Below, in pieces: positions 1 through 64,000 of a stretch of 64,000 nt of DNA. This DNA is from Pseudobdellovibrionaceae bacterium. GTDB taxonomy: Bacteria; Bdellovibrionota; Bdellovibrionia; Bdellovibrionales; Bdellovibrionaceae. Location: assembly GCA_019637955.1 (NCBI GenBank), contig JAHBUS010000010.1, forward strand, positions 1 to 64,000. Reading direction: 5' to 3'. Each line of letters begins with the position of its first letter. The stretch's first letter is position 1. A model generated the notes under the pieces. It saw only the letters and a list, made by a program, of their open reading frames with translations. It did no database searches and was not told the DNA's origin. The position numbers were made by a program, and so were the translations under genes.

Positions 1-553
1 GGGTGTTGCGCACAAGCATGTCATCACGCTTAAGACCTTGCACGCTCTCGGCCACCGAGGCCGAGGGCACCGAGGTGAGCGCGATCTCGGGCGCCAAGTT
101 CTCCGGCAAGCCAGTGGCCGAAGGCACAACGACAATGCGCAAAAACCGCTCATCACCTGACAAAGGAACGTAACCTGAAGGGCAGTTCGCGCTCACCGCG
201 AAGCTGTTCAGGTAATTGTTGTAGATCTTGGCCATCGAAAAGCCCGGATCGTTCGCCGTGCGCTTGGCCGCGCCGATCACGGAGCCCATCGAGAACTTGA
301 AGTACCCGTCCGAGACTTGAGTGTTGACGTTGGTGTACTCCTCTTCGTAGATCAAACAGTTCTTCGAAGGGTTGAGGATCTGCAGGCGCACGGTGAGTGA
401 GGTGTCAAGCAAAGGGTCCGACGTGCCGGTTTTGTAAAAGCGGCCGTCCACGGTTGTCGTGCGGGCTTGATCAATGGCGTGTGCAACAACGCTCAAGAAA
501 ATTCCTGAGAGAAAAATGCAGATTTGCCTTAAAAGATAAGCCTTAGTGATCAC
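1..553 (-). CDS. Tail-fibre-like secreted protein, N-terminal part (cut by window edge)
   Basis: Open to the left edge; GTG start at 553 is the only start after an in-frame stop at 560-562. The reading begins with a signal peptide ending near VVAHA, followed by about 150 residues that match the N-terminus of the giant fibre protein at 24475-30930. Both carry VDGRxxKTGT, a Cys in a NCLxYEE motif, KRTANDPGxSMA, a second Cys before a SGD/NGD turn, and IALTSVPSAxVAE. The family is secreted, and the second copy ends in an S74 self-cleaving chaperone, so this gene probably continues for kilobases beyond the edge. No clear Shine-Dalgarno sequence. It is divergent from the FecR-domain gene at 717, as in copy 2 of the cassette. 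Confidence 0.85.
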   Translation of the reverse strand, partial: MITKAYLLRQICIFLSGIFLSVVAHAIDQARTTTVDGRFYKTGTSDPLLDTSLTVRLQILNPSKNCLIYEEEYTNVNTQVSDGYFKFSMGSVIGAAKRTANDPGFSMAKIYNNYLNSFAVSANCPSGYVPLSGDERFLRIVVVPSATGLPENLAPEIALTSVPSASVAESVQGLKRDDMLVRNT

Positions 554-716
554 AAGGTTTTATCGGCGCTTGAAGGCTCGAACTGGAGTTGAATCTCAAT
601 CTGAGTCATTCCAAAGACTTTGGTCCAGCCAACCCGCACCAAGAAGCGCGACCAAGGACTTAAAAGCCCAATGATTTCAGCGACTTTTATCCCAGGCAAA
701 TTCAAAATAAGAATTC
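554..716. promoter_or_regulatory. Divergent intergenic region of cassette copy 1
   Basis: This 163-bp gap must hold the promoters of the minus-strand fibre gene and the plus-strand FecR-domain gene. On the minus strand GCCGATAA, the sigma-28 type -10 sequence, lies a few bases before the GTG start (about 560-568), but no matching -35 element is visible, so its role is uncertain. No repeat or hairpin stands out. Confidence 0.35.
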
Positions 717-2903
717 ATGCAACAAGCTGAACGCGAGCGTAAACTCGAGAGAAAAATTCTGTTGTTCGCGCTTCTCGGCTGTTTGATCAGCTTGCCGTTC
801 GTTTTCGAATCTTTTTATCTTTCGATTTTTCCGCCCGCAATTTCGACTGAAGGCATCCCTTTTGCCCAAGTGCAAGACATCGAAAGCGACGTGCGCCTCA
901 AACGCGGCGGACTGTTTGCCTGGAATGATGCGCACCCAAACAATACGATCAATCTCGGCGACACGATGTTTGTCGGCGAAGGGTCGTCGGGGCAAATTCA
1001 AACCAAAGACCAAACCGTCATGATCTTTGGCGCGAACACCCTGGTGCATTTCACTTCGCTCAACGGCTTTGATGTTCCCGAGATCCAGGGCGGCAACGTC
1101 CGGTTCATCGTCAATGGATCGACAAAGATTGCCATGAACGGAGAACTTCTGGAGATCACCGGGCAAGGAGCCGAAGTTCAACTTTATTTCGACTCCGACG
1201 GCAAACCGCAATTCAAAACTTTGCGCGGCGAGATGGCTGTCAACAAAATCGGTACGGGCGTGATCGCCTCCACCCGTCCCCTGCCCGACCCGCCTCCTGT
1301 CGAACTCATCTTCCAAAACGAAACTTATCAGCTGCGTTGGCAAGACCTCTACACGCTTGAGCCTGGCCGGCGCCTCAAAGTCAAACCGCCCGAGGCGATG
1401 ACGATCCACACCCGACAAGCTCTCAACTTAAACCGCATGCCGAAGGATGAAGCCTACGAGCTGCAGGTTTCACCGGACGAGGCTTTTGCCGAACCTCTGA
1501 CATCCACTTTGGTGGGCGGTTCGACCCAAACCATTCCGGATGCGTTCATTGGTCACAACTTTATCCGCGTCAAAAACAACGCGAAAAAGGTCTTCGCGGT
1601 CGGAACCTTTACGGTCCTAGCGACGACCTACCCGGCCGCCACTTTGGTGCGCGACGCGCGTTTCGACCGGGCCACGCAAACTCTCGCGCTGGATCTTGAA
1701 TCGGACCAGCCCGCGCAGGCATTTATCGTGGAGTTCTCCAAGAATCCCGTCTTCGACAAAGACGACGAAAAGCGCATCGTTCCTGTCGAAGACTTGAAGT
1801 CGATTCCCTACGAAGGCCACGGTCGCCTGTGGATTCGCGTTCAAGCCGTTCTGGCCAAAGACCTCGTGACGGACTTCTCTCTCGGTCACGCCCTGATGAC
1901 GACTCCGCGCGAAACTCTGGGCATCCCGATCCTGACTTTGAACAGCGACAAGGCCAATACGTTTGAAAACTTCCAAATCGCGTGGACACCGGTCGAAGGT
2001 GCCGACTCTTACGACGTCGAGTGGACGCACCCGGGCGGCGACATCGAGAGTTTCACGACGAACCTCACTCAGCACACCTTCAAGCCTTCGAAGAGCGGCT
2101 ACGCGAGCGTGCGCGTGCGGGCGAACCGTGGCAAACGTCATGGCCGTTACTCCGACACCGCCTCGGTCAACGTGACGGGATCGCTCCCGCATTTGGCCAA
2201 ACCCGTGATCGAAAAACCCGCTCGCGTCGATGTCGCCACCTCGTCGAACCGCCTGCGCGCGCCGTCGCTTCCCATCTACGATGGCCGCAATCGTTTTTAT
2301 GACTCGAACCTTGTCGCGGTTGAGCCCGGCGGATTCGTGGCCATCTCCAGCAATCAGAACAACCGTGCTCAAGAAGAGATCATGGCGACCATCCTCTCGG
2401 TGCGCGTGAATCACTGGATTCAAAACTGGGGGGTCGATGCCATGGCCCGCATGCAAGTGTTCGGCTTGACCGAAGCCGCCCAGCGCAGCCAGGCCCAAGA
2501 CATCGATGCCCGCCTGCTGTACCGACTGGATTTCGAGCCGCTGAAAATCCGATCTTACTTCCCCGTGGCTTCGCTGGCGCTCGGGTTTGAGAGCTACCGA
2601 AACTCGGGGGCCGAGTTCTACACGCCTGGTTACGATCTCGTGAAAGCGGGCCTTCGGATCAACTTCCCGGCTTGGCGCAACTGGAGCGCGGGCGGAGAGG
2701 TCTACTACGGCGTGGCTTCGGATCAATCGAATAAAACCGAGATCTCGGGCAACTTCGGTTACTTCTTTACCGAGAAGATCTCGGCGGGTCTTGGCTACCG
2801 TTTTTCTCTGTTTGAGGCAAAAACCTCGGCCACGTCGCCCGGGCCGCTTCCTTACCGCGAAGCTTACGGCGAGGGCTATTCCATTTTGAGATTCCACTAC
2901 TAA
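717..2903 (+). CDS. FecR-domain envelope protein with C-terminal barrel-like region (cassette copy 1)
   Basis: 728 residues. A basic N-terminus is followed by one hydrophobic helix (about 13-34) with no obvious cleavage site, so it looks like a membrane anchor. Residues about 55-165 form a FecR-like domain (GDTMFVGEGSSGQI..., a beta-rich periplasmic module). The middle (about 190-500) looks like repeated fibronectin-type modules with WxxxxGADSYDVEW-like strands. The last roughly 190 residues alternate aromatic and small residues and end in an aromatic Tyr, like an outer-membrane barrel. The closest relative in the window is 31055-33265; the C-terminal ISGNFGYFF, SAGLGYR and LPYREAYGEGYS motifs are nearly identical. 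Probably co-transcribed with the lipoprotein and phosphatase genes downstream. Function unknown. Confidence 0.85.
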   Translation: MQQAERERKLERKILLFALLGCLISLPFVFESFYLSIFPPAISTEGIPFAQVQDIESDVRLKRGGLFAWNDAHPNNTINLGDTMFVGEGSSGQIQTKDQTVMIFGANTLVHFTSLNGFDVPEIQGGNVRFIVNGSTKIAMNGELLEITGQGAEVQLYFDSDGKPQFKTLRGEMAVNKIGTGVIASTRPLPDPPPVELIFQNETYQLRWQDLYTLEPGRRLKVKPPEAMTIHTRQALNLNRMPKDEAYELQVSPDEAFAEPLTSTLVGGSTQTIPDAFIGHNFIRVKNNAKKVFAVGTFTVLATTYPAATLVRDARFDRATQTLALDLESDQPAQAFIVEFSKNPVFDKDDEKRIVPVEDLKSIPYEGHGRLWIRVQAVLAKDLVTDFSLGHALMTTPRETLGIPILTLNSDKANTFENFQIAWTPVEGADSYDVEWTHPGGDIESFTTNLTQHTFKPSKSGYASVRVRANRGKRHGRYSDTASVNVTGSLPHLAKPVIEKPARVDVATSSNRLRAPSLPIYDGRNRFYDSNLVAVEPGGFVAISSNQNNRAQEEIMATILSVRVNHWIQNWGVDAMARMQVFGLTEAAQRSQAQDIDARLLYRLDFEPLKIRSYFPVASLALGFESYRNSGAEFYTPGYDLVKAGLRINFPAWRNWSAGGEVYYGVASDQSNKTEISGNFGYFFTEKISAGLGYRFSLFEAKTSATSPGPLPYREAYGEGYSILRFHY

Positions 2904-2942
2904 GCGCTTGAGACGGCCCTTGCGGATTCCGATAAATCGGGT

Positions 2943-3239
2943 ATGAAATCCCGAGGTTTCGCTCTGATTTTAATCCTCATCGCTTTCGCGGCCACGGGCT
3001 GCGGCAAGCAGATGCGAGATTACATCGCCGTTGGCTCGGAAGACCTGCTCCCTTCGCCGGGCGGCACGCTGAATCCTTTTTCCGATGAGATCAAAACCGT
3101 TCGCGTCTCCTCGGGCTACGGCACGGCACAGGGCCCGAGCGCGAAAGTCACCGTCAGTATCGGACACGTCAATCAGGACGTGGTCGAAGGCACGACCGCC
3201 GATGCGCTCGTGCGTCTGTCCCACCAAAAAATGGATTAA
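2943..3239 (+). CDS. Small lipoprotein (cassette copy 1)
   Basis: 98 residues. The signal peptide ends in a lipobox (ATGC, Cys at about residue 20), predicting a lipid-anchored periplasmic or outer-membrane protein. The mature part begins GKQMRDYI and is otherwise low in recognisable motifs, with alternating beta-strand-like segments. The paralogue at 33319-33606 has the same lipobox, the same KQM-D-[YF/F] start and the same length class, and sits in the same place between a FecR-domain gene and a phosphatase. No Shine-Dalgarno sequence precedes the ATG; instead CCGATAA lies 7 bases upstream, and the same heptamer precedes the paralogue. Confidence 0.8.
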   Translation: MKSRGFALILILIAFAATGCGKQMRDYIAVGSEDLLPSPGGTLNPFSDEIKTVRVSSGYGTAQGPSAKVTVSIGHVNQDVVEGTTADALVRLSHQKMD

Positions 3240-3306
3240 ATCCTCCCAAAAGTAGATGACCTCGGTCGCAAACTCATGAATTCTTAGAGACGGGCACGGG
3301 AGGCTC

Positions 3307-5055
3307 GTGAAATTCGTCTCGATCAAATGGAAAATCGTGGTCGCGCTGATCGGCTTGGGAGTCGTCCTGGTCGGCTCTTACGTTTTGCTCGCCAAAAAAA
3401 CCTTTGAAGAAGACAAGATTTCGTACATTTACGAATCCCAGCAGTCCCAGGCCAATCTCATCTCCAAATCGATCTCGCAACAAATCCAACGTTCGCTTTT
3501 CAACGCGCGCAGCTTTCTGGCGGTGGCGAAAACCGAAAAGTGGGTCAAAAATTCGGTGACCATCGACCTGCTGAGCGCCGACGATTTTTTGTACGCCGTG
3601 CAGGGGCTCAAACCGACCAGCAATGAGCAGGTGTTCTCCTACCGAAAACCAGGTCTGCCCGCAACGGTGGTCTTTGGGGCGATCGACCGCAATCCGCCGG
3701 GCTTGGTTCTCAAACATCTCTTCGAAAACTATTGGCAGCTCGATCTCCCGGTGAAGGATTCGGGCCAACCGCTCGCCGTCGCGATCATTTTGCGTTTGAA
3801 CCTGGAGTTCGACGTCTTGAGAAATGACCAGAACTTGATGATCATGAGCGACACCGGCTTGGTGCTCAGCCGTCAGAAATTCGCGCCTGATCTCGAAAAA
3901 CAAATCGTCAATGCGGGTAAGGCCACCAGACTGGCCAACACCTCGAGAATTTCCAGCGGCGGCGAAAACTATCTTGTGTCGCTGTCATCGCTGGATTTCA
4001 GACCTTACAAAATCGCTCTGGCTTCGAATGAAGCGAGCGCCCTCGGCGCGTTGGACATTCTGTTTAAGCGTTCAATGTTCTTCGTCTTCTTTTCGATTTG
4101 CTTCATTTTCCTGATCTCGATTGGCATTTCGCGCGGCCTCACCCGCAATCTGCGCAAACTCACGGAAGAGTCCGAACAAATCGGTTTGGGCTATTTTGAA
4201 CCGGGGCCCGTTCTGGAATCCTCCGACGAGATCGGCCAGCTCTCGCGCGTCTTTCAACAAATGAAGGTGAAAATCAAAGGGCTGCTTGAGGACACCAAAG
4301 ACAAAACGCGAATGGAGCAAGAGCTGCAGACCGCGAAGCTCGTCCAAGAAAGCCTCTTCCCGCGTGAGCATGAAAAACACGTCGAAGCTCTTTCGATCTG
4401 GGGTCAGTTCGAAATGTACTCGGAGTGCGGCGGCGATTGGTGGTATTACTTCCGCCAGGGCGAGTGGCTTTACGTCGCCATCGCCGATGCGACCGGGCAC
4501 GGAACCCCCGCGGCCCTCGTCACCGCCGCCACGCGCTCGATCTTTTCGATGCTCGAGCACAGCAATTTGACCGTGACGCAAATGATGCAGGCCTGGCACA
4601 ACGCTGTCAGCTCGTGCTCGAACGAGCGCGTTTTCATGACCGCGTTTCTCATCAAGATCAACGGGCGCACCGGCCAGTACTCGTTTATCAACGCGAGCCA
4701 TGAGCCCCCGGCTCTCTTGCGCCGTGAAAACGGGATCTTCACGATGAACGTGCTCGCCGCCGAACGCAACCACCGGCTCGGAGATCAAGGCGCCCAAGAA
4801 TGGATCGAACAAAGCGGAACGCTGAACGCGGGCGAACGCTTGGTTCTTTACACCGACGGTCTCGTCGGCATGGAGAACGAAGAAGGCAAAACGATGGGCG
4901 AGAAACGCCTCTGGAAAAAGATCGCCCAGGCCGCCGACGAGACACCGAACGTGCGGCAAATGGGTCCGGAAGTCATGAAGGTCTTCAACGAGTTCCGCGG
5001 AACGCGGCCGATCAATGATGATGTCACCTTGGTGATTGTCGAACGCACTCTTTAA
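3307..5055 (+). CDS. Membrane HAMP-SpoIIE/PP2C phosphatase (cassette copy 1)
   Basis: 582 residues; GTG start with a strong GGGAGG ribosome site. TM1 at about 10-30, a periplasmic sensor region to about 253, TM2 at about 256-277, HAMP at about 278-330, a short coiled coil, then a SpoIIE-type PP2C domain. The metal-binding acidic motifs are all present: GGDWW, ADATGHG, YTDGL and a terminal DDVT. Such enzymes dephosphorylate regulatory proteins, often anti-sigma antagonists; here a periplasmic signal would pass through HAMP to the cytoplasmic phosphatase. Nearest paralogue is 33646-35433, with an almost identical juxtamembrane stretch (YVLLAKxTFExDKISYxY). The 3' end overlaps the convergent gene by 4 bases. 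Its substrate is not visible in this window. Confidence 0.92.
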   Translation: MKFVSIKWKIVVALIGLGVVLVGSYVLLAKKTFEEDKISYIYESQQSQANLISKSISQQIQRSLFNARSFLAVAKTEKWVKNSVTIDLLSADDFLYAVQGLKPTSNEQVFSYRKPGLPATVVFGAIDRNPPGLVLKHLFENYWQLDLPVKDSGQPLAVAIILRLNLEFDVLRNDQNLMIMSDTGLVLSRQKFAPDLEKQIVNAGKATRLANTSRISSGGENYLVSLSSLDFRPYKIALASNEASALGALDILFKRSMFFVFFSICFIFLISIGISRGLTRNLRKLTEESEQIGLGYFEPGPVLESSDEIGQLSRVFQQMKVKIKGLLEDTKDKTRMEQELQTAKLVQESLFPREHEKHVEALSIWGQFEMYSECGGDWWYYFRQGEWLYVAIADATGHGTPAALVTAATRSIFSMLEHSNLTVTQMMQAWHNAVSSCSNERVFMTAFLIKINGRTGQYSFINASHEPPALLRRENGIFTMNVLAAERNHRLGDQGAQEWIEQSGTLNAGERLVLYTDGLVGMENEEGKTMGEKRLWKKIAQAADETPNVRQMGPEVMKVFNEFRGTRPINDDVTLVIVERTL

Positions 5056-5981
5056 AACGCGAGTAGGATCAGAAGGGCGATGTTGCCCAAGAAAGCCAGC
5101 GTCGTCGACGTGGGGTTGTGACCCTTTTCAAGCTCTTGGGGGTCTTTCATTTCATTCGAAAGGTATTCGCTCATGAGCGCCGAGCCTTTGTCGCCCGTCA
5201 TTTGATTTTGCAATTTGGCGAGTTCCCGCGGAAAACGAATCAAAGCGCGGTCGTGCAAATCGCTCACGGCGCGGGTTTTGTCGATCTGAACTTCGGCGAG
5301 ATTGCCTTTGAGCGACACCACTTTTCCTTCGGCCACGATTTGCGTGCGCACCGACTGATTGAAGAAGGCCGTGCCGGCTTCGCCGCTCACCTCCACCCAC
5401 TGAACCGCATCGCCCACTTCGAGGCCCGAATTCGTGCCATGAAAAATCCAAGCGCGCGTCTTCCCACCCTCTTCGAAAATGGGTTTGCCGAGACTCTCGT
5501 CAATCACCTGGTAGCCTTGGTAAGGCATCGACGCGACAAAGTCGGCGACCAGTTTTTGCGAGGCTTTGATCAATTGATCGCCAATGGGGATCGCCGGGTG
5601 CAGCTCCACGCTCGACTCCCAAAGGGTTGAACCGTCTTCGGCGCGGTACACCTGCATACGCAAAGAGCGGTCTCTCAGATGCGTGGTCATCAGCGCCTCG
5701 GCATCCAGAATCTTGCCCAGAATGATCACGTCGGCGGGTTTGAGCGTGCGGCGGGGCTGAAACACGCCCCGGTTGATCATAAAGCGGCGGCTGGCGACCA
5801 GATAACGCTGGTTCTTGGTCAACGACTCACGCATTTGCCACCAGGCATCTTCACTGGAGGCATAGTTGGCATCGGCGATCGGAAAGACCGCCATCTTCGT
5901 AAAGAGCAGATGCTGCACCTCGGCCTGAGCGGAGACGCAAAAAATCGAAAGCAGCATCGCGACGAACAGAGACATCTTCAT
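5052..5981 (-). CDS. Exported protein of unknown function with C-terminal hydrophobic helix
   Basis: 309 residues. Signal peptide ending in AQA at about residue 20. The N-terminal half (AVFPIADANY..., DVIILGKILDAE..., LRMQVYRAEDGSTLWE) resembles the beta-alpha folds of CsgG/LpoB/TolB-N type periplasmic proteins, but I cannot assign a family. The middle contains a beta-rich segment with GLEVGDAVQW. The last 15 residues are a hydrophobic helix, suggesting a tail anchor. It converges on the cassette phosphatase and overlaps it by 4 bases. No second copy lies beside cassette copy 2, so it is probably not part of the cassette. Confidence 0.75.
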   Translation of the reverse strand: MKMSLFVAMLLSIFCVSAQAEVQHLLFTKMAVFPIADANYASSEDAWWQMRESLTKNQRYLVASRRFMINRGVFQPRRTLKPADVIILGKILDAEALMTTHLRDRSLRMQVYRAEDGSTLWESSVELHPAIPIGDQLIKASQKLVADFVASMPYQGYQVIDESLGKPIFEEGGKTRAWIFHGTNSGLEVGDAVQWVEVSGEAGTAFFNQSVRTQIVAEGKVVSLKGNLAEVQIDKTRAVSDLHDRALIRFPRELAKLQNQMTGDKGSALMSEYLSNEMKDPQELEKGHNPTSTTLAFLGNIALLILLAF

Positions 5982-6028
5982 GTTTTCTCATTCTAATGAA
6001 GACGACCTGTCTTTGAAAGGAGACTTGA

Positions 6029-6562
6029 ATGAAATCTCGGAACATTCGACTCATGAAGGGCCTTCTGATCGCCCTCGGGCTTGGCTTAGGTCTGGGTTTA
6101 ACGGCCTGCGCGAGCAGCCCTCCACCCGAAACCAAAATGGGATCGGCCGATCTCAAACCCCGCTCGGGATCGAACGCCTCCGGCCACGTGCACTTTCACC
6201 AGCTCGACAAACGCGTGCATGTCGCCTTTGAAGTAAAGGGTCTCGCCGCCAATAGCAAACACGGATTTCACCTGCACGAAAAAGGCGATTGCTCGGCCAT
6301 CGATGCCATGTCCGCCGGCGGGCATTACAACCCCGGCGGCCATCAGCACGGAAGTCTCGTCTCGGCCAACCGTCATGCCGGCGACTTCGGAAATATCCAA
6401 GCCAATGCCCAAGGCGTCGCCAAGGGTGAGCTCTACCTCGACAACATGCACGTCCGTCAGCTCAAGGGTCTTTCGGTCATCGTTCACGAAAAAGAGGATG
6501 ACGAAAAATCGCAGCCCGCCGGCAACGCGGGCTCGCGCATCGCTTGTGGAGTCATTCAGTGA
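6029..6562 (+). CDS. sodC: Cu/Zn superoxide dismutase, lipoprotein form
   Basis: 177 residues; AGGAG ribosome site. Converts superoxide to hydrogen peroxide and oxygen in the periplasm. A lipobox (LTAC) at about residue 27 predicts lipid anchoring. The Cu/Zn ligands are visible: GFHLHEKGDC (two copper His and the disulfide Cys), HYNPGGHQHG, HAGDFGN (zinc ligands), then VIVHEKEDD. The C-terminal GNAGSRIACGVI carries the active-site Arg and the second disulfide Cys. Its stop codon overlaps the start of the downstream oxyR gene (GTGA), so the two are translationally coupled. Confidence 0.96.
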   Translation: MKSRNIRLMKGLLIALGLGLGLGLTACASSPPPETKMGSADLKPRSGSNASGHVHFHQLDKRVHVAFEVKGLAANSKHGFHLHEKGDCSAIDAMSAGGHYNPGGHQHGSLVSANRHAGDFGNIQANAQGVAKGELYLDNMHVRQLKGLSVIVHEKEDDEKSQPAGNAGSRIACGVIQ

Positions 6563-7524
6563 CCTTGTCGCAGCTCCGCTACGTTTTATCGGTCGCACGC
6601 CACTTGAGTTTTGGCCGTGCCGCCGAGGAGTGCGGAGTCGCCCAGCCCTCGCTGAGCGTGCAGATCAAAAAGCTCGAAGATGAGCTCGGCGCCACGATTT
6701 TTGATCGGCACCAAAAGGGCGTTCGACTGACCGAAGTGGGCGAGCGCATTGTGAAACAAGCGCAAACCGTGTTTGTCGAAGTGGACCGCCTCAGCGAAAT
6801 CGCGAGCCTGCACCAGTCGCGCGTGAACGGCCGCCTACGGCTGGGCATCATCCCGACGGTCGCGTCTCACCTCACACCGTACTTCTTGGGACCGCTTCTG
6901 AAAGAATATCCCGACCTCGAAATTCACCTGTTTGAAGAGACCACGGAAAATTTGATTCGAGAACTGAGCGATGGGCGGCTCGATGCCGCGATTTTATCCA
7001 CGCCGGAGAAGGTGTCTTACGATTTGGTCGAACGCGTTCTTTATTACGAACCGTTCGTTCTCTTTGCGCACCCGAAGCACCGTTTCTTGAAGAAAAGCGC
7101 GATCAACATTCAATCGCTTCAGGAAGAAAATCCGGTGCTCCTCGACGAAACGCACTGCATGCGCGGGCAAGTCGAAGACCTTTGCCATTCAAAAAAAACT
7201 TCGAAGAGCAAAGTGCAACTGGAACACGGGACGCTCCAAACTTTGATCACCCTCGTCGACCATCAAGATTCGTACACACTTTTACCGGCGCTGGCGGCCT
7301 TGGACCTGCGCCCCGAACAGCGCAAACGCCAAGTGCGCGAATTTCAGTCCCCCCAACCGCACCGTAAAATCGGATTGATCTTTAGCAAATCCTACGTGAA
7401 GCGCTCGCTCGTCGAGGCCCTGGAAGCCGTGATCCTGGCTCACTTGCCAGAGGCGGTGGAGCCGCGCCTCAAGTCGAAAATGAGCGTTTTGAGCCCAAAG
7501 GCCACCCACTTTAAAACCAATTGA
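6559..7524 (+). CDS. oxyR: Peroxide-sensing LysR-family regulator OxyR
   Basis: 321 residues from the GTG at 6559, which overlaps the sodC stop; a longer TTG start at 6544 is less likely because TLSQLRY is the usual family start. N-terminal winged helix (FGRAAEECGVAQPSLSVQI), then a periplasmic-binding-like sensor domain. The redox centre is intact: HCMRGQVEDLC places two Cys nine residues apart exactly as in E. coli OxyR (C199/C208), which form a disulfide on contact with peroxide. Coupling to sodC is logical, since SodC makes the peroxide OxyR senses. An OxyR-like palindrome lies just downstream, before the ZIP gene. Confidence 0.94.
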   Translation: MTLSQLRYVLSVARHLSFGRAAEECGVAQPSLSVQIKKLEDELGATIFDRHQKGVRLTEVGERIVKQAQTVFVEVDRLSEIASLHQSRVNGRLRLGIIPTVASHLTPYFLGPLLKEYPDLEIHLFEETTENLIRELSDGRLDAAILSTPEKVSYDLVERVLYYEPFVLFAHPKHRFLKKSAINIQSLQEENPVLLDETHCMRGQVEDLCHSKKTSKSKVQLEHGTLQTLITLVDHQDSYTLLPALAALDLRPEQRKRQVREFQSPQPHRKIGLIFSKSYVKRSLVEALEAVILAHLPEAVEPRLKSKMSVLSPKATHFKTN

Positions 7525-7538
7525 AAACCAACTGACTC

Positions 7539-7574
7539 ATAGATTTAAACTATGTGAGAATAGATATTTGGTAT
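7539..7574. promoter_or_regulatory. OxyR-like operator upstream of the ZIP transporter
   Basis: ATAG-N7-CTAT at 7539-7553 is a perfect dyad that also fits the inner T and A positions of the E. coli OxyR half-site consensus. A second, weaker copy (ATAG-N7-GTAT) starts at 7560, 21 bp on, close to the two-turn spacing OxyR tetramers need. It lies between oxyR and the ZIP gene. The match is seen directly; binding is inference. Confidence 0.6.
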
Positions 7575-7622
7575 TTCAGATCCCGCTGAAAATGGTCGAT
7601 CATACTCTTAAGGAGGACGTCG

Positions 7623-8378
7623 ATGGACCGCATTCTGCTGTTAGCCCTCATCGGTGGATTGGTATCGCTGGTCAGCACCAGTGCTGGCGCTTTGCTGACT
7701 CCTTATTTTCAGCGCACGGAAGGGATCCAGAAATTTCGCCTCTCCATCGACTTCGCGATGGGCGTGATGCTCTCGACCGTGGCCTTCTCGCTGGTCGGTC
7801 CCGAGATCGTGGGAGCCTGGAGCGATCACACCCGTCTTAAAATCATCCTCTTCGGCTTCACTGCGGGGGTCTTCTTCATCGGATGGACTCACAAGGTCAC
7901 CGAGCACCTGCAAAAACGCGCCAAAAAGCCCACCGTCCTGTCGTCCGGAAAAATCGTGCTGGCCCTCGCGCTGATTTTTCACAACTGGCCCGAGGGGATG
8001 GGCGCCGGCGCCTCGCTGGCCGGGATGCCGCTCAGCCAAGCGATCCCGTTGCAAGTGGCGATCGCCATTCAGAACGTGGCCGAGGGTCTCTTGCTCGCCA
8101 TCTGTTTTCGCAGCTTCGGTTGGAGCATGGGCCGTTCCGTTTTAGGAAGCATCGGTTCAGGCTTCGTCGAGTTTTCGGGAGCATTGGTGGCCGGGGTGCT
8201 CATGCACCAAACGATGTCGTGGCTCCCCTTCCTGTTGTCGGTCGCCGGGGGCGCCATGCTGATGTCGGTGGTGATTGAACTTTTTGAAGCGAAAATGGAA
8301 GGCCGCGTGATCGAGAAGAATCAGTTCGCGCTGGGTCTGCTGCTGATCCCCTTTATGAACTTCGCGCTGAACTTCTAA
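7623..8378 (+). CDS. ZIP-family metal transporter
   Basis: 251 residues, strongly hydrophobic, about eight helices; AAGGAGG ribosome site. ZIP proteins import divalent metals such as Zn, Mn or Fe across the inner membrane. The two signature metal-site helices are visible: HNWPEGMG (about residues 120-127) and QNVAEG (about 149-154). The cytoplasmic loop between helices 3 and 4 is short and Lys-rich rather than His-rich. Lies 98 bp after oxyR with an OxyR-like dyad in the gap, so the metal may be one used in peroxide defence (Mn or Fe), but the sequence does not fix the substrate. Confidence 0.9.
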   Translation: MDRILLLALIGGLVSLVSTSAGALLTPYFQRTEGIQKFRLSIDFAMGVMLSTVAFSLVGPEIVGAWSDHTRLKIILFGFTAGVFFIGWTHKVTEHLQKRAKKPTVLSSGKIVLALALIFHNWPEGMGAGASLAGMPLSQAIPLQVAIAIQNVAEGLLLAICFRSFGWSMGRSVLGSIGSGFVEFSGALVAGVLMHQTMSWLPFLLSVAGGAMLMSVVIELFEAKMEGRVIEKNQFALGLLLIPFMNFALNF

Positions 8379-8470
8379 AAAAGAGAAAAAGAGCCCTTGA
8401 ACGTTTGACTTCCGTCACCGCCAGAATGATGAAAGGATGGCCGGGAACAGCGTTCAGAAAGGAGCCCGAG

Positions 8471-8857
8471 ATGAAACGTCAGACCTACTTCATTCTCGGG
8501 CTTTTGAACGTCGCTCTGGGAGTTCTCGGCGCGATGCTACCGCTCTTACCGTCGACCTGCTTCTTTATTTTCGCCGCATATTTTTTCAGCCAGAGCAACG
8601 CGCGCCTCGAAGCGTGGATTCTTCATCATCCACGCTTCGGTCCCACGGTCGTCCAGTGGCGTCAGCACAGGTCGATTCCGCTCTCCGCCAAGATTGCCGC
8701 AAGTATCGGCATGAGCATCAGCATGCTCGTCTTGATTCTTTCGGACCGCTCGCCGGCGTTTTTAATCTGTGCCGCATTGTTCTTGGGCCTGTCGGCGCTC
8801 TTCGTCTGGACCCGCCCGACCACTCAAATCAATCCAACGGCCTCAGAAGACCTTTGA
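8471..8857 (+). CDS. DUF454 (YbaN-like) inner-membrane protein
   Basis: 128 residues from the ATG at 8471, which has an AGGAG site; an upstream start at 8405 lacks one. Three hydrophobic helices and the DUF454 signature: GxLGAMLPLLPSTCFFIFAA, then SNARLEAWILHHPRFGP and a WRQHRSIPLSAK motif. Role unknown in the family. It converges on and overlaps the DUF429 gene by 15 bases. Confidence 0.85.
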   Translation: MKRQTYFILGLLNVALGVLGAMLPLLPSTCFFIFAAYFFSQSNARLEAWILHHPRFGPTVVQWRQHRSIPLSAKIAASIGMSISMLVLILSDRSPAFLICAALFLGLSALFVWTRPTTQINPTASEDL

Positions 8858-9634
8858 TTTCGGAAACTCGATCCACGCCGCGCCCTTCGGAAAATCCGCC
8901 GGACGCTCCTGAGTTTTTTTGTGCGCCTTGAGGTAGCCCATCAGCGCCGCGATCAACGAATCGAACGCGTGGGGGTTCTCGCAGAGCAATCGAAAATCTT
9001 GCTGGTACAAGAACAAACCCGTTTTATCTGCGAGCGCGTTCAAAAAAGCGCGGCGCGCCTCTTCTCCGCCGACGGAATTGCGGTACGAGCGCAAATGGCT
9101 CTTGTTGACCTTCAGCTCGTTCCCCAAGCGCCAAACGCTCAGCTTCGGAAAAACCTCAAAGCAATCCAGCGGCAGACGGCGTTTCAGATAAACCGCGCGC
9201 GCCGTGATGGGCGCGTGATTCGCGCCCAAAGCATGCTGCACATCCAAGTTTTCTTCTTCGAGTTCGCTCAAGTAGAGCTCGACCGGGCGCTGCGTGTAAG
9301 GCGTGAAGATCTTGCGCTGGCGTTTTTTAGGCAAGCCATGCTGAAACTGGCGCATCCATTTGATCTCGGGATCGTTGCTGGTTTCAAACCCTTCGCAAGG
9401 GGCGGTTTCGATCACGCTCTTCGGCAGAGTCAACGGCGCATCGATCATGATCGACACGGCATTGTCTTTGAGCTGATCGATCATCTCGACGATTTTGTGA
9501 TCGGCCGACACAAATTCTTCGGTGCGAATTTTTTCGTGAAGGCGGGAGAGGATCAGACGTTTCTGATCCTGATAGTAGTCCAGCACGGCGAGGCAGCTCT
9601 TGTCGGACTTTCCGCCCGACAGAGAAAGCCCCAT
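8843..9634 (-). CDS. DUF429 predicted RNase H-fold nuclease
   Basis: 263 residues from the ATG at 9634; the upstream in-frame codons offer no start until well inside the GHMP kinase gene. N-terminal MGLSLSGGKSDKSCLAV fits the first strand of the RNase H-like fold. SIMIDAPLTLP carries the second acidic motif, and HAFDSLIAALMGYL the third (D and A-rich helix). The family is annotated as predicted nuclease with no assigned substrate. It is the last gene of a six-gene minus-strand run, 23 bp after the GHMP kinase. Confidence 0.75.
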   Translation of the reverse strand: MGLSLSGGKSDKSCLAVLDYYQDQKRLILSRLHEKIRTEEFVSADHKIVEMIDQLKDNAVSIMIDAPLTLPKSVIETAPCEGFETSNDPEIKWMRQFQHGLPKKRQRKIFTPYTQRPVELYLSELEEENLDVQHALGANHAPITARAVYLKRRLPLDCFEVFPKLSVWRLGNELKVNKSHLRSYRNSVGGEEARRAFLNALADKTGLFLYQQDFRLLCENPHAFDSLIAALMGYLKAHKKTQERPADFPKGAAWIEFPKSKVF

Positions 9635-9657
9635 GTAACGGACGAACTTCGTTTCCG

Positions 9658-10650
9658 TTACCGGAGGGGCGCCACGGTTCTTGCGGCTAGCACTTGAAAC
9701 CCTGCTTTTTCGCATGCGGCGGCGACTCCCGTTCGCCCGCCAGGAGGACACCAGACCATCACGCATCCGCCCCCACCAGCTCCACAAATCTTAACAGCCA
9801 AGGCTCCCGCCTTCAAACTGACATCGCTCAACTTCTCGATTTCCGGACTGGTAAACGCGGGTGCCAAGCGCACGCGCGCCTCGTATTCGCGCCTGAAAAG
9901 CTCTGGCAAGCGGTCCCACCCTTTGGTGAGGCATGCGATCGACATCTCGTCCGCGATCACCTTGATGTCGTGGAGCGCTTTTAACGTCGTCGGGTCTTTG
10001 TGAACCGCGCGGGTCATGACTTCGAAGTTGTTCAGACCCGAGTGGTGGGCTTTGCCGGTGTTCACCAACAAAAACTGCTCGGCGAACGGCGTGTTCTCGA
10101 CCGGCAGCGTCTGCAAGTGAATGCCGCTCGCGTCGTAGTGGATCAAGTTCAGTCCGCCCAAATCCGCCGGGTAATAATCTTGCGTCCCCGTCGGCGTGTT
10201 TAAAACCTGCGCTTCGATATTGTGGGCGACGTGAACGCGTCCATGGGAGTCGCGAAACTCCTCACGCGTGAGCTTCTCGAAGGCTTTCAGGATCGAGATC
10301 GTCAAAGACGAACTGCCGCCCAACCCCCCACCCACGGGCGATTGTGAAGAGGTGGTCAAGCGGAAACCCACTTTCGGCTTCCAGTACGCCAGGTGCTTTT
10401 GCAGCAAACTGAGTTTGGGATCGGTGTCTTTCAACGCCTCCTGCAGGTTGATGTATTTTTTATCGAGATTCAGATCTTTCGAGATCAGCTCGATCGAACC
10501 ATCGCCGGTCTCTTCGATTTCGGCCTGAGTCCAAATATCGATGGCCACGTTGACGGTCTTCGCCGAGCCGACAAAGTTGTAAAGCGGCCAGAGATCCAAA
10601 GTTCCTCCGGCGAGATCGACGCGCGTGGGGGATCGGACTTCAATTTTCAT
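9658..10650 (-). CDS. GHMP-family small-molecule kinase
   Basis: 330 residues. The three GHMP motifs are present: RVDLAGGTLDLWP (motif 1), SPVGGGLGGSSSL (ATP-binding motif 2) and KICGAGGGGCV (motif 3). The family phosphorylates sugars, mevalonate or homoserine; the LAGGTxD motif resembles sugar kinases such as the heptose-7-phosphate and galactokinase-like branch, but the substrate cannot be read from sequence. The start overlaps the DUF4340 stop (ATGA), showing translational coupling to a Gld-like ABC transporter operon, an unusual partner. Confidence 0.88.
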   Translation of the reverse strand: MKIEVRSPTRVDLAGGTLDLWPLYNFVGSAKTVNVAIDIWTQAEIEETGDGSIELISKDLNLDKKYINLQEALKDTDPKLSLLQKHLAYWKPKVGFRLTTSSQSPVGGGLGGSSSLTISILKAFEKLTREEFRDSHGRVHVAHNIEAQVLNTPTGTQDYYPADLGGLNLIHYDASGIHLQTLPVENTPFAEQFLLVNTGKAHHSGLNNFEVMTRAVHKDPTTLKALHDIKVIADEMSIACLTKGWDRLPELFRREYEARVRLAPAFTSPEIEKLSDVSLKAGALAVKICGAGGGGCVMVWCPPGGRTGVAAACEKAGFQVLAARTVAPLR

Positions 10651-12074
10651 CTCTTCTCCTTACCGGGAGGAATCACCGCGGGCATTAAAAAGGATTCCAA
10701 ATTCAAACCGCGCGCCGAGGTCTCGTCGAGCGTGAAGACGTCGGGGTAGAGATTGGTCTTGGCGGCCATCAAAGCGCGGTCGCGTCCTTCAATTTTCTTT
10801 TTCATCACGGGACCGAGATGGAGCTCGAGCATGAGGTCGTTCTTGTCATTCAAAAAACGCACCGTGCGAACTTTCGGTTCGGGAACGTCTTTGATCTGCT
10901 CCTTGAATTCGGCCACTTTCAATTCGGCCACGCGGTCGATCAACGTCGCCGCGAGCTCGGTGCTCACATTCAACTCAGGATACGCCTTTTGGGTGGCCGT
11001 CCAAACCTTGCCGTCGAACTCGAGTTTGGTGGTGCCCTCCGAGCCCTGAACCTCGACTTTTTTCACATCCGCCTTCACCAAGGTGAAAGGCTGCGTGCGG
11101 TCACGAAGGATGTCGAGCTTCACATTCAAAAAACGGCTCGAATCGGCGGTGGCCACTTTCACGACATGCGCGGGTTCGCTCGTGGCGACGTAGTAATATT
11201 TATCCTTGTCCACGCCGACATCGGCGGTGAAGTCGGACGCATCTTTGAACTTGAGCGTGTAACTCGCCAGAGGTTTGGCCAGACCGTACTTTTTAAGATC
11301 TTCGGCGTTCGGGGCCGATTCCTTGACGAACTCGGTGATCACCGCATTGTTGAAAAGTCCCAGCACATCGCGAACCTTATTTTGATCAAGCTTCCAATCG
11401 TCGTGGCCGGCCGCGGTCCACTTCGAATCTTGATAATTGAGCTGGAGTTTCTGTCCGTCCTTGCTGAACGTTAGCGATTGGATCCCCGACATCGACCGCC
11501 GCAGCAGGCGTTTATCGCGGAAATCGAAGAACTTTTTCTCCAAACGCCCGAACCAATTCGAACTTGCCAAAAAAACTTTCTTCTCCTGATCACGGCGGAT
11601 GAACGCCTCGCCCTGGTAATTGCGCTTCGAGGAGATGAACAAAACGATCTTCTCGCCCAGGTTGTTTTGAACCGTGACCTGCCCGCGGGGTTCGTCCAGT
11701 CCGAACACTTTCCAGTCGATGTCCTCGTTCTCCATCAAGATATCGCTCGCGGTTTCTGTCGCGATCCCCTCGACAAAATCGCCCGCGGTGTTCACGTCGG
11801 CCATCTCCTGAATGGGCTCTTCGAGCTTCCAGCCATCGACCGTGCGGTTCAAACGGATCTTATTGTACAGAAGCGGATCGCCTTTTTTTTCGGCCGTGGC
11901 CACGTCCGAAGACAAGATCTCGATTTGGTTGATTTGATCGGTGTTGAAAGGAACAAGTTTGGCGCGTTCGGCCTTTTGCGACTCCTCATGCTTTTCGGAC
12001 TGAAAGTCGTAGAGGGCAAATCCCACGGCGATCAGTGCGCAAGAACCGATCACGGCCCAACTTTTATGTTTCAT
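10647..12074 (-). CDS. DUF4340 periplasmic protein, ABC-associated
   Basis: 475 residues from the ATG at 12074, which overlaps the stop of the GldG-like gene (ATGA); a start 27 bases upstream is possible but less likely. One N-terminal membrane helix (about 5-22), then a long periplasmic part made of repeated DUF4340 units: each has an I-x-I-x... strand, a W-x-hydrophobic 'xWxxxxP' core and a phosphate-like VGVDKDKYYYV hairpin. DUF4340 is regularly found beside Gld-type ABC systems and is thought to act with the periplasmic GldG partner. Exact role unknown. Confidence 0.85.
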   Translation of the reverse strand: MKHKSWAVIGSCALIAVGFALYDFQSEKHEESQKAERAKLVPFNTDQINQIEILSSDVATAEKKGDPLLYNKIRLNRTVDGWKLEEPIQEMADVNTAGDFVEGIATETASDILMENEDIDWKVFGLDEPRGQVTVQNNLGEKIVLFISSKRNYQGEAFIRRDQEKKVFLASSNWFGRLEKKFFDFRDKRLLRRSMSGIQSLTFSKDGQKLQLNYQDSKWTAAGHDDWKLDQNKVRDVLGLFNNAVITEFVKESAPNAEDLKKYGLAKPLASYTLKFKDASDFTADVGVDKDKYYYVATSEPAHVVKVATADSSRFLNVKLDILRDRTQPFTLVKADVKKVEVQGSEGTTKLEFDGKVWTATQKAYPELNVSTELAATLIDRVAELKVAEFKEQIKDVPEPKVRTVRFLNDKNDLMLELHLGPVMKKKIEGRDRALMAAKTNLYPDVFTLDETSARGLNLESFLMPAVIPPGKEKR

Positions 12075-13600
12075 GCGTATCTCCGGCGGAACCACATCCA
12101 CCCACTCAAACCAAAGAGAATCAGCGGCAAGGGAACGATGAAGCCGAGAATGAACATCACGAACTGCGTGTCGGGAAGTTCAAACTTGGTGATACCCACC
12201 TCTTTGGGCGTGATCGCCACGAGGTTTTCTTCTTTCGCCAGCGTCGCGACCGAATTGAGCAAGAGATCGCGGTTCAAATTTTGGTACAGGTATTGATCGT
12301 TCAAGAAGTCCGAATCACCAAAGACCAAAAGCTGAAAGGGCTTGCTGCCGCCCGGGTACATCCCCGAAGCCTCAACGCCCAGAGTGAAGGGACCCTTGGC
12401 TCCCTCGGATTTAAAATCCAACGTCTGAAAGCCCATCGACGTGTCGTTGGTTTTCACCAAAGGATCGAGCTGAACGCCTTCGGGCGCTTTGACCAGCTTC
12501 AAGTCTTGCGGGAGGCGAAAAACGGTGAACTCCGAACGGCCAAAGGGACTGGTGATTTTGTTCGTGCGCGAGAAGTCGGTTCCACGCGTGAAGCGGGGAT
12601 CGATCGCGCGGCCCATCGGCGTATTCAAGACCGTGGCGATGTAATTGCCTTGCGGCTCGATGCCCAAGCCCGCCAAGAATCCGTTCAAACCGTGGCGCAT
12701 GCGCGGCTTCACCGCCAGAATCAGGCTGCCGCCCCGCTTGAGGTAATCTTCGAGCGCCTTGATCTCGACATCGAGAAAGCCTTGCATGGGACCCACGACC
12801 ATGAGCACGTCGGCATCCGCGGGAACCGCCGGAACGGCCGAAAGACTGAAAGTCTCGACCTTGTAGTTGTTGCCCTCAAGCAAGGCCTTGAGCAGGCTCA
12901 CGCTCTGGCCGTCCTGACTGACTTCGGTCGCCAGCTCGCCGTGACCCGAAAGCAGAAAAACCTTCTTGGATTTTTCGCGCGTCACCTTCACGAGAGCGCC
13001 CGTGACTTCCTGCTCGTCGATCTTTTCGATCAAATTGGTGCGGCCTTGGTACTCGAGCAAAACGGCCTGCGATCCTTTTTTAATATCGTACTTCTCGGTC
13101 AAATCGGGGCGCTTGTTGATCTCGACGAACTCGAGCTTCACGTGCGGCGATTGGTCTTCGTATTTACGAATCAGCTCAATGAAGGCGCGGCGGTTCTGCT
13201 CGACGCCCTGGGTGCCATCCTTGTAAAAGTAAATGATCTTGAGATCCGAGGTCAGTCCCTTGATCAGCTGGACCGACTGAGGCGAGAGCGTGTTCACGCG
13301 GCCGAGCGAAAGATCGAAGGTCGTGTACTTGCGCGCGCCGATGTAGTTCACCGCGATCAAGCCGATGAGCACGGTCGCGATCATCGCGCCCATGCTCATC
13401 CCCTTGCGGGTGGTTTTCATCGTCAGAAATTCTTTGAAGAACTGGCGGTCGACGTAAAGGCCACCCGCGATCAAACCCACCGACAAGCCGAGCGCCACCC
13501 ACAAGAAGGGCACCCAACCCCCGGCCAAGAGGCGGATGACCCCAAAGCAGACCACCGAGATCGCGGCGAAGACAAAGAGAATTTTAGCGAGGCGGCTCAT
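12071..13600 (-). CDS. GldG-like ABC transporter auxiliary protein
   Basis: 509 residues. Three or four N-terminal hydrophobic helices (about 5-55 and 72-90), a large periplasmic region, and a C-terminal helix (about 480-500). The start of the soluble part (FDLSLGRVNTLSPQSVQLIKGL) and the later VFLLSGHGE and LLVFGDSDFLND motifs are typical of the GldG/ABC_transp_aux family, which resembles a GATase-like or IFT52-like fold. GldG works with the ATPase GldA and permease GldF in gliding bacteria; in non-gliders it serves an unidentified export or motility role. The start is one base from the permease stop. Confidence 0.87.
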   Translation of the reverse strand: MSRLAKILFVFAAISVVCFGVIRLLAGGWVPFLWVALGLSVGLIAGGLYVDRQFFKEFLTMKTTRKGMSMGAMIATVLIGLIAVNYIGARKYTTFDLSLGRVNTLSPQSVQLIKGLTSDLKIIYFYKDGTQGVEQNRRAFIELIRKYEDQSPHVKLEFVEINKRPDLTEKYDIKKGSQAVLLEYQGRTNLIEKIDEQEVTGALVKVTREKSKKVFLLSGHGELATEVSQDGQSVSLLKALLEGNNYKVETFSLSAVPAVPADADVLMVVGPMQGFLDVEIKALEDYLKRGGSLILAVKPRMRHGLNGFLAGLGIEPQGNYIATVLNTPMGRAIDPRFTRGTDFSRTNKITSPFGRSEFTVFRLPQDLKLVKAPEGVQLDPLVKTNDTSMGFQTLDFKSEGAKGPFTLGVEASGMYPGGSKPFQLLVFGDSDFLNDQYLYQNLNRDLLLNSVATLAKEENLVAITPKEVGITKFELPDTQFVMFILGFIVPLPLILFGLSGWMWFRRRYA

Positions 13601-13601
13601 C

Positions 13602-14378
13602 TTAAGACCTCCAGCGGGACGCTTCGATCACCCGCTCCGATAAGAAACAGAACAAGAAAATCAGGCTCGCGAAGAAAATTAAACCCGTGGTGCGCACGGT
13701 GCCTTCGACGAAACCCGACAGATGTTGATTGAGCGAAATGTGCTCGAAGACCGCCCGCGCGGCCGGACTGTCGACAACGTCAACGCCCATACCGACGAAC
13801 CACACCGAAATATTGAACACGACCGCCATCACGTATGAGACGATCGCGGATTCGGTGAGCGAGGAGCAGAACAGATCCATGGCGGCATACACGGCCGCGA
13901 CCAAAAAGATGCCGCCAAAAGCGACGATCAAGGTCATCCAGTTGATGTTCGCGAAAAACGCCGTGAGTGCCGGGTACAAGAAGCCCAAAAAGATCACGGC
14001 ACCAATGGCCGCGAGCGCCGAGAGGTACTTGCCGATCACGATTTGCGCCGACGTCACGGGGGAGGTCAGAAGCAAATCGAACGTGCGCATTTTCTTTTCT
14101 TCGGAAAAAAGACGCATGGTCAAAGCCGGGACAATCAGAATCAGCATCAAGTTAATGAAACTCAGGTGGCGCAAAAACACACCGTAGTGAATGTTGAGCT
14201 GTTGCTGCGGCAGGCTTCCGGCGTACACCGACGTCTCGATCTGCATTTTGAACGCACGCAGGGCGTTCGGATACACCCAGCTCAGCACCGCCGTGATCAG
14301 GCCGCAGACCACCAAGAAATTGGGATTGAAAAGAAAGCCGTGCCATTCTTTACGGAAGATGATCCAGATTTTTTTCAC
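13602..14378 (-). CDS. ABC-2 type permease, GldF-like
   Basis: 258 residues with six predicted helices. Starts MKKIWIIFRKEWHGFLFNP, the typical amphipathic N-terminus of ABC-2 permeases. The conserved loop FSEEKKMRTFDLLLTSPVTSAQIVIGKYL (about 88-115, shown in part) is the E-K-E-T-like coupling segment that docks the ATPase. Its first codon overlaps the ATPase stop (ATGA). With the flanking genes it forms the membrane half of a Gld-type transporter. Confidence 0.9.
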   Translation of the reverse strand: MKKIWIIFRKEWHGFLFNPNFLVVCGLITAVLSWVYPNALRAFKMQIETSVYAGSLPQQQLNIHYGVFLRHLSFINLMLILIVPALTMRLFSEEKKMRTFDLLLTSPVTSAQIVIGKYLSALAAIGAVIFLGFLYPALTAFFANINWMTLIVAFGGIFLVAAVYAAMDLFCSSLTESAIVSYVMAVVFNISVWFVGMGVDVVDSPAARAVFEHISLNQHLSGFVEGTVRTTGLIFFASLIFLFCFLSERVIEASRWRS

Positions 14379-15313
14379 GCGAGACCTCCTGCTTCGTTGC
14401 CGTAAGTGAGTTTCAGGAAGATTTCCTCAAGATCCGCGCGCGCCGAGGTGATCTCGAGCAAACCCGCACCGTTTTTGATCACTTCACTGGCGACACGTTC
14501 AATCACGTCCTCGCTTTCGGTCGCGTCGATCTGCCAATCTTGCGGCGACGTGGAGACGACCGCCAGAATACCGGGCAGCGCCTTCAATCTCTCTTGCAGA
14601 TCGGCATTGGCTTTGCGCACTTTCAAATGCACGCGGCGCGAGCCCGACTTGAGGGTTGAAAGATTGGCCAGAGAGTCTTGCGCCACGATCTTTCCATGGT
14701 TGATGATGATGATGCGTTCACAGGTCGCCTGAACCTCGGGAAGAATGTGCGTCGAAAGAATCACGGTGTGCTCGCCACGAAGTTCGCGGATCAGGTCGCG
14801 AATTTCGGCGACCTGCTTGGGATCCAGCCCCACGGTTGGCTCATCAAGAATCAAGACCTCGGGATTCGACACCAGGGCCTGCGCGATGCCCACCCGCTGC
14901 TTAAAGCCCTTCGAAAGATTCTGAATCAAACGCTTTTGCACGGCGCCTAGATGGGTCTTTTCGATCGCGCGATCCACAAAGGTTTTTAAAGAGGCGCCTT
15001 CGACGCCCTTGAGCTGCGCCACGAAGGTCAGGTAGTCGCGCACGAGCATATCGGCGTACACCGGCGGCGTCTCGGGAAGATAGCCGATGCGTTTTTTGAC
15101 TTCGATGGGATTCTCGAAAACGTCGAACCCGCCGACGCGTGCGATGCCTTCGCTCGGAGCCATAAAGCCGGTGATGATCTTCATGGTCGTCGACTTCCCG
15201 GCGCCATTTGGCCCAAGGAACCCAACGACCTCGCCCTTGCGGACATGAAAGTTCAATCGGTCAATGGCGGTGTGCTCGCCGTACTTCTTCGTCAAGTTCT
15301 CGACAATAATCAC
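14375..15313 (-). CDS. ABC transporter ATPase, GldA-like
   Basis: 312 residues; GTG start with GGAAGGTG site. Walker A GPNGAGKST, Q-loop in YLPETPPVY, a signature LSKGFKQRV (S in place of LSGG), Walker B VLILDEPTVGLDP and the switch His (LSTHIL) are all present, so it should hydrolyse ATP. The roughly 90-residue C-terminal extension is typical of ATPases paired with ABC-2 permeases. It is the first gene of the six-gene run down to 8843. Confidence 0.93.
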   Translation of the reverse strand: MIIVENLTKKYGEHTAIDRLNFHVRKGEVVGFLGPNGAGKSTTMKIITGFMAPSEGIARVGGFDVFENPIEVKKRIGYLPETPPVYADMLVRDYLTFVAQLKGVEGASLKTFVDRAIEKTHLGAVQKRLIQNLSKGFKQRVGIAQALVSNPEVLILDEPTVGLDPKQVAEIRDLIRELRGEHTVILSTHILPEVQATCERIIIINHGKIVAQDSLANLSTLKSGSRRVHLKVRKANADLQERLKALPGILAVVSTSPQDWQIDATESEDVIERVASEVIKNGAGLLEITSARADLEEIFLKLTYGNEAGGLA

Positions 15314-15363
15314 GATTCACCTTCCCTGATGCTCTCGAAATTCTAGAAGATTGAGAGCAGAAA

Positions 15364-16668
15364 TCAATCAGCGGAAGGGCTCTTTGACGCGAAGGTGTAG
15401 ACCTGAGGATGATGGTAGGTCACGCGCCCCAGCCGGTCGCCCTTGATGGGTTTCACGAAACGGCATTCGACGACGATGACCTCGTACTTTTGACCGTCCA
15501 ACACCATCTTCTTCCCCTTGGACTCTTTCCAAACCCACTCGGCGACGGCCTGAATCACTTCTCTCGGGACGCTCTGCTCGCGGTTGCGAAAAAGCACGGC
15601 ATGGGCGCCGGGTTCGTCTTTGAGATGCACCCACAGATCCCAAGCCCGTGCTTGACGAAGAATGGCCAGATTGTCGGCTCCCGACTTCCCCAGCGCCGCC
15701 TCGAAACCGCCGTCGAGCTGCAGGCGGCGGCCGGCGGCCTGCGCCTTCTTCATCACCTGCCCCGCACGTGACGGAGCGGCCTCTTTCTGGTCAAAACGCC
15801 CCGAGGCGAGCCGCGCCTCCAATTTTGCCACCTCGCCCACCAAAACGCCGATGCGGGCTTGAGTGCCCTCGCGCTTGCGTTCGACGTCTTTGGCTTTCTG
15901 ATAAGCGGCCGCCATATTGTCGAAGCGTGAACGGTCCTCATCGTAAAGGTCGCGCAAAGACTCGGGCACCGTCTCGCTTTCTTTGAGCCGGTCGCCGAGT
16001 TCGCGGTAGCGGTCGGCTTGGCTTGAGTGCAACAGCTCGGTCATGGCCGCAATGGCCTTGCGTTTTTTTTGCAGATCTTTTTCGGTTTGCTTTTGCGCTG
16101 CGGACTTGGGGGGCGCGGCGACGCCCTCTCCGGACTCTTTGTCTTTCGCGGGCGCGTGGGCGACCCCGTGAAACTCGGCCGCTTCGCGCGACCAAGCCTC
16201 CCAATCGCGCTCGACACGCTCAAAAGCGGGAAGCTGCGGGGGCGGCAGCGCGGACGGTTTGTTCCACGAAATGGATTTACCATCACTCGCCGCCAAGAGG
16301 TTCGGGTTCTTGGGGATCAAATCGAAACGCACCCGGCACTCTTTGTCCGCGGCGGATAAAAAGAATTCGAGCACGCGGCCTTGATCGAGCAAAAGATGAA
16401 GATCACGCAGGTAAAGATTTTTGCCATGCGAATTGAGAAAGACGGTCACGGGCTTGGCCGCGCGTTTGACGCGCGGCTTGTGTCCTTGCAGCCACATCAG
16501 CGGCGCCGTCGGATGCAACCGTGCCGCAAGGTAAAGTTCACGACGTGAATAAAATTGAAAAACGACGATCTCCCCGTCCGTCCAAAGGTCTTGCAGTTGC
16601 GCACCCACGAGACGCTCCCGAAGCCATTCGCAAAACGAGACGAGTTCGTTCGAATTCAACGATTTCAT
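15364..16668 (-). CDS. NFACT-family protein, RqcH/Rqc2-like
   Basis: 434 residues, shorter than typical RqcH (about 550-580). NFACT-N features: the ELYLAARLHPTAP strand near residue 45 and an FFL-x-D-x-R-F-D segment; then a coiled coil rich in K/E/Q (about 185-300); then NFACT-R with DLWVHLKDEPGAHAVL and VECRFVKPIKGDRLG. In Bacillus and yeast this family recruits tRNA to stalled 60S/50S subunits and adds Ala (or CAT) tails. The Asp-Arg pair needed for that tRNA step appears here as Gly-Arg (DQGRVLEF), and the helix-hairpin-helix middle is reduced. So it may bind ribosomes without tailing; this is inference. Confidence 0.78.
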   Translation of the reverse strand: MKSLNSNELVSFCEWLRERLVGAQLQDLWTDGEIVVFQFYSRRELYLAARLHPTAPLMWLQGHKPRVKRAAKPVTVFLNSHGKNLYLRDLHLLLDQGRVLEFFLSAADKECRVRFDLIPKNPNLLAASDGKSISWNKPSALPPPQLPAFERVERDWEAWSREAAEFHGVAHAPAKDKESGEGVAAPPKSAAQKQTEKDLQKKRKAIAAMTELLHSSQADRYRELGDRLKESETVPESLRDLYDEDRSRFDNMAAAYQKAKDVERKREGTQARIGVLVGEVAKLEARLASGRFDQKEAAPSRAGQVMKKAQAAGRRLQLDGGFEAALGKSGADNLAILRQARAWDLWVHLKDEPGAHAVLFRNREQSVPREVIQAVAEWVWKESKGKKMVLDGQKYEVIVVECRFVKPIKGDRLGRVTYHHPQVYTFASKSPSAD

Positions 16669-16726
16669 TCGTGAAGAATACCCTCAGGACGTTAAGAAAG
16701 AAAAGCGTGAAGCCGATGACACCCAT

Positions 16727-17005
16727 GTGAAAAAAGATCGCTTAGCCGTGCTGGTTAAAAAATATTTGGACGCCGACAACCGCCGGGCCGAAACGTTCGA
16801 TGAGCTTTTGATCGAAGCCGTCGGCGACTACATGGCCGAACTCATGGATGGATCGTTCATCCCGCATTCGCACCTGGATCTGGTCGAAGAGGTCCTGCTC
16901 GAGGATTCTTGGGACATCCTCCGCAAATTGACCTACGGCTCGCTCAGCCTCGAGGACTACCGCGAAAGCCGCTCAAAACAGAGCCGCCGCAAAGCCAACT
17001 GCTAA
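16727..17005 (+). CDS. Small acidic protein of unknown function
   Basis: 92 residues, GTG start at 16727; the frame stays open about 60 codons further upstream without any ATG, GTG or TTG, so the true start is unclear. No Shine-Dalgarno sequence. Mostly helical, acidic in the middle (FDELLIEAVGDYMAELMDG) and basic at the end, with no signal peptide or membrane helix. Divergent from the NFACT gene; followed by a hairpin terminator at 17033. No recognisable family. Confidence 0.55.
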   Translation: MKKDRLAVLVKKYLDADNRRAETFDELLIEAVGDYMAELMDGSFIPHSHLDLVEEVLLEDSWDILRKLTYGSLSLEDYRESRSKQSRRKANC

Positions 17006-17032
17006 GGGGATCCCCAAACGTCTCATTCCAGT

Positions 17033-17060
17033 GCACCGACCAACGTCGGGTGCGTTTTTT
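17033..17060 (+). terminator. Rho-independent terminator
   Basis: GCACCGAC and GTCGGGTGC form an 8-bp stem with one bulged base around a CAAC loop, followed by GTTTTTT. It follows the small acidic gene and precedes the YkuD_2 gene. Confidence 0.6.
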
Positions 17061-17077
17061 CTATCGCCTCGTTCAGA

Positions 17078-17830
17078 ATGAAACGTATACTAATCGAAAT
17101 GACACAACTCCTTCTCGCCTTCCTTAGCGTCGTCGCGATGCCGACCCTTGCGCGTGCCCAATGCTCGGCATCGCCGCCCAGCCACGTTCAAGAGGCCCTG
17201 GAAGAAACCCGCAAGTTCATGATGAGCTGCTCGACCGCCCAAATCGGCGACGACAAGCACATCTTGATCAACGATTATTCGGGTCAGAGCATGCCGCCCA
17301 AGATGTACGTCTTCACCAAAACCGGCAACTGCATTCGCGAGATGGAGATCACTTGGGGCGTCGGCCAGAGCGGCAGTGGAACCGCCAATGGCAAACCCGC
17401 CGCCTGCTCCGAAAAATCGACTCAGCAAACCCCGCCCGGCTACCACATCACCGCCAAACACGCCGGGGGTGAGCGCTACAACGAAAACAACTCCATCGGC
17501 CTGGCCGCACTCAGCGGACAAAAGAGCTTGGGAGATCGCGGGATCCTGATCCACGGCGCCGAGCAACCCGGAACGGCCTCGTCTTGGGGCTGCACCGGCG
17601 TTCCGAACGACAAGTTTGACGATCTCAAAAAACTCGTGGGCTACGGCTCGCTGGTGAACAACTACTTCGGCAAACCCGCCAACATCAACTGCGGCAACAA
17701 GGCCGGCGGTGATGACAAATGCGAGCCTGAAGAAGCCGCACGCAATGCCGCTTCTGGCAAATCGACCCCCTCTTCCGGCGGTGGCAGCACCCCCTCTTCA
17801 CGGCCGAGCAGCGCCCCGAATGCCCGATAG
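17078..17830 (+). CDS. YkuD_2-type L,D-transpeptidase-like exported protein
   Basis: 250 residues. Signal peptide ending in ARAQ (about residue 28). The catalytic core shows ILIHGAEQPG and SSWGCTGVP, the His and Cys motifs of the YkuD_2 branch of L,D-transpeptidases, which cut and join peptides in peptidoglycan. Six Cys in the mature part suggest disulfides. The last 30 residues are a Ser/Pro/Gly-rich tail. The downstream gene starts 9 bases later, so they are likely co-transcribed. A more distant relative lies at 43144-43860. Substrate (own wall or another cell's wall) is not knowable here. Confidence 0.8.
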   Translation: MKRILIEMTQLLLAFLSVVAMPTLARAQCSASPPSHVQEALEETRKFMMSCSTAQIGDDKHILINDYSGQSMPPKMYVFTKTGNCIREMEITWGVGQSGSGTANGKPAACSEKSTQQTPPGYHITAKHAGGERYNENNSIGLAALSGQKSLGDRGILIHGAEQPGTASSWGCTGVPNDKFDDLKKLVGYGSLVNNYFGKPANINCGNKAGGDDKCEPEEAARNAASGKSTPSSGGGSTPSSRPSSAPNAR

Positions 17831-17839
17831 GAGATCCGC

Positions 17840-18226
17840 ATGGCAACAATGAGACTTCTGACAATGATTCTCGGATTCTCCGCCATCACGCTGGCCGCAC
17901 AGGCGGTCATGCCCGTTCCGGCCTCGCCGCCCAAGAAGGCATCGAAGCCCATGGAGCGGCCGCGCCTGATTGAGGGCGCCAAAATTCAGATCCAATCCTA
18001 CGACCCCGCCAGCGACACGTTCACCGTTCAGATCATCCGCGAGCCCGGCGTCGGCCCCAATATCGCGACTCCCGAAGCGATGGTGACGGCAATCGGCCTG
18101 TCGATGAAGCCCGAAACATTTCGGCGCAAAGCCTCCGAGTACATCGGGGCCGAATTCGCGCTCGTCAAACCGATGCCGCTCTTGTTCATGCGCGAAGTTG
18201 AGCTGCGCAAAAACAAACGCCGCTGA
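17840..18226 (+). CDS. Small exported protein of unknown function
   Basis: 128 residues; AGGAG site 8 bases before the ATG. A signal peptide ends near QAVMPVPA, followed by a basic linker and one compact beta-rich domain (IQSYDPASDTFTVQI..., FALVKPMPLLFMREVEL). No family recognised. Tight spacing to the YkuD_2 gene (9 bases) suggests a shared transcript and maybe a shared periplasmic job. Confidence 0.7.
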   Translation: MATMRLLTMILGFSAITLAAQAVMPVPASPPKKASKPMERPRLIEGAKIQIQSYDPASDTFTVQIIREPGVGPNIATPEAMVTAIGLSMKPETFRRKASEYIGAEFALVKPMPLLFMREVELRKNKRR

Positions 18227-18235
18227 CGCGGCTCT

Positions 18236-19126
18236 TTACCTTTTAACGATTTGGGCCGCGAAGAGCGGGCCGTAGCCCAAGCGGTCCGGCAAAAACTGCA
18301 CGCCGTAGCGCGTGCGCTCGGCCCCGTCGGGAAGCGGCAGTTCGGTGACGTCGGCGCGATCCCCTTTTTTCTTCAGAAACTTTTCAAGAACGGCGTCGTT
18401 CTCCAAATGCGAGAGCGCGCAGGTCGAATAAACGATCGTGCCGCCGAGCTTGAGCGCCTCGAGTGCGCCCGAGAGGAGCGCGTACTGCTCCTGCGCGAGG
18501 CGTTTGCTCCGCGAGGGGGACCAGACCGTCATCTCTTTTTGATTTTCTAAAAGATGGCGCTCTCCCGAACAGGGCGCGTCCACCAAAATGCGGTCGAACG
18601 TTTCGGGGTGCGATTTCGAGAAAAGACCGCCCTCTTTGCCGGTGACCCGCACGCGTTCGCGCACGTCGCGCGGAACGTATTGCTGAATGACTTTCATCAA
18701 ACGCTCACGGCGCCCGGGACTGGGTTCGTTCGCCAGGATTTCGCCCGAGCCCGACGCGAGCGCCTCGATCAGACAAAGACTCTTGCCGCCCGGAGCCGCG
18801 CAGAGATCCAAAACAACATCGTCCGGCTGCACGTTCAAAGCGCGCGCAATCCACACGCTGGCCGGGTCCATGAGGTAGAAACCGAGCAGGCCCTCGCTTC
18901 CGCGCGGCAGCTCGCGGCGAAGCGAGTCGGTGGGCTCAAAGCAATGGGCAAACTCAGGACCGAACGGGCGAAGACCCTCCACGCTCACGTCGGCAAAATG
19001 ATTGCGCCGTGCGACCTGGGTCTCAGCCTGACGTAACGACTGGTCCAGTCCGGCCCAGCGCTCGCCCCATTGTTCACGGTAAAAATTTTGAAAGGATTCT
19101 GAACTCACCGGGGCCAAATCTAGCAC
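18236..19126 (-). CDS. RsmB/RsmF-type RNA cytosine-C5 methyltransferase
   Basis: 296 residues, GTG start. Class I SAM fold: VVLDLCAAPGGKSLCLIEAL (SAM loop), DRILVDAPCSGERH (motif IV with one catalytic Cys) and IVYSTCALSHLEND (motif VI with the nucleophile Cys), the double-Cys pattern of RNA m5C methyltransferases. It is shorter than RsmB (about 430), with no N-terminal NusB-like domain. The DAPCSGERH variant resembles NSUN4-like enzymes. The substrate is probably rRNA or tRNA, not assigned. Confidence 0.87.
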   Translation of the reverse strand: MLDLAPVSSESFQNFYREQWGERWAGLDQSLRQAETQVARRNHFADVSVEGLRPFGPEFAHCFEPTDSLRRELPRGSEGLLGFYLMDPASVWIARALNVQPDDVVLDLCAAPGGKSLCLIEALASGSGEILANEPSPGRRERLMKVIQQYVPRDVRERVRVTGKEGGLFSKSHPETFDRILVDAPCSGERHLLENQKEMTVWSPSRSKRLAQEQYALLSGALEALKLGGTIVYSTCALSHLENDAVLEKFLKKKGDRADVTELPLPDGAERTRYGVQFLPDRLGYGPLFAAQIVKR

Positions 19127-19156
19127 AACTCATGGCAAGCGTGCTAGGCTCTCGGT

Positions 19157-19432
19157 ATGTCTTACAAAACGCACCTCTTCGTCTGCACCAATGCCCCCGA
19201 CAACCCTAAAAAATGCGGAAGCAAAGGGCCCGAAGAGATGCGCCGGCGGGTCAAAGAGGCCTGTGGCAAAGTTCACGGCAAAGACGTGCGCATCAATGCG
19301 TCGGGGTGCCTGGGTTATTGCGAGCGCGGCATCGCCGCCGTGGTCTACCCCTCGGGCGAATGGCTTTTGGACCTGACCAATCAAGACGACCAAAAGCTCA
19401 TTGATCTTGTCGAAAAATCGTTAAAAAAATAA
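19157..19432 (+). CDS. Thioredoxin-like [2Fe-2S] ferredoxin
   Basis: 91 residues. The four cluster Cys sit in the standard pattern: FVCTN... with a second Cys ten residues later (KKCGSKG), then SGCLGYCERG. The AVVYPSGEW ending of the domain is also typical of this small electron-carrier family. The partner enzyme is not identified here; the neighbours are a methyltransferase and phoR. Confidence 0.85.
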   Translation: MSYKTHLFVCTNAPDNPKKCGSKGPEEMRRRVKEACGKVHGKDVRINASGCLGYCERGIAAVVYPSGEWLLDLTNQDDQKLIDLVEKSLKK

Positions 19433-19438
19433 ACGGCG

Positions 19439-20887
19439 TTACGCCCGGAACGGAAACTCGCAGATAAACTCGGCGCCCTGGCCCGCAGCGGAGTTCGCGC
19501 TCACGGTGCCGCCATGCGATTGCATGATGTGCTTGACGATGGCCAAACCCAAACCCGTGCCACCGATGTCGCGGCTGCGGGCCTTGTCGATCCGGTAGAA
19601 ACGCTCGAACAGGCGCGCCAGATGCTCCTCGGCGATACCGGGGCCGTTGTCCTTGACTCGCAGAACGATCTTCTTGGCTTCTTTGTCAAAGGCCCAGGAC
19701 ACCGCGATCTGTCCGCCTTCGGGGATGTACTTGATCGAATTTCCCACCAGGTTGATGAGCACGCGCTCCACCATCGAGGGGTCGGCCTTAAAAGGTTCCG
19801 CATCCGCGACCACCTTGAGCATGATTTTTTTGTCCGAAGCCATCGGCGAGAGCTGCTCGAACACTTCGGAGGTGATCATTTCGGGATGGACGAGTTCGAT
19901 GTTCATTCCCCCGGCGTTTTCGAGCGTCGAAATCGTGAGCATGTCATTCACCAAATCGGTCAAACGGTCGACACTGCGGGAGATCGTCGCCAAGAACTGC
20001 GGGATGTGCTCAAGACGCCCCAGCGCCAGATCTTCGCGCGCGGTTTCGACAAAGCCCTTTACGCTCGTGAGCGGCGTGCGCAGCTCATGCGAAGCATTCT
20101 CGACGAACTCGATGCGAATCTGCTCGGCCTTTTTCAGATCCGAGACGTCGTGAAAGAGAATGATCACGCCATAAACGCTGCGGCTTTTCTCTTCGCGCAA
20201 GGGCGAAATGGTCACCGAGAAGTGGCGGCCGTGCGGATCGAGCATCGTCGCCATTTTTTGTTGAAACGTCTCGATCACGCCGTTGGCCAACGACGTTTCG
20301 ACCTTTTTGAGCAGGGCGGGATCGCGAAAAAGATTGGTGAACTGCAAAGGCGTTCCGCCCATGTGCCCTTTGAGCTGATCGGCCGACAAGAACATGGAGG
20401 CGAAGCGCGAGTTGAAAAAACTGATCCGACCTTCGCGGCCGAGCGAGACGACGGAGTCTTGCAGATGGCTCATCAGGGCCTGCGACTCCTCGCGCTCGTG
20501 CGCCAGCTCGAGGCGGCGCTTCTTCAGCTTTTTGCGGATCTTGTCCAAGGCCGTCTCGAGCTCGAAATACTCGCCCGGTTCACTCTCGAAGAGATCGTCG
20601 TCGTCATTGCGATCAAAGCTCTGCGCGCGCTTCTTGCTCGACAGGCGTAGGGCCTTCAAGATCACGCGCCGAAGCGGCAGCGCGAAACGGTAAGCGAAAT
20701 ACGCCGATCCGATCAGCGACAGCAAAAAGAAACAGATGATCAGCAAAAAGGTCGGCTCACGTTCGAATTTGAAATCGAAAACCAGAGATGACAAGGCGAG
20801 CGAGGCGATGAACGAAACGTTCATCAAGCCCGCGAGCGCGAAGTAGAATTTACGGAACAATCTCCAGGGAAAGTATCTCGATCTCAT
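19439..20887 (-). CDS. phoR: Phosphate-responsive histidine kinase PhoR
   Basis: 482 residues. Two N-terminal helices (about 13-33 and 40-63), a coiled coil, a PAS domain (about 120-245), HisKA with the phosphorylated His in FVENASHELRTPLTS, and HATPase boxes NLVGNSIKYIPEGG, DNGPGI and GTGLGLAIV. Its start overlaps the phoB stop (ATGA), and phoB overlaps phoU, so the three form one operon. In the Pho system PhoR senses phosphate through the transporter and PhoU, and phosphorylates PhoB. Confidence 0.92.
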   Translation of the reverse strand: MRSRYFPWRLFRKFYFALAGLMNVSFIASLALSSLVFDFKFEREPTFLLIICFFLLSLIGSAYFAYRFALPLRRVILKALRLSSKKRAQSFDRNDDDDLFESEPGEYFELETALDKIRKKLKKRRLELAHEREESQALMSHLQDSVVSLGREGRISFFNSRFASMFLSADQLKGHMGGTPLQFTNLFRDPALLKKVETSLANGVIETFQQKMATMLDPHGRHFSVTISPLREEKSRSVYGVIILFHDVSDLKKAEQIRIEFVENASHELRTPLTSVKGFVETAREDLALGRLEHIPQFLATISRSVDRLTDLVNDMLTISTLENAGGMNIELVHPEMITSEVFEQLSPMASDKKIMLKVVADAEPFKADPSMVERVLINLVGNSIKYIPEGGQIAVSWAFDKEAKKIVLRVKDNGPGIAEEHLARLFERFYRIDKARSRDIGGTGLGLAIVKHIMQSHGGTVSANSAAGQGAEFICEFPFRA

Positions 20888-21603
20888 TCTGACCGAACTC
20901 GATACCCCACGCCCCGGATGGTTTCAATCCAATCCGCCTGAGGGCCCATCTTTTTACGCAATCCGAACACGTGCGTGTCGATGGTACGTCCCGTCACCGA
21001 AATGCCTTCGCCCTGGACGGTTTCGATCAGGGCTTCGCGCGTCAGAACGCGGCCTTGGGACTTGATCATTTCCGAGAGGATCTTGAATTCGCTGGGAGTT
21101 AAATGAACGACCTCTCCCGAGATGCGGCATTCGTAAGTGCCGAGGTTCATCGCGATCTCCCCGATCTGCAGCATTTCGCTGTTGCCGGTGGCGCCCGCCC
21201 CCGCAGGAGCCTGCTGCGCACGGCGGAGCAGGGCCCGGACGCGGGCCGCGAAGACCGAGGGTTCGAACGGTTTGGTGACGTAGTCATCCGCACCCGACTC
21301 CAGGCCTTGGACGATGTCCTGAGGTTCGGTTTTTGCCGTGACCATGAGAACCGGTGTTTTCGAATTCGAACTTTTGAGCAGGCGCAGGAACTCGACGCCC
21401 GACATTTGCGGGAGCATCCAGTCCAAGACGATCAGATCGTAGGTGCTGCGCTGAAGGTACTCTTGAGCTTCCAGAGCTGAACCGCAGCTCTGCACGCGGT
21501 GGCCTTGCCGGAGCAAGAGCAGGCTGATGAGATCGCGGATCTCGACCTCGTCTTCGACGACGAGGACTTGGGCTTGAGTCAAATCAGGAGAATTTCCCGC
21601 CAT
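20884..21603 (-). CDS. phoB: Response regulator PhoB
   Basis: 239 residues from the ATG at 21603, which has a GGAAGG site; an upstream start at 21660 is inside phoU. Receiver domain with acidic EDE pocket, phosphorylated Asp in LIVLDWMLPQMSG and Lys in VTKPF; C-terminal OmpR-type winged helix (LTPSEFKIL...GRTIDTHVFGLRKKMG). It should switch phosphate-starvation genes. Start overlaps the 3' end of phoU by 20 bases. Confidence 0.92.
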   Translation of the reverse strand: MAGNSPDLTQAQVLVVEDEVEIRDLISLLLLRQGHRVQSCGSALEAQEYLQRSTYDLIVLDWMLPQMSGVEFLRLLKSSNSKTPVLMVTAKTEPQDIVQGLESGADDYVTKPFEPSVFAARVRALLRRAQQAPAGAGATGNSEMLQIGEIAMNLGTYECRISGEVVHLTPSEFKILSEMIKSQGRVLTREALIETVQGEGISVTGRTIDTHVFGLRKKMGPQADWIETIRGVGYRVRSE

Positions 21604-22246
21604 GTCGAATGTCCTTCCCAGTGGAGACGAAGATGACATCTTCTGCAATGTTGGTTGCATGATCCCCCAACCTTTCTAAGTTGCGCGCGATCAAAATCAG
21701 ATCCAGGCAAGCTTCCACCTGCGAGGGGTTCTTTTTGATCTCGGCCGAAAGATCGCGAAACACCGCCGATTTGCGGGTGTCCACTTCATCATCCATGAGA
21801 AGAATCTTCTTCGCGAGTTCGCTGTCTTCTTTAACGAAACTGTCCAGAGATTCCTTCACCATTTGACGAACGATAACGCTCATCTCTTCGATCACTTGCA
21901 AGGAGTAAGACCCGCCTCGGCTGAGGAAGTCTTTACCGGTGAAGGCGATGTTCACGCACTGATCACCCATGCGCTCGAGATCGGCGTTGATTTTCACCAT
22001 CGAGAAAATCAACCGCAGGTCGCGGGCTTTGGGTCCCTGTTTCGCCATGAACTGCAAACAAGCGTCGTCGACCTTGATGTGGTCGCCATTGATTTGCTCT
22101 TCAATGGTGTGGACGTCTTTGAAGCGTTCGACGTTTTTTTCGATCAGTGCTTGGATCACGATGTCGAGCGCCTTTTCGACGTGGCCGCCCATCGAAAGAA
22201 TATGCTTCTTCAGCTCTTCGATTTGCGTGTCGACTTGTCTTTCCAT
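21584..22246 (-). CDS. phoU: Phosphate signalling protein PhoU
   Basis: 220 residues from the ATG at 22246, chosen because MERQVDTQIEELKKHI matches the usual PhoU start; ATG at 22255 is also possible. Two three-helix bundles with the metal-binding ExxxD-type signature DLERMGDQCVNIA and RNLERLGDHATNIAED. PhoU links the Pst transporter to PhoR and represses the Pho response. No pst genes are in this window; instead a porin lies 85 bp upstream on the same strand. Confidence 0.94.
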   Translation of the reverse strand: MERQVDTQIEELKKHILSMGGHVEKALDIVIQALIEKNVERFKDVHTIEEQINGDHIKVDDACLQFMAKQGPKARDLRLIFSMVKINADLERMGDQCVNIAFTGKDFLSRGGSYSLQVIEEMSVIVRQMVKESLDSFVKEDSELAKKILLMDDEVDTRKSAVFRDLSAEIKKNPSQVEACLDLILIARNLERLGDHATNIAEDVIFVSTGKDIRHGGKFS

Positions 22247-22331
22247 GTGAACCATCCCCTTCGTCAAACCCGATCGTCGAAGAAATGGCAACATCTGACA
22301 AGGATTAAAACCAAATCCTGACAGCCCGTTT

Positions 22332-23456
22332 TTAGGGGGTGCCACGCCTCGTCAAGCCCCAGGCCCACGAGAGCATCCAGCGGCTGCGATCCTGATTGAG
22401 AGTGGCGTAGTTGGGGCCAAACTCCGTTGCCTGATAAGTGAGCGCAACGCTCATCCCCGAGCGGCCCAGCGCGCGCGAAACGCCCAGGGCCGTTTGCTTG
22501 AGATGTTTATTCGAATCGTTGTCGTACACTTTGTAAATCGCCGCGCGCGCGAACGCCCGCCACCGGCGCGGCCCCTCGCCCCAACGGTAGCCGGCATGGC
22601 CTTCAAGCAGCGAGCCTTGATTGATCTCGCCCCCGCGGGCGCTCAAGTCGGCGCCCTCGCCCACGACGCCGCTGATGCCATCCACCGAATCGCGAAGCCA
22701 AGCGCCGAGGCCCCCGACGGTGAAGGCCTCGCCTTCATAGTAGGCCTGCAAGCCCGCGCGCTCTTTGACGTTGTCGTTGTCGCCCAGCTGGTCGTACCCG
22801 CCAGAGCGGACAAAGAGCTGCGCGCCCCCACGGCTCTGCGACCAGGTCCGCGTTTGACCCACCAAAAATTCAAAGTCCTTGCGCGCGCCGGTCTCGGCCT
22901 GCGGCCATCCTTCACCATTGCTCACCTGAAAATTCCACGCGACCTCTCCCCAAAGACCGCCGATGGCGAGCCCCAAGTCCGAACGCGGAATGATTTTCCA
23001 TTTCGACAGACCCGGCTCGAAATCGGCGCCGTAGTCCGAACCCCAAAAGGAGCCCCAGGCGAAGTCCACGACCTGATCTTGCAAGAGACCCATCGAGATC
23101 ACGGGCCCCGCGGTCCACTCCAGCTTGAGTTGATCCCAAGCAAAAATGGGCTCACGGTGAGTCGTGTCCCGCTCGGGACCGAGGTGCGCGCCGATCACGA
23201 CGGTCACGGGTTCTTCGCGTGAATTCAAGCGGCTTTCAAACTTCAGGCTGCCCCAGTCCGTGCGCGGCTGTCCGCGAACGGAAGACGGCTTCTGCTCGAC
23301 GATCAAGTTCACCTGCGCGCGCACCGAACCGCTCCAGTCCCACTCGCCAAAATCGGCAAAGCCCTCGGCTTGCGAAAACGTTTGCGCTCGGGCGAGCAAA
23401 GGGGCCACGGCCAGGAGAAGCATCGGAACGAGAGATTTCAAATTCGACATGGGCAT
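22332..23456 (-). CDS. Outer-membrane porin-like protein upstream of phoU
   Basis: 374 residues. Signal peptide ending LLARAQ; the mature part is alternating aromatic strands (WSGSVRAQVNLIVEQ..., LKLEWTAGPVISMGLLQ, RWMLSWAWGL) typical of a 16-18 strand barrel. Two close ATGs (23456, 23450); neither has a strong ribosome site. Position directly upstream of phoU-phoB-phoR and divergent from ppx suggests a phosphate or polyphosphate porin, like OprO/OprP, but sequence alone does not prove the substrate. Confidence 0.75.
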   Translation of the reverse strand: MPMSNLKSLVPMLLLAVAPLLARAQTFSQAEGFADFGEWDWSGSVRAQVNLIVEQKPSSVRGQPRTDWGSLKFESRLNSREEPVTVVIGAHLGPERDTTHREPIFAWDQLKLEWTAGPVISMGLLQDQVVDFAWGSFWGSDYGADFEPGLSKWKIIPRSDLGLAIGGLWGEVAWNFQVSNGEGWPQAETGARKDFEFLVGQTRTWSQSRGGAQLFVRSGGYDQLGDNDNVKERAGLQAYYEGEAFTVGGLGAWLRDSVDGISGVVGEGADLSARGGEINQGSLLEGHAGYRWGEGPRRWRAFARAAIYKVYDNDSNKHLKQTALGVSRALGRSGMSVALTYQATEFGPNYATLNQDRSRWMLSWAWGLTRRGTP

Positions 23457-23531
23457 ATCTTTTTGTGTCGGACCTAAAAAGGCAAGACGCCCCTTGTGCA
23501 AGACCCTCTTTTGTCCCATGATCTGAAGGGT

Positions 23532-24452
23532 ATGCTCACGGAGAAAAAGCGCCTGGCCGCCATCGATATCGGAAGCAACGCCATCCGCATGGTGATCGCC
23601 GAATACTCGCCCCAAGGACTGCGCCCGCTTAAAAAGTACCGCATCCCCATCCGTCTCGGCGCCGATGTCTTCGAAAAAGGCAAAATCAGCGGCAAAAATC
23701 TCAAAGAAGCCGCGCGCGCTTTTCGCAAATTTCGCGAAGTTTCAAACAGGTTCGGCGTGACCCGCATCCGCGCGGTCGGGACCAGCGCCATGCGCGAATC
23801 GAAAAACCGCGCCGCCTTTGTCGAGCTGATCCGCCGTAAAAGCGGCATCAAGATCGAAGTGATCGACGGCGTCGAGGAGGCCCGCTTGATCCACCAAGCG
23901 GTGGCCAAAGAGATTCACCTCGAAGGGCACCGGGCGCTTCTGATCGACATCGGCGGCGGGAGCGTCGAGCTGACGTTTTCGGACGCGGGACTGATGAGCT
24001 CCACGCAGAGCTTCCCGTTTGGGACCGTGCGCACGCTCAATCTCTTGAAGAAAAAAAATCTCACCGAATCGCAGCTGGGCCTCGTGATCGGCGAGTTCAT
24101 CGCGCCGCTCTCGAACTTTATCCACGCACAGAGCGAAAGCTCACCGCTGGAGTTCGCGATCGGCACCGGCGGCAATCTCGAAGCCCTCGGGCGTCTCAAA
24201 GATCAGATTCTGAAGAAAACCTCGAAGGGCGATTTGAGCTACAACGAATTGGGCTTGATCATCGAGCGTCTGCGCGCGATGTCGGTTAAAGACCGCATCG
24301 AGAAACTCGAGCTGCGTCCCGACCGCGCGGACGTCATCGTCCCGGCCGCCATGGTGGTGCAAGCGGTGATGCGCCAATCCAATTTGGAAAAGATTCTGAT
24401 CCCGCACGTGGGCCTGAAAGACGGGATTCTCTGGTCGATGATCAAGCGCTAA
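23532..24452 (+). CDS. Ppx/GppA exopolyphosphatase-type phosphatase
   Basis: 306 residues from the ATG at 23532 (GAAGGG site); an upstream start at 23496 is weaker. Actin-like ATPase fold: AAIDIGSNAIRMVIAEY (phosphate 1), VGTSAMRESKN, LLIDIGGGSVELTF (phosphate 2) and IGTGGNLEAL. It lacks the C-terminal HD-like part of E. coli Ppx, so it is a two-domain Ppx/GppA form that removes phosphate from polyphosphate or pppGpp. Divergent from the porin-phoUBR operon, which fits phosphate metabolism; ppk1 is 13 kb away. Confidence 0.9.
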   Translation: MLTEKKRLAAIDIGSNAIRMVIAEYSPQGLRPLKKYRIPIRLGADVFEKGKISGKNLKEAARAFRKFREVSNRFGVTRIRAVGTSAMRESKNRAAFVELIRRKSGIKIEVIDGVEEARLIHQAVAKEIHLEGHRALLIDIGGGSVELTFSDAGLMSSTQSFPFGTVRTLNLLKKKNLTESQLGLVIGEFIAPLSNFIHAQSESSPLEFAIGTGGNLEALGRLKDQILKKTSKGDLSYNELGLIIERLRAMSVKDRIEKLELRPDRADVIVPAAMVVQAVMRQSNLEKILIPHVGLKDGILWSMIKR

Positions 24453-24474
24453 GACGGCTTCGTCGTCTCGGCGC

Positions 24475-27400
24475 CTACTTGCTGGCGGGGACGCGTTTAT
24501 CGAGCGCCTTTTCGAGGCGATCCAGACGCGCTTTGAGTTCGGCATTTTCGGCTTCGAGTTTTTGGATGCGGCCGTCGTGGTTCATGACTTTCGCCCAAAC
24601 CTCTTTCACCGCTTCCACGACGATCGAGACGACGTTGCCGTACTTCACGCCGAGGATGCCCTGCTCATCGGGCTTGTTCGGATCTTTTTTCTCGCTCACC
24701 ATCTCGGGCGCGATTTTCTGCATGTCCTGCGCGATGAAGCCGATGTCCTCTTCATTGCTGCCATTCCATTTAAAGCGAACGCCCTTCATCGACAAAACTT
24801 TGCCCAGCGGACTTTCGATGGGACGCAGATCGTGCTTCAGGCGCGCGTCCGAGTGGTAATAGTACGCATGCGCGTACGCGGCGTTCATCGACGTGGTCCC
24901 TGCGGGATCGAGGTAGTAGCCCGTATTGTCGCGGTCGTAGATAAATGAAATGTGAGCGACGTTCATCACGCTCGTCGCACGAGGCTGCAAGTAGAAGCCC
25001 GTATTGCCGCCATCATAAAAGATCTGCGCGCGCATATCGTTGACGTTGCTCACACCGTTCGGGTCCACGTAATAACCCGTGTTGTTCGAATCGTAGAAAA
25101 TCGTCCCGTAGTGCGCGCCATCGGTCCCGATGTACGAGTTTCCCTGCCAGGCATTGAGAGACATCTTCGACCCCGGATCGAACGTGCCCGAATGCCAAAT
25201 CGTGTACGCGGCGCCGCCCATCGACCAACCGCCGACTTTCAAAACGTTGTCGGTGTCCAGACCGAAGTTGACCGCGTAAGCGCCAGGACGGTGGAACGAC
25301 ATCATCGCCGCGCCTCCGCCCACACCTTGAACTTCGGCTGAACCGCCGCCGCTCCCGGTGTAGCCGATCCCTTGACCCGACGTCGAGCGGCTGCCCACGT
25401 AAAGACCGCCATTCATCGGCGTGTAGCCGAGGGCCGTTGTGATCATGCCCGAGGTGATGCCGGTGATGTATCCGGGTCCGTTCGAGAGCTGATTGAGATT
25501 TGTCAGGTTGCCCGCATGCCAAACGTTGTTGCCACCCACTTGCAGGTTGCCCGCATTGAAGGTTCCCGACAGATAACCCGCACCGACGCCGTAAAACGCG
25601 TAGGTGTTGGCATGTCCAAGAAGACCGTACGCGGCACCGTTTTGCGAATAGCCAAGAACTCCCGCTCCTGCGGCATTGCTGGTTTGTGCGTTCACCGCAT
25701 GCGTGTCTCCCGGGACCACACCGCGAACCATCAAGCCGTTTTGCGCATAGAAACCTTTACCGCCGTAGGTTTTCACATAGTTGGCTTCGTCCATGTAAAT
25801 GCCGCCGCCGTAAGTGTGGTTGTACCATCCCGTCGCATTGTAAGTTCGATGCCATCCACCGCCGGCATCGATGACCGTGTTCCCGCCCACCTGCAAAGCG
25901 CCACTACCAGAGATATTGAGGGTGCCGGTCATGGTGTCGCCCGCCTTGTTCACCGGGGTGTAGCCCAGTGCCGTCGTGACGTTGCCCGAGGTGATGCCAG
26001 TGATGTAACCCGGACCGTTCGTGAGCTGATTCAAGTTCGAAAGATTGCCCGCATGCCAAATTTTATTCCAGGGAGCCGTTCCGGAGCCGCTCGTGGCGCG
26101 GTAGTACAGCTCATTGCTGTTGTAGAAATCTCCCGCAAACTGCATCGAATAGTAGTTGGCGTCGTTCGAGTGCGTCGACGACATGAGGTGGAACCAGCCA
26201 CCCGAATTCGTCGGCCAACCGTTGGCGGTCGAGGCCGCGCTCGTTTGGTAGAAGCCCGAATCGGTGCGGGTGGCGATACTGGCTTTATCGGCGACATGGA
26301 ACCCGGAGACCGACTGTGCCAAGCGGCCCGTCATCGTGTCACCCGCTTTATTGACAGGCGTGTAACCTAAAGAGGTTTGATAAGACGCGGGGTTGAAGTT
26401 CCCGGCGTGCCAGACTTGGCTGCCGTTTTGGGTGATCGCACCCGTGGTGTTGATACCGCCGTTGATGGCCGTGTCTCCCCACATCGTGATTTTACGGCCC
26501 GCCGCCGCCACCGTTTGGGTGCCCACGATATTCAATCCGGCCGCGAACAAGTTCGCGCCGATTTTACCGTCATTGCCATCGGATTGATTGGCGTGGCCGA
26601 AGCGAACGTGATTGCCGCTCGTGAAATCGAGACTGCCCACGCTGGAGTCGCCCGCTTTATTGACGGGCGTGTAACCCAAAAGATTCGCGACGGTGTCGCA
26701 GCCCAAAACGCCGCCGCCGTCAAATTTGGGAACCTGTCCGGTGGCGCACGAGAAGGCCGCGAGCTGCGTCCCTGTCCCGTTCGTTGAAACCAATTTGTTG
26801 GCGCCAAACGAGGTGGCGCCGGTGCCGCCTTTGCTCACCGGAACCGTCCCGAGCGTGAGGGTGTTCGAACCCGCGCTCGAGGTCACATCACCGGTGAACG
26901 CCGGCAAACGCGCCGCCGGCAGGGTGCCCGAAGCTAAGTTCGAGGCATTTAAGTTCGTCAAGTTCACGCCGCTCACGGCGGGGATTTCCGACGAGGCGTT
27001 GAGCTTTAAAATTTGATTCGCGCCGGTTCCCGAATTCAATGTCAGAACGGGTGCGGTCGTGGTGCTCGCCACCGCGATGTCCGCATTGGCGCTGGTCACG
27101 CTCGTGACCGTCCCGCCGCCGCCCGAGGGCCAAGCACTGCGGCAGTCGGCGCCGATACAAATTTGCGTGGCTTTCACCTTGCCCGCCACGTCCAACATTT
27201 CGGTGGGATTGGTGAGGCCGATCCCGACATTGCCCGATCCGTCCATACGAAGACCGGTGTTCGCCGACGACGTCCAAGGCGCGATGACAAATCCTTTGGC
27301 GGTTCCGATGGTCGATCCGCTGAAGATCAAACCCATATCCCCCGCTTGGGTCATCTGATTGTACGAACCCGCATTCATATTGGCGAAAATATGCGCGCCG

Positions 27401-30400
27401 ATCGTGTTTCCAGGGGTATTGGTGCCCGAAACCGTCAAGCCGCCGTTGGCCGAGCCTGACGACACGTGCAGGGTGTTGTTCGGCGACGCGGTCCCGATCC
27501 CCGTGTTTCCGGTGGAGAGCATCGTCATTCGCGGGGTGGCATTGACGTAGAAATTCAGATCACCATTGGCCGCGCCCGTGTAGTTGGTCATGAACAAACC
27601 GGTGTCGCCGTTCGCTTCAAACGCAAGACCCACGGCCGCCGCGTCGCTCGCGGGCGCGCCCGCTTTCAAACGAATGGCGCTTCCCATCGTCAGTGCGCCG
27701 CTCATGCTGTCACCCGCTTTGAGAACGTAGTTGTTCAGCGAGGCCGCACTGGCTTTGTCATTAAAGGTGTTCCAATCCGTCGAGCTCAAGTAACCATTCG
27801 TCGACGTCGTGGCCTGCGAGATGGTGAGAGCCGGTGTCGTCGTTCCGGTGCTGACGCTCAAGGGAGCGGTCGCGGTCACGTTGGTCACGGTTCCCGCATT
27901 CATGTCGACCCAAGACGTGTCCGTGCCGTTGGTGCGCAAGACCTTGCCGCTATTCAGCGACTGTGATGGTAAAAGTGCATTTAGCGCGGCGTTGGCCGTG
28001 GTCTGACCCGTCCCGCCCTTGTTGATGGGAACAACCGCACTCAAGTTCGCGGGATTCAAATTCGTAAGATCCGAACCGTCGATCGCCGGCAGCTTATTGC
28101 CCGCGGCCACCTGCACGATCTTTCCGGTCGTGGTTCCGACGTCGATATTTAAAGTTCCAGAACCGCTGATCGTGCCGCCAGGACCCGCGCCCACATTGAG
28201 GCCCGTGCCGGCGGTCACGCCCGTCACGGTTCCGCCCGAACCGGTCGCCGAGATTTGAATGCCGCCCGCCGAGTTCGTGATCGTCACGCCCGCGCCGCTG
28301 GTGATCGACTTGTACTCGCCGGCGGTGCCCGCATTGTTCATCCCAAAAATCTGGTTGCCCGTGCCGCCGGTATTCAATCCGGTCAGCAGCGCGGGCACGC
28401 CGGTGATTTTCGACCAAGCCACATCGTTGATTTTCGCATCGGTCACGGCCAGATTGTTGATTTTTCCCGTGGTGATCGCGTTCGGCTGAATCGTGGCGCC
28501 GGCAGAGCCCGGGCCCGTCGCCACCACATCGCCGGTGAGCGCGGTGAGATAATTTCCCGCGGCTTGTTTATTATTAAAGGTGTTCCAGTCCGCGGCGCTC
28601 AAAAATCCGGGCGTCGTGGTGTTCGCCTGCGAAATCGTGATCGCGGGCGTGGACGAGTTGTTGGTCACCGAGATGGGAGCAGAGCCCGTGACGTTCGTCA
28701 CCGTTCCGCCCGAACCGGTCGCCGAGATTTGAATGCCACCTGCCGAGTGCGTGATGGTCACGCCGGAGCCGCCGGTGACGGATTTGTATTCGCCCGCGGT
28801 GCCCGCGGCGTTCATGCCGAACATTTGGTTGCCCGTGCCACCCGTGTTCAATCCGGTCAGAACCGTGGGAACTCCCGTGATTTTTGACCAAGCCACATCG
28901 TTGATTTTTGCATCGGTCACGGCCAGATTGTTGATCTTCGTGGTGGTGATTGCGTTCGGCTGAATGGTGGCTGATGCCGAACCGGGACCTGCGGCTGTCA
29001 CGTCGCCCGTCAAGGCGGTCACGTAGTTGCCAGCTGGTTGTTTGTTGTTAAACGTGGTCCAATCGGCCGCGCTCAGGTAACCATCGGTCGACGTCGTTGC
29101 TTGACTGATCGAGATGGCGGGAGCCGAGTTGCCGTTCAGAACCGACAAGGGCGCTGAGCCCGTGACGTTCGTCACCGTTCCGCCCGATCCCGTCGCCGAG
29201 ATTTGAATGCCACCCGCCGAGTGCGTGACCGTCACGCCCGCGCCGCTGGTGATAGACTTGTATTCCATCGCGCTGCCCGCGGCATTCACCGCCAGGATTT
29301 GGTTGTTCGTTCCCAGCGCCGAGAGGCCGGTTCCACCTTTATTCACGTCAACGACCGGCAAACGGGCCGCATTCAGCGTTCCCGAAACGATGCGGTCGGC
29401 ATCGAGCATGATGTTCGTGCACGAGAACGCATCGGTGATCGTCGACCAGGTCAGAGTTTGATGAGCGGCGCAGTTGGCCGCGAATTGCTGCAAGCCCGCC
29501 TCGGTGCGAAGATCATCCACGCCGAAGTTCACGGCCTCGAACTGAGATCCCGACCACCGGTAAACTTTTCCGGCATCGCCAACGGCAAGTGTTCCCGCCG
29601 CGATCGCATTTCCGCGAAGCGCGTGAACTGAAGGATTCGGATAGTTGCCGCCCAAGTCCCCACCGGCGGCGCCGCCGGGAACATTCGAAATCGAGGTCCA
29701 CGAAAGTTTGCCGGCGCTATCCGTTTGTAGCACCTGTCCATTGGTTCCCAGAGCCGACGGCAGCGTCAAGACAACCGGCGCGCTCAACGACGAATCGGCC
29801 ACGAACTCGACGTAGTTGACCGTCGAGGGCTTATAAACACGTAGGGCGTTCAAGCGCGCATCGTTGGCCGTCACCGAGTTGGTCGCGGTCAGATTCGTTC
29901 CCGAAATATTGGCCGTGACCGAGATCGCGCCCGAGATGGCGGGACCGCTCAAGTTGCTGAGATTTGATCCATCGAGAGCCGGAAGCTTGCCACCCGTCTG
30001 CACTTGCACGATCTGCCCGTCGCCGGTGCCGACATTCACGTTGAGCGTTCCCGTGTTGGTGATCGCGCCGCCCGGACCCACGCCCACATTCAGGCCCGTG
30101 CCCGCGGTCACGCTCTGCACGCCCGAACCCGCAACGCCCAAAACTTGGGGGCCCGAATTGGACTGGTATTTCAAACTGTTCGAGGCGGTGTCGTACCAAA
30201 TCTGCCCGGCGCTCGCGCCCGACGCGTTTCCGGACAGACCCGGAATCGAAGCGGCGCCGTTGGTTCCTTGCTTCATGTACAAGGACGACGTTCCACCCAG
30301 GAGCGCTTGGAGAATCGGCAGCTGAGTGGTGTTGAAAAGCGCCTCGAGGTTGTTTTGATCCAGGCGAACGGCGCCATCGGTGTTGACTTGAAGAATGGAG

Positions 30401-30930
30401 TCGCGGCTCAAACCGCCGACGGTCTCCGCGACTTTCGCGCTGGGCACGGACGTCAAAGCGATATCGGGGCTCAGCGTTTGCGGGCCGCCGGTGGTCGGCT
30501 GAATGATCACGCGAAGATAACGGGCATCACCGTTGCCGGGCGTGTAACCGGCCAAGCAGCCGGGCCCCGAAGGAAACGAGTTCATCTGGTTGTTGAAGAT
30601 GCGCGCCATCGAATAGCCGGGATCGTTCGCCGTGCGCTTGCCGGTCAAGTCGGGAGCGGCCGAGCCCACTTTCAAGCTGAAATAACCGTTCGAAAGTTCG
30701 GTGTCGTAAGTTTGCGTCTCTTCGTACAGCAAGCAGTTGCGTCCCGGATTCAAGACCTGAATGACGAACCCGAGATTGGGATCTTTGAGAGGATTCGTGG
30801 TTCCGGTTTTAAAGAGCCGGCCATCCACGCTGGTGGACCAAGGCTGATCGGCATATGCGAAGATCGAAAAGAGCGCGCCGAAGAGCATGGTTAAGGCAAA
30901 AATGACGGAGCGGTTCTGAGAACGTCCCAT
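24475..30930 (-). CDS. Giant tail-fibre-like secreted adhesin with S74 chaperone (cassette copy 2)
   Basis: 2151 residues from the ATG at 30930, chosen because a clear signal peptide follows it (ending FAYA); the open frame extends to 31395. The first 170 residues match the partial gene at 1-553. The middle is a mosaic of Gly/Thr/Asn-rich tail-fibre modules, including repeats of NTGGTGNQ, TVTNVTGSAP and TALTGDV, and phage-like AWHAGNL turns. Near the C-terminus come three roughly 27-residue units with NTGYYVDP. The end is a peptidase_S74 self-cleaving chaperone (SDARLKHDLRPIE, GFIAQDM) plus a trimer coiled coil. This is the build of trimeric phage fibres and of the mosaic fibre adhesins reported in Bdellovibrio. 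It probably binds other cells or surfaces. Confidence 0.93.
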   Translation of the reverse strand: MGRSQNRSVIFALTMLFGALFSIFAYADQPWSTSVDGRLFKTGTTNPLKDPNLGFVIQVLNPGRNCLLYEETQTYDTELSNGYFSLKVGSAAPDLTGKRTANDPGYSMARIFNNQMNSFPSGPGCLAGYTPGNGDARYLRVIIQPTTGGPQTLSPDIALTSVPSAKVAETVGGLSRDSILQVNTDGAVRLDQNNLEALFNTTQLPILQALLGGTSSLYMKQGTNGAASIPGLSGNASGASAGQIWYDTASNSLKYQSNSGPQVLGVAGSGVQSVTAGTGLNVGVGPGGAITNTGTLNVNVGTGDGQIVQVQTGGKLPALDGSNLSNLSGPAISGAISVTANISGTNLTATNSVTANDARLNALRVYKPSTVNYVEFVADSSLSAPVVLTLPSALGTNGQVLQTDSAGKLSWTSISNVPGGAAGGDLGGNYPNPSVHALRGNAIAAGTLAVGDAGKVYRWSGSQFEAVNFGVDDLRTEAGLQQFAANCAAHQTLTWSTITDAFSCTNIMLDADRIVSGTLNAARLPVVDVNKGGTGLSALGTNNQILAVNAAGSAMEYKSITSGAGVTVTHSAGGIQISATGSGGTVTNVTGSAPLSVLNGNSAPAISISQATTSTDGYLSAADWTTFNNKQPAGNYVTALTGDVTAAGPGSASATIQPNAITTTKINNLAVTDAKINDVAWSKITGVPTVLTGLNTGGTGNQMFGMNAAGTAGEYKSVTGGSGVTITHSAGGIQISATGSGGTVTNVTGSAPISVTNNSSTPAITISQANTTTPGFLSAADWNTFNNKQAAGNYLTALTGDVVATGPGSAGATIQPNAITTGKINNLAVTDAKINDVAWSKITGVPALLTGLNTGGTGNQIFGMNNAGTAGEYKSITSGAGVTITNSAGGIQISATGSGGTVTGVTAGTGLNVGAGPGGTISGSGTLNIDVGTTTGKIVQVAAGNKLPAIDGSDLTNLNPANLSAVVPINKGGTGQTTANAALNALLPSQSLNSGKVLRTNGTDTSWVDMNAGTVTNVTATAPLSVSTGTTTPALTISQATTSTNGYLSSTDWNTFNDKASAASLNNYVLKAGDSMSGALTMGSAIRLKAGAPASDAAAVGLAFEANGDTGLFMTNYTGAANGDLNFYVNATPRMTMLSTGNTGIGTASPNNTLHVSSGSANGGLTVSGTNTPGNTIGAHIFANMNAGSYNQMTQAGDMGLIFSGSTIGTAKGFVIAPWTSSANTGLRMDGSGNVGIGLTNPTEMLDVAGKVKATQICIGADCRSAWPSGGGGTVTSVTSANADIAVASTTTAPVLTLNSGTGANQILKLNASSEIPAVSGVNLTNLNASNLASGTLPAARLPAFTGDVTSSAGSNTLTLGTVPVSKGGTGATSFGANKLVSTNGTGTQLAAFSCATGQVPKFDGGGVLGCDTVANLLGYTPVNKAGDSSVGSLDFTSGNHVRFGHANQSDGNDGKIGANLFAAGLNIVGTQTVAAAGRKITMWGDTAINGGINTTGAITQNGSQVWHAGNFNPASYQTSLGYTPVNKAGDTMTGRLAQSVSGFHVADKASIATRTDSGFYQTSAASTANGWPTNSGGWFHLMSSTHSNDANYYSMQFAGDFYNSNELYYRATSGSGTAPWNKIWHAGNLSNLNQLTNGPGYITGITSGNVTTALGYTPVNKAGDTMTGTLNISGSGALQVGGNTVIDAGGGWHRTYNATGWYNHTYGGGIYMDEANYVKTYGGKGFYAQNGLMVRGVVPGDTHAVNAQTSNAAGAGVLGYSQNGAAYGLLGHANTYAFYGVGAGYLSGTFNAGNLQVGGNNVWHAGNLTNLNQLSNGPGYITGITSGMITTALGYTPMNGGLYVGSRSTSGQGIGYTGSGGGSAEVQGVGGGAAMMSFHRPGAYAVNFGLDTDNVLKVGGWSMGGAAYTIWHSGTFDPGSKMSLNAWQGNSYIGTDGAHYGTIFYDSNNTGYYVDPNGVSNVNDMRAQIFYDGGNTGFYLQPRATSVMNVAHISFIYDRDNTGYYLDPAGTTSMNAAYAHAYYYHSDARLKHDLRPIESPLGKVLSMKGVRFKWNGSNEEDIGFIAQDMQKIAPEMVSEKKDPNKPDEQGILGVKYGNVVSIVVEAVKEVWAKVMNHDGRIQKLEAENAELKARLDRLEKALDKRVPASK
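28216..29300 (-). repeat. 474-bp tandem repeat inside the fibre gene
   Basis: The segment beginning AGATTTGAATGCC occurs at 28251, 28725 and 29199, exactly 474 bp (158 codons) apart, with long stretches of near identity between copies. Each unit codes for TALTGDV..., TTxKINNLAVTDAKIND, TGLNTGGTGNQ and SAGGIQISATGSGGTVT. A further partial copy occurs near 27750-27890. Copies differ by in-frame substitutions only, so the repeat keeps the frame. Confidence 0.85.
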
Positions 30931-31054
30931 AGGTTCTTTTTCGTCACAATCTTCACGAAACTTAAACAATGATTGGTTTTGGGACGCGACGAAGGGCCGG
31001 ACCCCAAACGGCTCAGTTTGAGTCACTTCTCGAGACATGAGACTCTTTACTTTC
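30931..31054. promoter_or_regulatory. Divergent intergenic region of cassette copy 2
   Basis: About 124 bp between the fibre gene and the FecR-domain gene, the same arrangement as 554-716. On the minus strand TTTAAGTTT sits about 40 bases before the fibre ATG, reminiscent of a sigma-28 -35 element, but the -10 does not match well. No inverted repeat stands out. Confidence 0.3.
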
Positions 31055-33265
31055 ATGTCGAAACAACAGCGAAAATCCACCGATCGGGCCATCCTGATCA
31101 CCTGCCTCTTGATCTGTTTGGTGACCCTGCCCTTGTTTTTCGAAGGCATCTTTTCGCGGGTGTTCTCTTTCGGCGATGGCGACTCGGGGTCCTTGATCGG
31201 GTCGGTCCTCGAGCCCCGCAATGACATCCGCATCAAATCGAAAAACTCCTTGAGCTGGACCAATCTGAAAACCAAAAAGACCGACCTTCGTCTCGGCAAT
31301 TCGGTCTTCAGCGGCGCCGGCTCCGAAACCACGATCAAGCTCGAAAACGGCCTCACCATCAACATGAAAGAAAACTCGCTCATCAAGTTCACCAAGGTCG
31401 GCGACTTGATGGTGCCCGAGATCGGCTACGGAAGCTTCGAGCTCAGCTCGCAGGCGGGGGTGCAAATCATGAAGGACGGTAAGCTCTACACCGTCCAGAA
31501 CACCTCGATGGGCAGCATCCGCTTGGTGGCCGATCAAAACGGCTTTCGCGCCTTTGATGCCTCGAATGCCGAGATCGATCTCGCGAACGGCCTGATCACC
31601 AGCACGGCCAAGATGCCGGTCGGCTCAACGCCCTCGCCGATCAAGGCCACCGACCTCATCCCGGCCGATCAGACCGTGGACTTCGAGGCCCGTCTCGACG
31701 ACATTTACCAAACCAACGACGATGGCACTTACGCCCGCAAGTTTGGACACGATCTTGAGCGCCCGCTTCACTTTTCTTGGCAGACCGGCGCGCACGCGAT
31801 GAAACAACGCTTGGAGCATGCCGACAACTCGCAAATGCGCGACGCGCGCGGCTTTGAAACCCAAAGCCAAAACGAAATCCTGGTCGACCGCCTGTTCTTG
31901 GGCACGAACTACTGGCGCGTGATGCCCGATCAAGCCTCTTGGTCCGAAGTGCGACGTTTCGAAGTGGTTCTTAAATATTTCGACTCTCACCTGCGTCTTC
32001 TCTCCCCCCAACGCAGCCCGCTCGTGGCCCGTCCTCCGAACCGCCTTTCGCTGATCGTCTCCGGCGCTCCGAATCCCGAAGTCGCCGGCATTTTGGTCGA
32101 AGTCGAACGCGACAACGAAGGCCCCGAAAGCGTGCGGGCTTTTTTATTCGAGCCTGGTCAAGCCATTCAAGTTCCGCTCGATTCGACGGGCCTTTACCGC
32201 CTGCGCGCCCGTGAAGTTCTCAAAAACCGTTTGCTCTCGTCCTCCACCAACGAACTTCAGTTCGAGGTGCTCTCACCCCGGCTCCCCGAGCCTCCCGAAT
32301 TTTTGGGACCTGACCGCGTTCCCTTAAGCCTCTCGCAGCTCACGCGTCTGGAGTGGAGCAACGCGGGCACCGCCAAGCAGTTCGACGTCGAGATCCACAA
32401 TTTGACGACGGGCGAACGCCAAATCAAGTCGGTGCACACCAACAATCTGGCGTTCCAGTCCGACAGTGCCGGCACCTTCAACCTGCGCGTCCGCCAGCGC
32501 GACGGCTACGGGCAGCGCAGCGGTTGGTCGCGGATGAAAGAGATCGAAGTGATGGCGCCCATCAAGCCGCCGCCGCTCGCGCAAAATATCGAGAACGATT
32601 TTAGCAACCGCGACAAACTCCCGTTTCCCAAACCGAGCCCGATCTTCTCGAACGACACCTACGATAGCGATCAGATCGCCGCCGAGGTCTCGGGCTACGC
32701 CATGACATCGTCCGAACAAAAACTCGTCGCCCGCGACGTCGCCCTGGGAAGCATTCTGGGTCTGCGCATCCGCAAAAACTTTTTCAAACAACAAGCCGGC
32801 GAAGCCAATCTGCGCGTTCAAACCGTGGGCTTTAATGACACGGCTCACTCGTCTCTGTACTCGGCGGACTTGCGCTACTTCTACCGCCTCGAGAACAACT
32901 GGTTCGAATCTTGGAAATGGCGCCCGTTCATTTCCCTGGGAGCCGGGGCCGAGATGTTCAGGTCGACCAATCAGCAGATCTTCGCGCCCAAGTACGACCT
33001 CATGAAAATCGGATTCCGCGTGAACTTTCCCTACCGCCGCTCTTGGACCATGGGGGGCGACGTGTTTTACGGCCAAGCCGCGGACTCGAGCACCAAGATC
33101 GAGATCTCGGGCAACTTCGGATACTTCTTCGACCACCGCTTCTCGGCGGGTCTTGGCTACCGCGTGTACTTCTTCGACGCGGCCACCGCGGCCTCAACTC
33201 CCATGGGGCTCCCGTACCGCGAAGCCTTCGGCGAGGGCTATTCGGTTTTCCGCTACCACTTCTAG
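31055..33265 (+). CDS. FecR-domain envelope protein with C-terminal barrel-like region (cassette copy 2)
   Basis: 736 residues from the ATG at 31055; an ATG at 31037 is in frame, but the shorter start aligns with the paralogue at 717 (basic N-terminus, then a helix with LPLFFEGIFS versus LPFVFESFYL). One N-terminal membrane helix (about 12-33), a FecR-like domain (about 50-165), fibronectin-like middle (LTRLEWSNAGTAKQFDVEI), and a C-terminal roughly 190-residue region ending in Phe like a barrel. ISGNFGYFF, SAGLGYR and LPYREAFGEGYS are shared with copy 1. The combination of a likely uncleaved inner-membrane helix with a barrel-like end is odd. Function unknown. Confidence 0.85.
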   Translation: MSKQQRKSTDRAILITCLLICLVTLPLFFEGIFSRVFSFGDGDSGSLIGSVLEPRNDIRIKSKNSLSWTNLKTKKTDLRLGNSVFSGAGSETTIKLENGLTINMKENSLIKFTKVGDLMVPEIGYGSFELSSQAGVQIMKDGKLYTVQNTSMGSIRLVADQNGFRAFDASNAEIDLANGLITSTAKMPVGSTPSPIKATDLIPADQTVDFEARLDDIYQTNDDGTYARKFGHDLERPLHFSWQTGAHAMKQRLEHADNSQMRDARGFETQSQNEILVDRLFLGTNYWRVMPDQASWSEVRRFEVVLKYFDSHLRLLSPQRSPLVARPPNRLSLIVSGAPNPEVAGILVEVERDNEGPESVRAFLFEPGQAIQVPLDSTGLYRLRAREVLKNRLLSSSTNELQFEVLSPRLPEPPEFLGPDRVPLSLSQLTRLEWSNAGTAKQFDVEIHNLTTGERQIKSVHTNNLAFQSDSAGTFNLRVRQRDGYGQRSGWSRMKEIEVMAPIKPPPLAQNIENDFSNRDKLPFPKPSPIFSNDTYDSDQIAAEVSGYAMTSSEQKLVARDVALGSILGLRIRKNFFKQQAGEANLRVQTVGFNDTAHSSLYSADLRYFYRLENNWFESWKWRPFISLGAGAEMFRSTNQQIFAPKYDLMKIGFRVNFPYRRSWTMGGDVFYGQAADSSTKIEISGNFGYFFDHRFSAGLGYRVYFFDAATAASTPMGLPYREAFGEGYSVFRYHF

Positions 33266-33318
33266 TCTCAAAATGAGGCAGACTTAAGTCCCGAGGCCCC
33301 CGTCCCGATAAGAACGGT

Positions 33319-33606
33319 ATGAAAACGCTCTTGGGATTGACCGTCATCGCCGTGGGTTTGATGGCCACCGGTTGTAATAAGCAGATGGACGACTTCGTGT
33401 CGGGCGTGAAACGCATTCAACCCAGCCTCGAGAACGTCATCCCTTTTGAAGATGACGGCGTGAACTACGTGCGCCTCAGCGTCGCCGAAGAAAAAGTCTC
33501 GAGCGCCTCGTACACGGGACAAGTCGTCATCGGCGCTCCCGTCGATCAGATTCAGAATGCCAACGTGTCGGCCTCGATCGTGGTGAACCGCACATCCGTC
33601 GAATAG
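33319..33606 (+). CDS. Small lipoprotein (cassette copy 2)
   Basis: 95 residues. Lipobox MATGC with Cys at residue 19, then NKQMDDFVSG, matching the start of the copy-1 lipoprotein (GKQMRDYIAVG). The rest is weakly similar, with conserved turns (NPF/IPF, VRxS, TVSIG/VVIG). CCGATAA precedes the ATG as in copy 1. It lies 53 bp after the FecR-domain gene and 39 bp before the phosphatase, so all three are probably one transcript. Confidence 0.8.
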   Translation: MKTLLGLTVIAVGLMATGCNKQMDDFVSGVKRIQPSLENVIPFEDDGVNYVRLSVAEEKVSSASYTGQVVIGAPVDQIQNANVSASIVVNRTSVE

Positions 33607-33645
33607 CGAATTGACCCCGCCGCCTCCGCCCTTCATAGTTAAAGG

Positions 33646-35433
33646 GTGAGATTCTTTAGCCTCAAATGGAAAATCGCTCTCGCCATGGCCGGACTCAGCG
33701 TCCTCGTGGTGCTCCTCTACGTCCTTCTGGCCAAGAGCACGTTCGAACAAGACAAGATCTCGTACGTTTACGACACCCAGCAAACTCAAGCCGACCTCCT
33801 CGCCAATTCGATCTCGCAGCGGATCGAAAAGGCGACCCTGCAAGCAAGCCTGCTCGCCGGCGAGTACATCCGCACCGGTCACGCCCCCGATCTGTCCTCG
33901 CAGACCGATCCGACTTTTGAAGTTTTGGCTTACGACTTGGCTCAAGCGCGCGTCGTCTTTCACGTCGCGAAAGGCACCAAGTCCATGACGCCCGCGACGG
34001 TTTGGCCCCGTCTCGAGCCCCAATCGCCGGTCTCAATCATCGTGCGCGATCCGAACACTTGGGATCTGATCACGCTCGTGCGCAATTCGACCACCGGCGC
34101 CTCTCTCTATGTCATGGTGCCGATCACTCTCGGACAGGACTTTTCAACGTTGCGAGACACGCAAGAAGTGATTTTGTCGTCGCAAAGCGATCTCGCGCCC
34201 GCGCGGATCGAAACCTCGGCATTTCTCGATGTGCGCGGCGAGCTCGCGGCTCAAGTGGCCGCGCACGACATGGCGTCGACGTTCGAACTCGATGCGGGGG
34301 GCGAGCCGCGCTTGGTCTCGATGGCGTTTCTGACCGCCAAACCCTACCGCATTTTGATTCTTTCCAAGACGCAAGAAGCGCTCGCGGCCTTGCAGCTTCT
34401 TTTCAAGCGCTCGGCGTTTTTCTTGCTCTTTTCGGTGTCGATGATCTTCGGGCTCTCGTTCCTTCTGTCGGGTCAGCTGACCGGCGCCCTCTCGGATTTG
34501 AGCGAGGAGACCGAGCGCGTGGGAACCGGCGACTTCGGTCCCGGCGAAGGCGTGAGGTCCAACGACGAGATCGGCCAGCTGTCTCAGGCGTTCGAAATCA
34601 TGAAGAGCAAAATTGTCGAGCTGCTCGCGAAAACCAAAGAAACCGCGCGCATGGAACAAGAGCTTAAAACCACCAAGCTCGTTCAAGAAAGCCTGTTCCC
34701 GAAAAAGTCGCTCGCGCAGGTGGGCGACTTCACGCTCAGCGGCTACTTCCAAACCAGCACCGAGTGCGGCGGCGACTGGTGGTACTACTTCACAAAAGGC
34801 GACGACCTGTACGTGGCCATCGCCGATGCCACGGGCCACGGAACGCCGGCGGCCTTGATCACCGCGACCGCGCGCTCCTGCTTTTCGTTCTTCGAAAAAA
34901 ATCCGCTTCCGCTCCCCGACATGATGAACGAATGGTCCGATGCCGTGGCGGCCTGCTCGAACCAGCGCGTTTTCATGACCGCGATGATCTTTAAGTTCAA
35001 CGTCAAAACCGGAGCTTACGAGTATCTCAACGCCAGCCACGAGCCCCCGTTCAAGTTCCGCAATGAGCGCAATCTCTTCTATGCCGAACCTTTGGATGTC
35101 GAACGCGGCAAGACCCTCGGCGAAGACGCCAAAGTTCAATGGAACGTGAAGCGCGGCCAACTCGCCCCCAGTGAGAAGATGATGATTTTTACCGATGGAC
35201 TTTTTGCGGTGACGGACCCGCAAGGCAACTTGCTCTCGGAAAAGCGCGTGCTCAAACAATTGCAGGAGCTCGCGGATTCTTCGCAAGGACTTGAGGACTT
35301 TGCCGGGCAATCGATGGGTCTTTTCGAAGCGCACCGCCAAGGCGCGATCCTCCCCGATGACATCACCGCGATCTTCATCGAACGCGCCAAGGGCGAAGCG
35401 CCCCCCGCCCCCAAAAAAACCTACGGTCTTTAA
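33646..35433 (+). CDS. Membrane HAMP-SpoIIE/PP2C phosphatase (cassette copy 2)
   Basis: 595 residues, GTG start. Same order as copy 1: TM1 (about 10-30), periplasmic sensor to about 250, TM2 (about 255-277), HAMP, coiled coil, PP2C. Motifs GGDWW, ADATGHG, FTDGL and DDIT hold the metal ligands, so the phosphatase should be active. The periplasmic sensor is the most divergent part, while the segment just after TM1 (LAKSTFEQDKISYVYDTQQ) is nearly the same as copy 1, suggesting a shared signalling mechanism with different inputs. Ends 6 bases from convergent sixA. Confidence 0.92.
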   Translation: MRFFSLKWKIALAMAGLSVLVVLLYVLLAKSTFEQDKISYVYDTQQTQADLLANSISQRIEKATLQASLLAGEYIRTGHAPDLSSQTDPTFEVLAYDLAQARVVFHVAKGTKSMTPATVWPRLEPQSPVSIIVRDPNTWDLITLVRNSTTGASLYVMVPITLGQDFSTLRDTQEVILSSQSDLAPARIETSAFLDVRGELAAQVAAHDMASTFELDAGGEPRLVSMAFLTAKPYRILILSKTQEALAALQLLFKRSAFFLLFSVSMIFGLSFLLSGQLTGALSDLSEETERVGTGDFGPGEGVRSNDEIGQLSQAFEIMKSKIVELLAKTKETARMEQELKTTKLVQESLFPKKSLAQVGDFTLSGYFQTSTECGGDWWYYFTKGDDLYVAIADATGHGTPAALITATARSCFSFFEKNPLPLPDMMNEWSDAVAACSNQRVFMTAMIFKFNVKTGAYEYLNASHEPPFKFRNERNLFYAEPLDVERGKTLGEDAKVQWNVKRGQLAPSEKMMIFTDGLFAVTDPQGNLLSEKRVLKQLQELADSSQGLEDFAGQSMGLFEAHRQGAILPDDITAIFIERAKGEAPPAPKKTYGL

Positions 35434-35439
35434 GGCACC

Positions 35440-35943
35440 TTAAATGGATTTGGGGCTGAGCAAAAGCTGCAGCTCCGCGGACCGAGGTCCCATCTGATCG
35501 AAGCTTTCCACGTCTAAGATCACCACGCCGCTTTTCTTCAAATCGATAAACGAATGGGTCGCTCCCGAAAGCGCCCAGCTCGCGAAGGTCGACATCTGCG
35601 GCTCATGCCCGACCGCGATCACCGTGGTGGCGTGAGGCGCGTGCGATTTGAGCCAGTTGGCAAAGGCCTGAGGAGGGGCGTCCGAGACCAGCTCGGTGCA
35701 CTCGAGGTAACGTTCGTAAGGGATGATGCCGCCGATAATTTCGGCGGTCTGCTGCGCCCTCACGAGCGGCGACGAAACAAGCACCTGGACGTCCGAGAGA
35801 AGCAGCTCACGCAGGTGCCGCGCCATCTTTATCGTCTTCTCGATGCCTTTTTTGGTGATCGGCCGGAGCGCATCGTCCATCTTTTTCGCGGCGGAAATGT
35901 CGCGGTCCATGGCCAAACCGTGACGGAACAAGATCAACTTCAT
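35440..35943 (-). CDS. sixA: SixA-type phosphohistidine phosphatase
   Basis: 167 residues. Histidine-phosphatase fold: catalytic RHG in MKLILFRHGLAMD, SSPLVRAQQTAEII, and a second His in VIAVGHEPQMS. SixA removes phosphate from phosphohistidine on proteins. Its ATG overlaps the ppk1 stop (ATGA), so it is translated with polyphosphate kinase, whose reaction passes through a phosphohistidine; whether SixA acts on Ppk1 or on a different protein is open. Confidence 0.88.
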   Translation of the reverse strand: MKLILFRHGLAMDRDISAAKKMDDALRPITKKGIEKTIKMARHLRELLLSDVQVLVSSPLVRAQQTAEIIGGIIPYERYLECTELVSDAPPQAFANWLKSHAPHATTVIAVGHEPQMSTFASWALSGATHSFIDLKKSGVVILDVESFDQMGPRSAELQLLLSPKSI

Positions 35944-38087
35944 GATGACGACTCCGGAGTTTCCTCCTCGATGCTCACCGAACGCGACTTGGTGGTCGCC
36001 ATGAGCTGCGCCTGCAGGCCCACTTCGGAGCCTTTGCGCTGAACGTAACTACCATCCAGGTGCATGTCCCAGGTCTGACGCTGGTCTTTCAAATGCATTT
36101 GCACCAGCTCCCAAAGCTTTTCGCGCAGGGCGCGCTCTTTGATCGGCACCACACATTCGACGCGGGCGTGCAGATTGCGGTACATCCAATCGGCCGACCC
36201 GATGAAGAATTCGCCGTCGAGAGGGTCGATGGCGCCGTTGCGGAAGTAGAAAAAGCGGCTGTGCTCCAAGAAGCGGCCGATCACCGACATCACGCGCACC
36301 TTTTCGCTGAGGCCCACGACCCCGGGACGCAGGCAGCAAAAGCCGCGCACGACCAGGTCGATCTCCACGCCGCGCTGGGAGGCATTGTAAAGCGCCATGG
36401 CGATGTCGTTCTCTTCCATATTGTTCATCTTCGCAAAGATCTGGGCCGGGCGGCCCGCTTTGGCGTGCTCGGCCTCGCGCTCGATCATTTGTTTGAACTT
36501 TGAGAACATATTCACCGGCGCGATCAAAAGGTTTTCGTAATTGTTCTTCAGCGAACGGCCGGTCAAGAAGTGAAAGAACTCCACGAGTTCAGAGGTGATC
36601 TCCTCGCGCGCGGTCAACAACCCCACGTCGGTATAAAATTTCGCCGTGGCGGCGTTGTAGTTGCCGGTGCCGATATGGGCGTAGCAGCGAAGCCCATCGG
36701 CCTCTTGGCGCACGACCAACGAGGTTTTCGCGTGGGTTTTCAGACCCACGACGCCGTACACGACGTGCACGCCCGCATTTTCGAGTTCTTGCGCCCAGTA
36801 GATGTTGCGTTCTTCGTCGAAGCGCGCCTTGAGTTCAACCAAACAGACCACTTGTTTGCCCTCTTCGGCCGCGCGGATCAGCGACTTGATAAAGGGCGAA
36901 TTGTCGCCGGTGCGGTACAGGGTCATCTTGATCGCCAAAACCTTGGGATCGTCGCAGGCGACCCGGATGAACTTCTCCACCGAACTCGCGAAACTTTCGA
37001 AAGGGTGATGCACCAGCTGATCCGAGTGCTTGAGCAAATTGAAGATGGCCTGCGGATCGTCGTCCAAAAAGGCGGGCGGAACGACCGGTGTCCATGGCTC
37101 GAACTTCAGATGCGGAATCTTGAGATCGGCGACGACATTGAGGCTTGTGTAATCAAGCTCCTCTTTGAGCTCGTAAATGTCGTCTTCGCTGAGCTCAAGC
37201 TCGTCCATCAAAAACTTGAGCATCCAAGGATCGGGATTGGGCCCGTGCTCGAGCCGCACGACTTCGGCGAAGCGGCGCATGCGCAGCTCCTCCTCGATCA
37301 TCAACAGCAGATCTTCGGCGTCCTCTTCGTCGCGCGTGATGTCGGCATTGCGCGTGAGCCGGAACGGCATGATTCCCAAAACTTGCATTGACGGGAACAA
37401 ACCTTCCATATTGGCGGTGATCACATCCAGCAGGCTCACGAAGCGGTAGGAGTCCGAAGGACCTTCGACGCGAATCCATTGCGCCAACACTTGCGGTACC
37501 TTCACGCGCGCGAACAGCTTTTCTTCGCGATCAGGGTGCTTAAGCGTCACGCCGAGCGACGTCGACAAGTTTGAAATGAACGGAAACGGATGGCCCGGGT
37601 CCACCGACAGCGGCGTGAGCACCGGGAACACGTTTTTGATGTAGTACTTTTGCGTCCACTCTTTCTCTTTGGCGCTGAGTTCGTTCCAATCCAAAAGGTG
37701 GATGCCCGCGGTTCGAAGCGCGGGCTTGAGTTCTTTTCCGAAGAGGTGGGCTTTGTCGTGCAGGAGCTGCAGCACCTGGATGCGGATCTCTTGCAACTGC
37801 TGAACGGGGGTTTTGCCATCGGAAGACTTCGGCGAAATCCCGATCGCCACTTGCCGCTTGAGACCACCCACGCGCTTCATAAAAAATTCGTCCAGATTCG
37901 AATTGCAGATCGACATAAAACGGACGCGCTCCAGCAAGGGCGTGCGCGGGTCGACCGCTTCGTGAAGAACGCGCCGATTGAAATTGAGCCAGCCAATTTC
38001 ACGGTTCGTGAATTCGGTTTCGGAAGAAAGGGGGTGCTCGAGGATTTTGGGTTTTGCCTTACGTTTTGAGGCCTTAGGCTTTTTCAT
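35940..38087 (-). CDS. ppk1: Polyphosphate kinase 1
   Basis: 715 residues, typical length for Ppk1. Starts with a basic segment, then the N domain with NREIGWLNFNRRVLHEA (the usual family signature), a PHP-like head domain, and the two PLD-like catalytic domains. The phosphorylated His is in VVGLKTHAKTSLVV and the second key His in YAHIGTGNYN. Transfers phosphate from ATP to polyphosphate. Coupled to sixA; with ppx and phoUBR in the same window it builds a polyphosphate/phosphate theme. Confidence 0.95.
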   Translation of the reverse strand: MKKPKASKRKAKPKILEHPLSSETEFTNREIGWLNFNRRVLHEAVDPRTPLLERVRFMSICNSNLDEFFMKRVGGLKRQVAIGISPKSSDGKTPVQQLQEIRIQVLQLLHDKAHLFGKELKPALRTAGIHLLDWNELSAKEKEWTQKYYIKNVFPVLTPLSVDPGHPFPFISNLSTSLGVTLKHPDREEKLFARVKVPQVLAQWIRVEGPSDSYRFVSLLDVITANMEGLFPSMQVLGIMPFRLTRNADITRDEEDAEDLLLMIEEELRMRRFAEVVRLEHGPNPDPWMLKFLMDELELSEDDIYELKEELDYTSLNVVADLKIPHLKFEPWTPVVPPAFLDDDPQAIFNLLKHSDQLVHHPFESFASSVEKFIRVACDDPKVLAIKMTLYRTGDNSPFIKSLIRAAEEGKQVVCLVELKARFDEERNIYWAQELENAGVHVVYGVVGLKTHAKTSLVVRQEADGLRCYAHIGTGNYNAATAKFYTDVGLLTAREEITSELVEFFHFLTGRSLKNNYENLLIAPVNMFSKFKQMIEREAEHAKAGRPAQIFAKMNNMEENDIAMALYNASQRGVEIDLVVRGFCCLRPGVVGLSEKVRVMSVIGRFLEHSRFFYFRNGAIDPLDGEFFIGSADWMYRNLHARVECVVPIKERALREKLWELVQMHLKDQRQTWDMHLDGSYVQRKGSEVGLQAQLMATTKSRSVSIEEETPESSS

Positions 38088-38171
38088 CAGCTTCTCAGTC
38101 TAAGACACCGTGGCCGGGGCTGGGAACCCATTTTTCATCATGTTTTCAACAGGCTTTTCCGATAAGGGCGT

Positions 38172-38666
38172 ATGGTGTCGTCCCTGGCCCAATATGTCGC
38201 ACGAAGTCCACGCTACATCCTGCAACCGCATGACAATACGCTCATTCGCGTCGCTGGACCTAGCCAAATTCCCTGGGAAGAAGGCACCGAGATCCACAAC
38301 GTGTCCCTCTCTGGACTGGCCTTCACCGCGCCTTCGGACCTGACTCCCATGATCGGCGAAACGATCAAGATCCAGTTCGACACGCACGGCAGTGGCTCGA
38401 TGGCCTGCCTCGCGCTCGTGATCCGCCTCGACAAAGTGAGCAAGAGCACCATGCGCGTTGCCGTGAAATTCATGAAGCTCGAAATGCCTCAGCGTCTGGC
38501 GCTGGCCCAAGCGCTCGCGCAAAAGCTCAAGGAGCAAGGCGACCTTTCGGAAGCCTCCGACCAGGTGTTGTGGTGGGAGGGCCGCAAAGCCCGCATCGTC
38601 ATGGCGATGACCGCTCTGGCCCTCTGGGTGGCGCTGCTCCATTTCTTTTGGTTCAAATCCCTGTAG
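38172..38666 (+). CDS. PilZ-like domain protein with C-terminal membrane helix
   Basis: 164 residues; AAGGG ribosome site. The N-terminal half shows a PilZ-like core: RSPRYILQP (possible RxxxR), NVSLSGLAF (NxSxxG), and VAVKFMKLE. PilZ domains bind cyclic di-GMP; the spacing here is slightly off, so binding is likely but not certain. A helical linker and one C-terminal TM (about 142-160) put the domain on the cytoplasmic face of the membrane. Divergent from ppk1 across 84 bp. Confidence 0.65.
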   Translation: MVSSLAQYVARSPRYILQPHDNTLIRVAGPSQIPWEEGTEIHNVSLSGLAFTAPSDLTPMIGETIKIQFDTHGSGSMACLALVIRLDKVSKSTMRVAVKFMKLEMPQRLALAQALAQKLKEQGDLSEASDQVLWWEGRKARIVMAMTALALWVALLHFFWFKSL

Positions 38667-38775
38667 CGCTCCGGTCGGTTGATTTTCATCTTCCGCGCGA
38701 GAAACACGTCGAGTTGACCCGCACCCGGCGCTCTTTCATAACTCCAGACACAAAAACCTATCTCTGGAGGACAGG

Positions 38776-39294
38776 ATGAAGAAAAATATTTTGGGCTTCT
38801 TGCTCGCGACTCTGACGGTGACTTCGGCTTTCGCAACTGAAAGCGATCTCACTCTTCCTGGCGAACGCTGGCTCGCGCAATTCACCGCTTACGTTTGCGA
38901 TGACGGCAACACCCAAACCCAATCCGTGCCCGCCGAACTCGCGGCTCTGAAAGTGGCTTTCGGCCGCGCGACAACGGACTACTCGCTCGACAATCTCTTG
39001 GTGAAAGCCACCTTTGAAGAAGACGGCGTGACTTGCAACTACAGCTCGCTGCTCTTCGCCGACAACGCGGCTTGGACCATCAAACTCCTCGATTCAAAAG
39101 CCTACGCTCCTGCGGGCGGCTCCACCTGCGCGGCTGGTAAAGCCGTCATCGACGCTCTCTTGAAAGACAACAAGTACAAATATCTGCACGGCCGTGCCGC
39201 GATCTTCGTTCCTGTGCAAGACGCCGCCGCCCAGTGCGGTGAAGGCGCGACCACCGTGGGTCTGCACTTCCAAGTCAAAGGCAAAATTCAGTAA
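38776..39294 (+). CDS. Exported protein of unknown function
   Basis: 172 residues; strong GGAGGAC site. Signal peptide ends SAFA (about residue 20). The mature part has four Cys (CDDG, CNY, CAAG, CGEG), probably two disulfides, and an overall beta-rich pattern ending in GLHFQVKGKIQ. No family recognised. Followed by a strong terminator. Confidence 0.75.
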   Translation: MKKNILGFLLATLTVTSAFATESDLTLPGERWLAQFTAYVCDDGNTQTQSVPAELAALKVAFGRATTDYSLDNLLVKATFEEDGVTCNYSSLLFADNAAWTIKLLDSKAYAPAGGSTCAAGKAVIDALLKDNKYKYLHGRAAIFVPVQDAAAQCGEGATTVGLHFQVKGKIQ

Positions 39295-39311
39295 GCTTTG
39301 CCCGCGCATCG

Positions 39312-39344
39312 AAAAAAAAGGGAGGCGCTGGCCTCCCTTTTTTT
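39312..39344 (+). terminator. Rho-independent terminator
   Basis: GGGAGGC-GCTG-GCCTCCC with a run of A before and T after gives a strong stem that can act on both strands, serving the gene ending at 39294 and the convergent PilZ gene ending at 39367. Confidence 0.85.
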
Positions 39345-39366
39345 GTTTCTTTCATTCAAGGCCGTC

Positions 39367-39672
39367 TTAAGCGGCGACGCCCTTTTCAAGCAGGCGGTCG
39401 AGAACGCGGTTCGAGGCGATGAAGCTGACGCCCGTGCGGTTGCCGTCACGCCACATCACTTCGGCGTTCACGTGGTGCTTGCGGTTCAAGGATTTCAAAA
39501 CGATGGTCATCCGGATGAGATCGCCTTGGCGGATCTCATAGCCGTCATGCTTCCACTCGAGGCAAGCGCCGCTCGAGGACATGTTGCGCACGCTCATGAT
39601 CATCTGACCGTTACGGCCATAGATCTCGACGGATGCCATCTCTTTGGTGGGATGCCGGGGCGCAGGTTCCAT
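39367..39672 (-). CDS. PilZ-domain protein
   Basis: 101 residues from the ATG at 39672, where AGGAG lies 7 bases upstream; an ATG at 39678 is too close to it. A single PilZ-like domain: RHPTKEMASVEIYG start, NMSSSGACLEW (NxSxxG) and AEVMWRDGNRTGVSFI. The arginine pair for cyclic di-GMP is less clear than in classic PilZ. Soluble, no signal peptide. The gene starts 27 bases after the UdgX-fusion stop. Confidence 0.7.
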   Translation of the reverse strand: MEPAPRHPTKEMASVEIYGRNGQMIMSVRNMSSSGACLEWKHDGYEIRQGDLIRMTIVLKSLNRKHHVNAEVMWRDGNRTGVSFIASNRVLDRLLEKGVAA

Positions 39673-39698
39673 AGTCATTCTCCTAGCAAACTTATCGG

Positions 39699-41141
39699 TC
39701 AGCTTTGAGGCAAACAAGAGTCGGGCGCCTTGGGATTCTCGTTTTGAGACAGAAAATTTTGCGCCTGCGCCAGATCCATTTTGAGATCTTCAAGACGTTC
39801 CCGCCGTTCGTCCTCGGAAAAGCTTCTTAAAATCGCGGCGGGGTGCCACGAAAGTAAAATCGCCGGGGCCAGCGCCGATTCGAACAACCGCCCTCGCTCC
39901 TCTTTGACCTTCGGCAAACGCCCCAGCAGCGCGGTTCCCGCGGTCGCGCCCAACGCCACAATCAGAGCGGGCTTCACCCTCGCGATCTCCGCCTCCAGCC
40001 AGGGTTTGCAAGCGTGCATCTCACTTCCCGACGCTTTCTGGTGAATGCGGATCTTCGAACCGGTCTCAGACTCGCGCCACTTGAAATGCTTCACCGCGCT
40101 CGTCACGTAAACGTCGGCGCGGTCGATCCCCGCCGCCCGCAAGCACTCGTCCAAGACTTCGCCCGCCGGTCCCACGAACGGCCGGCCTTCTTGATCCTCG
40201 CGGTCTCCGGGCTGTTCGCCCACGATCATCAGGCGTGCGGACTCGGGGCCTTCGCCGAACACCAAATTCTGCGCCCGGTGCACGATCGGGCACGCGGAAC
40301 AAGACTGCGCCGCCGCTCGAAGCTCCGTCAGCGAAGCCCCCGCCGGAGGCTCGGCCTGACGGTTCTGATTTTTGGCCATCTCCTGCAAACGCGCGGGCGC
40401 GTTGCGCACGAGTTCGGGAATCAAAGCCGTCTCGGGCATGCTCGACCAGTACTGCGGCGACATCTCGGCCTTCATCGCTTTGATCTTCACGCGCGCGGGA
40501 TTAAAAATGGATGCGTAATAAGTTTGCCAGACACCGTCAAAGGCGTCTTCAGCTTGAAACTCGTGTTGGGGCATTCCGGGTCCGTACTTGATTTCTCCCA
40601 GATCCCAGTGCGCGGATTCGTCGGGAGTAAAAATGCTCCAGGTGCGGTCGCCAAAGCGCCGCGCGAAAAACGGGGCTCCCAATTTCAGAATCGGGTGTTC
40701 AGGTTTGTGCCAGGCCACGTAATGCTCCCGTCCGTCGACGTCCGTTTTCTTGAAACGCACGAACGCGTGCATTTTGTGAATGTCGCGGCGAAGGGTTTTC
40801 ATCAATAGCTCGGCGCGAGCAATGTCGGGGTCGACCGAAAACTTGAGCAGATCTTTGCGTTCATATTTGAGGCGGAATAAAATCCGGTACAGCAAATCCC
40901 AACGGTCCGCATCCGCCGCGCTGGAGATCAACTGCGCCCATTCCAAGAACTCGGCAGGCACCTGAAACCGCCCTCCCGGTGCCGACAGGACTTTCATGTC
41001 CGGATCCGTCGAACCAAAAAGCGACAAACTCCCCGATTCTTTGGACCACAAGATCTTTGAAGGTTCGATACCCGCTTCGAGAAATTTGCGCGCCTCTTGC
41101 CGCCAACCCTCGAGATCCGGCTTAAAATCGGCGGCGATCAC
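39699..41141 (-). CDS. DUF4130-UdgX fusion, uracil-DNA glycosylase superfamily
   Basis: 480 residues; GTG start overlapping the stop of the radical-SAM gene. N-terminal about 245 residues match the DUF4130 (SAM-associated) family, with RDIHKMHAFVRFK and KPEHPIL. The C-terminal about 210 residues are a UdgX-type UDG: GEQPGDREDQEGRPFVGPAG (motif A), SAVKHFKW, and the family mark KIRIH whose His forms a covalent bond to uracil-DNA in the mycobacterial enzyme. Cys pairs for an iron-sulfur cluster are present (SCSACP, HACKPW). In many genomes the two parts are separate genes beside the same radical-SAM protein; here they are fused. Role in uracil or damaged-base handling. Confidence 0.9.
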   Translation of the reverse strand: MIAADFKPDLEGWRQEARKFLEAGIEPSKILWSKESGSLSLFGSTDPDMKVLSAPGGRFQVPAEFLEWAQLISSAADADRWDLLYRILFRLKYERKDLLKFSVDPDIARAELLMKTLRRDIHKMHAFVRFKKTDVDGREHYVAWHKPEHPILKLGAPFFARRFGDRTWSIFTPDESAHWDLGEIKYGPGMPQHEFQAEDAFDGVWQTYYASIFNPARVKIKAMKAEMSPQYWSSMPETALIPELVRNAPARLQEMAKNQNRQAEPPAGASLTELRAAAQSCSACPIVHRAQNLVFGEGPESARLMIVGEQPGDREDQEGRPFVGPAGEVLDECLRAAGIDRADVYVTSAVKHFKWRESETGSKIRIHQKASGSEMHACKPWLEAEIARVKPALIVALGATAGTALLGRLPKVKEERGRLFESALAPAILLSWHPAAILRSFSEDERRERLEDLKMDLAQAQNFLSQNENPKAPDSCLPQS

Positions 41142-42418
41142 AACTCACCCGAGGCGGCGGTCTGGCGCAGATCAAAAAGCGAGAGTTGTTCGGCGGCGGG
41201 CTTGAGGCGGTTTCCGAGAAGATCGTGATCAAGCAAAAGGGCATCGGGATTGTGATCCGCCGTGATGACAAAGAACCGCGCGCGGTTCCACGCCACGCGA
41301 AGTCGGCGGATGTCCTCGACGCGCAACCGGCGAAAGCGACGGGCTTCGATCAAACGGTCGACGTTGCGCACCCCGAATCCCGGCACGCGCAAGAGCGCTT
41401 CGCGGTCGGCGGTGTTGATATCCACGGGGAAAAAGGCGCGGTGACCCAAGGCCCACGCAGATTTCGGGTCCAAATCCAGAGCCAGGTTCGGCGCCTCGGC
41501 GGTCGTCAGTTCGTGCGCTTTAAAGTCGTAAAATCGCACCAACCAATCGGCTTGGTACAAACGGTTTTCGCGAACGAGCGAGGGCTTTTCGGACGGCAGA
41601 ACCGCATCGGCGTGCGGGATCGGACTGTACGCGGAGTAATAAACACGGCGAAGCTTATGATCCTGATAGAGCTTTTCCGACGCGCCCAAAATGGCGGCGT
41701 CCGTACTGGGCGTGGCGCCCACGATCATCTGCGTGGTTTGCCCCGCGGGCGCGAACTTGGTTTGCACGCGCATTTTTTTATTGTCCTCGCGAACTTCGCT
41801 CGAACGCTCATCAATTTGCGACATCGACTGCGTGGCCGCCGCGATGGTCTTTGCGGGAGCCAGCTGATCCAAATCGCCCTGCACCGGCAGCTCAATGTTC
41901 GCGCTCAGCCGGTCGGCCCAAAGCCCGGCTTCGTGAATCAACTCTTGTGAGGCACCCGCCACCACTTTGAGATGGATGTAACCGCCAAAGCGGTGCTTCA
42001 GACGCAAATCGCGCGCGACGCGAATCAGCTTTTCCATGGTGGCATCGGAACTGCCCGCGATGCCCGAGCTCAGAAACAACCCTTCGATATAGTTCCGACG
42101 GTAGAACTCGAGCGTGAGCCACACCACCTCCGACGGCTGAAAGCCGGCCCGGGGCGTGTCGCTCGAGACGCGGTTGATGCAGAACTTGCAGTCGTAAATA
42201 CAATGGTTGGTGAGCAAGAGCTTGAGCAAAGAAACGCAGCGGCCATCGGGCGTGTAACTGTGGCAGATCCCCATCCCTTCGGTGTTGCCCATCCCGCCGG
42301 CCGCCCGCGCGCGGTTCGAGCCGCTGCTCGCACAGGACGCATCGTACTTCGCCGCGTCCGCGAGGATCTTGAGTTTTTCTTTAAGCACCTGAAAATTGGG
42401 AGTGGACGCCTGCTGCAT
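41138..42418 (-). CDS. Radical-SAM protein of the UdgX-linked DNA repair set
   Basis: 426 residues. Radical-SAM CxxxCxxC in CIYDCKFC after a conserved CHSYTPDGRCVSLLKLL segment; a C-terminal helix-hairpin-helix (INTADREALLRVPGFGVRNVDRLIEA) should bind DNA. This gene family is linked to UDG/DUF4130 partners in many bacteria and is called putative DNA modification or repair rSAM; its reaction is unknown. The 3' end overlaps the UdgX-fusion start. An AT-rich TATAATATA stretch lies just upstream of the ATG. Confidence 0.9.
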   Translation of the reverse strand: MQQASTPNFQVLKEKLKILADAAKYDASCASSGSNRARAAGGMGNTEGMGICHSYTPDGRCVSLLKLLLTNHCIYDCKFCINRVSSDTPRAGFQPSEVVWLTLEFYRRNYIEGLFLSSGIAGSSDATMEKLIRVARDLRLKHRFGGYIHLKVVAGASQELIHEAGLWADRLSANIELPVQGDLDQLAPAKTIAAATQSMSQIDERSSEVREDNKKMRVQTKFAPAGQTTQMIVGATPSTDAAILGASEKLYQDHKLRRVYYSAYSPIPHADAVLPSEKPSLVRENRLYQADWLVRFYDFKAHELTTAEAPNLALDLDPKSAWALGHRAFFPVDINTADREALLRVPGFGVRNVDRLIEARRFRRLRVEDIRRLRVAWNRARFFVITADHNPDALLLDHDLLGNRLKPAAEQLSLFDLRQTAASGEL

Positions 42419-42630
42419 TTACATATAATATACACATGGACGAGCCTCCGCTTCAAGTCGAGTTTCTCAGGATTGCTCGGGGCAAAATTCTTTGCCGTGT
42501 GGCAATTGACCCTGCCGGTCTCGAATCGGCACGCGTATATTTGCCGACGTCCCTTTGTTCGGTGGCCGCTCGATTGCTCCTCTTTAAATTTGAAGACCAT
42601 CTTCAAAACCGACGTCCCAAAGGGGGGATC

Positions 42631-43134
42631 ATGATCGAAGAAAAAAACAACTTCAAACGCATGACGGATCTGATGGAAGAGTGCCAAGTCGCGATGCTCA
42701 CCACTTTTGGCAAGGGCGGCGACATGCACAGCCGTCCCATGGGACATCTGCAGTACGAGTTCGATGGGCGTCATCTCTGGTTCTTCACCAGCGCCGATTC
42801 CGCCATCGTCTCCGAAATTGAATCCGACAGCAGCGTCAACGTGACCTACAGCGAACCCAAAAAGCAGATCTACGTGGCCGCCTCCGGCACCGGCGAAATC
42901 ATTGACGACCGCGAAAAGATCCGCGAGCTCTGGACGCCGCTGGCGACCGCTTGGTTTCCCAAGGGAGTCGATGATCCGTCTTTGCGCTTGATCAAAATCG
43001 AAGTGGCGAACGCCGAGTATTGGGAAGTCCAATTCGGCGGCCTGAAGCAGATCATCGCGATCGCCAAGGCGATCACGACTGGCGAGCAGCCCGACGCCTC
43101 GGGCGTTCACGGCCGCATCGGATCCCTGCAGTAA
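42631..43134 (+). CDS. PNPOx-like general stress protein (FMN-binding split barrel)
   Basis: 167 residues from the ATG at 42631, which has a very strong AGGGGGG site. The same frame is open back to 42436, but that part has no family features and the normal start is here. Matches the general-stress GS26-like branch of the pyridoxamine-phosphate-oxidase fold: VAMLTTFGKGGDMHSRPMG, LWFFTSADSAIVSEI and YWEVQFGG. Binds flavin; physiological reaction unknown. Confidence 0.85.
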   Translation: MIEEKNNFKRMTDLMEECQVAMLTTFGKGGDMHSRPMGHLQYEFDGRHLWFFTSADSAIVSEIESDSSVNVTYSEPKKQIYVAASGTGEIIDDREKIRELWTPLATAWFPKGVDDPSLRLIKIEVANAEYWEVQFGGLKQIIAIAKAITTGEQPDASGVHGRIGSLQ

Positions 43135-43143
43135 CGGGGCGGC

Positions 43144-43860
43144 TTAAGCCGGTCCGCACTGGGGCACGTAAAGGTAAACGAGCGCGCCCTGGAAAATTTC
43201 GAATTTCATCAAATCTTTGAGGCGCCCGGGAGCAAAAATCGGGCAGCCTTGTCCTTCGGGCTTCACTTTGTCGCCCTCGAACATGCCTTCGTGTTCGTGC
43301 AGCACCACGCCGCCCGCCCACGCATCGTCGTTGCGTTTTTCAAGACCCCAAATTTTCACGCCGCCACAAACGCCCGTCACCAACGGAAAATTCTTTTGCG
43401 TCATGTGGCAGCCGCGGGTCACGTAAAACCCGGGACGGGTCATGTTCTTGCGGCTCCCATCGCGGTGGACGCATTTGTCGAGCAGGCCGTCGTGCTCAGG
43501 ATCTCCATGACGAACCAAAACGGGATTGTAAACGGTGCCGCCGTGAGCGACGTATTCATGAGCCAGAACATCGCAGGCGTTCACGTCGATGACGTAGCCG
43601 CGGCGGACCTTCGAGTTTTTGGAGTAATCGACCAAGAGAATATTTTTTTGCGTGACGACCGAGCGGAACTTTCGCAAACCCCGGAACATCTTTTCGAGCG
43701 CGGTTTTGTTGATTTTTACTTTCAAGCGGTTTTCGCCGTCGGCGAGTTTGTCGACGCAAGAGCGGGGTTCGTCGGCACCGGCCTGGCCCGTCGCCGGCAG
43801 CAACGTGAGAACAGCGAACAGAAGAGTCAAACCCAACAATCCTTGGTGGTGTGCTTTCAC
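43144..43860 (-). CDS. YkuD_2-type L,D-transpeptidase-like exported protein
   Basis: 238 residues from the GTG at 43860, which has AGGAGG 7 bases upstream; the longer open frame to 43989 reads into the aat gene and is rejected. Signal peptide ends GQAGA. The domain shows ILLVDYSKNS, GGVVLHEHEGM (His motif) and GQGCPIFAPG (catalytic Cys), like YkuD_2 L,D-transpeptidases. A distant relative is at 17078. The catalytic Cys is kept in both. Acts on peptidoglycan in the periplasm or beyond. Confidence 0.8.
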   Translation of the reverse strand: MKAHHQGLLGLTLLFAVLTLLPATGQAGADEPRSCVDKLADGENRLKVKINKTALEKMFRGLRKFRSVVTQKNILLVDYSKNSKVRRGYVIDVNACDVLAHEYVAHGGTVYNPVLVRHGDPEHDGLLDKCVHRDGSRKNMTRPGFYVTRGCHMTQKNFPLVTGVCGGVKIWGLEKRNDDAWAGGVVLHEHEGMFEGDKVKPEGQGCPIFAPGRLKDLMKFEIFQGALVYLYVPQCGPA

Positions 43861-43885
43861 GCGAATTCCTCCTGGAATTTGGCCT

Positions 43886-44530
43886 CTAAAGGCCGCGTCT
43901 TTGTAAGAACTCCTCCCGTGCAATGTATTTGCCACCCATCTGTTTGGTGACGTCGGTGACCATTTGGATGTCCATCCAGGTGTGCCCAAGGGTTTCGAGA
44001 TGCTCGACCAGTTTCCACAGGGCCATTTTGGAGGCGTTATCTGTGTGATGGAACATGCTTTCTCCCGAAAACAGCCCCTCGATCAAGACCCCGTAAATGC
44101 CGCCGACCAAAACCCCGTCCTCCCAACACTCCAGGCTGAGGGCCTCACCCGAAGCGTGTAACTTTTCGTAGGCGGGGACCATTTGCGGCACAATCCAGGT
44201 GCCGGTCTGTCCCGGGCGGGGCTGGTTTTGGCACGCGCGAACCACTTCCGAGAACGCCTCGTTCACGGTGAAGAGCCAATCGATTTTGTTCGCGAACTTT
44301 TTCAGCGAGCGCGGAACATGGAAGTCTTTAAAATCCAAAACACCGCGGGGGTCGGGGCAAAACCAGAGCGGAGGCATCCCCTCTTGCGGCCATGGAAAGA
44401 TGCCTTTGCGGTAAGCAGCACGAAGGGTTTCCACGTTCATGGTCCCACCGACGGCGACAAGGCCCTCTTTAGTGGAGTGTCGTGGATTCGGAAATTCGAT
44501 GGAGCCCATCATGGTCTTGAATGCTATCAC
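43886..44530 (-). CDS. aat: Leucyl/phenylalanyl-tRNA-protein transferase
   Basis: 214 residues. Transfers Leu or Phe from tRNA to proteins with N-terminal Arg or Lys, marking them for ClpS-ClpAP. Family motifs are clear: LVAVGGxMxxETLRAAYRKGIFPW, WFCPDPRGVL, and GLFSGESMFH. Starts possible at GTG 44530 or ATG 44512. 3' end lies 25 bp before the YkuD_2 gene on the same strand. Confidence 0.95.
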   Translation of the reverse strand: MIAFKTMMGSIEFPNPRHSTKEGLVAVGGTMNVETLRAAYRKGIFPWPQEGMPPLWFCPDPRGVLDFKDFHVPRSLKKFANKIDWLFTVNEAFSEVVRACQNQPRPGQTGTWIVPQMVPAYEKLHASGEALSLECWEDGVLVGGIYGVLIEGLFSGESMFHHTDNASKMALWKLVEHLETLGHTWMDIQMVTDVTKQMGGKYIAREEFLQRRGL

Positions 44531-44596
44531 ACTCTCCGAAATATTGCGCCGTGAATCCCTTGCCTTTTTCTCACGGACGGAAGACGAGTAGACGAG

Positions 44597-44643
44597 TGCG
44601 CGTCAGCGCACCGGGGAAATAGACGTGCGCGCGTCAGCGCGCC
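44597..44643 (+). repeat. Two tandem covarying hairpins in the lysC leader
   Basis: GTGCGC-GTCA-GCGCAC (44597-44612) and GCGCGC-GTCA-GCGCGC (44628-44643) are perfect 6-bp stems with the same loop, 31 bp apart in a repeated sequence that also shares AGACG and CCGGGGA. A T-A pair in the first is a C-G pair in the second, a compensatory change. They lie 14 bases before the lysC ATG. Confidence 0.75.
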
Positions 44644-44656
44644 GGGGATAACGGAC

Positions 44657-45871
44657 ATGCGAAACCTAGTTGTTAAGAAATTTGGCGGAACGTCCGTGGG
44701 CACGATCGAGCGCATCGAAGCCGTCGCGGACCGCCTCCTCAAAGACTGGAAAACCAAAGGCGAATGGCCCATCGTCGTGTCTTCGGCGATGGCCGGTGAA
44801 ACGAACAAGCTCGTCGCTCTTGGCAATCAGATTGACCCCACCTACCGAGGCTCGGCGTACGACATGCTCGTCGCCTCGGGCGAACAGGTGTCGGTCGCCC
44901 TGCTCGCGATCGCGCTGCAAAAGCGCGGCGCGAAGGCCAAACCGTACTTGGGTTATCAACTCGGAATCGAGACCGACAATCTCTACTCCAAGGCGCGCAT
45001 TCTCAACATCAAGACCAACCACCTTCTCGCCGAAGTCGAGAAGGACGTGATTCCGATCATCGCGGGCTTTCAAGGGGTCGACAACGAACTCAACATCACC
45101 ACGCTCGGACGTGGCGGCTCGGACACGTCGGCCGTGGCGATCGCGGCGGCGCTCCGAGCGAGCTCGTGCGAGATCTACACCGATGTTCCCGCGGTTTTCA
45201 CCGCCGATCCGCGTCTGGTCAAAAGGGCGCGCGAGATCCAAAAACTCTCGTTCGAAGAGATGATGGAGATGGCCTCGCTCGGCTCTAAAGTCCTGCACAT
45301 CCGCTCGGTCGAACTGGGCGCCAAGTACAACGTTAAAATTCATGTCCGCACGTCCTTCGCCGATCGCGAGGGAACATGGATCGTCCCCGAAGGAGAAATT
45401 GTGGAAAACCCTCTGGTCTCATCCGTCACTCATGATGCTTCGACCGTCATCATCGAACTGCAGCCCGTCCCGGCCGGTCCCGACTTCATGGCCACGCTCT
45501 TTGCCAAACTCGCGGCCCGCGGCGTGAGCATCGACATCATCACGCAGAATCAACTCGAAAAAGGCCAGCGCCTGGCCTTCTCGGTCACGCAAGAGGATCT
45601 GCCGCTCACCGAGCAGGTGCTGTCCGAAGCCCTTGCGGGACAAAGCATCGCCAAGAAAGTGACCGACAAGATGGCTAAAATCTCGGTTGTCGGCGTGGGC
45701 ATGCGCAATCATCCCGGGGTTGCCGCGCGCTTCTTCAAAGTTTTGAGCGAGCAACAAATCCCGGTTCATTTGGTCACCACCTCCGAGATCAAAATCAGCG
45801 CCGTGATTGAGCAGCAGCACCTGCAAGCCGCCGCCGAAAAACTTCACACCGAATTCTCGCTCGACGCTTAG
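44657..45871 (+). CDS. lysC: Aspartokinase
   Basis: 404 residues. Phosphorylates aspartate, the first step to lysine, threonine, methionine and diaminopimelate. KFGGTSVGTIERI and the later TTLGRGGSDTSAVAIAAAL are the catalytic motifs; YTDVPAVFTADPR follows. Two ACT domains (about 265-330 and 345-404, IDIITQN... and VPVHLVTTSEIKI) mark a feedback-regulated enzyme. GGATAACGGAC precedes the ATG, and two hairpins sit just upstream. A GNAT gene follows 3 bases after the stop. Confidence 0.96.
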   Translation: MRNLVVKKFGGTSVGTIERIEAVADRLLKDWKTKGEWPIVVSSAMAGETNKLVALGNQIDPTYRGSAYDMLVASGEQVSVALLAIALQKRGAKAKPYLGYQLGIETDNLYSKARILNIKTNHLLAEVEKDVIPIIAGFQGVDNELNITTLGRGGSDTSAVAIAAALRASSCEIYTDVPAVFTADPRLVKRAREIQKLSFEEMMEMASLGSKVLHIRSVELGAKYNVKIHVRTSFADREGTWIVPEGEIVENPLVSSVTHDASTVIIELQPVPAGPDFMATLFAKLAARGVSIDIITQNQLEKGQRLAFSVTQEDLPLTEQVLSEALAGQSIAKKVTDKMAKISVVGVGMRNHPGVAARFFKVLSEQQIPVHLVTTSEIKISAVIEQQHLQAAAEKLHTEFSLDA

Positions 45872-45874
45872 ATC

Positions 45875-46390
45875 ATGAATCTCGAACTCCGCCGCCTCAC
45901 CGAACACGACGAAGCCGCCTATCTCAAGGCGCGCTCACGGTGGGGCTTGGACACGGGCCTGCCGTTCACCTCCGACTTCGACGCCAGCGCCCCTTTCAAA
46001 AATTATGTTCAGCTTTTAGAAGACCGCCGCTTGGGTAAAGATCTCGCCCCAGGCCGCGTTCCCGACACGCATTACTTTGGCTTCGTGAACGGCGAGATCG
46101 TGGGACGCCTTTCGTTCCGCCATGAACTCAATGAGTTTCTCACGCGGCTCGGCGGGCACATCGGCTACGGCGTGGTGCCCGAGTTCCGGCGGCGCGGGCA
46201 CGCCCGCCGCATGCTCGAGCTGTCGCTTCCGATTTCGCGCGCCATGGGCTTCACCAAAGTCCTTCTCACGTGCGCCGATGACAACATCGGCTCCATTCGC
46301 ACCATCGAAAGCTGCGGCGGCAAGCTGCAAGACAAAGTCGATGCGGGCGCCGGACAACCTTTGCGCCGACGCTACTGGATCCATCTGTAA
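45875..46390 (+). CDS. GNAT-family acetyltransferase
   Basis: 171 residues. Acetyl-CoA motif A: GHIGYGVVPEFRRRGHARRML with the RRxGxA turn. Later LLTCADDNIGSIRTIESCGG is typical of the COG3981 group of predicted acetyltransferases. Starts 3 bases after lysC, so it is likely on the same transcript; substrate unknown. Confidence 0.88.
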   Translation: MNLELRRLTEHDEAAYLKARSRWGLDTGLPFTSDFDASAPFKNYVQLLEDRRLGKDLAPGRVPDTHYFGFVNGEIVGRLSFRHELNEFLTRLGGHIGYGVVPEFRRRGHARRMLELSLPISRAMGFTKVLLTCADDNIGSIRTIESCGGKLQDKVDAGAGQPLRRRYWIHL

Positions 46391-46412
46391 ACACTCAAAA
46401 TCCGCGGCGCCC

Positions 46413-46458
46413 CAGAAAAATCACCACCGCTACGGAGGCAGAAAAATCACCACCGCTA
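46413..46458. repeat. 20-bp direct repeat, period 26
   Basis: CAGAAAAATCACCACCGCTA occurs at 46413-46432 and again at 46439-46458, separated by 6 bases, in the gap between the GNAT gene and a terminator. Perfect identity over 20 bases; no coding or palindromic content. Confidence 0.85.
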
Positions 46459-46497
46459 ACGCGATCAGTCTCCGATTCGGAAGTGGGCTCCGCTCCA

Positions 46498-46531
46498 AAA
46501 ACAAAAGCCCGGTCTCCCGGGCTTTTGTTTT
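46498..46531. terminator. Bidirectional Rho-independent terminator
   Basis: AAAACAAAAGCCCGG and CCGGGCTTTTGTTTT pair perfectly over 15 bp around TCTC. The A/T-rich flanks make it work on both strands, for the lysC-GNAT transcript and for the convergent collagen-like gene ending at 46552. Confidence 0.92.
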
Positions 46532-46551
46532 CTCAAGATGGGCCTCAACTC

Positions 46552-48531
46552 TTAGGGTTTCGGCAAGACGGTCTGACCGCGCACTTCGCAGCCTTTGAAA
46601 GACCAAGGACCGCGGGGCATGTTGCCCGCGATCTGTTTATTCAAAAATTCAACCGCGTTCGCGGGCGTCCAATTTTCGATGAACTGTTGGTACGCACCGG
46701 CGAGGCGCGAAGCCGACACGGTCACGACGGGCGAAACCGCCGAGGGTGCCGAGCCAGGAACCGCGACGCGAACTTGCGTCTTGTCGGTGCCCTTGGCTTT
46801 CACGATTTCGATCAACGCGATCTCTTGCACGGGGCTCTCGAGACCAGCGAATTGACACTGGATCTTGGTGCCCGCGAGGCTGATCGTTTGGTTCCACTCG
46901 ATTTGCGTCATGTCGAGCGAAAGGGCGACGGGCGTTTCGATCGCCTGCACGACCTCCTCGCTCCCCGACGTCCAGTCACGCAAACGCACGCTCACGCTCA
47001 AAGTGCCGCTCGCGCTCGAGAGCAGCTTGCGGCCGCGCACGAACAAATCAAACGACAAGGGCGCGCTCCCCTTGGCCGGAACCGTGATGTCCGAGGTCAT
47101 CAACGGGCGCTCCATCGAAAGCACTTTGCCGTCGGCGAATTTCAAATAGACATCCGAACCGGGAACGGTTTTCGAGTCCCAACGAACAACCACGTTCAGG
47201 GGCTGCGCTTTGGGACCGACGTCCTTCGCTCCCACATTCTTAATGGTGTAAGTGAGATTCTTCGCCACATCGAAAGCGGTCGAGAGACGCGACGACGAGG
47301 CCGCGACCGACACGGGCCAGCCGATGGCCATTCCGGTCTCGACGTCGTATTTCAAAGACACGCCGTTGATGCTCAAGAATCCCGAAGCCACGGGCTTCTT
47401 TCCGATCAACGACGACTGCGCGGGAACTTGAAGCGTCAGCTCGCCTTTTTTCATCAAGAGCGACGTGGTCGAATTGGCCGCGATCGGCGGGAGCGACACG
47501 CTCAAGACCGCCGGGGCGATCAAGGTCGACGTTCCGTTGAAGGAGAACTTGATCGTTTGACCGGCCGGGCTCGGCATCGGTCCTTTGTTCGCCACTTGGA
47601 TCGAACTCATATAGACGCGTTCACCAGGCTCAAGGATCAAGTTGCTGTTGTCGTCAATAAAGGTCGCGCCCACGATCTGCAGATCGAACAATGCCGAGTA
47701 CGACTGAGTGCCCGACGCCGACACCAGGTTGAACGTGCGTTTCCCCGAGCTGCCGCCCCAGCCGTTGCTGCCGCTGTAACCTGAGGAACCGCTGCGTCCA
47801 TCGCGTCCGTTCGATCCATCACGTCCCCGCGATCCATCGGGACCGTTGGTGGGCTTGCCTTCGGCATCACGGCAGGTGTTCATGCCGCCGCTCCCGCCGC
47901 TGCCGCCCGATCCGCCGCGGCCCCCGCGCCCGCCCGAGCCACCGGCACCGCCGGCGCCGCCCGATCCGCCGCTCACGCTGGTGCGAACAAAGAGCATCAA
48001 TTCATTCTGATCCGGCGAGGTGCTGATCACGACGCTGCCGCCGCGGCCCCCGTTTCCGCCATTGCCACCATTGCCGCCGTCGCCGCCATCGGTGCCGTCA
48101 GAACCGTCGCTACCGTCCGAGCCGTTCCCGGGAGGACAGCCCGAGTGGCCGCTCCAACCGCTGGAACCGCTCGATCCATCGCGGCCATCCGAGCCCGAAG
48201 AGCCCCAATAACCCTGAGCGCCATCGCCGCCGTTCGCGTAGACCTGAATCACTTTCAAACCCTTCAGCGCCACTTGTTCCGAGAAAGCGCTGGCCTTTCC
48301 GCCACGTACGACGGAACCCGAAATCGTGATCAAGGTTTTCTCGGCATCGGCGTAAGCCAGGTTCAAATTGACGTCACCGGCGGAACCGCCGCTGCCCCCG
48401 TAGGTGCTCGCATCGCCGCCCGAAGCGCTGATGGTCACGGTGCCATCGGAAACGCGGATGTTCGCGTGAGCTAACCCCGCGAACATCAAAGACGAAGTCA
48501 AAACTGAAGACAAAACAGAGACAAATTTCAT
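46552..48531 (-). CDS. Secreted glycine-rich collagen-like protein
   Basis: 659 residues. Signal peptide ending AHA (about residue 23). After a beta domain, residues about 100-175 and 185-265 are long runs of Gly-x-x and Gly-Ser/Asn/Asp triplets (GSDGSDGSDGTDGGDGG and GGAGGAGGSGGRGGRGG), broken by a KISTSPDQNELMLF-like segment. The C-terminal about 390 residues are beta-rich with ILEPGERVYMSSIQVANKG, an Ig-like or CARDB-like pattern often found in surface proteins. It may form a fibre or matrix outside the cell. No anchor motif seen. The Gly-repeat DNA is GC-rich and may be unstable. Confidence 0.85.
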   Translation of the reverse strand: MKFVSVLSSVLTSSLMFAGLAHANIRVSDGTVTISASGGDASTYGGSGGSAGDVNLNLAYADAEKTLITISGSVVRGGKASAFSEQVALKGLKVIQVYANGGDGAQGYWGSSGSDGRDGSSGSSGWSGHSGCPPGNGSDGSDGSDGTDGGDGGNGGNGGNGGRGGSVVISTSPDQNELMLFVRTSVSGGSGGAGGAGGSGGRGGRGGSGGSGGSGGMNTCRDAEGKPTNGPDGSRGRDGSNGRDGRSGSSGYSGSNGWGGSSGKRTFNLVSASGTQSYSALFDLQIVGATFIDDNSNLILEPGERVYMSSIQVANKGPMPSPAGQTIKFSFNGTSTLIAPAVLSVSLPPIAANSTTSLLMKKGELTLQVPAQSSLIGKKPVASGFLSINGVSLKYDVETGMAIGWPVSVAASSSRLSTAFDVAKNLTYTIKNVGAKDVGPKAQPLNVVVRWDSKTVPGSDVYLKFADGKVLSMERPLMTSDITVPAKGSAPLSFDLFVRGRKLLSSASGTLSVSVRLRDWTSGSEEVVQAIETPVALSLDMTQIEWNQTISLAGTKIQCQFAGLESPVQEIALIEIVKAKGTDKTQVRVAVPGSAPSAVSPVVTVSASRLAGAYQQFIENWTPANAVEFLNKQIAGNMPRGPWSFKGCEVRGQTVLPKP

Positions 48532-48682
48532 GCAGCCCCCTAGCGCATTTTGATTCGAAAACGTGTTTTTCTAAACCAACAAACATGATTTCGACAACAC
48601 CAATTTTATTTGCATCGCGGGTTCTCTTCGCTTAGTTTCCCGCGCGTTGACTATTTCAACACTTATCGATGAAGGGGGCCTC

Positions 48683-49708
48683 ATGCGTTTTTTGTTTATC
48701 TTCGCCACTCTCTTGGCGTTTTCTCTCCAGGCACAAGCCGGACAACTGAATCTCGCGATCGGCGCCAGCGTGCCCGAAGCGCAGGACACTTACGTGCTCG
48801 CGCACGGCCCGAGCCGCGCCGGTGGCGGCGAAAAATTCTTGGTGACCTTCGCGGCTCCCAAGACGCTGTCGCTCATTAAGATCACCGCCTTCTCAAAAGG
48901 ACGCGCCGGCAAAGCGCTGATCCACAACGCCGTCGGCACGAGCGCGGGAACCAAAGTTGCTCTCGAAGGCTTGTCGAAGTTCGCGCGCGTTGGCGCGGGC
49001 AACCCCACCAATTATAATGGCAAAGTCATGTTGACCGATTCTGCCTACGTTGAAGTGGCGCCGAACCAAGCGTTCACGCAGCTCGAACTCACCGTTGAAG
49101 GTTTCACCAATGACGACGCTTCGATCCTGGTTCAAATCACCAGCACCGAAGACATCCAGATCCACGACTTCTTGGCGACCCGCACGGGTTCGGCAAAGAA
49201 CGAAAGCGCCGGCGCTCTCGTTGACGAGACCCGTTACGCTCAATTCTCACCCCAACAGCTCTCGGGCTTGATGAGCCGCGCGCGCATCCCCGCCGTTCAA
49301 GAGATCGGCGGCAAAGCATACTCCTGCACCAGCGTGACCAAACTCAATCCCCGCCAAGTGGACTTCAAGAAACGCGCTTACAACGTCAACGCGTCGGGCG
49401 CTCTGCAATCGGAGAGCGACCTTGAAGGCGCGACCAAAACTTGGAGCACCACCGCGACGGGCGTCGTTCTTTCGATCGAGAACGTCAATGGCTGCGGGCG
49501 CTACAACTCTTACAACGTCGTGCGCATGACTCCGTCGGGCGCGCTGATCTCGGAAGTCGTGACTCATCTCGAAGACTACGTGAAACTCTGCGTGAGCGTC
49601 GGTTACGACGAAGCGGCGGTTCGCGCGGTCGAGAGCAACTCGACCTTCGCCTCTTCGATCGATCCCAAGTACGTGGTCGACAGCTACGAATACTGCCGTC
49701 CTCTCTAA
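48683..49708 (+). CDS. Exported protein of unknown function
   Basis: 341 residues from the ATG at 48683 (AAGGGGG site); the open frame from 48647 adds 12 residues without a site. Signal peptide ends LQAQAG. The first 130 residues look like a discoidin/galactose-binding-type beta sandwich (FLVTFAAPKTLSLIKITAFS..., KVMLTDSAYVEVAPNQAF); the C-terminal part has paired Cys (CTSVT, GCGRYN, KLCVS, EYCRPL). No family assigned. Followed by a strong terminator and divergent from the collagen-like gene. Confidence 0.78.
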   Translation: MRFLFIFATLLAFSLQAQAGQLNLAIGASVPEAQDTYVLAHGPSRAGGGEKFLVTFAAPKTLSLIKITAFSKGRAGKALIHNAVGTSAGTKVALEGLSKFARVGAGNPTNYNGKVMLTDSAYVEVAPNQAFTQLELTVEGFTNDDASILVQITSTEDIQIHDFLATRTGSAKNESAGALVDETRYAQFSPQQLSGLMSRARIPAVQEIGGKAYSCTSVTKLNPRQVDFKKRAYNVNASGALQSESDLEGATKTWSTTATGVVLSIENVNGCGRYNSYNVVRMTPSGALISEVVTHLEDYVKLCVSVGYDEAAVRAVESNSTFASSIDPKYVVDSYEYCRPL

Positions 49709-49727
49709 TTTCAAGAGGCCCGATCAG

Positions 49728-49770
49728 AAATAAAAAAAAGCCTTGGGGAAAACCCAAGGCTTTTTTATTT
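49728..49770. terminator. Bidirectional Rho-independent terminator
   Basis: AAATAAAAAAAAGCCTTGGG paired with CCCAAGGCTTTTTTATTT around a short GAAAA loop. It separates two convergent exported-protein genes (ends 49708 and 49788). Confidence 0.92.
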
Positions 49771-49787
49771 CCGATCGATGAGATCTC

Positions 49788-50309
49788 TTACTGCGCGTCT
49801 GTCGCGGCTTTGCACTCGATCTTCGCGGTCGCGCCGACGATGAACAAGTAGCGGTTCGCCGGGCGCTGCTCCCATAACGTGAACTCATCCGTGGCGTACT
49901 GACGGCTGGGCGTCGTCACGACCGAGAGTTTCTCGTTTTGGTTGGCGGACAAGCACACGTATTTCGACAAATCGCAGTTCATGGGACCACGGCTTTGGTA
50001 GATCAGCTGCTCTTGGCCGCGCACGGTGGTGCGGATGCGCAGAGTGCCGTCCTCGTAGTTGCGGAAATCGACTTTGACGGGCTCGGTGTCGATCTTATTG
50101 CTGACTTGGCAGGTGCGGTTGCCGAAGCTGTCGTTCGAGCATTGCAGCGTGTACTGGTACACATTGCAAGACATCACGGGGGTCTCGTCGGGATAGGGTT
50201 GGATCGGCGGAGGGGGCGGCAGAATCTCATCTTGCTGATGACCGGCGAAGGCCGAACCCGACAACGCCGTCACGGCGGCAAACAACGACAACACGACATG
50301 CTTTTTCAC
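49788..50309 (-). CDS. Exported protein of unknown function
   Basis: 173 residues, GTG start with AGGAG site. Signal peptide ends SAFAG; a short Pro-rich linker (LPPPPPIQPYP) follows, then a domain with six Cys (CNVYQYTLQCSND, CQVSNK, CDLSKYVC, IECKA), likely disulfide-rich. No family recognised. Confidence 0.73.
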   Translation of the reverse strand: MKKHVVLSLFAAVTALSGSAFAGHQQDEILPPPPPIQPYPDETPVMSCNVYQYTLQCSNDSFGNRTCQVSNKIDTEPVKVDFRNYEDGTLRIRTTVRGQEQLIYQSRGPMNCDLSKYVCLSANQNEKLSVVTTPSRQYATDEFTLWEQRPANRYLFIVGATAKIECKAATDAQ

Positions 50310-50440
50310 GAAAAACTCCTCTATGGCTTGAGCCCGGTCTCACGCGGGGGTGAAACCGTCTGGTTATGACGCTAGCCTTGTCAGAGTTGGGGGCGGAATC
50401 AAGTCAGGAGAATCTGACACTTCAACGAACTGTTTCGATT

Positions 50441-51901
50441 TTACGAATTCTTAAGCTTCGAAGCACAGGCGTCGCAACGCCCGCAGTCCGCTGACGGCGT
50501 CTCGCCAAAGTACTGCTGGATGCGAACCATACGACATTCGTCGGTTTTTTGCGCCCAATCCAGCATCTGATGCAATTTGGTGTTCTGCACACGCAGGCGC
50601 TGCTCGGTTTTGAGTTGGGCCAGATCCTCGCTCGTCGGCTCACGCTCGGCTTCAAAACCCAAGCGGTTCTGCGCGGGTTTCAAACACCCCCACTTCTCGA
50701 GAAGATTGAGACTGGTCTCAACCCGGAAGTCGCGCTTGTTGTAAAAGTTGAGCTGTTCGCGCAGGTAATCAGCGCCTTCTTGAGCCACGCGCTGCGGATT
50801 GTTCGCGATCAAGCGGTACACGCTCGCCACGAATCCCGCGTCGGGATTTCCCCACTTGATGAAGTCCATCTGAATGGTCGCATCGTCGCTGTCGTACAAA
50901 AGATGCCCGGCCGCCGGTTGACCATCGCGGCCCGCGCGTCCCACCTCTTGAAAATACGATTCGATCGCGAGCGGAAGTTCCAGATGAATCACGGCGCGGA
51001 TGTCGGGCTTGTTGATGCCAAGTCCAAACGCGGGCGTCGCGAGCATGAACGCATCGGGACTGGCTTGAAACTCACGCAAGAGGCGTTTGCGATCACCGCC
51101 ACGAAGCTGCCCGTGGTAAATCATCGGCTCCAGACCCATCCGCCCCAGCTCGTCGGCGACCTTGTGCAAGGTCGAGATCAGGGAGCCGTAGACGAGCACG
51201 GCGCCGGGATTTTGAAACCTCAGGCCGACGACCGCCCGGATCTTCTCGTCGAGACCGTAGCACTCGTGCACGTTGAGCGCGAGTTCGGGACGTTCGATCG
51301 AGTCGACCTCGCAAAAACCGTCGGAGATTCGGAGCTCCTTCAAGATTTCTTTCTGCACCTGCGGGGTCGCCGTCGCGGTGAGCGCGATGGTCTGCGGATT
51401 CGCCAGGAACTCGCGGATCTCCCCCAAGCGGGTGTAGTCGGGCCGAAAATCATGGCCCCAGGCCGAAATACAGTGCGCCTCATCCACCGCGAGCAGCACG
51501 GGCCGGCGGGCTTTGATGACCTCGCGAAACTCCTCCTGCCGAAAGCGTTCGGGCGTCACGAAAAGAAGATCGATCTCCCCCCGGGCCACGGCTCGAAGGC
51601 GCTGTTGGCGCTCATCCCGAGACACCGTGGCGTTCAGGCACGTGGCCCGAAGGCCCATCTGGCGGGCCTGGTCGCTCTGATCCTGCATGAGAGACACGAG
51701 CGGCGAGAGCACCAGCACGAGCCCCTCGCCCCGAGCCGCCCACAATTGATAAAGAAGGCTCTTGCCCCCGCCCGTCGGCATCACCATCAACCCGGAGCGG
51801 CCACCCAGCATGTGATTCAGCACAATCTCTTGGCGTCCACGGAACTCGGTCAGAGAGAAACGAGCGCGCATCAGCTCTCGTAAATCGGCAATATTATGCA
51901 A
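50441..51901 (-). CDS. recQ: RecQ-family DNA helicase, short form
   Basis: 486 residues; TTG start with AAGGA at the right spacing. Unwinds DNA 3' to 5'. Helicase motifs: FRGRQEIVLNHML (motif 0), MPTGGGKSLLYQ (I), DEAHCISAWGHDFRPDY (II), ALTATATP (III), ATPAFGLGINKPDIRAV (V), and QEVGRAGRDG (VI). A C-terminal winged-helix region and the Zn site (CRMVRIQQYF...CGRCDAC) are present, but no HRDC domain follows, so it is shorter than E. coli RecQ (about 610). Confidence 0.92.
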   Translation of the reverse strand: MHNIADLRELMRARFSLTEFRGRQEIVLNHMLGGRSGLMVMPTGGGKSLLYQLWAARGEGLVLVLSPLVSLMQDQSDQARQMGLRATCLNATVSRDERQQRLRAVARGEIDLLFVTPERFRQEEFREVIKARRPVLLAVDEAHCISAWGHDFRPDYTRLGEIREFLANPQTIALTATATPQVQKEILKELRISDGFCEVDSIERPELALNVHECYGLDEKIRAVVGLRFQNPGAVLVYGSLISTLHKVADELGRMGLEPMIYHGQLRGGDRKRLLREFQASPDAFMLATPAFGLGINKPDIRAVIHLELPLAIESYFQEVGRAGRDGQPAAGHLLYDSDDATIQMDFIKWGNPDAGFVASVYRLIANNPQRVAQEGADYLREQLNFYNKRDFRVETSLNLLEKWGCLKPAQNRLGFEAEREPTSEDLAQLKTEQRLRVQNTKLHQMLDWAQKTDECRMVRIQQYFGETPSADCGRCDACASKLKNS

Positions 51902-51998
51902 TGCGTAATCCTTCCCGGACCTTGGTCATCTTGCTTTGCCACCCCGGTGGAATAATGATACTCCCGATTGTTCTCAAGACCAACAAAAGAGGATCTGA

Positions 51999-54107
51999 AT
52001 GGCAAAGAAGTGGGACATTAACCTTGTCCGCAATATCGGAATTTCGGCGCACATCGACTCGGGTAAAACCACCCTGTCGGAGCGCATCCTTTTCTACGGT
52101 GGTAAGATCCACGCGATTCACGAAGTCAAAGGTAAAGACGGCGTGGGCGCGACCATGGACTTCATGGATCTCGAGCGTGAAAAAGGGATCACCATCCAGT
52201 CGGCTTGTACTCAAGTCACTTGGAAAGACTACACGATCAATTTGATCGACACTCCCGGGCACGTGGATTTCACCGTTGAAGTTGAGCGCTCGCTGCGCGT
52301 TCTCGACGGCGCCGTTCTCGTTCTTTGCGGCGTTGCCGGCGTTCAGTCGCAATCCATCACCGTTGACCGTCAGATGAAACGTTACGGCGTTCCCCGCCTC
52401 GCGTTCGTCAACAAACTCGACCGCCAGGGTGCGAACCCGATGCGCGTGAAAGACGCGCTCGTCGACAAACTCAAACTCAACGCGGTCATGTACCAACTCC
52501 CGATCGGTCTCGAAGACCAACACAAAGGGATCGTGGACCTCGTGCAAATGAAAGCTTTCATCAACGAAGGCGACTCAGGCGAAATCATCACAGAAATCCC
52601 GATTCCCGATGACATGAAGGCGGATGCCGAGGCGTACCGCAACATTCTCATCGAGAAACTCGCCGACGTTGACGAAACCATCGGCGAAAAATTCTTGATG
52701 GAAGAGCCCATTTCGATCGACGAAATCCGCGCGGCCACTCGTAAAGCCGTCATCGGCCTCAAGCTGGTTCCCGTTTGCTGCGGCTCGGCCTTCAAAAATA
52801 AAGGCGTTCAGCACTTGCTGGATAACGTCGGTCACTACTTGCCGACTCCCATGGAGAAGAAAGAGCACGCCCTTGACCTCGACAACAACGAGGAAAAAGT
52901 GGATCTCTTCCCCGACGACAAAAAGCCCCTCGTGGCTTTGGCGTTCAAGCTCCAGGACACTCCGTTCGGTCAGTTGACGTTTATGCGCGTGTACCAAGGT
53001 CAGTTGCAAAAAGGTGAGTTCATCATCAATACAACGAACCAAAAATCGGTGAAAATCCCGCGCGTTGTTCGTATGCACGCCGACAAGATGGAAGACATCG
53101 AAATCGCGCACTCGGGCGATATCGTGGCGATGTTCGGTATCGATTGCGCTTCGGGTGACACCTTCGTTCACGAAGGCACCAACGTGGCGATGCAGTCGAT
53201 GCACGTTCCCGACGCGGTGATCTCGCTCGCGGTTGCTCCCAAAGAGAAATCGGGCGCGAACAACTTCTCGAAAGCTTTGCAGAAGTTCCGCAAAGAAGAC
53301 CCCACGTTCCGCGTGAAGCGTGACGAGGAGTCGAACGAGACGATCATCTCCGGCATGGGCGAGCTCCACTTGGAGATCTACATCGAGCGTATGAAACGTG
53401 AATTCGCGTGTGAAGTCGTGGTCGGCGCGCCCCAGGTGGCGTACCGTGAAGCGATCTCGCAAGAAGCTGAATACGACTACCAACACAAAAAACAAACGGG
53501 TGGTTCGGGTCAGTACGCGAAAATCGTCGGTAAAATCATGCCTCTCGAGACTCAAGAAGACGGCGCGACCTTCCTCTTCGAGAACAAAGTCGTCGGCGGA
53601 CGTATTCCCAAAGAATTCATCCCCGCGGTTGAAGAGGGCTTCGCTGAACAGTGCGCCAAGGGTCCGCTCATCGGCTTCCCGATTATCGGCGTGAAGTGCG
53701 AGCTGCATGACGGCGCTTACCATGATGTCGACTCGAGCTACATGGCGTTTAAAATCGCCGCGATGGCCGCGATGCGTGAAGTTTACAGCAAAGCGAAACC
53801 GATCGTTCTCGAGCCCATCATGAAGCTCGAAACCACGGTTCCTGAAGAGTACCAAGGTCCCGCGACCGGCCAGATCAATCAGCGCCGTGGTGTGATCCAG
53901 AACACCTCTTCGGTTGAAGGCAATGCCGTGATCGAAGCTCACGTTCCGCTCTCGGAAATGTTCGGTTACTCGACCGATCTGCGTTCGGCGACCAAAGGTA
54001 AGGGCGAATTCTCGATGGAGTTCTCGCACCGGGCTCAGGCGCCTCGCAACATCCAAGACGAACTCGTCAAGAAGTACGCCGAGAAGCGTGCGAACGAAAA
54101 CAAGTAA
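51999..54107 (+). CDS. fusA: Elongation factor G, spd/mitochondrial EF-G1 type
   Basis: 702 residues. Moves tRNAs and mRNA through the ribosome using GTP. G1 is [10 protein letters not shown] rather than the usual AHIDAGKTTTT, and the switch region [28 protein letters not shown] matches the mitochondrial EF-G1 and spd-type bacterial EF-G1 branch. G3 DTPGHVDF and G4 NKLD are intact. It stands alone, not in the str operon with rpsL-rpsG-tuf, which is also usual for this branch. A second EF-G elsewhere in the genome would be expected. Strong terminator after the stop. Confidence 0.93.
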
Positions 54108-54137
54108 TCCGAGGCTTCGGATTCTTTAAAAGCTCTC

Positions 54138-54166
54138 AAAAGGGCCTCCAACAGGAGGCCCTTTTT
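54138..54166 (+). terminator. Rho-independent terminator after EF-G
   Basis: AAAAGGGCCTCC and GGAGGCCCTTTT form a perfect 12-bp stem with an AACA loop, followed by T. Confidence 0.93.
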
Positions 54167-54239
54167 ATTTCTTGCAATGCATTATTTTGATCTTCCTTCC
54201 CTGAGTGGCCCCCGCCCCCCTATGATGGAGCTTCCTTAA

Positions 54240-55277
54240 ATGAGTACCATCGTTGGTCTTTTCATTCTCGTCGTTGCCGTTTGTTTTACCTGTGCTCTGC
54301 TTGAAGCCGTCTTCATGTCGATCAGCCCCGTTTACGTGGCGCTGGCGATCAAAGAGGGCAAACGCTACGGGCGCTTGCTCGAGCACCTCAAAGAGACCGT
54401 CAATAAGCCGATCACCGCGATTCTGACCATGAACACGGTCTCGAACACCTTGGGTTCGGCGGCCATCGCGGCGCTGGTCCACGAGCAGTACGGCAATACG
54501 GGCGTGACCATCGTGTCGGCACTGCTCGCCTTCTGTATTTTGGTGTTTTGTGAAATCGTGCCCAAGATCATCGGCAGCACGTACTGGAAGGCGCTGGCGC
54601 CGCTCGCGGCTTACGTCATTCAGGTCTACATCTTTATCCTGTACCCGGTCGTGTGGCTCTCGGAGACCGCGAGCCGCATGTTCAGCCGCCCCGACGTGAA
54701 CATCGTCACCCGCGAAGAGATGATCGCGACGGCCGAACTCGGCGTCGAAGAGGGCTCGCTCCACCGCAAAGAGTCCGCGATCATCAAAAACATCCTCACG
54801 CTGAACAGCCTCTTCGTGTCGGACATCATGACGCCGCGGTCAGTGTTCTTCGCGTTGGACTCGGACATGACCGTCGAAGAGGTCCATCAAAAATACAAAC
54901 CGATCCGCTTCTCGCGCATCCCCGTTTACGATGACAGTCTCGACAACATCATCGGCATGACCATGCGTTACCGCATCCACGAAGCGCTCTCGAACGATCA
55001 GCACAAACTGCGCATCCGCGAAATCACGACGCCGATTCAGTCCGTGCCCGAGCGCATGACGGTGGCGTCGGTCTTGGATCTTTTGATCAAACGCAAAGAG
55101 CACTTGGCCTTGGCGGTGGACGAGTACGGCATCGTCACGGGTCTGGTGACTCTGGAAGATGCCGTCGAAACGCTCCTGGGCGTTGAGATTGTCGACGAAC
55201 TCGATCACGTCACCGACATGCGCCAGTACGCGCTGGAGCAGTGGCAGATCCGCAAAAACCAACTGCGCCGTTCATAA
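54240..55277 (+). CDS. CNNM/DUF21-CBS membrane protein (hemolysin-like family)
   Basis: 345 residues. Four helices of the CNNM (DUF21) domain (about 1-140) with FTCALLEAVFMS and VFCEIVPKIIG, then a CBS pair (about 195-310: VSDIMTPRSVFFAL, FSRIPVYD, LALAVDEYGIVTGLVTLEDAVETLLG). CNNM proteins move Mg2+ or act in its control. The usual C-terminal CorC/HlyC domain is absent; the protein ends soon after CBS2. cutA follows 24 bases later. Confidence 0.9.
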   Translation: MSTIVGLFILVVAVCFTCALLEAVFMSISPVYVALAIKEGKRYGRLLEHLKETVNKPITAILTMNTVSNTLGSAAIAALVHEQYGNTGVTIVSALLAFCILVFCEIVPKIIGSTYWKALAPLAAYVIQVYIFILYPVVWLSETASRMFSRPDVNIVTREEMIATAELGVEEGSLHRKESAIIKNILTLNSLFVSDIMTPRSVFFALDSDMTVEEVHQKYKPIRFSRIPVYDDSLDNIIGMTMRYRIHEALSNDQHKLRIREITTPIQSVPERMTVASVLDLLIKRKEHLALAVDEYGIVTGLVTLEDAVETLLGVEIVDELDHVTDMRQYALEQWQIRKNQLRRS

Positions 55278-55301
55278 ACGGGCTGAGGGCCGAGGACGGC
55301 G

Positions 55302-55637
55302 ATGGATCACGTTTCACTTCTTTACTGCACGACCCCCGACCCCCAGACCGCCGAGACGATCGCGAGCACCCTTTTAGACGAGGCCCTCATCGCCTGCGCA
55401 AATATCCTCCCGGGTTCGACCTCCTTGTATCTGTGGAAAGGCCAACGTGAGCGCACCTCAGAAGCCCTGCTTTTGATAAAAACCTCAGCGGCACGCGTGC
55501 CGGAGGTGAAAAAAAGGGTGCTTGAACTGCACCCCTACGAAACGCCTTGTGTGTTGGAATTCCGCGCCGATGGCGCGTCCGACGCCTTTGCGGCGTGGGT
55601 TAGCGATTTAACGGGCCCAAAACCCGCTCAGCCTTGA
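55302..55637 (+). CDS. cutA: CutA1 divalent-ion tolerance family protein
   Basis: 111 residues, trimeric ferredoxin-like fold. Signature ACANILPGSTSLYLWKGQ and LHPYETPCVLEF are typical. Linked to copper and divalent cation tolerance in E. coli, though the molecular role is unsettled. Near a CNNM gene, which suggests a metal theme. The 3' end is overlapped on the opposite strand by a small possible gene. Confidence 0.93.
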   Translation: MDHVSLLYCTTPDPQTAETIASTLLDEALIACANILPGSTSLYLWKGQRERTSEALLLIKTSAARVPEVKKRVLELHPYETPCVLEFRADGASDAFAAWVSDLTGPKPAQP

Positions 55638-55773
55638 TTTCAGGGGCGGAGGAGGGGCCTTCCACTGGTGCAAAAAGAACCAGCCGGAGGCCCAAAACTG
55701 CCCCCAAGGTCAACAACCCTAAAATCACAAAAAGACTCAGGGTTTCATAATCCGATTTCGATCCAGGCTTCAT
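55600..55773 (-). CDS. Possible small single-helix membrane protein
   Basis: 57 residues, ATG at 55773, TAA at 55600-55602. One strong membrane helix at about residues 12-36 (LFVILGLLTLGAVLGLRLVLF) after a hydrophilic start, then a short basic/acidic tail. It sits in the gap between cutA and pyrE but overlaps the last 38 bases of cutA in the opposite direction. No good ribosome site. The clean topology is its main support. Confidence 0.45.
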   Translation of the reverse strand: MKPGSKSDYETLSLFVILGLLTLGAVLGLRLVLFAPVEGPSSAPEIKAERVLGPLNR

Positions 55774-55852
55774 ATTGAATCACCGGGCTTCTCGAGCCAC
55801 AATCCTCAAGGACCCCTATCGCAAGAAGCGGGCCACCCGAAGGAGGGACAAA

Positions 55853-56365
55853 ATGACTCGGCAAGAACTGGCAAAAAAAATCTACGACATCGCTTACCTC
55901 CGCGGCGAGTTCAAACTCCGCTCGGGACAAACCTCGAACGAGTACTTCGACAAGTACCGCTTCGAAGCCGAACCCGAGCTTCTGCGTGAAATCGCGAAGC
56001 AAATGAAACCGCTCATCCCCGCGGGCACCGAGATCTTGGCGGGTCTTGAAATGGGCGGCATTCCGATCGCCACGGCCCTCTCGCTCGAAACCGGAATTCC
56101 CGCGCTGTTCGTGCGCAAGAAAGCGAAAGATTACGGCACCTGCCGGATCGCCGAAGGCCGCGACTTTAGCGGTAAAAAAGTGTGCATCATCGAAGACGTC
56201 ATCACCACGGGCGGACAAGTTTTGCTCAGCGCTGAGGACCTGCGAAAAGCGGGCGCGAAAATTTCGGACGTGCTGTGCGTGATCCATCGCGGAGAAGGCA
56301 AGCCGCTCGAAAAAGCGGACCTCTCGCTCACGCCTTTGTTTACCAAAAGCGAACTCACTTCTTGA
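55853..56365 (+). CDS. pyrE: Orotate phosphoribosyltransferase
   Basis: 170 residues from the ATG at 55853, with AAGGAGGG upstream; an earlier start at 55775 adds a basic extension with no family match. Joins orotate to PRPP in pyrimidine synthesis. Motifs: LRSGQTSNEYFDKYRF, GLEMGGIPIAT, LFVRKKAKDYGT and the PRPP loop VCIIEDVITTGGQVL. The last codons are the first, worn unit of the 36-bp hairpin repeat that follows. Confidence 0.93.
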   Translation: MTRQELAKKIYDIAYLRGEFKLRSGQTSNEYFDKYRFEAEPELLREIAKQMKPLIPAGTEILAGLEMGGIPIATALSLETGIPALFVRKKAKDYGTCRIAEGRDFSGKKVCIIEDVITTGGQVLLSAEDLRKAGAKISDVLCVIHRGEGKPLEKADLSLTPLFTKSELTS

Positions 56366-56486
56366 GTTCGCGAGTGGCCCTCGCCCGAACTCGCTTTGCG
56401 AGTTCGTCAGTGGCTCTCGCCCGAACTCGCTTTGCGAGTTCGTCAGTGGCTCTCGCCCGAACTCGCTTTGCGAGTTCGTCAAAGTC
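56351..56486 (+). repeat. 36-bp tandem repeat of hairpins after pyrE
   Basis: Three near-identical units start at 56381, 56417 and 56453 (period 36). Each holds a perfect 8-bp hairpin GAACTCGC-TTT-GCGAGTTC (56387-56405, 56423-56441, 56459-56477). A worn fourth unit at 56351 contains the last codons and stop of pyrE. The rest of the gap to 56680 has an A/T-rich run (56520-56640) that likely holds the promoter of the next gene; nothing else is seen there. Confidence 0.9.
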
Positions 56487-56680
56487 TCAAACTTGAGACC
56501 ATCTTGAATGTGAACGGAAAATTTGAAAAAAAACAATCCCCCCTGTTTTTGCAAAACGGGCGCGTCGCATTTTGCCCGTTCAACCTTTTCGTTTGATTTT
56601 TTTTGTTAAGACCTAAAAGCTTTATCTTCAAAACAAAACATCAACGAGTTCAATTTTCACATCTAGATATAGGAGGCTCT

Positions 56681-57739
56681 GTGAAAAAATTGGTTCTGGT
56701 CTTGGCTACTCTCGGTCTCGCGGCTCCCGCGATGGCATCTAAGGCGCGCTTGCAATCGCTCCAAGGAGCGTCGTTCCTGAAGGACACGCAGACGATCTTC
56801 GTTAACCCCGCTCACGTGAGCCATCTCGGTCAGTACCTGACCTTCGAAATGGGATCGAGCTCGGCGACCGCGGCGACTCGCGCTGAAGGCGGATTCGTTC
56901 GTAAAGACGGTGACGTTTCTTACGGTGCCTACCTTGGCCACCAGAACGAAACCCAGTCCCTCTACCGCGCATCAAAAATCGCGACCACCAATGGCGGCAC
57001 TTACCTGCGCTCGCAAAACCCCGTCGAAGTTTTCTACGCAAAAGGAAACTGGGGCGCTTCGGTCGGTTTCTCGAACTCGGACCAAAAATCAAAAGGCCTG
57101 AAAGAGCAATCGCTGTACGGCCGTTTCGGTGTCGACAACGGTGACACCGAGTTCTTCGGAACTCTCGAGGTTTTGGGGCAAGCCAAAGACGAATCGACAG
57201 CGGGTGCCGAGAAAACTCTCACCACTTCGCCCGTCGTGAGCATTGGTGCTGAAAAAGATTTTGGCCGCTACTACGGCGCCATCGAAGCCCGCTACGCGCA
57301 AATCAAAGCGGAACCGACTCCCGATAAATCCGGCAATGACACCAGCATCGGCGTGAGCATCGTCGACCGCTCGCTCAAGAACGACAAACGCATGATTTAC
57401 TACGGTGCGGGCTTGAACTACACCAAACTCTCGAACGGCGACAAGGCGGTCTCGGGCACGGCCCTTCCCGTCTTCATCGGCATCGAAGGCGACATCACGT
57501 CGTGGGCGATCGTTCGCGGCTCGGTCTCGCAAAACTTGCTCTTGGGTGAAACCAAAGACGAGTTCGCTACCGCTCCCGCGGATTCTTCGGACACGCTTTC
57601 GAACAACACCGTGGTCGCCCTCGGCATCGGCTTGAAATACTCGGATTTCGTTCTCGACGGTTCGATCGCCGGTTCGACTTCGGGTGATCTGAACGGCAAC
57701 AACGTCCTGAGCAAGGGCGCTTTGACTTACTACTTCTAA
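56681..57739 (+). CDS. Outer-membrane barrel protein
   Basis: 352 residues; GTG start with AGGAGG 4 bases upstream. Signal peptide ends AMASK. About 14-16 alternating strands (VSYGAYLGHQNE, YYGAIEARYAQIKA, TSWAIVRGSVSQNLLLG) and a C-terminal LTYYF, the Phe-ended strand read by BamA. Probably a porin or similar abundant outer-membrane protein; substrate unknown. The strong ribosome site and A/T-rich upstream region suggest high expression. Confidence 0.82.
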   Translation: MKKLVLVLATLGLAAPAMASKARLQSLQGASFLKDTQTIFVNPAHVSHLGQYLTFEMGSSSATAATRAEGGFVRKDGDVSYGAYLGHQNETQSLYRASKIATTNGGTYLRSQNPVEVFYAKGNWGASVGFSNSDQKSKGLKEQSLYGRFGVDNGDTEFFGTLEVLGQAKDESTAGAEKTLTTSPVVSIGAEKDFGRYYGAIEARYAQIKAEPTPDKSGNDTSIGVSIVDRSLKNDKRMIYYGAGLNYTKLSNGDKAVSGTALPVFIGIEGDITSWAIVRGSVSQNLLLGETKDEFATAPADSSDTLSNNTVVALGIGLKYSDFVLDGSIAGSTSGDLNGNNVLSKGALTYYF

Positions 57740-57753
57740 TTATTGAGGTGAAC

Positions 57754-58656
57754 ATGAGAGTCATCAATTACGCACTCGTGCCTGTCCTCGCCGCCGCTCT
57801 CGTGAGCTGTGGCGGCGACGGCCTGGGCGGACCAAGCGGCACTCTGGAAGCAAAAGGAGCCCTGGCATTTGCCGGTTCCCTGAACAACACGCTGCCCGCA
57901 ATGCCCGACAACAGCGGACGTCCCTCGCTGGGATCGATTGGCGGCTTGCCAAACGGATCGGTGTCGACGAGCTCACTGGGCGCCAAAGCCCTGGGCTGCG
58001 AAACCGTGACGGGCAATGCCACCGACGCGGACAGTGACGGAATCGCGGTTCTTCGCACGGTGACCTACAATTGCACGGACTTCGTGCAAACGACCGACAC
58101 CTACTCGATTTACGGAACCGTGACCTCGATCGACAAAAAAGACAATGGTGGCGCCTCGAGCAAAGGCCTGGCCGGCGGTTATTCGGTGAACATCGACTTG
58201 CAGTCGAAACACCGCAACTCCACGGGCACCAGTCTCGATTACACGACCAAAGGGACTTTCGATGCAACGTCGAGCGGAAACAGCTCCACGTTCGTGTCCC
58301 AGTACAAAACTCACTTTACCGGCACCCAAGAGGCGTACGGTCAGGTGTTCGAGATCAACTACAAGTACCAAACGGACTTCAACGTCGTTTACACGGCGGT
58401 GACAGCTTCAACCGGTACGGTCAAGATTGATGGGCTGATCGGCATCGACGGGCAATTTCCCGAAGCCGGTAAGCTCGAGGTGGCCAAAGCCGTGATGACC
58501 GTGAGATCCAACAATCTCACCTACAACTCGGCCTGCACCACGTTCTTCGACCAAGGTGACGTTGAGTACGTGACCGGATCCGGAAATGTGTTGGCCTTGC
58601 GTTACAACTGCAATGCGACCGTTAAATTTTATTTGGATGGACAGCTTTTGAACTAA
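57754..58656 (+). CDS. Lipoprotein of unknown function
   Basis: 300 residues from the ATG at 57754 (GAGG site). Lipobox AALVSCGG with Cys at about residue 19, then a Gly-rich linker. The rest is beta-rich with Thr/Ser-rich strands (SVNIDLQSKHRNSTG, KYQTDFNVVYTAVTASTG, ATVKFYLDGQLLN) and four other Cys. Lies 14 bp after the barrel gene and is likely co-transcribed. No family recognised. Confidence 0.78.
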   Translation: MRVINYALVPVLAAALVSCGGDGLGGPSGTLEAKGALAFAGSLNNTLPAMPDNSGRPSLGSIGGLPNGSVSTSSLGAKALGCETVTGNATDADSDGIAVLRTVTYNCTDFVQTTDTYSIYGTVTSIDKKDNGGASSKGLAGGYSVNIDLQSKHRNSTGTSLDYTTKGTFDATSSGNSSTFVSQYKTHFTGTQEAYGQVFEINYKYQTDFNVVYTAVTASTGTVKIDGLIGIDGQFPEAGKLEVAKAVMTVRSNNLTYNSACTTFFDQGDVEYVTGSGNVLALRYNCNATVKFYLDGQLLN

Positions 58657-58704
58657 AGCCGGTCCTTTCGTTGCCTGTGATGCTCTTTAAGAGGGGGCCT
58701 CACA

Positions 58705-58739
58705 AAAAAGGCGAGGTGCTTGAGGCACCTCGCCTTTTT
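58705..58739 (+). terminator. Rho-independent terminator
   Basis: AAAAAGGCGAGGTGC pairs with GCACCTCGCCTTTTT (15 bp) around TTGAG. It can serve both the lipoprotein gene and the convergent gene ending at 58759. Confidence 0.92.
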
Positions 58740-58758
58740 CTTTTTTAGCTTTTCAATT

Positions 58759-59289
58759 TTAGAACTCGAAGGCCATTGTCGCGCTGTAGAACGCATCAGC
58801 AGCGGGAGCTTTATCGTCGAACCAGTTCCAGATCTCCAGACGGTCCAAACCAACTTTCATGGTCGGCGAAACAGGAAGCAATACGCCGATGCGCATGGTG
58901 GGACCGAAAGTGGTCACATCCGATTTGCCGCTCGATGCACTGGCATCCGCAACGTCTTTAATCATGTGCAAACCGAAACCGGGAGCCAAGTAGGCATCCA
59001 CGCGGTTGTTTTGCAAGACGTGAGCTTTCAATTGACCGCCCAACGACATGACTTGGTTCACGACTTTCGCGTTGTTTTTTTCTTTGTCCGCTTGGAAGAA
59101 GAAATAACCGCCGTAGCCGAGACCTTCATTTTTCTTTTCGTACTGAGCGCCGATGTTGAAAGCGCCTTTGGTGAAGCCGAGGCCCACACCGACTTCGCTC
59201 GCACCTGTCGAAGCGTACGTGCGCACGGGGCGCGATTGAGCAAATGCCATCATCGGACACAAAACCAAAATAAGAGCCAATGTCTTCAA
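58759..59289 (-). CDS. Small outer-membrane barrel protein, tandem paralogue A
   Basis: 176 residues; TTG start at 59289 with GGAGG 4 bases upstream. Signal peptide ends AFAQ. Eight or so strands (GVGLGFTKGAFNIGAQYE, GYGGYFFFQADKE, AYLAPGFGLHMIKDV) and a Phe at the end, as in small 8-strand barrels of the OmpW/OmpA size. Paralogous to 59407-59901: both end in EIWNWFDDK.PA and EF. Confidence 0.8.
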   Translation of the reverse strand: MKTLALILVLCPMMAFAQSRPVRTYASTGASEVGVGLGFTKGAFNIGAQYEKKNEGLGYGGYFFFQADKEKNNAKVVNQVMSLGGQLKAHVLQNNRVDAYLAPGFGLHMIKDVADASASSGKSDVTTFGPTMRIGVLLPVSPTMKVGLDRLEIWNWFDDKAPAADAFYSATMAFEF

Positions 59290-59406
59290 AGTAACCTCCA
59301 ATAGAAGCGCGCAGCAGCGCTCCGGGTAAGATGAGCCTGGATTCATAAAATCAGGGGGTGTCTGAGTCAATAGAACCCATCCCCAGATTCCTTGAGGAGC
59401 AAGGCG

Positions 59407-59901
59407 TTAGAATTCGAGCACCAGTGTTGCTTGGTAAAAAGGCACTGACGCGGGAGGCTTATCGTCAAACCAGTTCCAGATCTCAAAACGCTCAACGCCA
59501 ATCTTCAGACCATTCGGGAGCGGACTCAAAACACCGAGACGCAGGGTCGGTCCCCACGCGGTGATGTCAGACTTGCTGCCCGCGCCGTCTGGAAGATCTT
59601 TGAACATGTGCACGCCAAATCCCGGTGCCGCATAGACGTTCATAAAACCATTTTGCACAAGATGCGCTTTGAGCTGCGCGCCCAGTGACAACACTTGGTA
59701 CACGATCTTGGCGCCGTTTTTCTCGCGGTCGGTTTGCAAATGCAAATACACACCGCGATCGTAGCCCGCACCTTTCCAGTCATACTGGCCGCCGAAATTC
59801 AAAGCGCCACGTTCAAGGCCGAATCCGACCGACACCGGGTGCGCCTCGGCCCACGCCGTGACGGGATTGAGCAAACATAAAACCGCGATCCATTTGAGCA
59901 T
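59407..59901 (-). CDS. Small outer-membrane barrel protein, tandem paralogue B
   Basis: 164 residues from the ATG at 59901 with AAGGAGG upstream. Signal peptide ends AWAEA. Shares KNGAKIVYQVLSLGAQLKAH, YAAPGFGVHMFKDL and EIWNWFDDKPPA with the neighbour at 58759. A tandem duplication on one strand. Confidence 0.8.
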   Translation of the reverse strand: MLKWIAVLCLLNPVTAWAEAHPVSVGFGLERGALNFGGQYDWKGAGYDRGVYLHLQTDREKNGAKIVYQVLSLGAQLKAHLVQNGFMNVYAAPGFGVHMFKDLPDGAGSKSDITAWGPTLRLGVLSPLPNGLKIGVERFEIWNWFDDKPPASVPFYQATLVLEF

Positions 59902-59981
59902 GAGGCCTCCTTGAGCGAGCGAAGGCCGTGTTGTCACGTCGGTTGGAGGATGAGTCAATCAAATGTGCGGACTCGCCGCAC

Positions 59982-61244
59982 CTAGAACACGAAGTCGACG
60001 CCGCCGCGAACGCGGCCCTGGTCGCGCCAAAGACCGATCAAGCTGTCGGAGGGACCTTGAAAGGCATCCGCCCCGCCGCGAATCACCCAGTGATCACCCA
60101 AACGCCGTTCGACATCGAGCTGCTCAACCGACGAACTTGTCGAGGCCGAGTAGATCAGCGCAAGCTGGAAGGACGTCACATCCGACCAAGCGCCGCGAAC
60201 GGCCGCGATGTAGGCTTCACTGAAAATGCTCGCCACCGACATCGCCGAGCCGCTGCGATCCGCTTCTTTACCGACCGCGTACTGACCTAAAACGATGAAC
60301 GTCTTTCCCGAGATCTCAAGCGTCTTCTCCAGACCGAAAACCGCTTGGGTGGTCTCGACGAGAACGGTTTGATCTCTGTTCGTGGGTTCATCCACGCGGG
60401 CGGCGCTGCGAAAAATAAAAGAGGACGCCGTGTAGTTGAAGCCCAGAGCGGCGGAGCGGCGGCGGTCATCGATGGGCTGAATCCCGATCGGATTGTCGAG
60501 CAGAACGATAAATTTCGGATCCGCCTGAATCAGCAGGCCGCGAATATTGGGCGTGAGCGTCGGCGTTTGCGTGGCGCCTTCGAAGTAGGCGAGCGAAAGA
60601 TCCACGGTCTCAAACTGCGCGCGCAAACGCGCGCCATAGTTGTTCTTGTAGGCACCGTTCAAATCGCGGCGCGAATTGATTTTGAACTCAGGATCCTCGG
60701 GCAAAAGCAACTGCTGATTGTCGCGCTCGAGCGGCAGCTCTTCGTTGCGCGGCCACCAGCCCGACTGATTTCCGGGCAAAACGCTGCGGGTTTGATCCGG
60801 GATCCACATCGCTTCAAATGAAATCGGCGACGAACTCCACTGTCCCCACAAACCCCAGGAACCCAAATTTTCGGAGCGCAGCGGGTCGGTCAAAATCTTT
60901 TGCGTGGCCAAGTCCATCGGGTTGAGCCCGTCAGTGCCCTCCCAGGCTTTGACCAAGCTCCCCGCCTGCACCCGAAAATCCCCGCTTTTGTACTCGAGCC
61001 AGCTCTCGCGCCCGTTCCACTCGACGTCGGCCTCCGAGAGCTGCCCGGGCCCGCGCGTGCGGACGAGCGGCTCGAGCTTCCAGCGCCAGGACTCCGAAAT
61101 TTTGTCTTTGATCTGAAGGCCGAGCGTCGTGCTGCCCGAGACTTGCGACACGTGGGACGGCGGCGTTTTCAAAAGGACTTCGCCGTCCAAAGAAATCTTA
61201 CCGGACGTGTCCGCGGCAAAGCTTAAAAAAGAAAAAAGGAGCAT
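59982..61244 (-). CDS. Outer-membrane porin-like protein
   Basis: 420 residues. Short hydrophobic N-terminus (LLFSFLSFAA), then many alternating strands (WLEYKSGDFRVQAGSLVKAWEG, ARLRAQFETVDLSLAYFEG, IRGGADAFQG) and a terminal VDFVF. It fits a large outer-membrane barrel. The two start codons (61250, 61244) and the ribosome site lie inside a perfect hairpin followed by a T-run on this strand, so its translation or transcription start is unusual. Confidence 0.75.
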   Translation of the reverse strand: MLLFSFLSFAADTSGKISLDGEVLLKTPPSHVSQVSGSTTLGLQIKDKISESWRWKLEPLVRTRGPGQLSEADVEWNGRESWLEYKSGDFRVQAGSLVKAWEGTDGLNPMDLATQKILTDPLRSENLGSWGLWGQWSSSPISFEAMWIPDQTRSVLPGNQSGWWPRNEELPLERDNQQLLLPEDPEFKINSRRDLNGAYKNNYGARLRAQFETVDLSLAYFEGATQTPTLTPNIRGLLIQADPKFIVLLDNPIGIQPIDDRRRSAALGFNYTASSFIFRSAARVDEPTNRDQTVLVETTQAVFGLEKTLEISGKTFIVLGQYAVGKEADRSGSAMSVASIFSEAYIAAVRGAWSDVTSFQLALIYSASTSSSVEQLDVERRLGDHWVIRGGADAFQGPSDSLIGLWRDQGRVRGGVDFVF

Positions 61245-61257
61245 CCACATGCTCCTT
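61236..61257 (-). terminator. Terminator-like hairpin overlapping the porin-like gene's start
   Basis: On the minus strand AAGGAGCAT and ATGCTCCTT pair perfectly over 9 bp around GTGG, followed by TTTTCTTTTTT. It would end the transcript of the gene at 61294-62790 about 37 bp past its stop, yet it contains the Shine-Dalgarno site and both possible ATGs of the next gene. Confidence 0.65.
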
Positions 61258-61293
61258 CAGCTTAACGACGATCCTGGAGGCCGACAAGAACGA

Positions 61294-62790
61294 TTAAGGG
61301 CCTAGCAGCAGGTGCATCGTACTGCCTTGAAGGCGGTAGCTCTGCACCTTCACGGTCAGGGTCGACGACAGCTTCACTTGCGGAAGCGCGAAACTCCAGG
61401 CTTTGTCTTTCACGAGGTTGTCCACGAGAGGAGCGGTCACACTCGAGGCGATGTACATGTTGGGATTGTAACGGTTGACGTAATCCTGTCCGAACCCGAT
61501 TTGCGACTGCGTCTGCACGTTTTTCGACTGCAGCTTGAGCGAGCCGCCGCTGATTGTGGGAACGAAATCCCCGTTCAGCTGCGCCATCAAAGCCACGTAA
61601 TACCAGAGCTGACCGTCGCGTGGCGCTTGCAACCACGCCGTGGTTTTTGCCTTCAAACGAAGATTCGTGCCGTTCAGCTGAAATGTCTGAACGTCGGGCT
61701 TTTGCACCAAGATCGGAAACTTGTCTTTGCCCGAGAAGTTGAACAGATCCGGCCAAACGAAAAACTGCTTGAAGCGCGAATCGAGCAGGCCTTGAAAGTC
61801 TTCAAAATCATTCGCGAGCAACTTGGTCCACTCGGGCTGAGTTTCCAGATAGCGTCGCAGCAACAGTTCGAAACCGGCCTTGGTCATCTGCAGGTCCATG
61901 CGCGAACCGAAGTCCGAGTCGTCAGCCGGAGTTTCGGGGGCCGGCAGCAAGGTGTTTGAGCGTGTGTCCAAGACCCAGTCGACTTGAGCGCGCAGTCCTT
62001 TGGGCGTCTGCTCGGCCGAACGCAGAACAAGTTTTGATTTTGAACCGAGCGCATTGCCCGGGATCTGCAGACCCGAGATCAGAAGCTGGATGTTTTCGTT
62101 CAACTCTTTCTGCAAGAAAGGCTCGACGAACTCCCGCACCTTGGCCGACAGAAATGTGGGCGATTTCGCAAACTCGAGGATGCTTTGACGGATGAACGAG
62201 TCGATCCCTTGGGGACCTTGGCACGTCATGTCCTGCATGTCGAATTGCGCGGGATCGGGCTGGATCGTCAAGGACTCGAAGGCGCCGATCAAACGCAGAT
62301 CCTGCAAATTGAAGCGGTAAAGGCCCGAGACCGTATTGAAAACTTGCGAGAGATGCAGAGGTCCGCACGTCGCTTGCACGCGCACGCGGATCACGCCGCC
62401 TTCGATGGGGCGCTCAATTTCTTGATCAATTTTAAAACTGGGAATGCGAATGCGCAGACGCGTATTGGTCGCGCTGAAGTCGAAACGGGATTCACCCATT
62501 TTCGAATTGATTCGCTGAAGGCCCGTGAACTCAATCGAACCGTTGGGGACGAACGCGCGAAACTCGCCGACTTGCAAAACGCTGTTGGACAGATCTTTGA
62601 CGAATGCGTTTGAATTGCGAACCTCAGACTGGATGGAGTCCTGAATTTGCGTCCAGGGAATTGACAAGCGAACTTGCAATCCTGAAGCTTCTTGAGCGGC
62701 CTCTGAAAAATGAGGAATCATGAGCGGCGCACAAAGAACCGCTAAAGAGAGAATTTTTGTTAACCGAAGAGTGATTTGGTACTCTTTCAT
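61294..62790 (-). CDS. Exported protein of unknown function
   Basis: 498 residues from the ATG at 62790 (GAGG site); an open frame from 62817 is longer without a better site. Signal peptide ends FSEAA. The pattern of long amphipathic strands and helices (LQVRLSIPWTQIQDSIQ, FDFSATNTRLRIRIPSFKI, LDTRSNTLLPAPE, LNGTNLRLKAKTTAWLQ) could be a TULIP-like lipid-binding fold, but this is a guess. Divergent from the MMPL transporter gene at 62862. Confidence 0.72.
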   Translation of the reverse strand: MKEYQITLRLTKILSLAVLCAPLMIPHFSEAAQEASGLQVRLSIPWTQIQDSIQSEVRNSNAFVKDLSNSVLQVGEFRAFVPNGSIEFTGLQRINSKMGESRFDFSATNTRLRIRIPSFKIDQEIERPIEGGVIRVRVQATCGPLHLSQVFNTVSGLYRFNLQDLRLIGAFESLTIQPDPAQFDMQDMTCQGPQGIDSFIRQSILEFAKSPTFLSAKVREFVEPFLQKELNENIQLLISGLQIPGNALGSKSKLVLRSAEQTPKGLRAQVDWVLDTRSNTLLPAPETPADDSDFGSRMDLQMTKAGFELLLRRYLETQPEWTKLLANDFEDFQGLLDSRFKQFFVWPDLFNFSGKDKFPILVQKPDVQTFQLNGTNLRLKAKTTAWLQAPRDGQLWYYVALMAQLNGDFVPTISGGSLKLQSKNVQTQSQIGFGQDYVNRYNPNMYIASSVTAPLVDNLVKDKAWSFALPQVKLSSTLTVKVQSYRLQGSTMHLLLGP

Positions 62791-62861
62791 CTGAACCTCG
62801 CCGAACTGAGAATACACGACTTATCGAGCGAGCGACGAAAAAAAGTGAGCGCGGATAAAAA

Positions 62862-64000
62862 ATGAAATTGCCCGTAATTGTCAAAATTTCAGTCGCTCTC
62901 TGCCTCGCGCTCATCGCGTCTCTGGGCGTTATGTCCATCATCAAGGTTCAGGACCTGCAGACCCAGTATTCTTTTCGCGACTTTTTTCCCCGTGAACATT
63001 CGTTATTGGATCTTGATCAAGAAATCACCAGTAAATACCAACTTGAGGAGTCCTCCTCTTTTTTGGTGGCCCTCACTCTTCCGTCTCGAAATCAGACATG
63101 GCTGATCCCTTCTCGCGTGGAGGCCTTGCGAAAAGCAACCGACGCTTTGGCGCAGGTCCCCGGCGTGGCCAAAGTGACAAGCCTCACCAACCTCGAGATG
63201 GCGCTGCAGAATAAAAAAGAGATCGAGATCGGCCCCATCTTCGAAAGTCTGCCCCCCAAGCAGTGGAAACCGTGGGTGCGCGAGCAGACGCTGCTCAAGT
63301 CGCAACTGATTTCGGAGGACCTGCGTTCGGCCATGATCTTGGTAGAGCCTTCAGTGAGCGGCACGCACGAGCTGCAAGAACTGAGCATCGAGCTGAGCGC
63401 GGTCCTGTCGAGAACATTGCCAAAAAAGCTCGACACGATCGTCGAGATTGGCGGCACCCCCGCCGTGAAGGCGCAGATGTCCGCGCAACTCGGATCTGAA
63501 CTTCAAAAATTTCTTGTCGTAAGTCTGATACTCTTCTGCGCCCTCATGTTTTTCTTTTACAAACGTGGCAGTCCCTTGGTCCTAACACTGGTGGGCCTGA
63601 CCCTCACCAATCTGACCTGCCTGGGTGGACTGGCCGCCGCGAATATTTCGTTCTCGGTCCTTTTGTCCACCCTGCCGATCATCGTGAGCACGACGTTCAT
63701 CTCCCTGATTTTGCACACCCTGCACCCCTGGGGCGAGAGCCTGGGCAAGCACCGTCCCGCAACCTGGCTTGACCGCCAGATTCTGACCTTCCGTATGCTC
63801 AAGGAGATGTTTCTCGCCAATCTTCTCGGCAGCATCACGACGGCCATCGGTTTTCTCACGTTGTCTTGGACAATCATCCCCGCGATCCAAAAATACGCTT
63901 GGACCGTGGGCGCCACCGTTCTGTGGACTTGGGCGCTCGGCCAGCTGATTCTTTACGTCGCTCTTCCGTGGATCAACCCGGAAGCCCGCCGTTGGAATCA
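62862..64000 (+). CDS. RND/MMPL-family transporter, N-terminal part (cut by window edge)
   Basis: About 379 residues, open to the right edge; ATG at 62862. First helix (about 5-25), a periplasmic region with MFFPREHSLLDLDQEI-type and VPGVAKVTSLTNLEMALQ segments, then helices from about 220 (FLVVSLILFCALMFFFY) with STLPIIVSTTFISLILHT, the core of MMPL exporters. MMPL proteins use the proton gradient to move lipids or hydrophobic molecules. Divergent from the 61294 gene across 71 bp. Confidence 0.8.
   Translation, partial: MKLPVIVKISVALCLALIASLGVMSIIKVQDLQTQYSFRDFFPREHSLLDLDQEITSKYQLEESSSFLVALTLPSRNQTWLIPSRVEALRKATDALAQVPGVAKVTSLTNLEMALQNKKEIEIGPIFESLPPKQWKPWVREQTLLKSQLISEDLRSAMILVEPSVSGTHELQELSIELSAVLSRTLPKKLDTIVEIGGTPAVKAQMSAQLGSELQKFLVVSLILFCALMFFFYKRGSPLVLTLVGLTLTNLTCLGGLAAANISFSVLLSTLPIIVSTTFISLILHTLHPWGESLGKHRPATWLDRQILTFRMLKEMFLANLLGSITTAIGFLTLSWTIIPAIQKYAWTVGATVLWTWALGQLILYVALPWINPEARRWN

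Follow-up and report, generated by a model that had tools for sequence, protein, structure and literature searches.

Paralogous cassettes associating MAT fibres with a FecR-like barrel protein, a small lipoprotein and a HAMP-PP2C phosphatase in a Pseudobdellovibrionaceae bacterium

The window analysed here, a 64,000-nt stretch of DNA from a Pseudobdellovibrionaceae bacterium whose first base is base 1 of contig C2, contains a fibre gene, a FecR-like gene, a small lipoprotein gene and a phosphatase gene in two copies (Table 1). The original prediction had claimed that this four-gene set is present twice with the same order and strands and that each gene pair shares clear protein motifs; gene calls bore out the arrangement in both copies, and paralogy was seen at the DNA and protein levels. 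Direct DNA repeats tie the two cassettes at a constant offset of 30,339-30,374 nt, and the 19 kb between them hold unrelated genes. Between copy 1 and copy 2 the identity is 42% for the phosphatases, 43% for the barrels and ~53% for the fibre N-domains, while the lipoproteins match at E ~5e-5. The predicted duplication is supported because the window phosphatases (support 100) and the window barrels (95/81) pair as sisters. Since the window begins at the first base of the contig, the copy 1 fibre breaks off after 184 aa, before its S74 domain would be reached; the start of the copy 2 fibre was reset to ~30930, at the Met of the signal peptide, and not 31395. Pfam recognised SpoIIE in both phosphatases and S74 in fibre 2, and gave no match in the FecR-like proteins and lipoproteins of the window.

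Table 1. Features of the two cassettes, in window coordinates.
Feature	Position	Strand	Description
Copy 1 fibre	2-553	-	N-terminal 184 aa: signal peptide and MAT N-terminal domain
Copy 1 divergent intergenic region	554-716		palindrome-bearing motif CTCAATCTGAGTCA at 595-608
Copy 1 FecR-like protein	717-2903	+	N-terminal hydrophobic helix ~14-32; predicted C-terminal outer-membrane barrel 528-728
Copy 1 small lipoprotein	2943-3239	+	lipobox TGC
Copy 1 phosphatase	3307-5055	+	TM, periplasmic domain, TM, HAMP, SpoIIE/PP2C; catalytic Asp intact
Copy 2 MAT fibre	24475-30930	-	2151 aa: signal peptide, MAT N-domain (30379-30888), repeats, C-terminal S74 with SDARLK
Copy 2 divergent intergenic region	30931-31036		palindrome-bearing motif CTCAGTTTGAGTCA at 31012-31025
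Copy 2 FecR-like protein	31037-33265	+	helix 9-34; beta-rich FecR-like region 53-181; Ig/FN3-like to ~506; predicted 10-strand barrel 546-742
Copy 2 small lipoprotein	33319-33606	+	lipobox TGC
Copy 2 phosphatase	33646-35433	+	TM, periplasmic domain, TM, HAMP, SpoIIE/PP2C

Copy 2 is flanked by a Ppx/GppA gene (23496-24452) and by a His_Phos_1 and polyphosphate kinase pair (35440-38087), and is placed as if inserted among polyphosphate genes. Elsewhere in the window (56350-56488), a 36-nt unit containing a short inverted repeat (CGAACTCGCTTTGCGAGTTCG) is repeated.

Mosaic adhesive trimer (MAT) fibres are published Bdellovibrio adhesins, recognised by an N-terminal domain after the signal peptide and a C-terminal S74 with SDxxxK or NS74; they are trimeric and bind glycans of the target-cell surface (PMC10769870). 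According to the same authors, the surface element bound by the MAT N-terminal domain awaits identification (PMC10769870). Both window fibres appear to be of this known kind, as the MAT N-domain was found after the signal peptide in both copies. The copy 2 fibre in addition ends in S74 (Pfam, 1.8e-14) with the SDARLK motif, and the copy 1 sequence ends before the tip. Within fibre 2 (28214-29313), a 474-nt (158-aa) repeat occurs in three copies with 81-100% identity over the compared stretch. Genome G036 is taken here to be that of Bdellovibrio bacteriovorus HD100. As a control, the MAT domain model gave 21 matches in it, equal to the 21 published for HD100 (PMC10769870).

The window type shares with the published fibres the N-terminal domain after the signal peptide and, in copy 2, the C-terminal S74 with SDxxxK. 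It differs in belonging to a separate N-domain clade, found mainly in barrel genomes and linked to a signalling cassette, whereas no such partner is described for the HD100 MATs in PMC10769870. This clade comprises 19 sampled fibres (support 96), all of them from barrel-carrying genomes in that sample. A clade made of the barrel-adjacent fibres alone was rejected, given that non-adjacent fibres of the same genomes fall inside it too. Most fibres of the barrel-associated clade (class B) in these genomes do not lie beside a barrel, and Bdellovibrio, which lacks the barrel, still has many MATs; the barrel is therefore not a general MAT dock.

The FecR-like protein of a minority of genomes extends into a C-terminal domain of ~200 residues whose last residue is aromatic. 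When the full-length model was compared with PDB folds, the matches were mainly fibronectin/Ig-repeat proteins and told nothing about this domain, so it was modelled separately. Modelled alone with AlphaFold2, it forms a barrel of 10 strands (pLDDT 86.6, pTM 0.81), and all 50 matches listed by Foldseek against the PDB are membrane beta-barrels. Forty-eight of these are natural outer-membrane barrels or translocators and the other two are chains of one designed transmembrane barrel; the top matches are OpcA and Pla/OmpT, with NspA, FadL, porins, NalP and EstA also listed. The full-length FecR-barrel model (pTM 0.34) leaves the order in space of the helix, the FecR-like region, the Ig/FN3-like region and the barrel unfixed. 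The FecR model PF04773 does not match either window FecR-like protein, even at E 0.1; it matches a relative's homologue (L071, 29.6 bits), which is homologous to the window proteins in its N-region. In a tree of the FecR N-domain, based on few columns and with long branches, the barrel-bearing proteins cluster and the two window copies are not paired. The stretch ahead of the hydrophobic helix is only ~13-17 residues long in the window proteins, and a comparison of signal peptide with anchor was not decisive for this helix, which may be a cleaved signal peptide. Thus, of the envelope-spanning unit that had been predicted, the outer-membrane barrel and the N-terminal hydrophobic helix are both found as predicted features, and a retained inner-membrane anchor remains inferred.

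The phosphatases have two TM helices and a HAMP domain, which is above the Pfam cut-off in copy 2 and just under it in copy 1 (23.8 of 25), and their PP2C catalytic Asp residues are intact in the alignment. Together with two contig-cut relatives, the barrel-linked phosphatases form one clade (support 100). SiaA of the SiaABCD system (PMC7647112) is their best NCBIfam resemblance, with two TM helices, HAMP and SpoIIE/PP2C as well. They differ from SiaA in scoring far under the cut-off of the equivalog test (55.5 and 49.9 bits against 700), in having a FecR-like partner, and in the lack of SiaB, SiaC and SiaD neighbours in the window. The cassette phosphatase probably acts like a partner-switching PP2C but is not SiaA. 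Neither a STAS-type substrate nor an antagonist kinase gene was found inside the cassettes; a STAS-like protein is encoded on contig C8, and STAS and HATPase_c_2 genes occur elsewhere in the genome. One stretch of contig C1 (168378-170960), with three HATPase_c_2 matches, two STAS matches and a weak SpoIIE match, may be a partner-switching or stressosome cluster and could hold the targets of the phosphatase.

The two enzymes belong to a much wider association. A scan of named genomes with the copy 2 phosphatase alone as query found nothing; with an alignment of four phosphatases as query, the 80 best relatives were kept, and flanks were readable at 75. A FecR-like gene lies within 5 kb of 67 of these 75 SpoIIE loci, and 55 of the 67 are immediately adjacent and divergent. 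The paired loci cover Bdellovibrio (B. bacteriovorus among them), Halobacteriovorax, Bacteriovoracaceae and Oligoflexia. A STAS-like gene, a histidine kinase and response regulators are often found close by, and in most relatives the pair occurs without fibre, lipoprotein or barrel. The window's own genome also has a barrel-less FecR/SpoIIE pair, at the C8 locus with the STAS-like protein. FecR-like and phosphatase distances co-vary (Mantel r 0.90, p<=0.001, 73 pairs, with species history left in), in agreement with the co-divergence of trees that had been put forward as a check. Co-location in relatives, the other check, stood for the FecR-SpoIIE pair, which is found phylum-wide, and failed for the complete four-gene order, which is present in this genome only; elsewhere the parts are partial, shuffled, or in the kinase variant described below. 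The FecR-like and HAMP-SpoIIE pair thus appears to be an ancient core, and the window cassettes a derived form of it. The ancestral locus resembles the cassettes in its homologous FecR-like N-region and phosphatase. Unlike them, its genes are divergent and not collinear, it lacks barrel, lipoprotein and fibre, and it has a STAS-like gene near. No name for this locus was found in the open-licence literature searched.

The barrel itself is present in 14 of the 141 genomes of the order (strong in 10); in a phylum-wide sample of 369 genomes, 15 carry it. The lipoprotein family was first met in both cassettes and later turned up at barrel loci or, in barrel genomes, close to MAT fibres. It occurs in 12/141 genomes, including nine of the 10 with a strong barrel (p 4.6e-11; 3.1e-7 at the genus level). 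The MAT clade, searched across the order at a match threshold of at least 200 bits, occurs in 10/141 genomes, seven with a strong barrel (p 7.2e-8; genus level 3.6e-5); the genomes behind these values are not independent, which the genus-level figures correct only partly. Training of both the lipoprotein and the MAT model drew mostly on barrel genomes, and in genomes outside the training the associations persist but are weaker (lipoprotein-barrel p 0.0009, MAT-lipoprotein 0.0002, MAT-barrel 0.017). As exceptions, a clade fibre but no detected barrel is seen in G077 and G120 (74% complete), barrel, lipoprotein and phosphatase but no clade fibre in G008, and the lipoprotein alone in G094. This common phylogenetic profile of barrel, lipoprotein and one MAT clade, along with the FecR-SpoIIE pairing, agrees with the original prediction that the parts are not chance neighbours.

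Gene neighbourhoods point the same way. In both window copies, L059, L109 and L061, at most one gene separates the fibre from the barrel, and at L053 a lipoprotein and a short ORF stand between them. Such a fibre neighbour at six of 12 barrel loci has p ~2e-9 under a simple model that uses the HD100 fibre count, assumes independence and counts no more than the two nearest neighbours, one of the six not being immediately adjacent. The lipoprotein adjoins the barrel in both window copies, L058, L108 and L109, and in G047 two MAT fibre genes have it directly upstream. A phosphatase accompanies the barrel in both window copies, L058, L059 and L108 (convergent, with one gene between). In another family, a membrane Ser/Thr kinase takes its place behind the FecR-barrel front end: at L060, L061 and L107 (the last cut at the contig end), the gene directly downstream of the barrel encodes a Hanks-type kinase with a TM helix. 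At L110 and L111 a histidine kinase gene is divergent from the barrel gene. A third FecR-barrel gene of the window's genome (contig C1, L006:9878-17126) is divergent from a gene for a 1670-aa protein with Big_13 and FGE-sulfatase domains, and no SpoIIE or lipoprotein match was found beside it. In G272, from another family of the class, a 3.4-kb contig (L296) carries a cut MAT N-domain and a FecR-barrel gene with two ORFs between.

The divergent gaps of the two cassettes share a 14-base palindrome-bearing sequence, CTCANNNTGAGTCA, with exactly two occurrences in the 3.77-Mb genome, one per gap. The exact count is weak on its own, since ~1.8 occurrences are expected under uniform base composition; its interest would lie in the common position within two otherwise diverged gaps. 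The pattern CTCAN3TGAG also closely precedes another class-B fibre (L285:10337), and recurs between the FecR and lipoprotein genes at window position 33267 and at L058:8984. A scan of both gaps for Sigma70-type promoters gave no site.

In its predicted architecture, the cassette recalls FecA-FecR-FecI, in which an outer-membrane barrel, a periplasmic FecR-like region and an inner-membrane helix likewise make up one relay. Here, the barrel has 10 strands and is fused in the same chain, in contrast to the 22-strand TonB-dependent receptor with a plug of the FecA type. The cytoplasmic N-terminus is short, with no N-terminal cytoplasmic anti-sigma domain, and the output is a phosphatase or a kinase. 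No FecI-type sigma gene is present in the cassette, and none of the flanking genes that have a Pfam match encodes a sigma factor. As the tested defining features fail, the FecR-like region excepted, this is not a FecI/FecA system, and the label FecR must not be taken to imply one.

Building on the computed barrel fold, the FecR-phosphatase pairing, the co-occurrence of barrel, lipoprotein and fibre clade, and the intact catalytic residues, we propose, at about even confidence, that each cassette is a trans-envelope unit in which barrel and lipoprotein dock the fibre and its state is relayed inward to a phosphatase or kinase. We infer that the N-terminal helix is kept as an anchor, so that the FecR-like protein would span the envelope from the inner membrane, through a periplasmic FecR and Ig/FN3-like stalk, to the outer-membrane barrel. 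Barrel and small lipoprotein would form a surface dock for the N-terminal domain of one MAT clade, to which the divergently encoded fibre belongs. Engagement of prey or a surface by the fibre, or occupation of the dock, might be transmitted along the stalk to the adjacent PP2C phosphatase through the periplasmic domain and HAMP of that enzyme. The phosphatase would then dephosphorylate a Ser/Thr-phosphorylated protein, in the likeliest case a STAS-type antagonist, by analogy with SiaABC partner switching (PMC7647112); in the other family, the same front end would be coupled to the membrane Ser/Thr kinase instead. The cassette may in this way serve in contact sensing. More tentatively, and with our confidence clearly short of even, it could be a previously undescribed adhesin-to-cytoplasm system. 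In this reading a single chain, spanning from the inner to the outer membrane, would dock MAT fibres together with a dedicated lipoprotein and would switch a Ser/Thr phosphatase (a kinase in a sister lineage), so that the fibres of the predator act as sensors in addition to adhering.

The same anatomy and co-occurrence would also fit if the signal ran outwards, with the phosphatase sensing a periplasmic or envelope cue and controlling the display, release or expression of the fibre via the FecR-barrel protein and the lipoprotein. The palindrome common to the divergent promoter regions suggests that fibre and signalling genes may be co-regulated. However, if FecA-FecR is taken as a guide, fusion of the barrel to the FecR-like protein puts a surface element on the upstream side of the phosphatase, and the barrel-less FecR/phosphatase pair is widespread without fibres; we consider this outward control unlikely. 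About as unlikely, in our judgement, is a mainly structural role, in which the barrel protein ties fibres to the outer membrane and cell body, and the adjacent phosphatase is inherited from the ancestral FecR-SpoIIE pair and receives no signal from the fibre. The linkage of barrel, fibre and lipoprotein does occur without an adjoining enzyme, at L053 and, within the limits of its contig, at L109, and the C1 barrel of the window's own genome is without SpoIIE. Against it, eight barrel loci (both window copies, L058, L059, L108, L060, L061 and L107) have an enzyme of matching topology adjacent or one gene away, convergent at L108, and the linkage persisted while the enzyme type switched between phosphatase and kinase.

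It could finally be argued that independent genes came to lie together by chance in a fibre-rich genome, given that fibres are numerous and the exact four-gene order is seen in this genome only. The fibre neighbours of the barrel loci (p ~2e-9, simple model), the order-wide co-occurrence and the retention of all four genes in two paralogous copies disfavour this strongly, and we regard it as very improbable.

In the open-licence literature, no description was found of the FecR-phosphatase pair, of its link to MAT fibres or of the four-gene set. Since the surface partner of the MAT N-domain has yet to be identified, according to the authors who described these fibres (PMC10769870), the trans-envelope dock is a concrete, testable proposal for one MAT clade. 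It touches on how predators of the Bdellovibrio type attach the fibres that recognise prey, and how they sense that a fibre has bound. A defined protein pair, barrel and lipoprotein, is nominated for that clade, and the phylum-wide FecR-phosphatase module for the part of a possible receiver. The exchange of a phosphatase for a kinase behind one front end would be an unusual instance of modular output.
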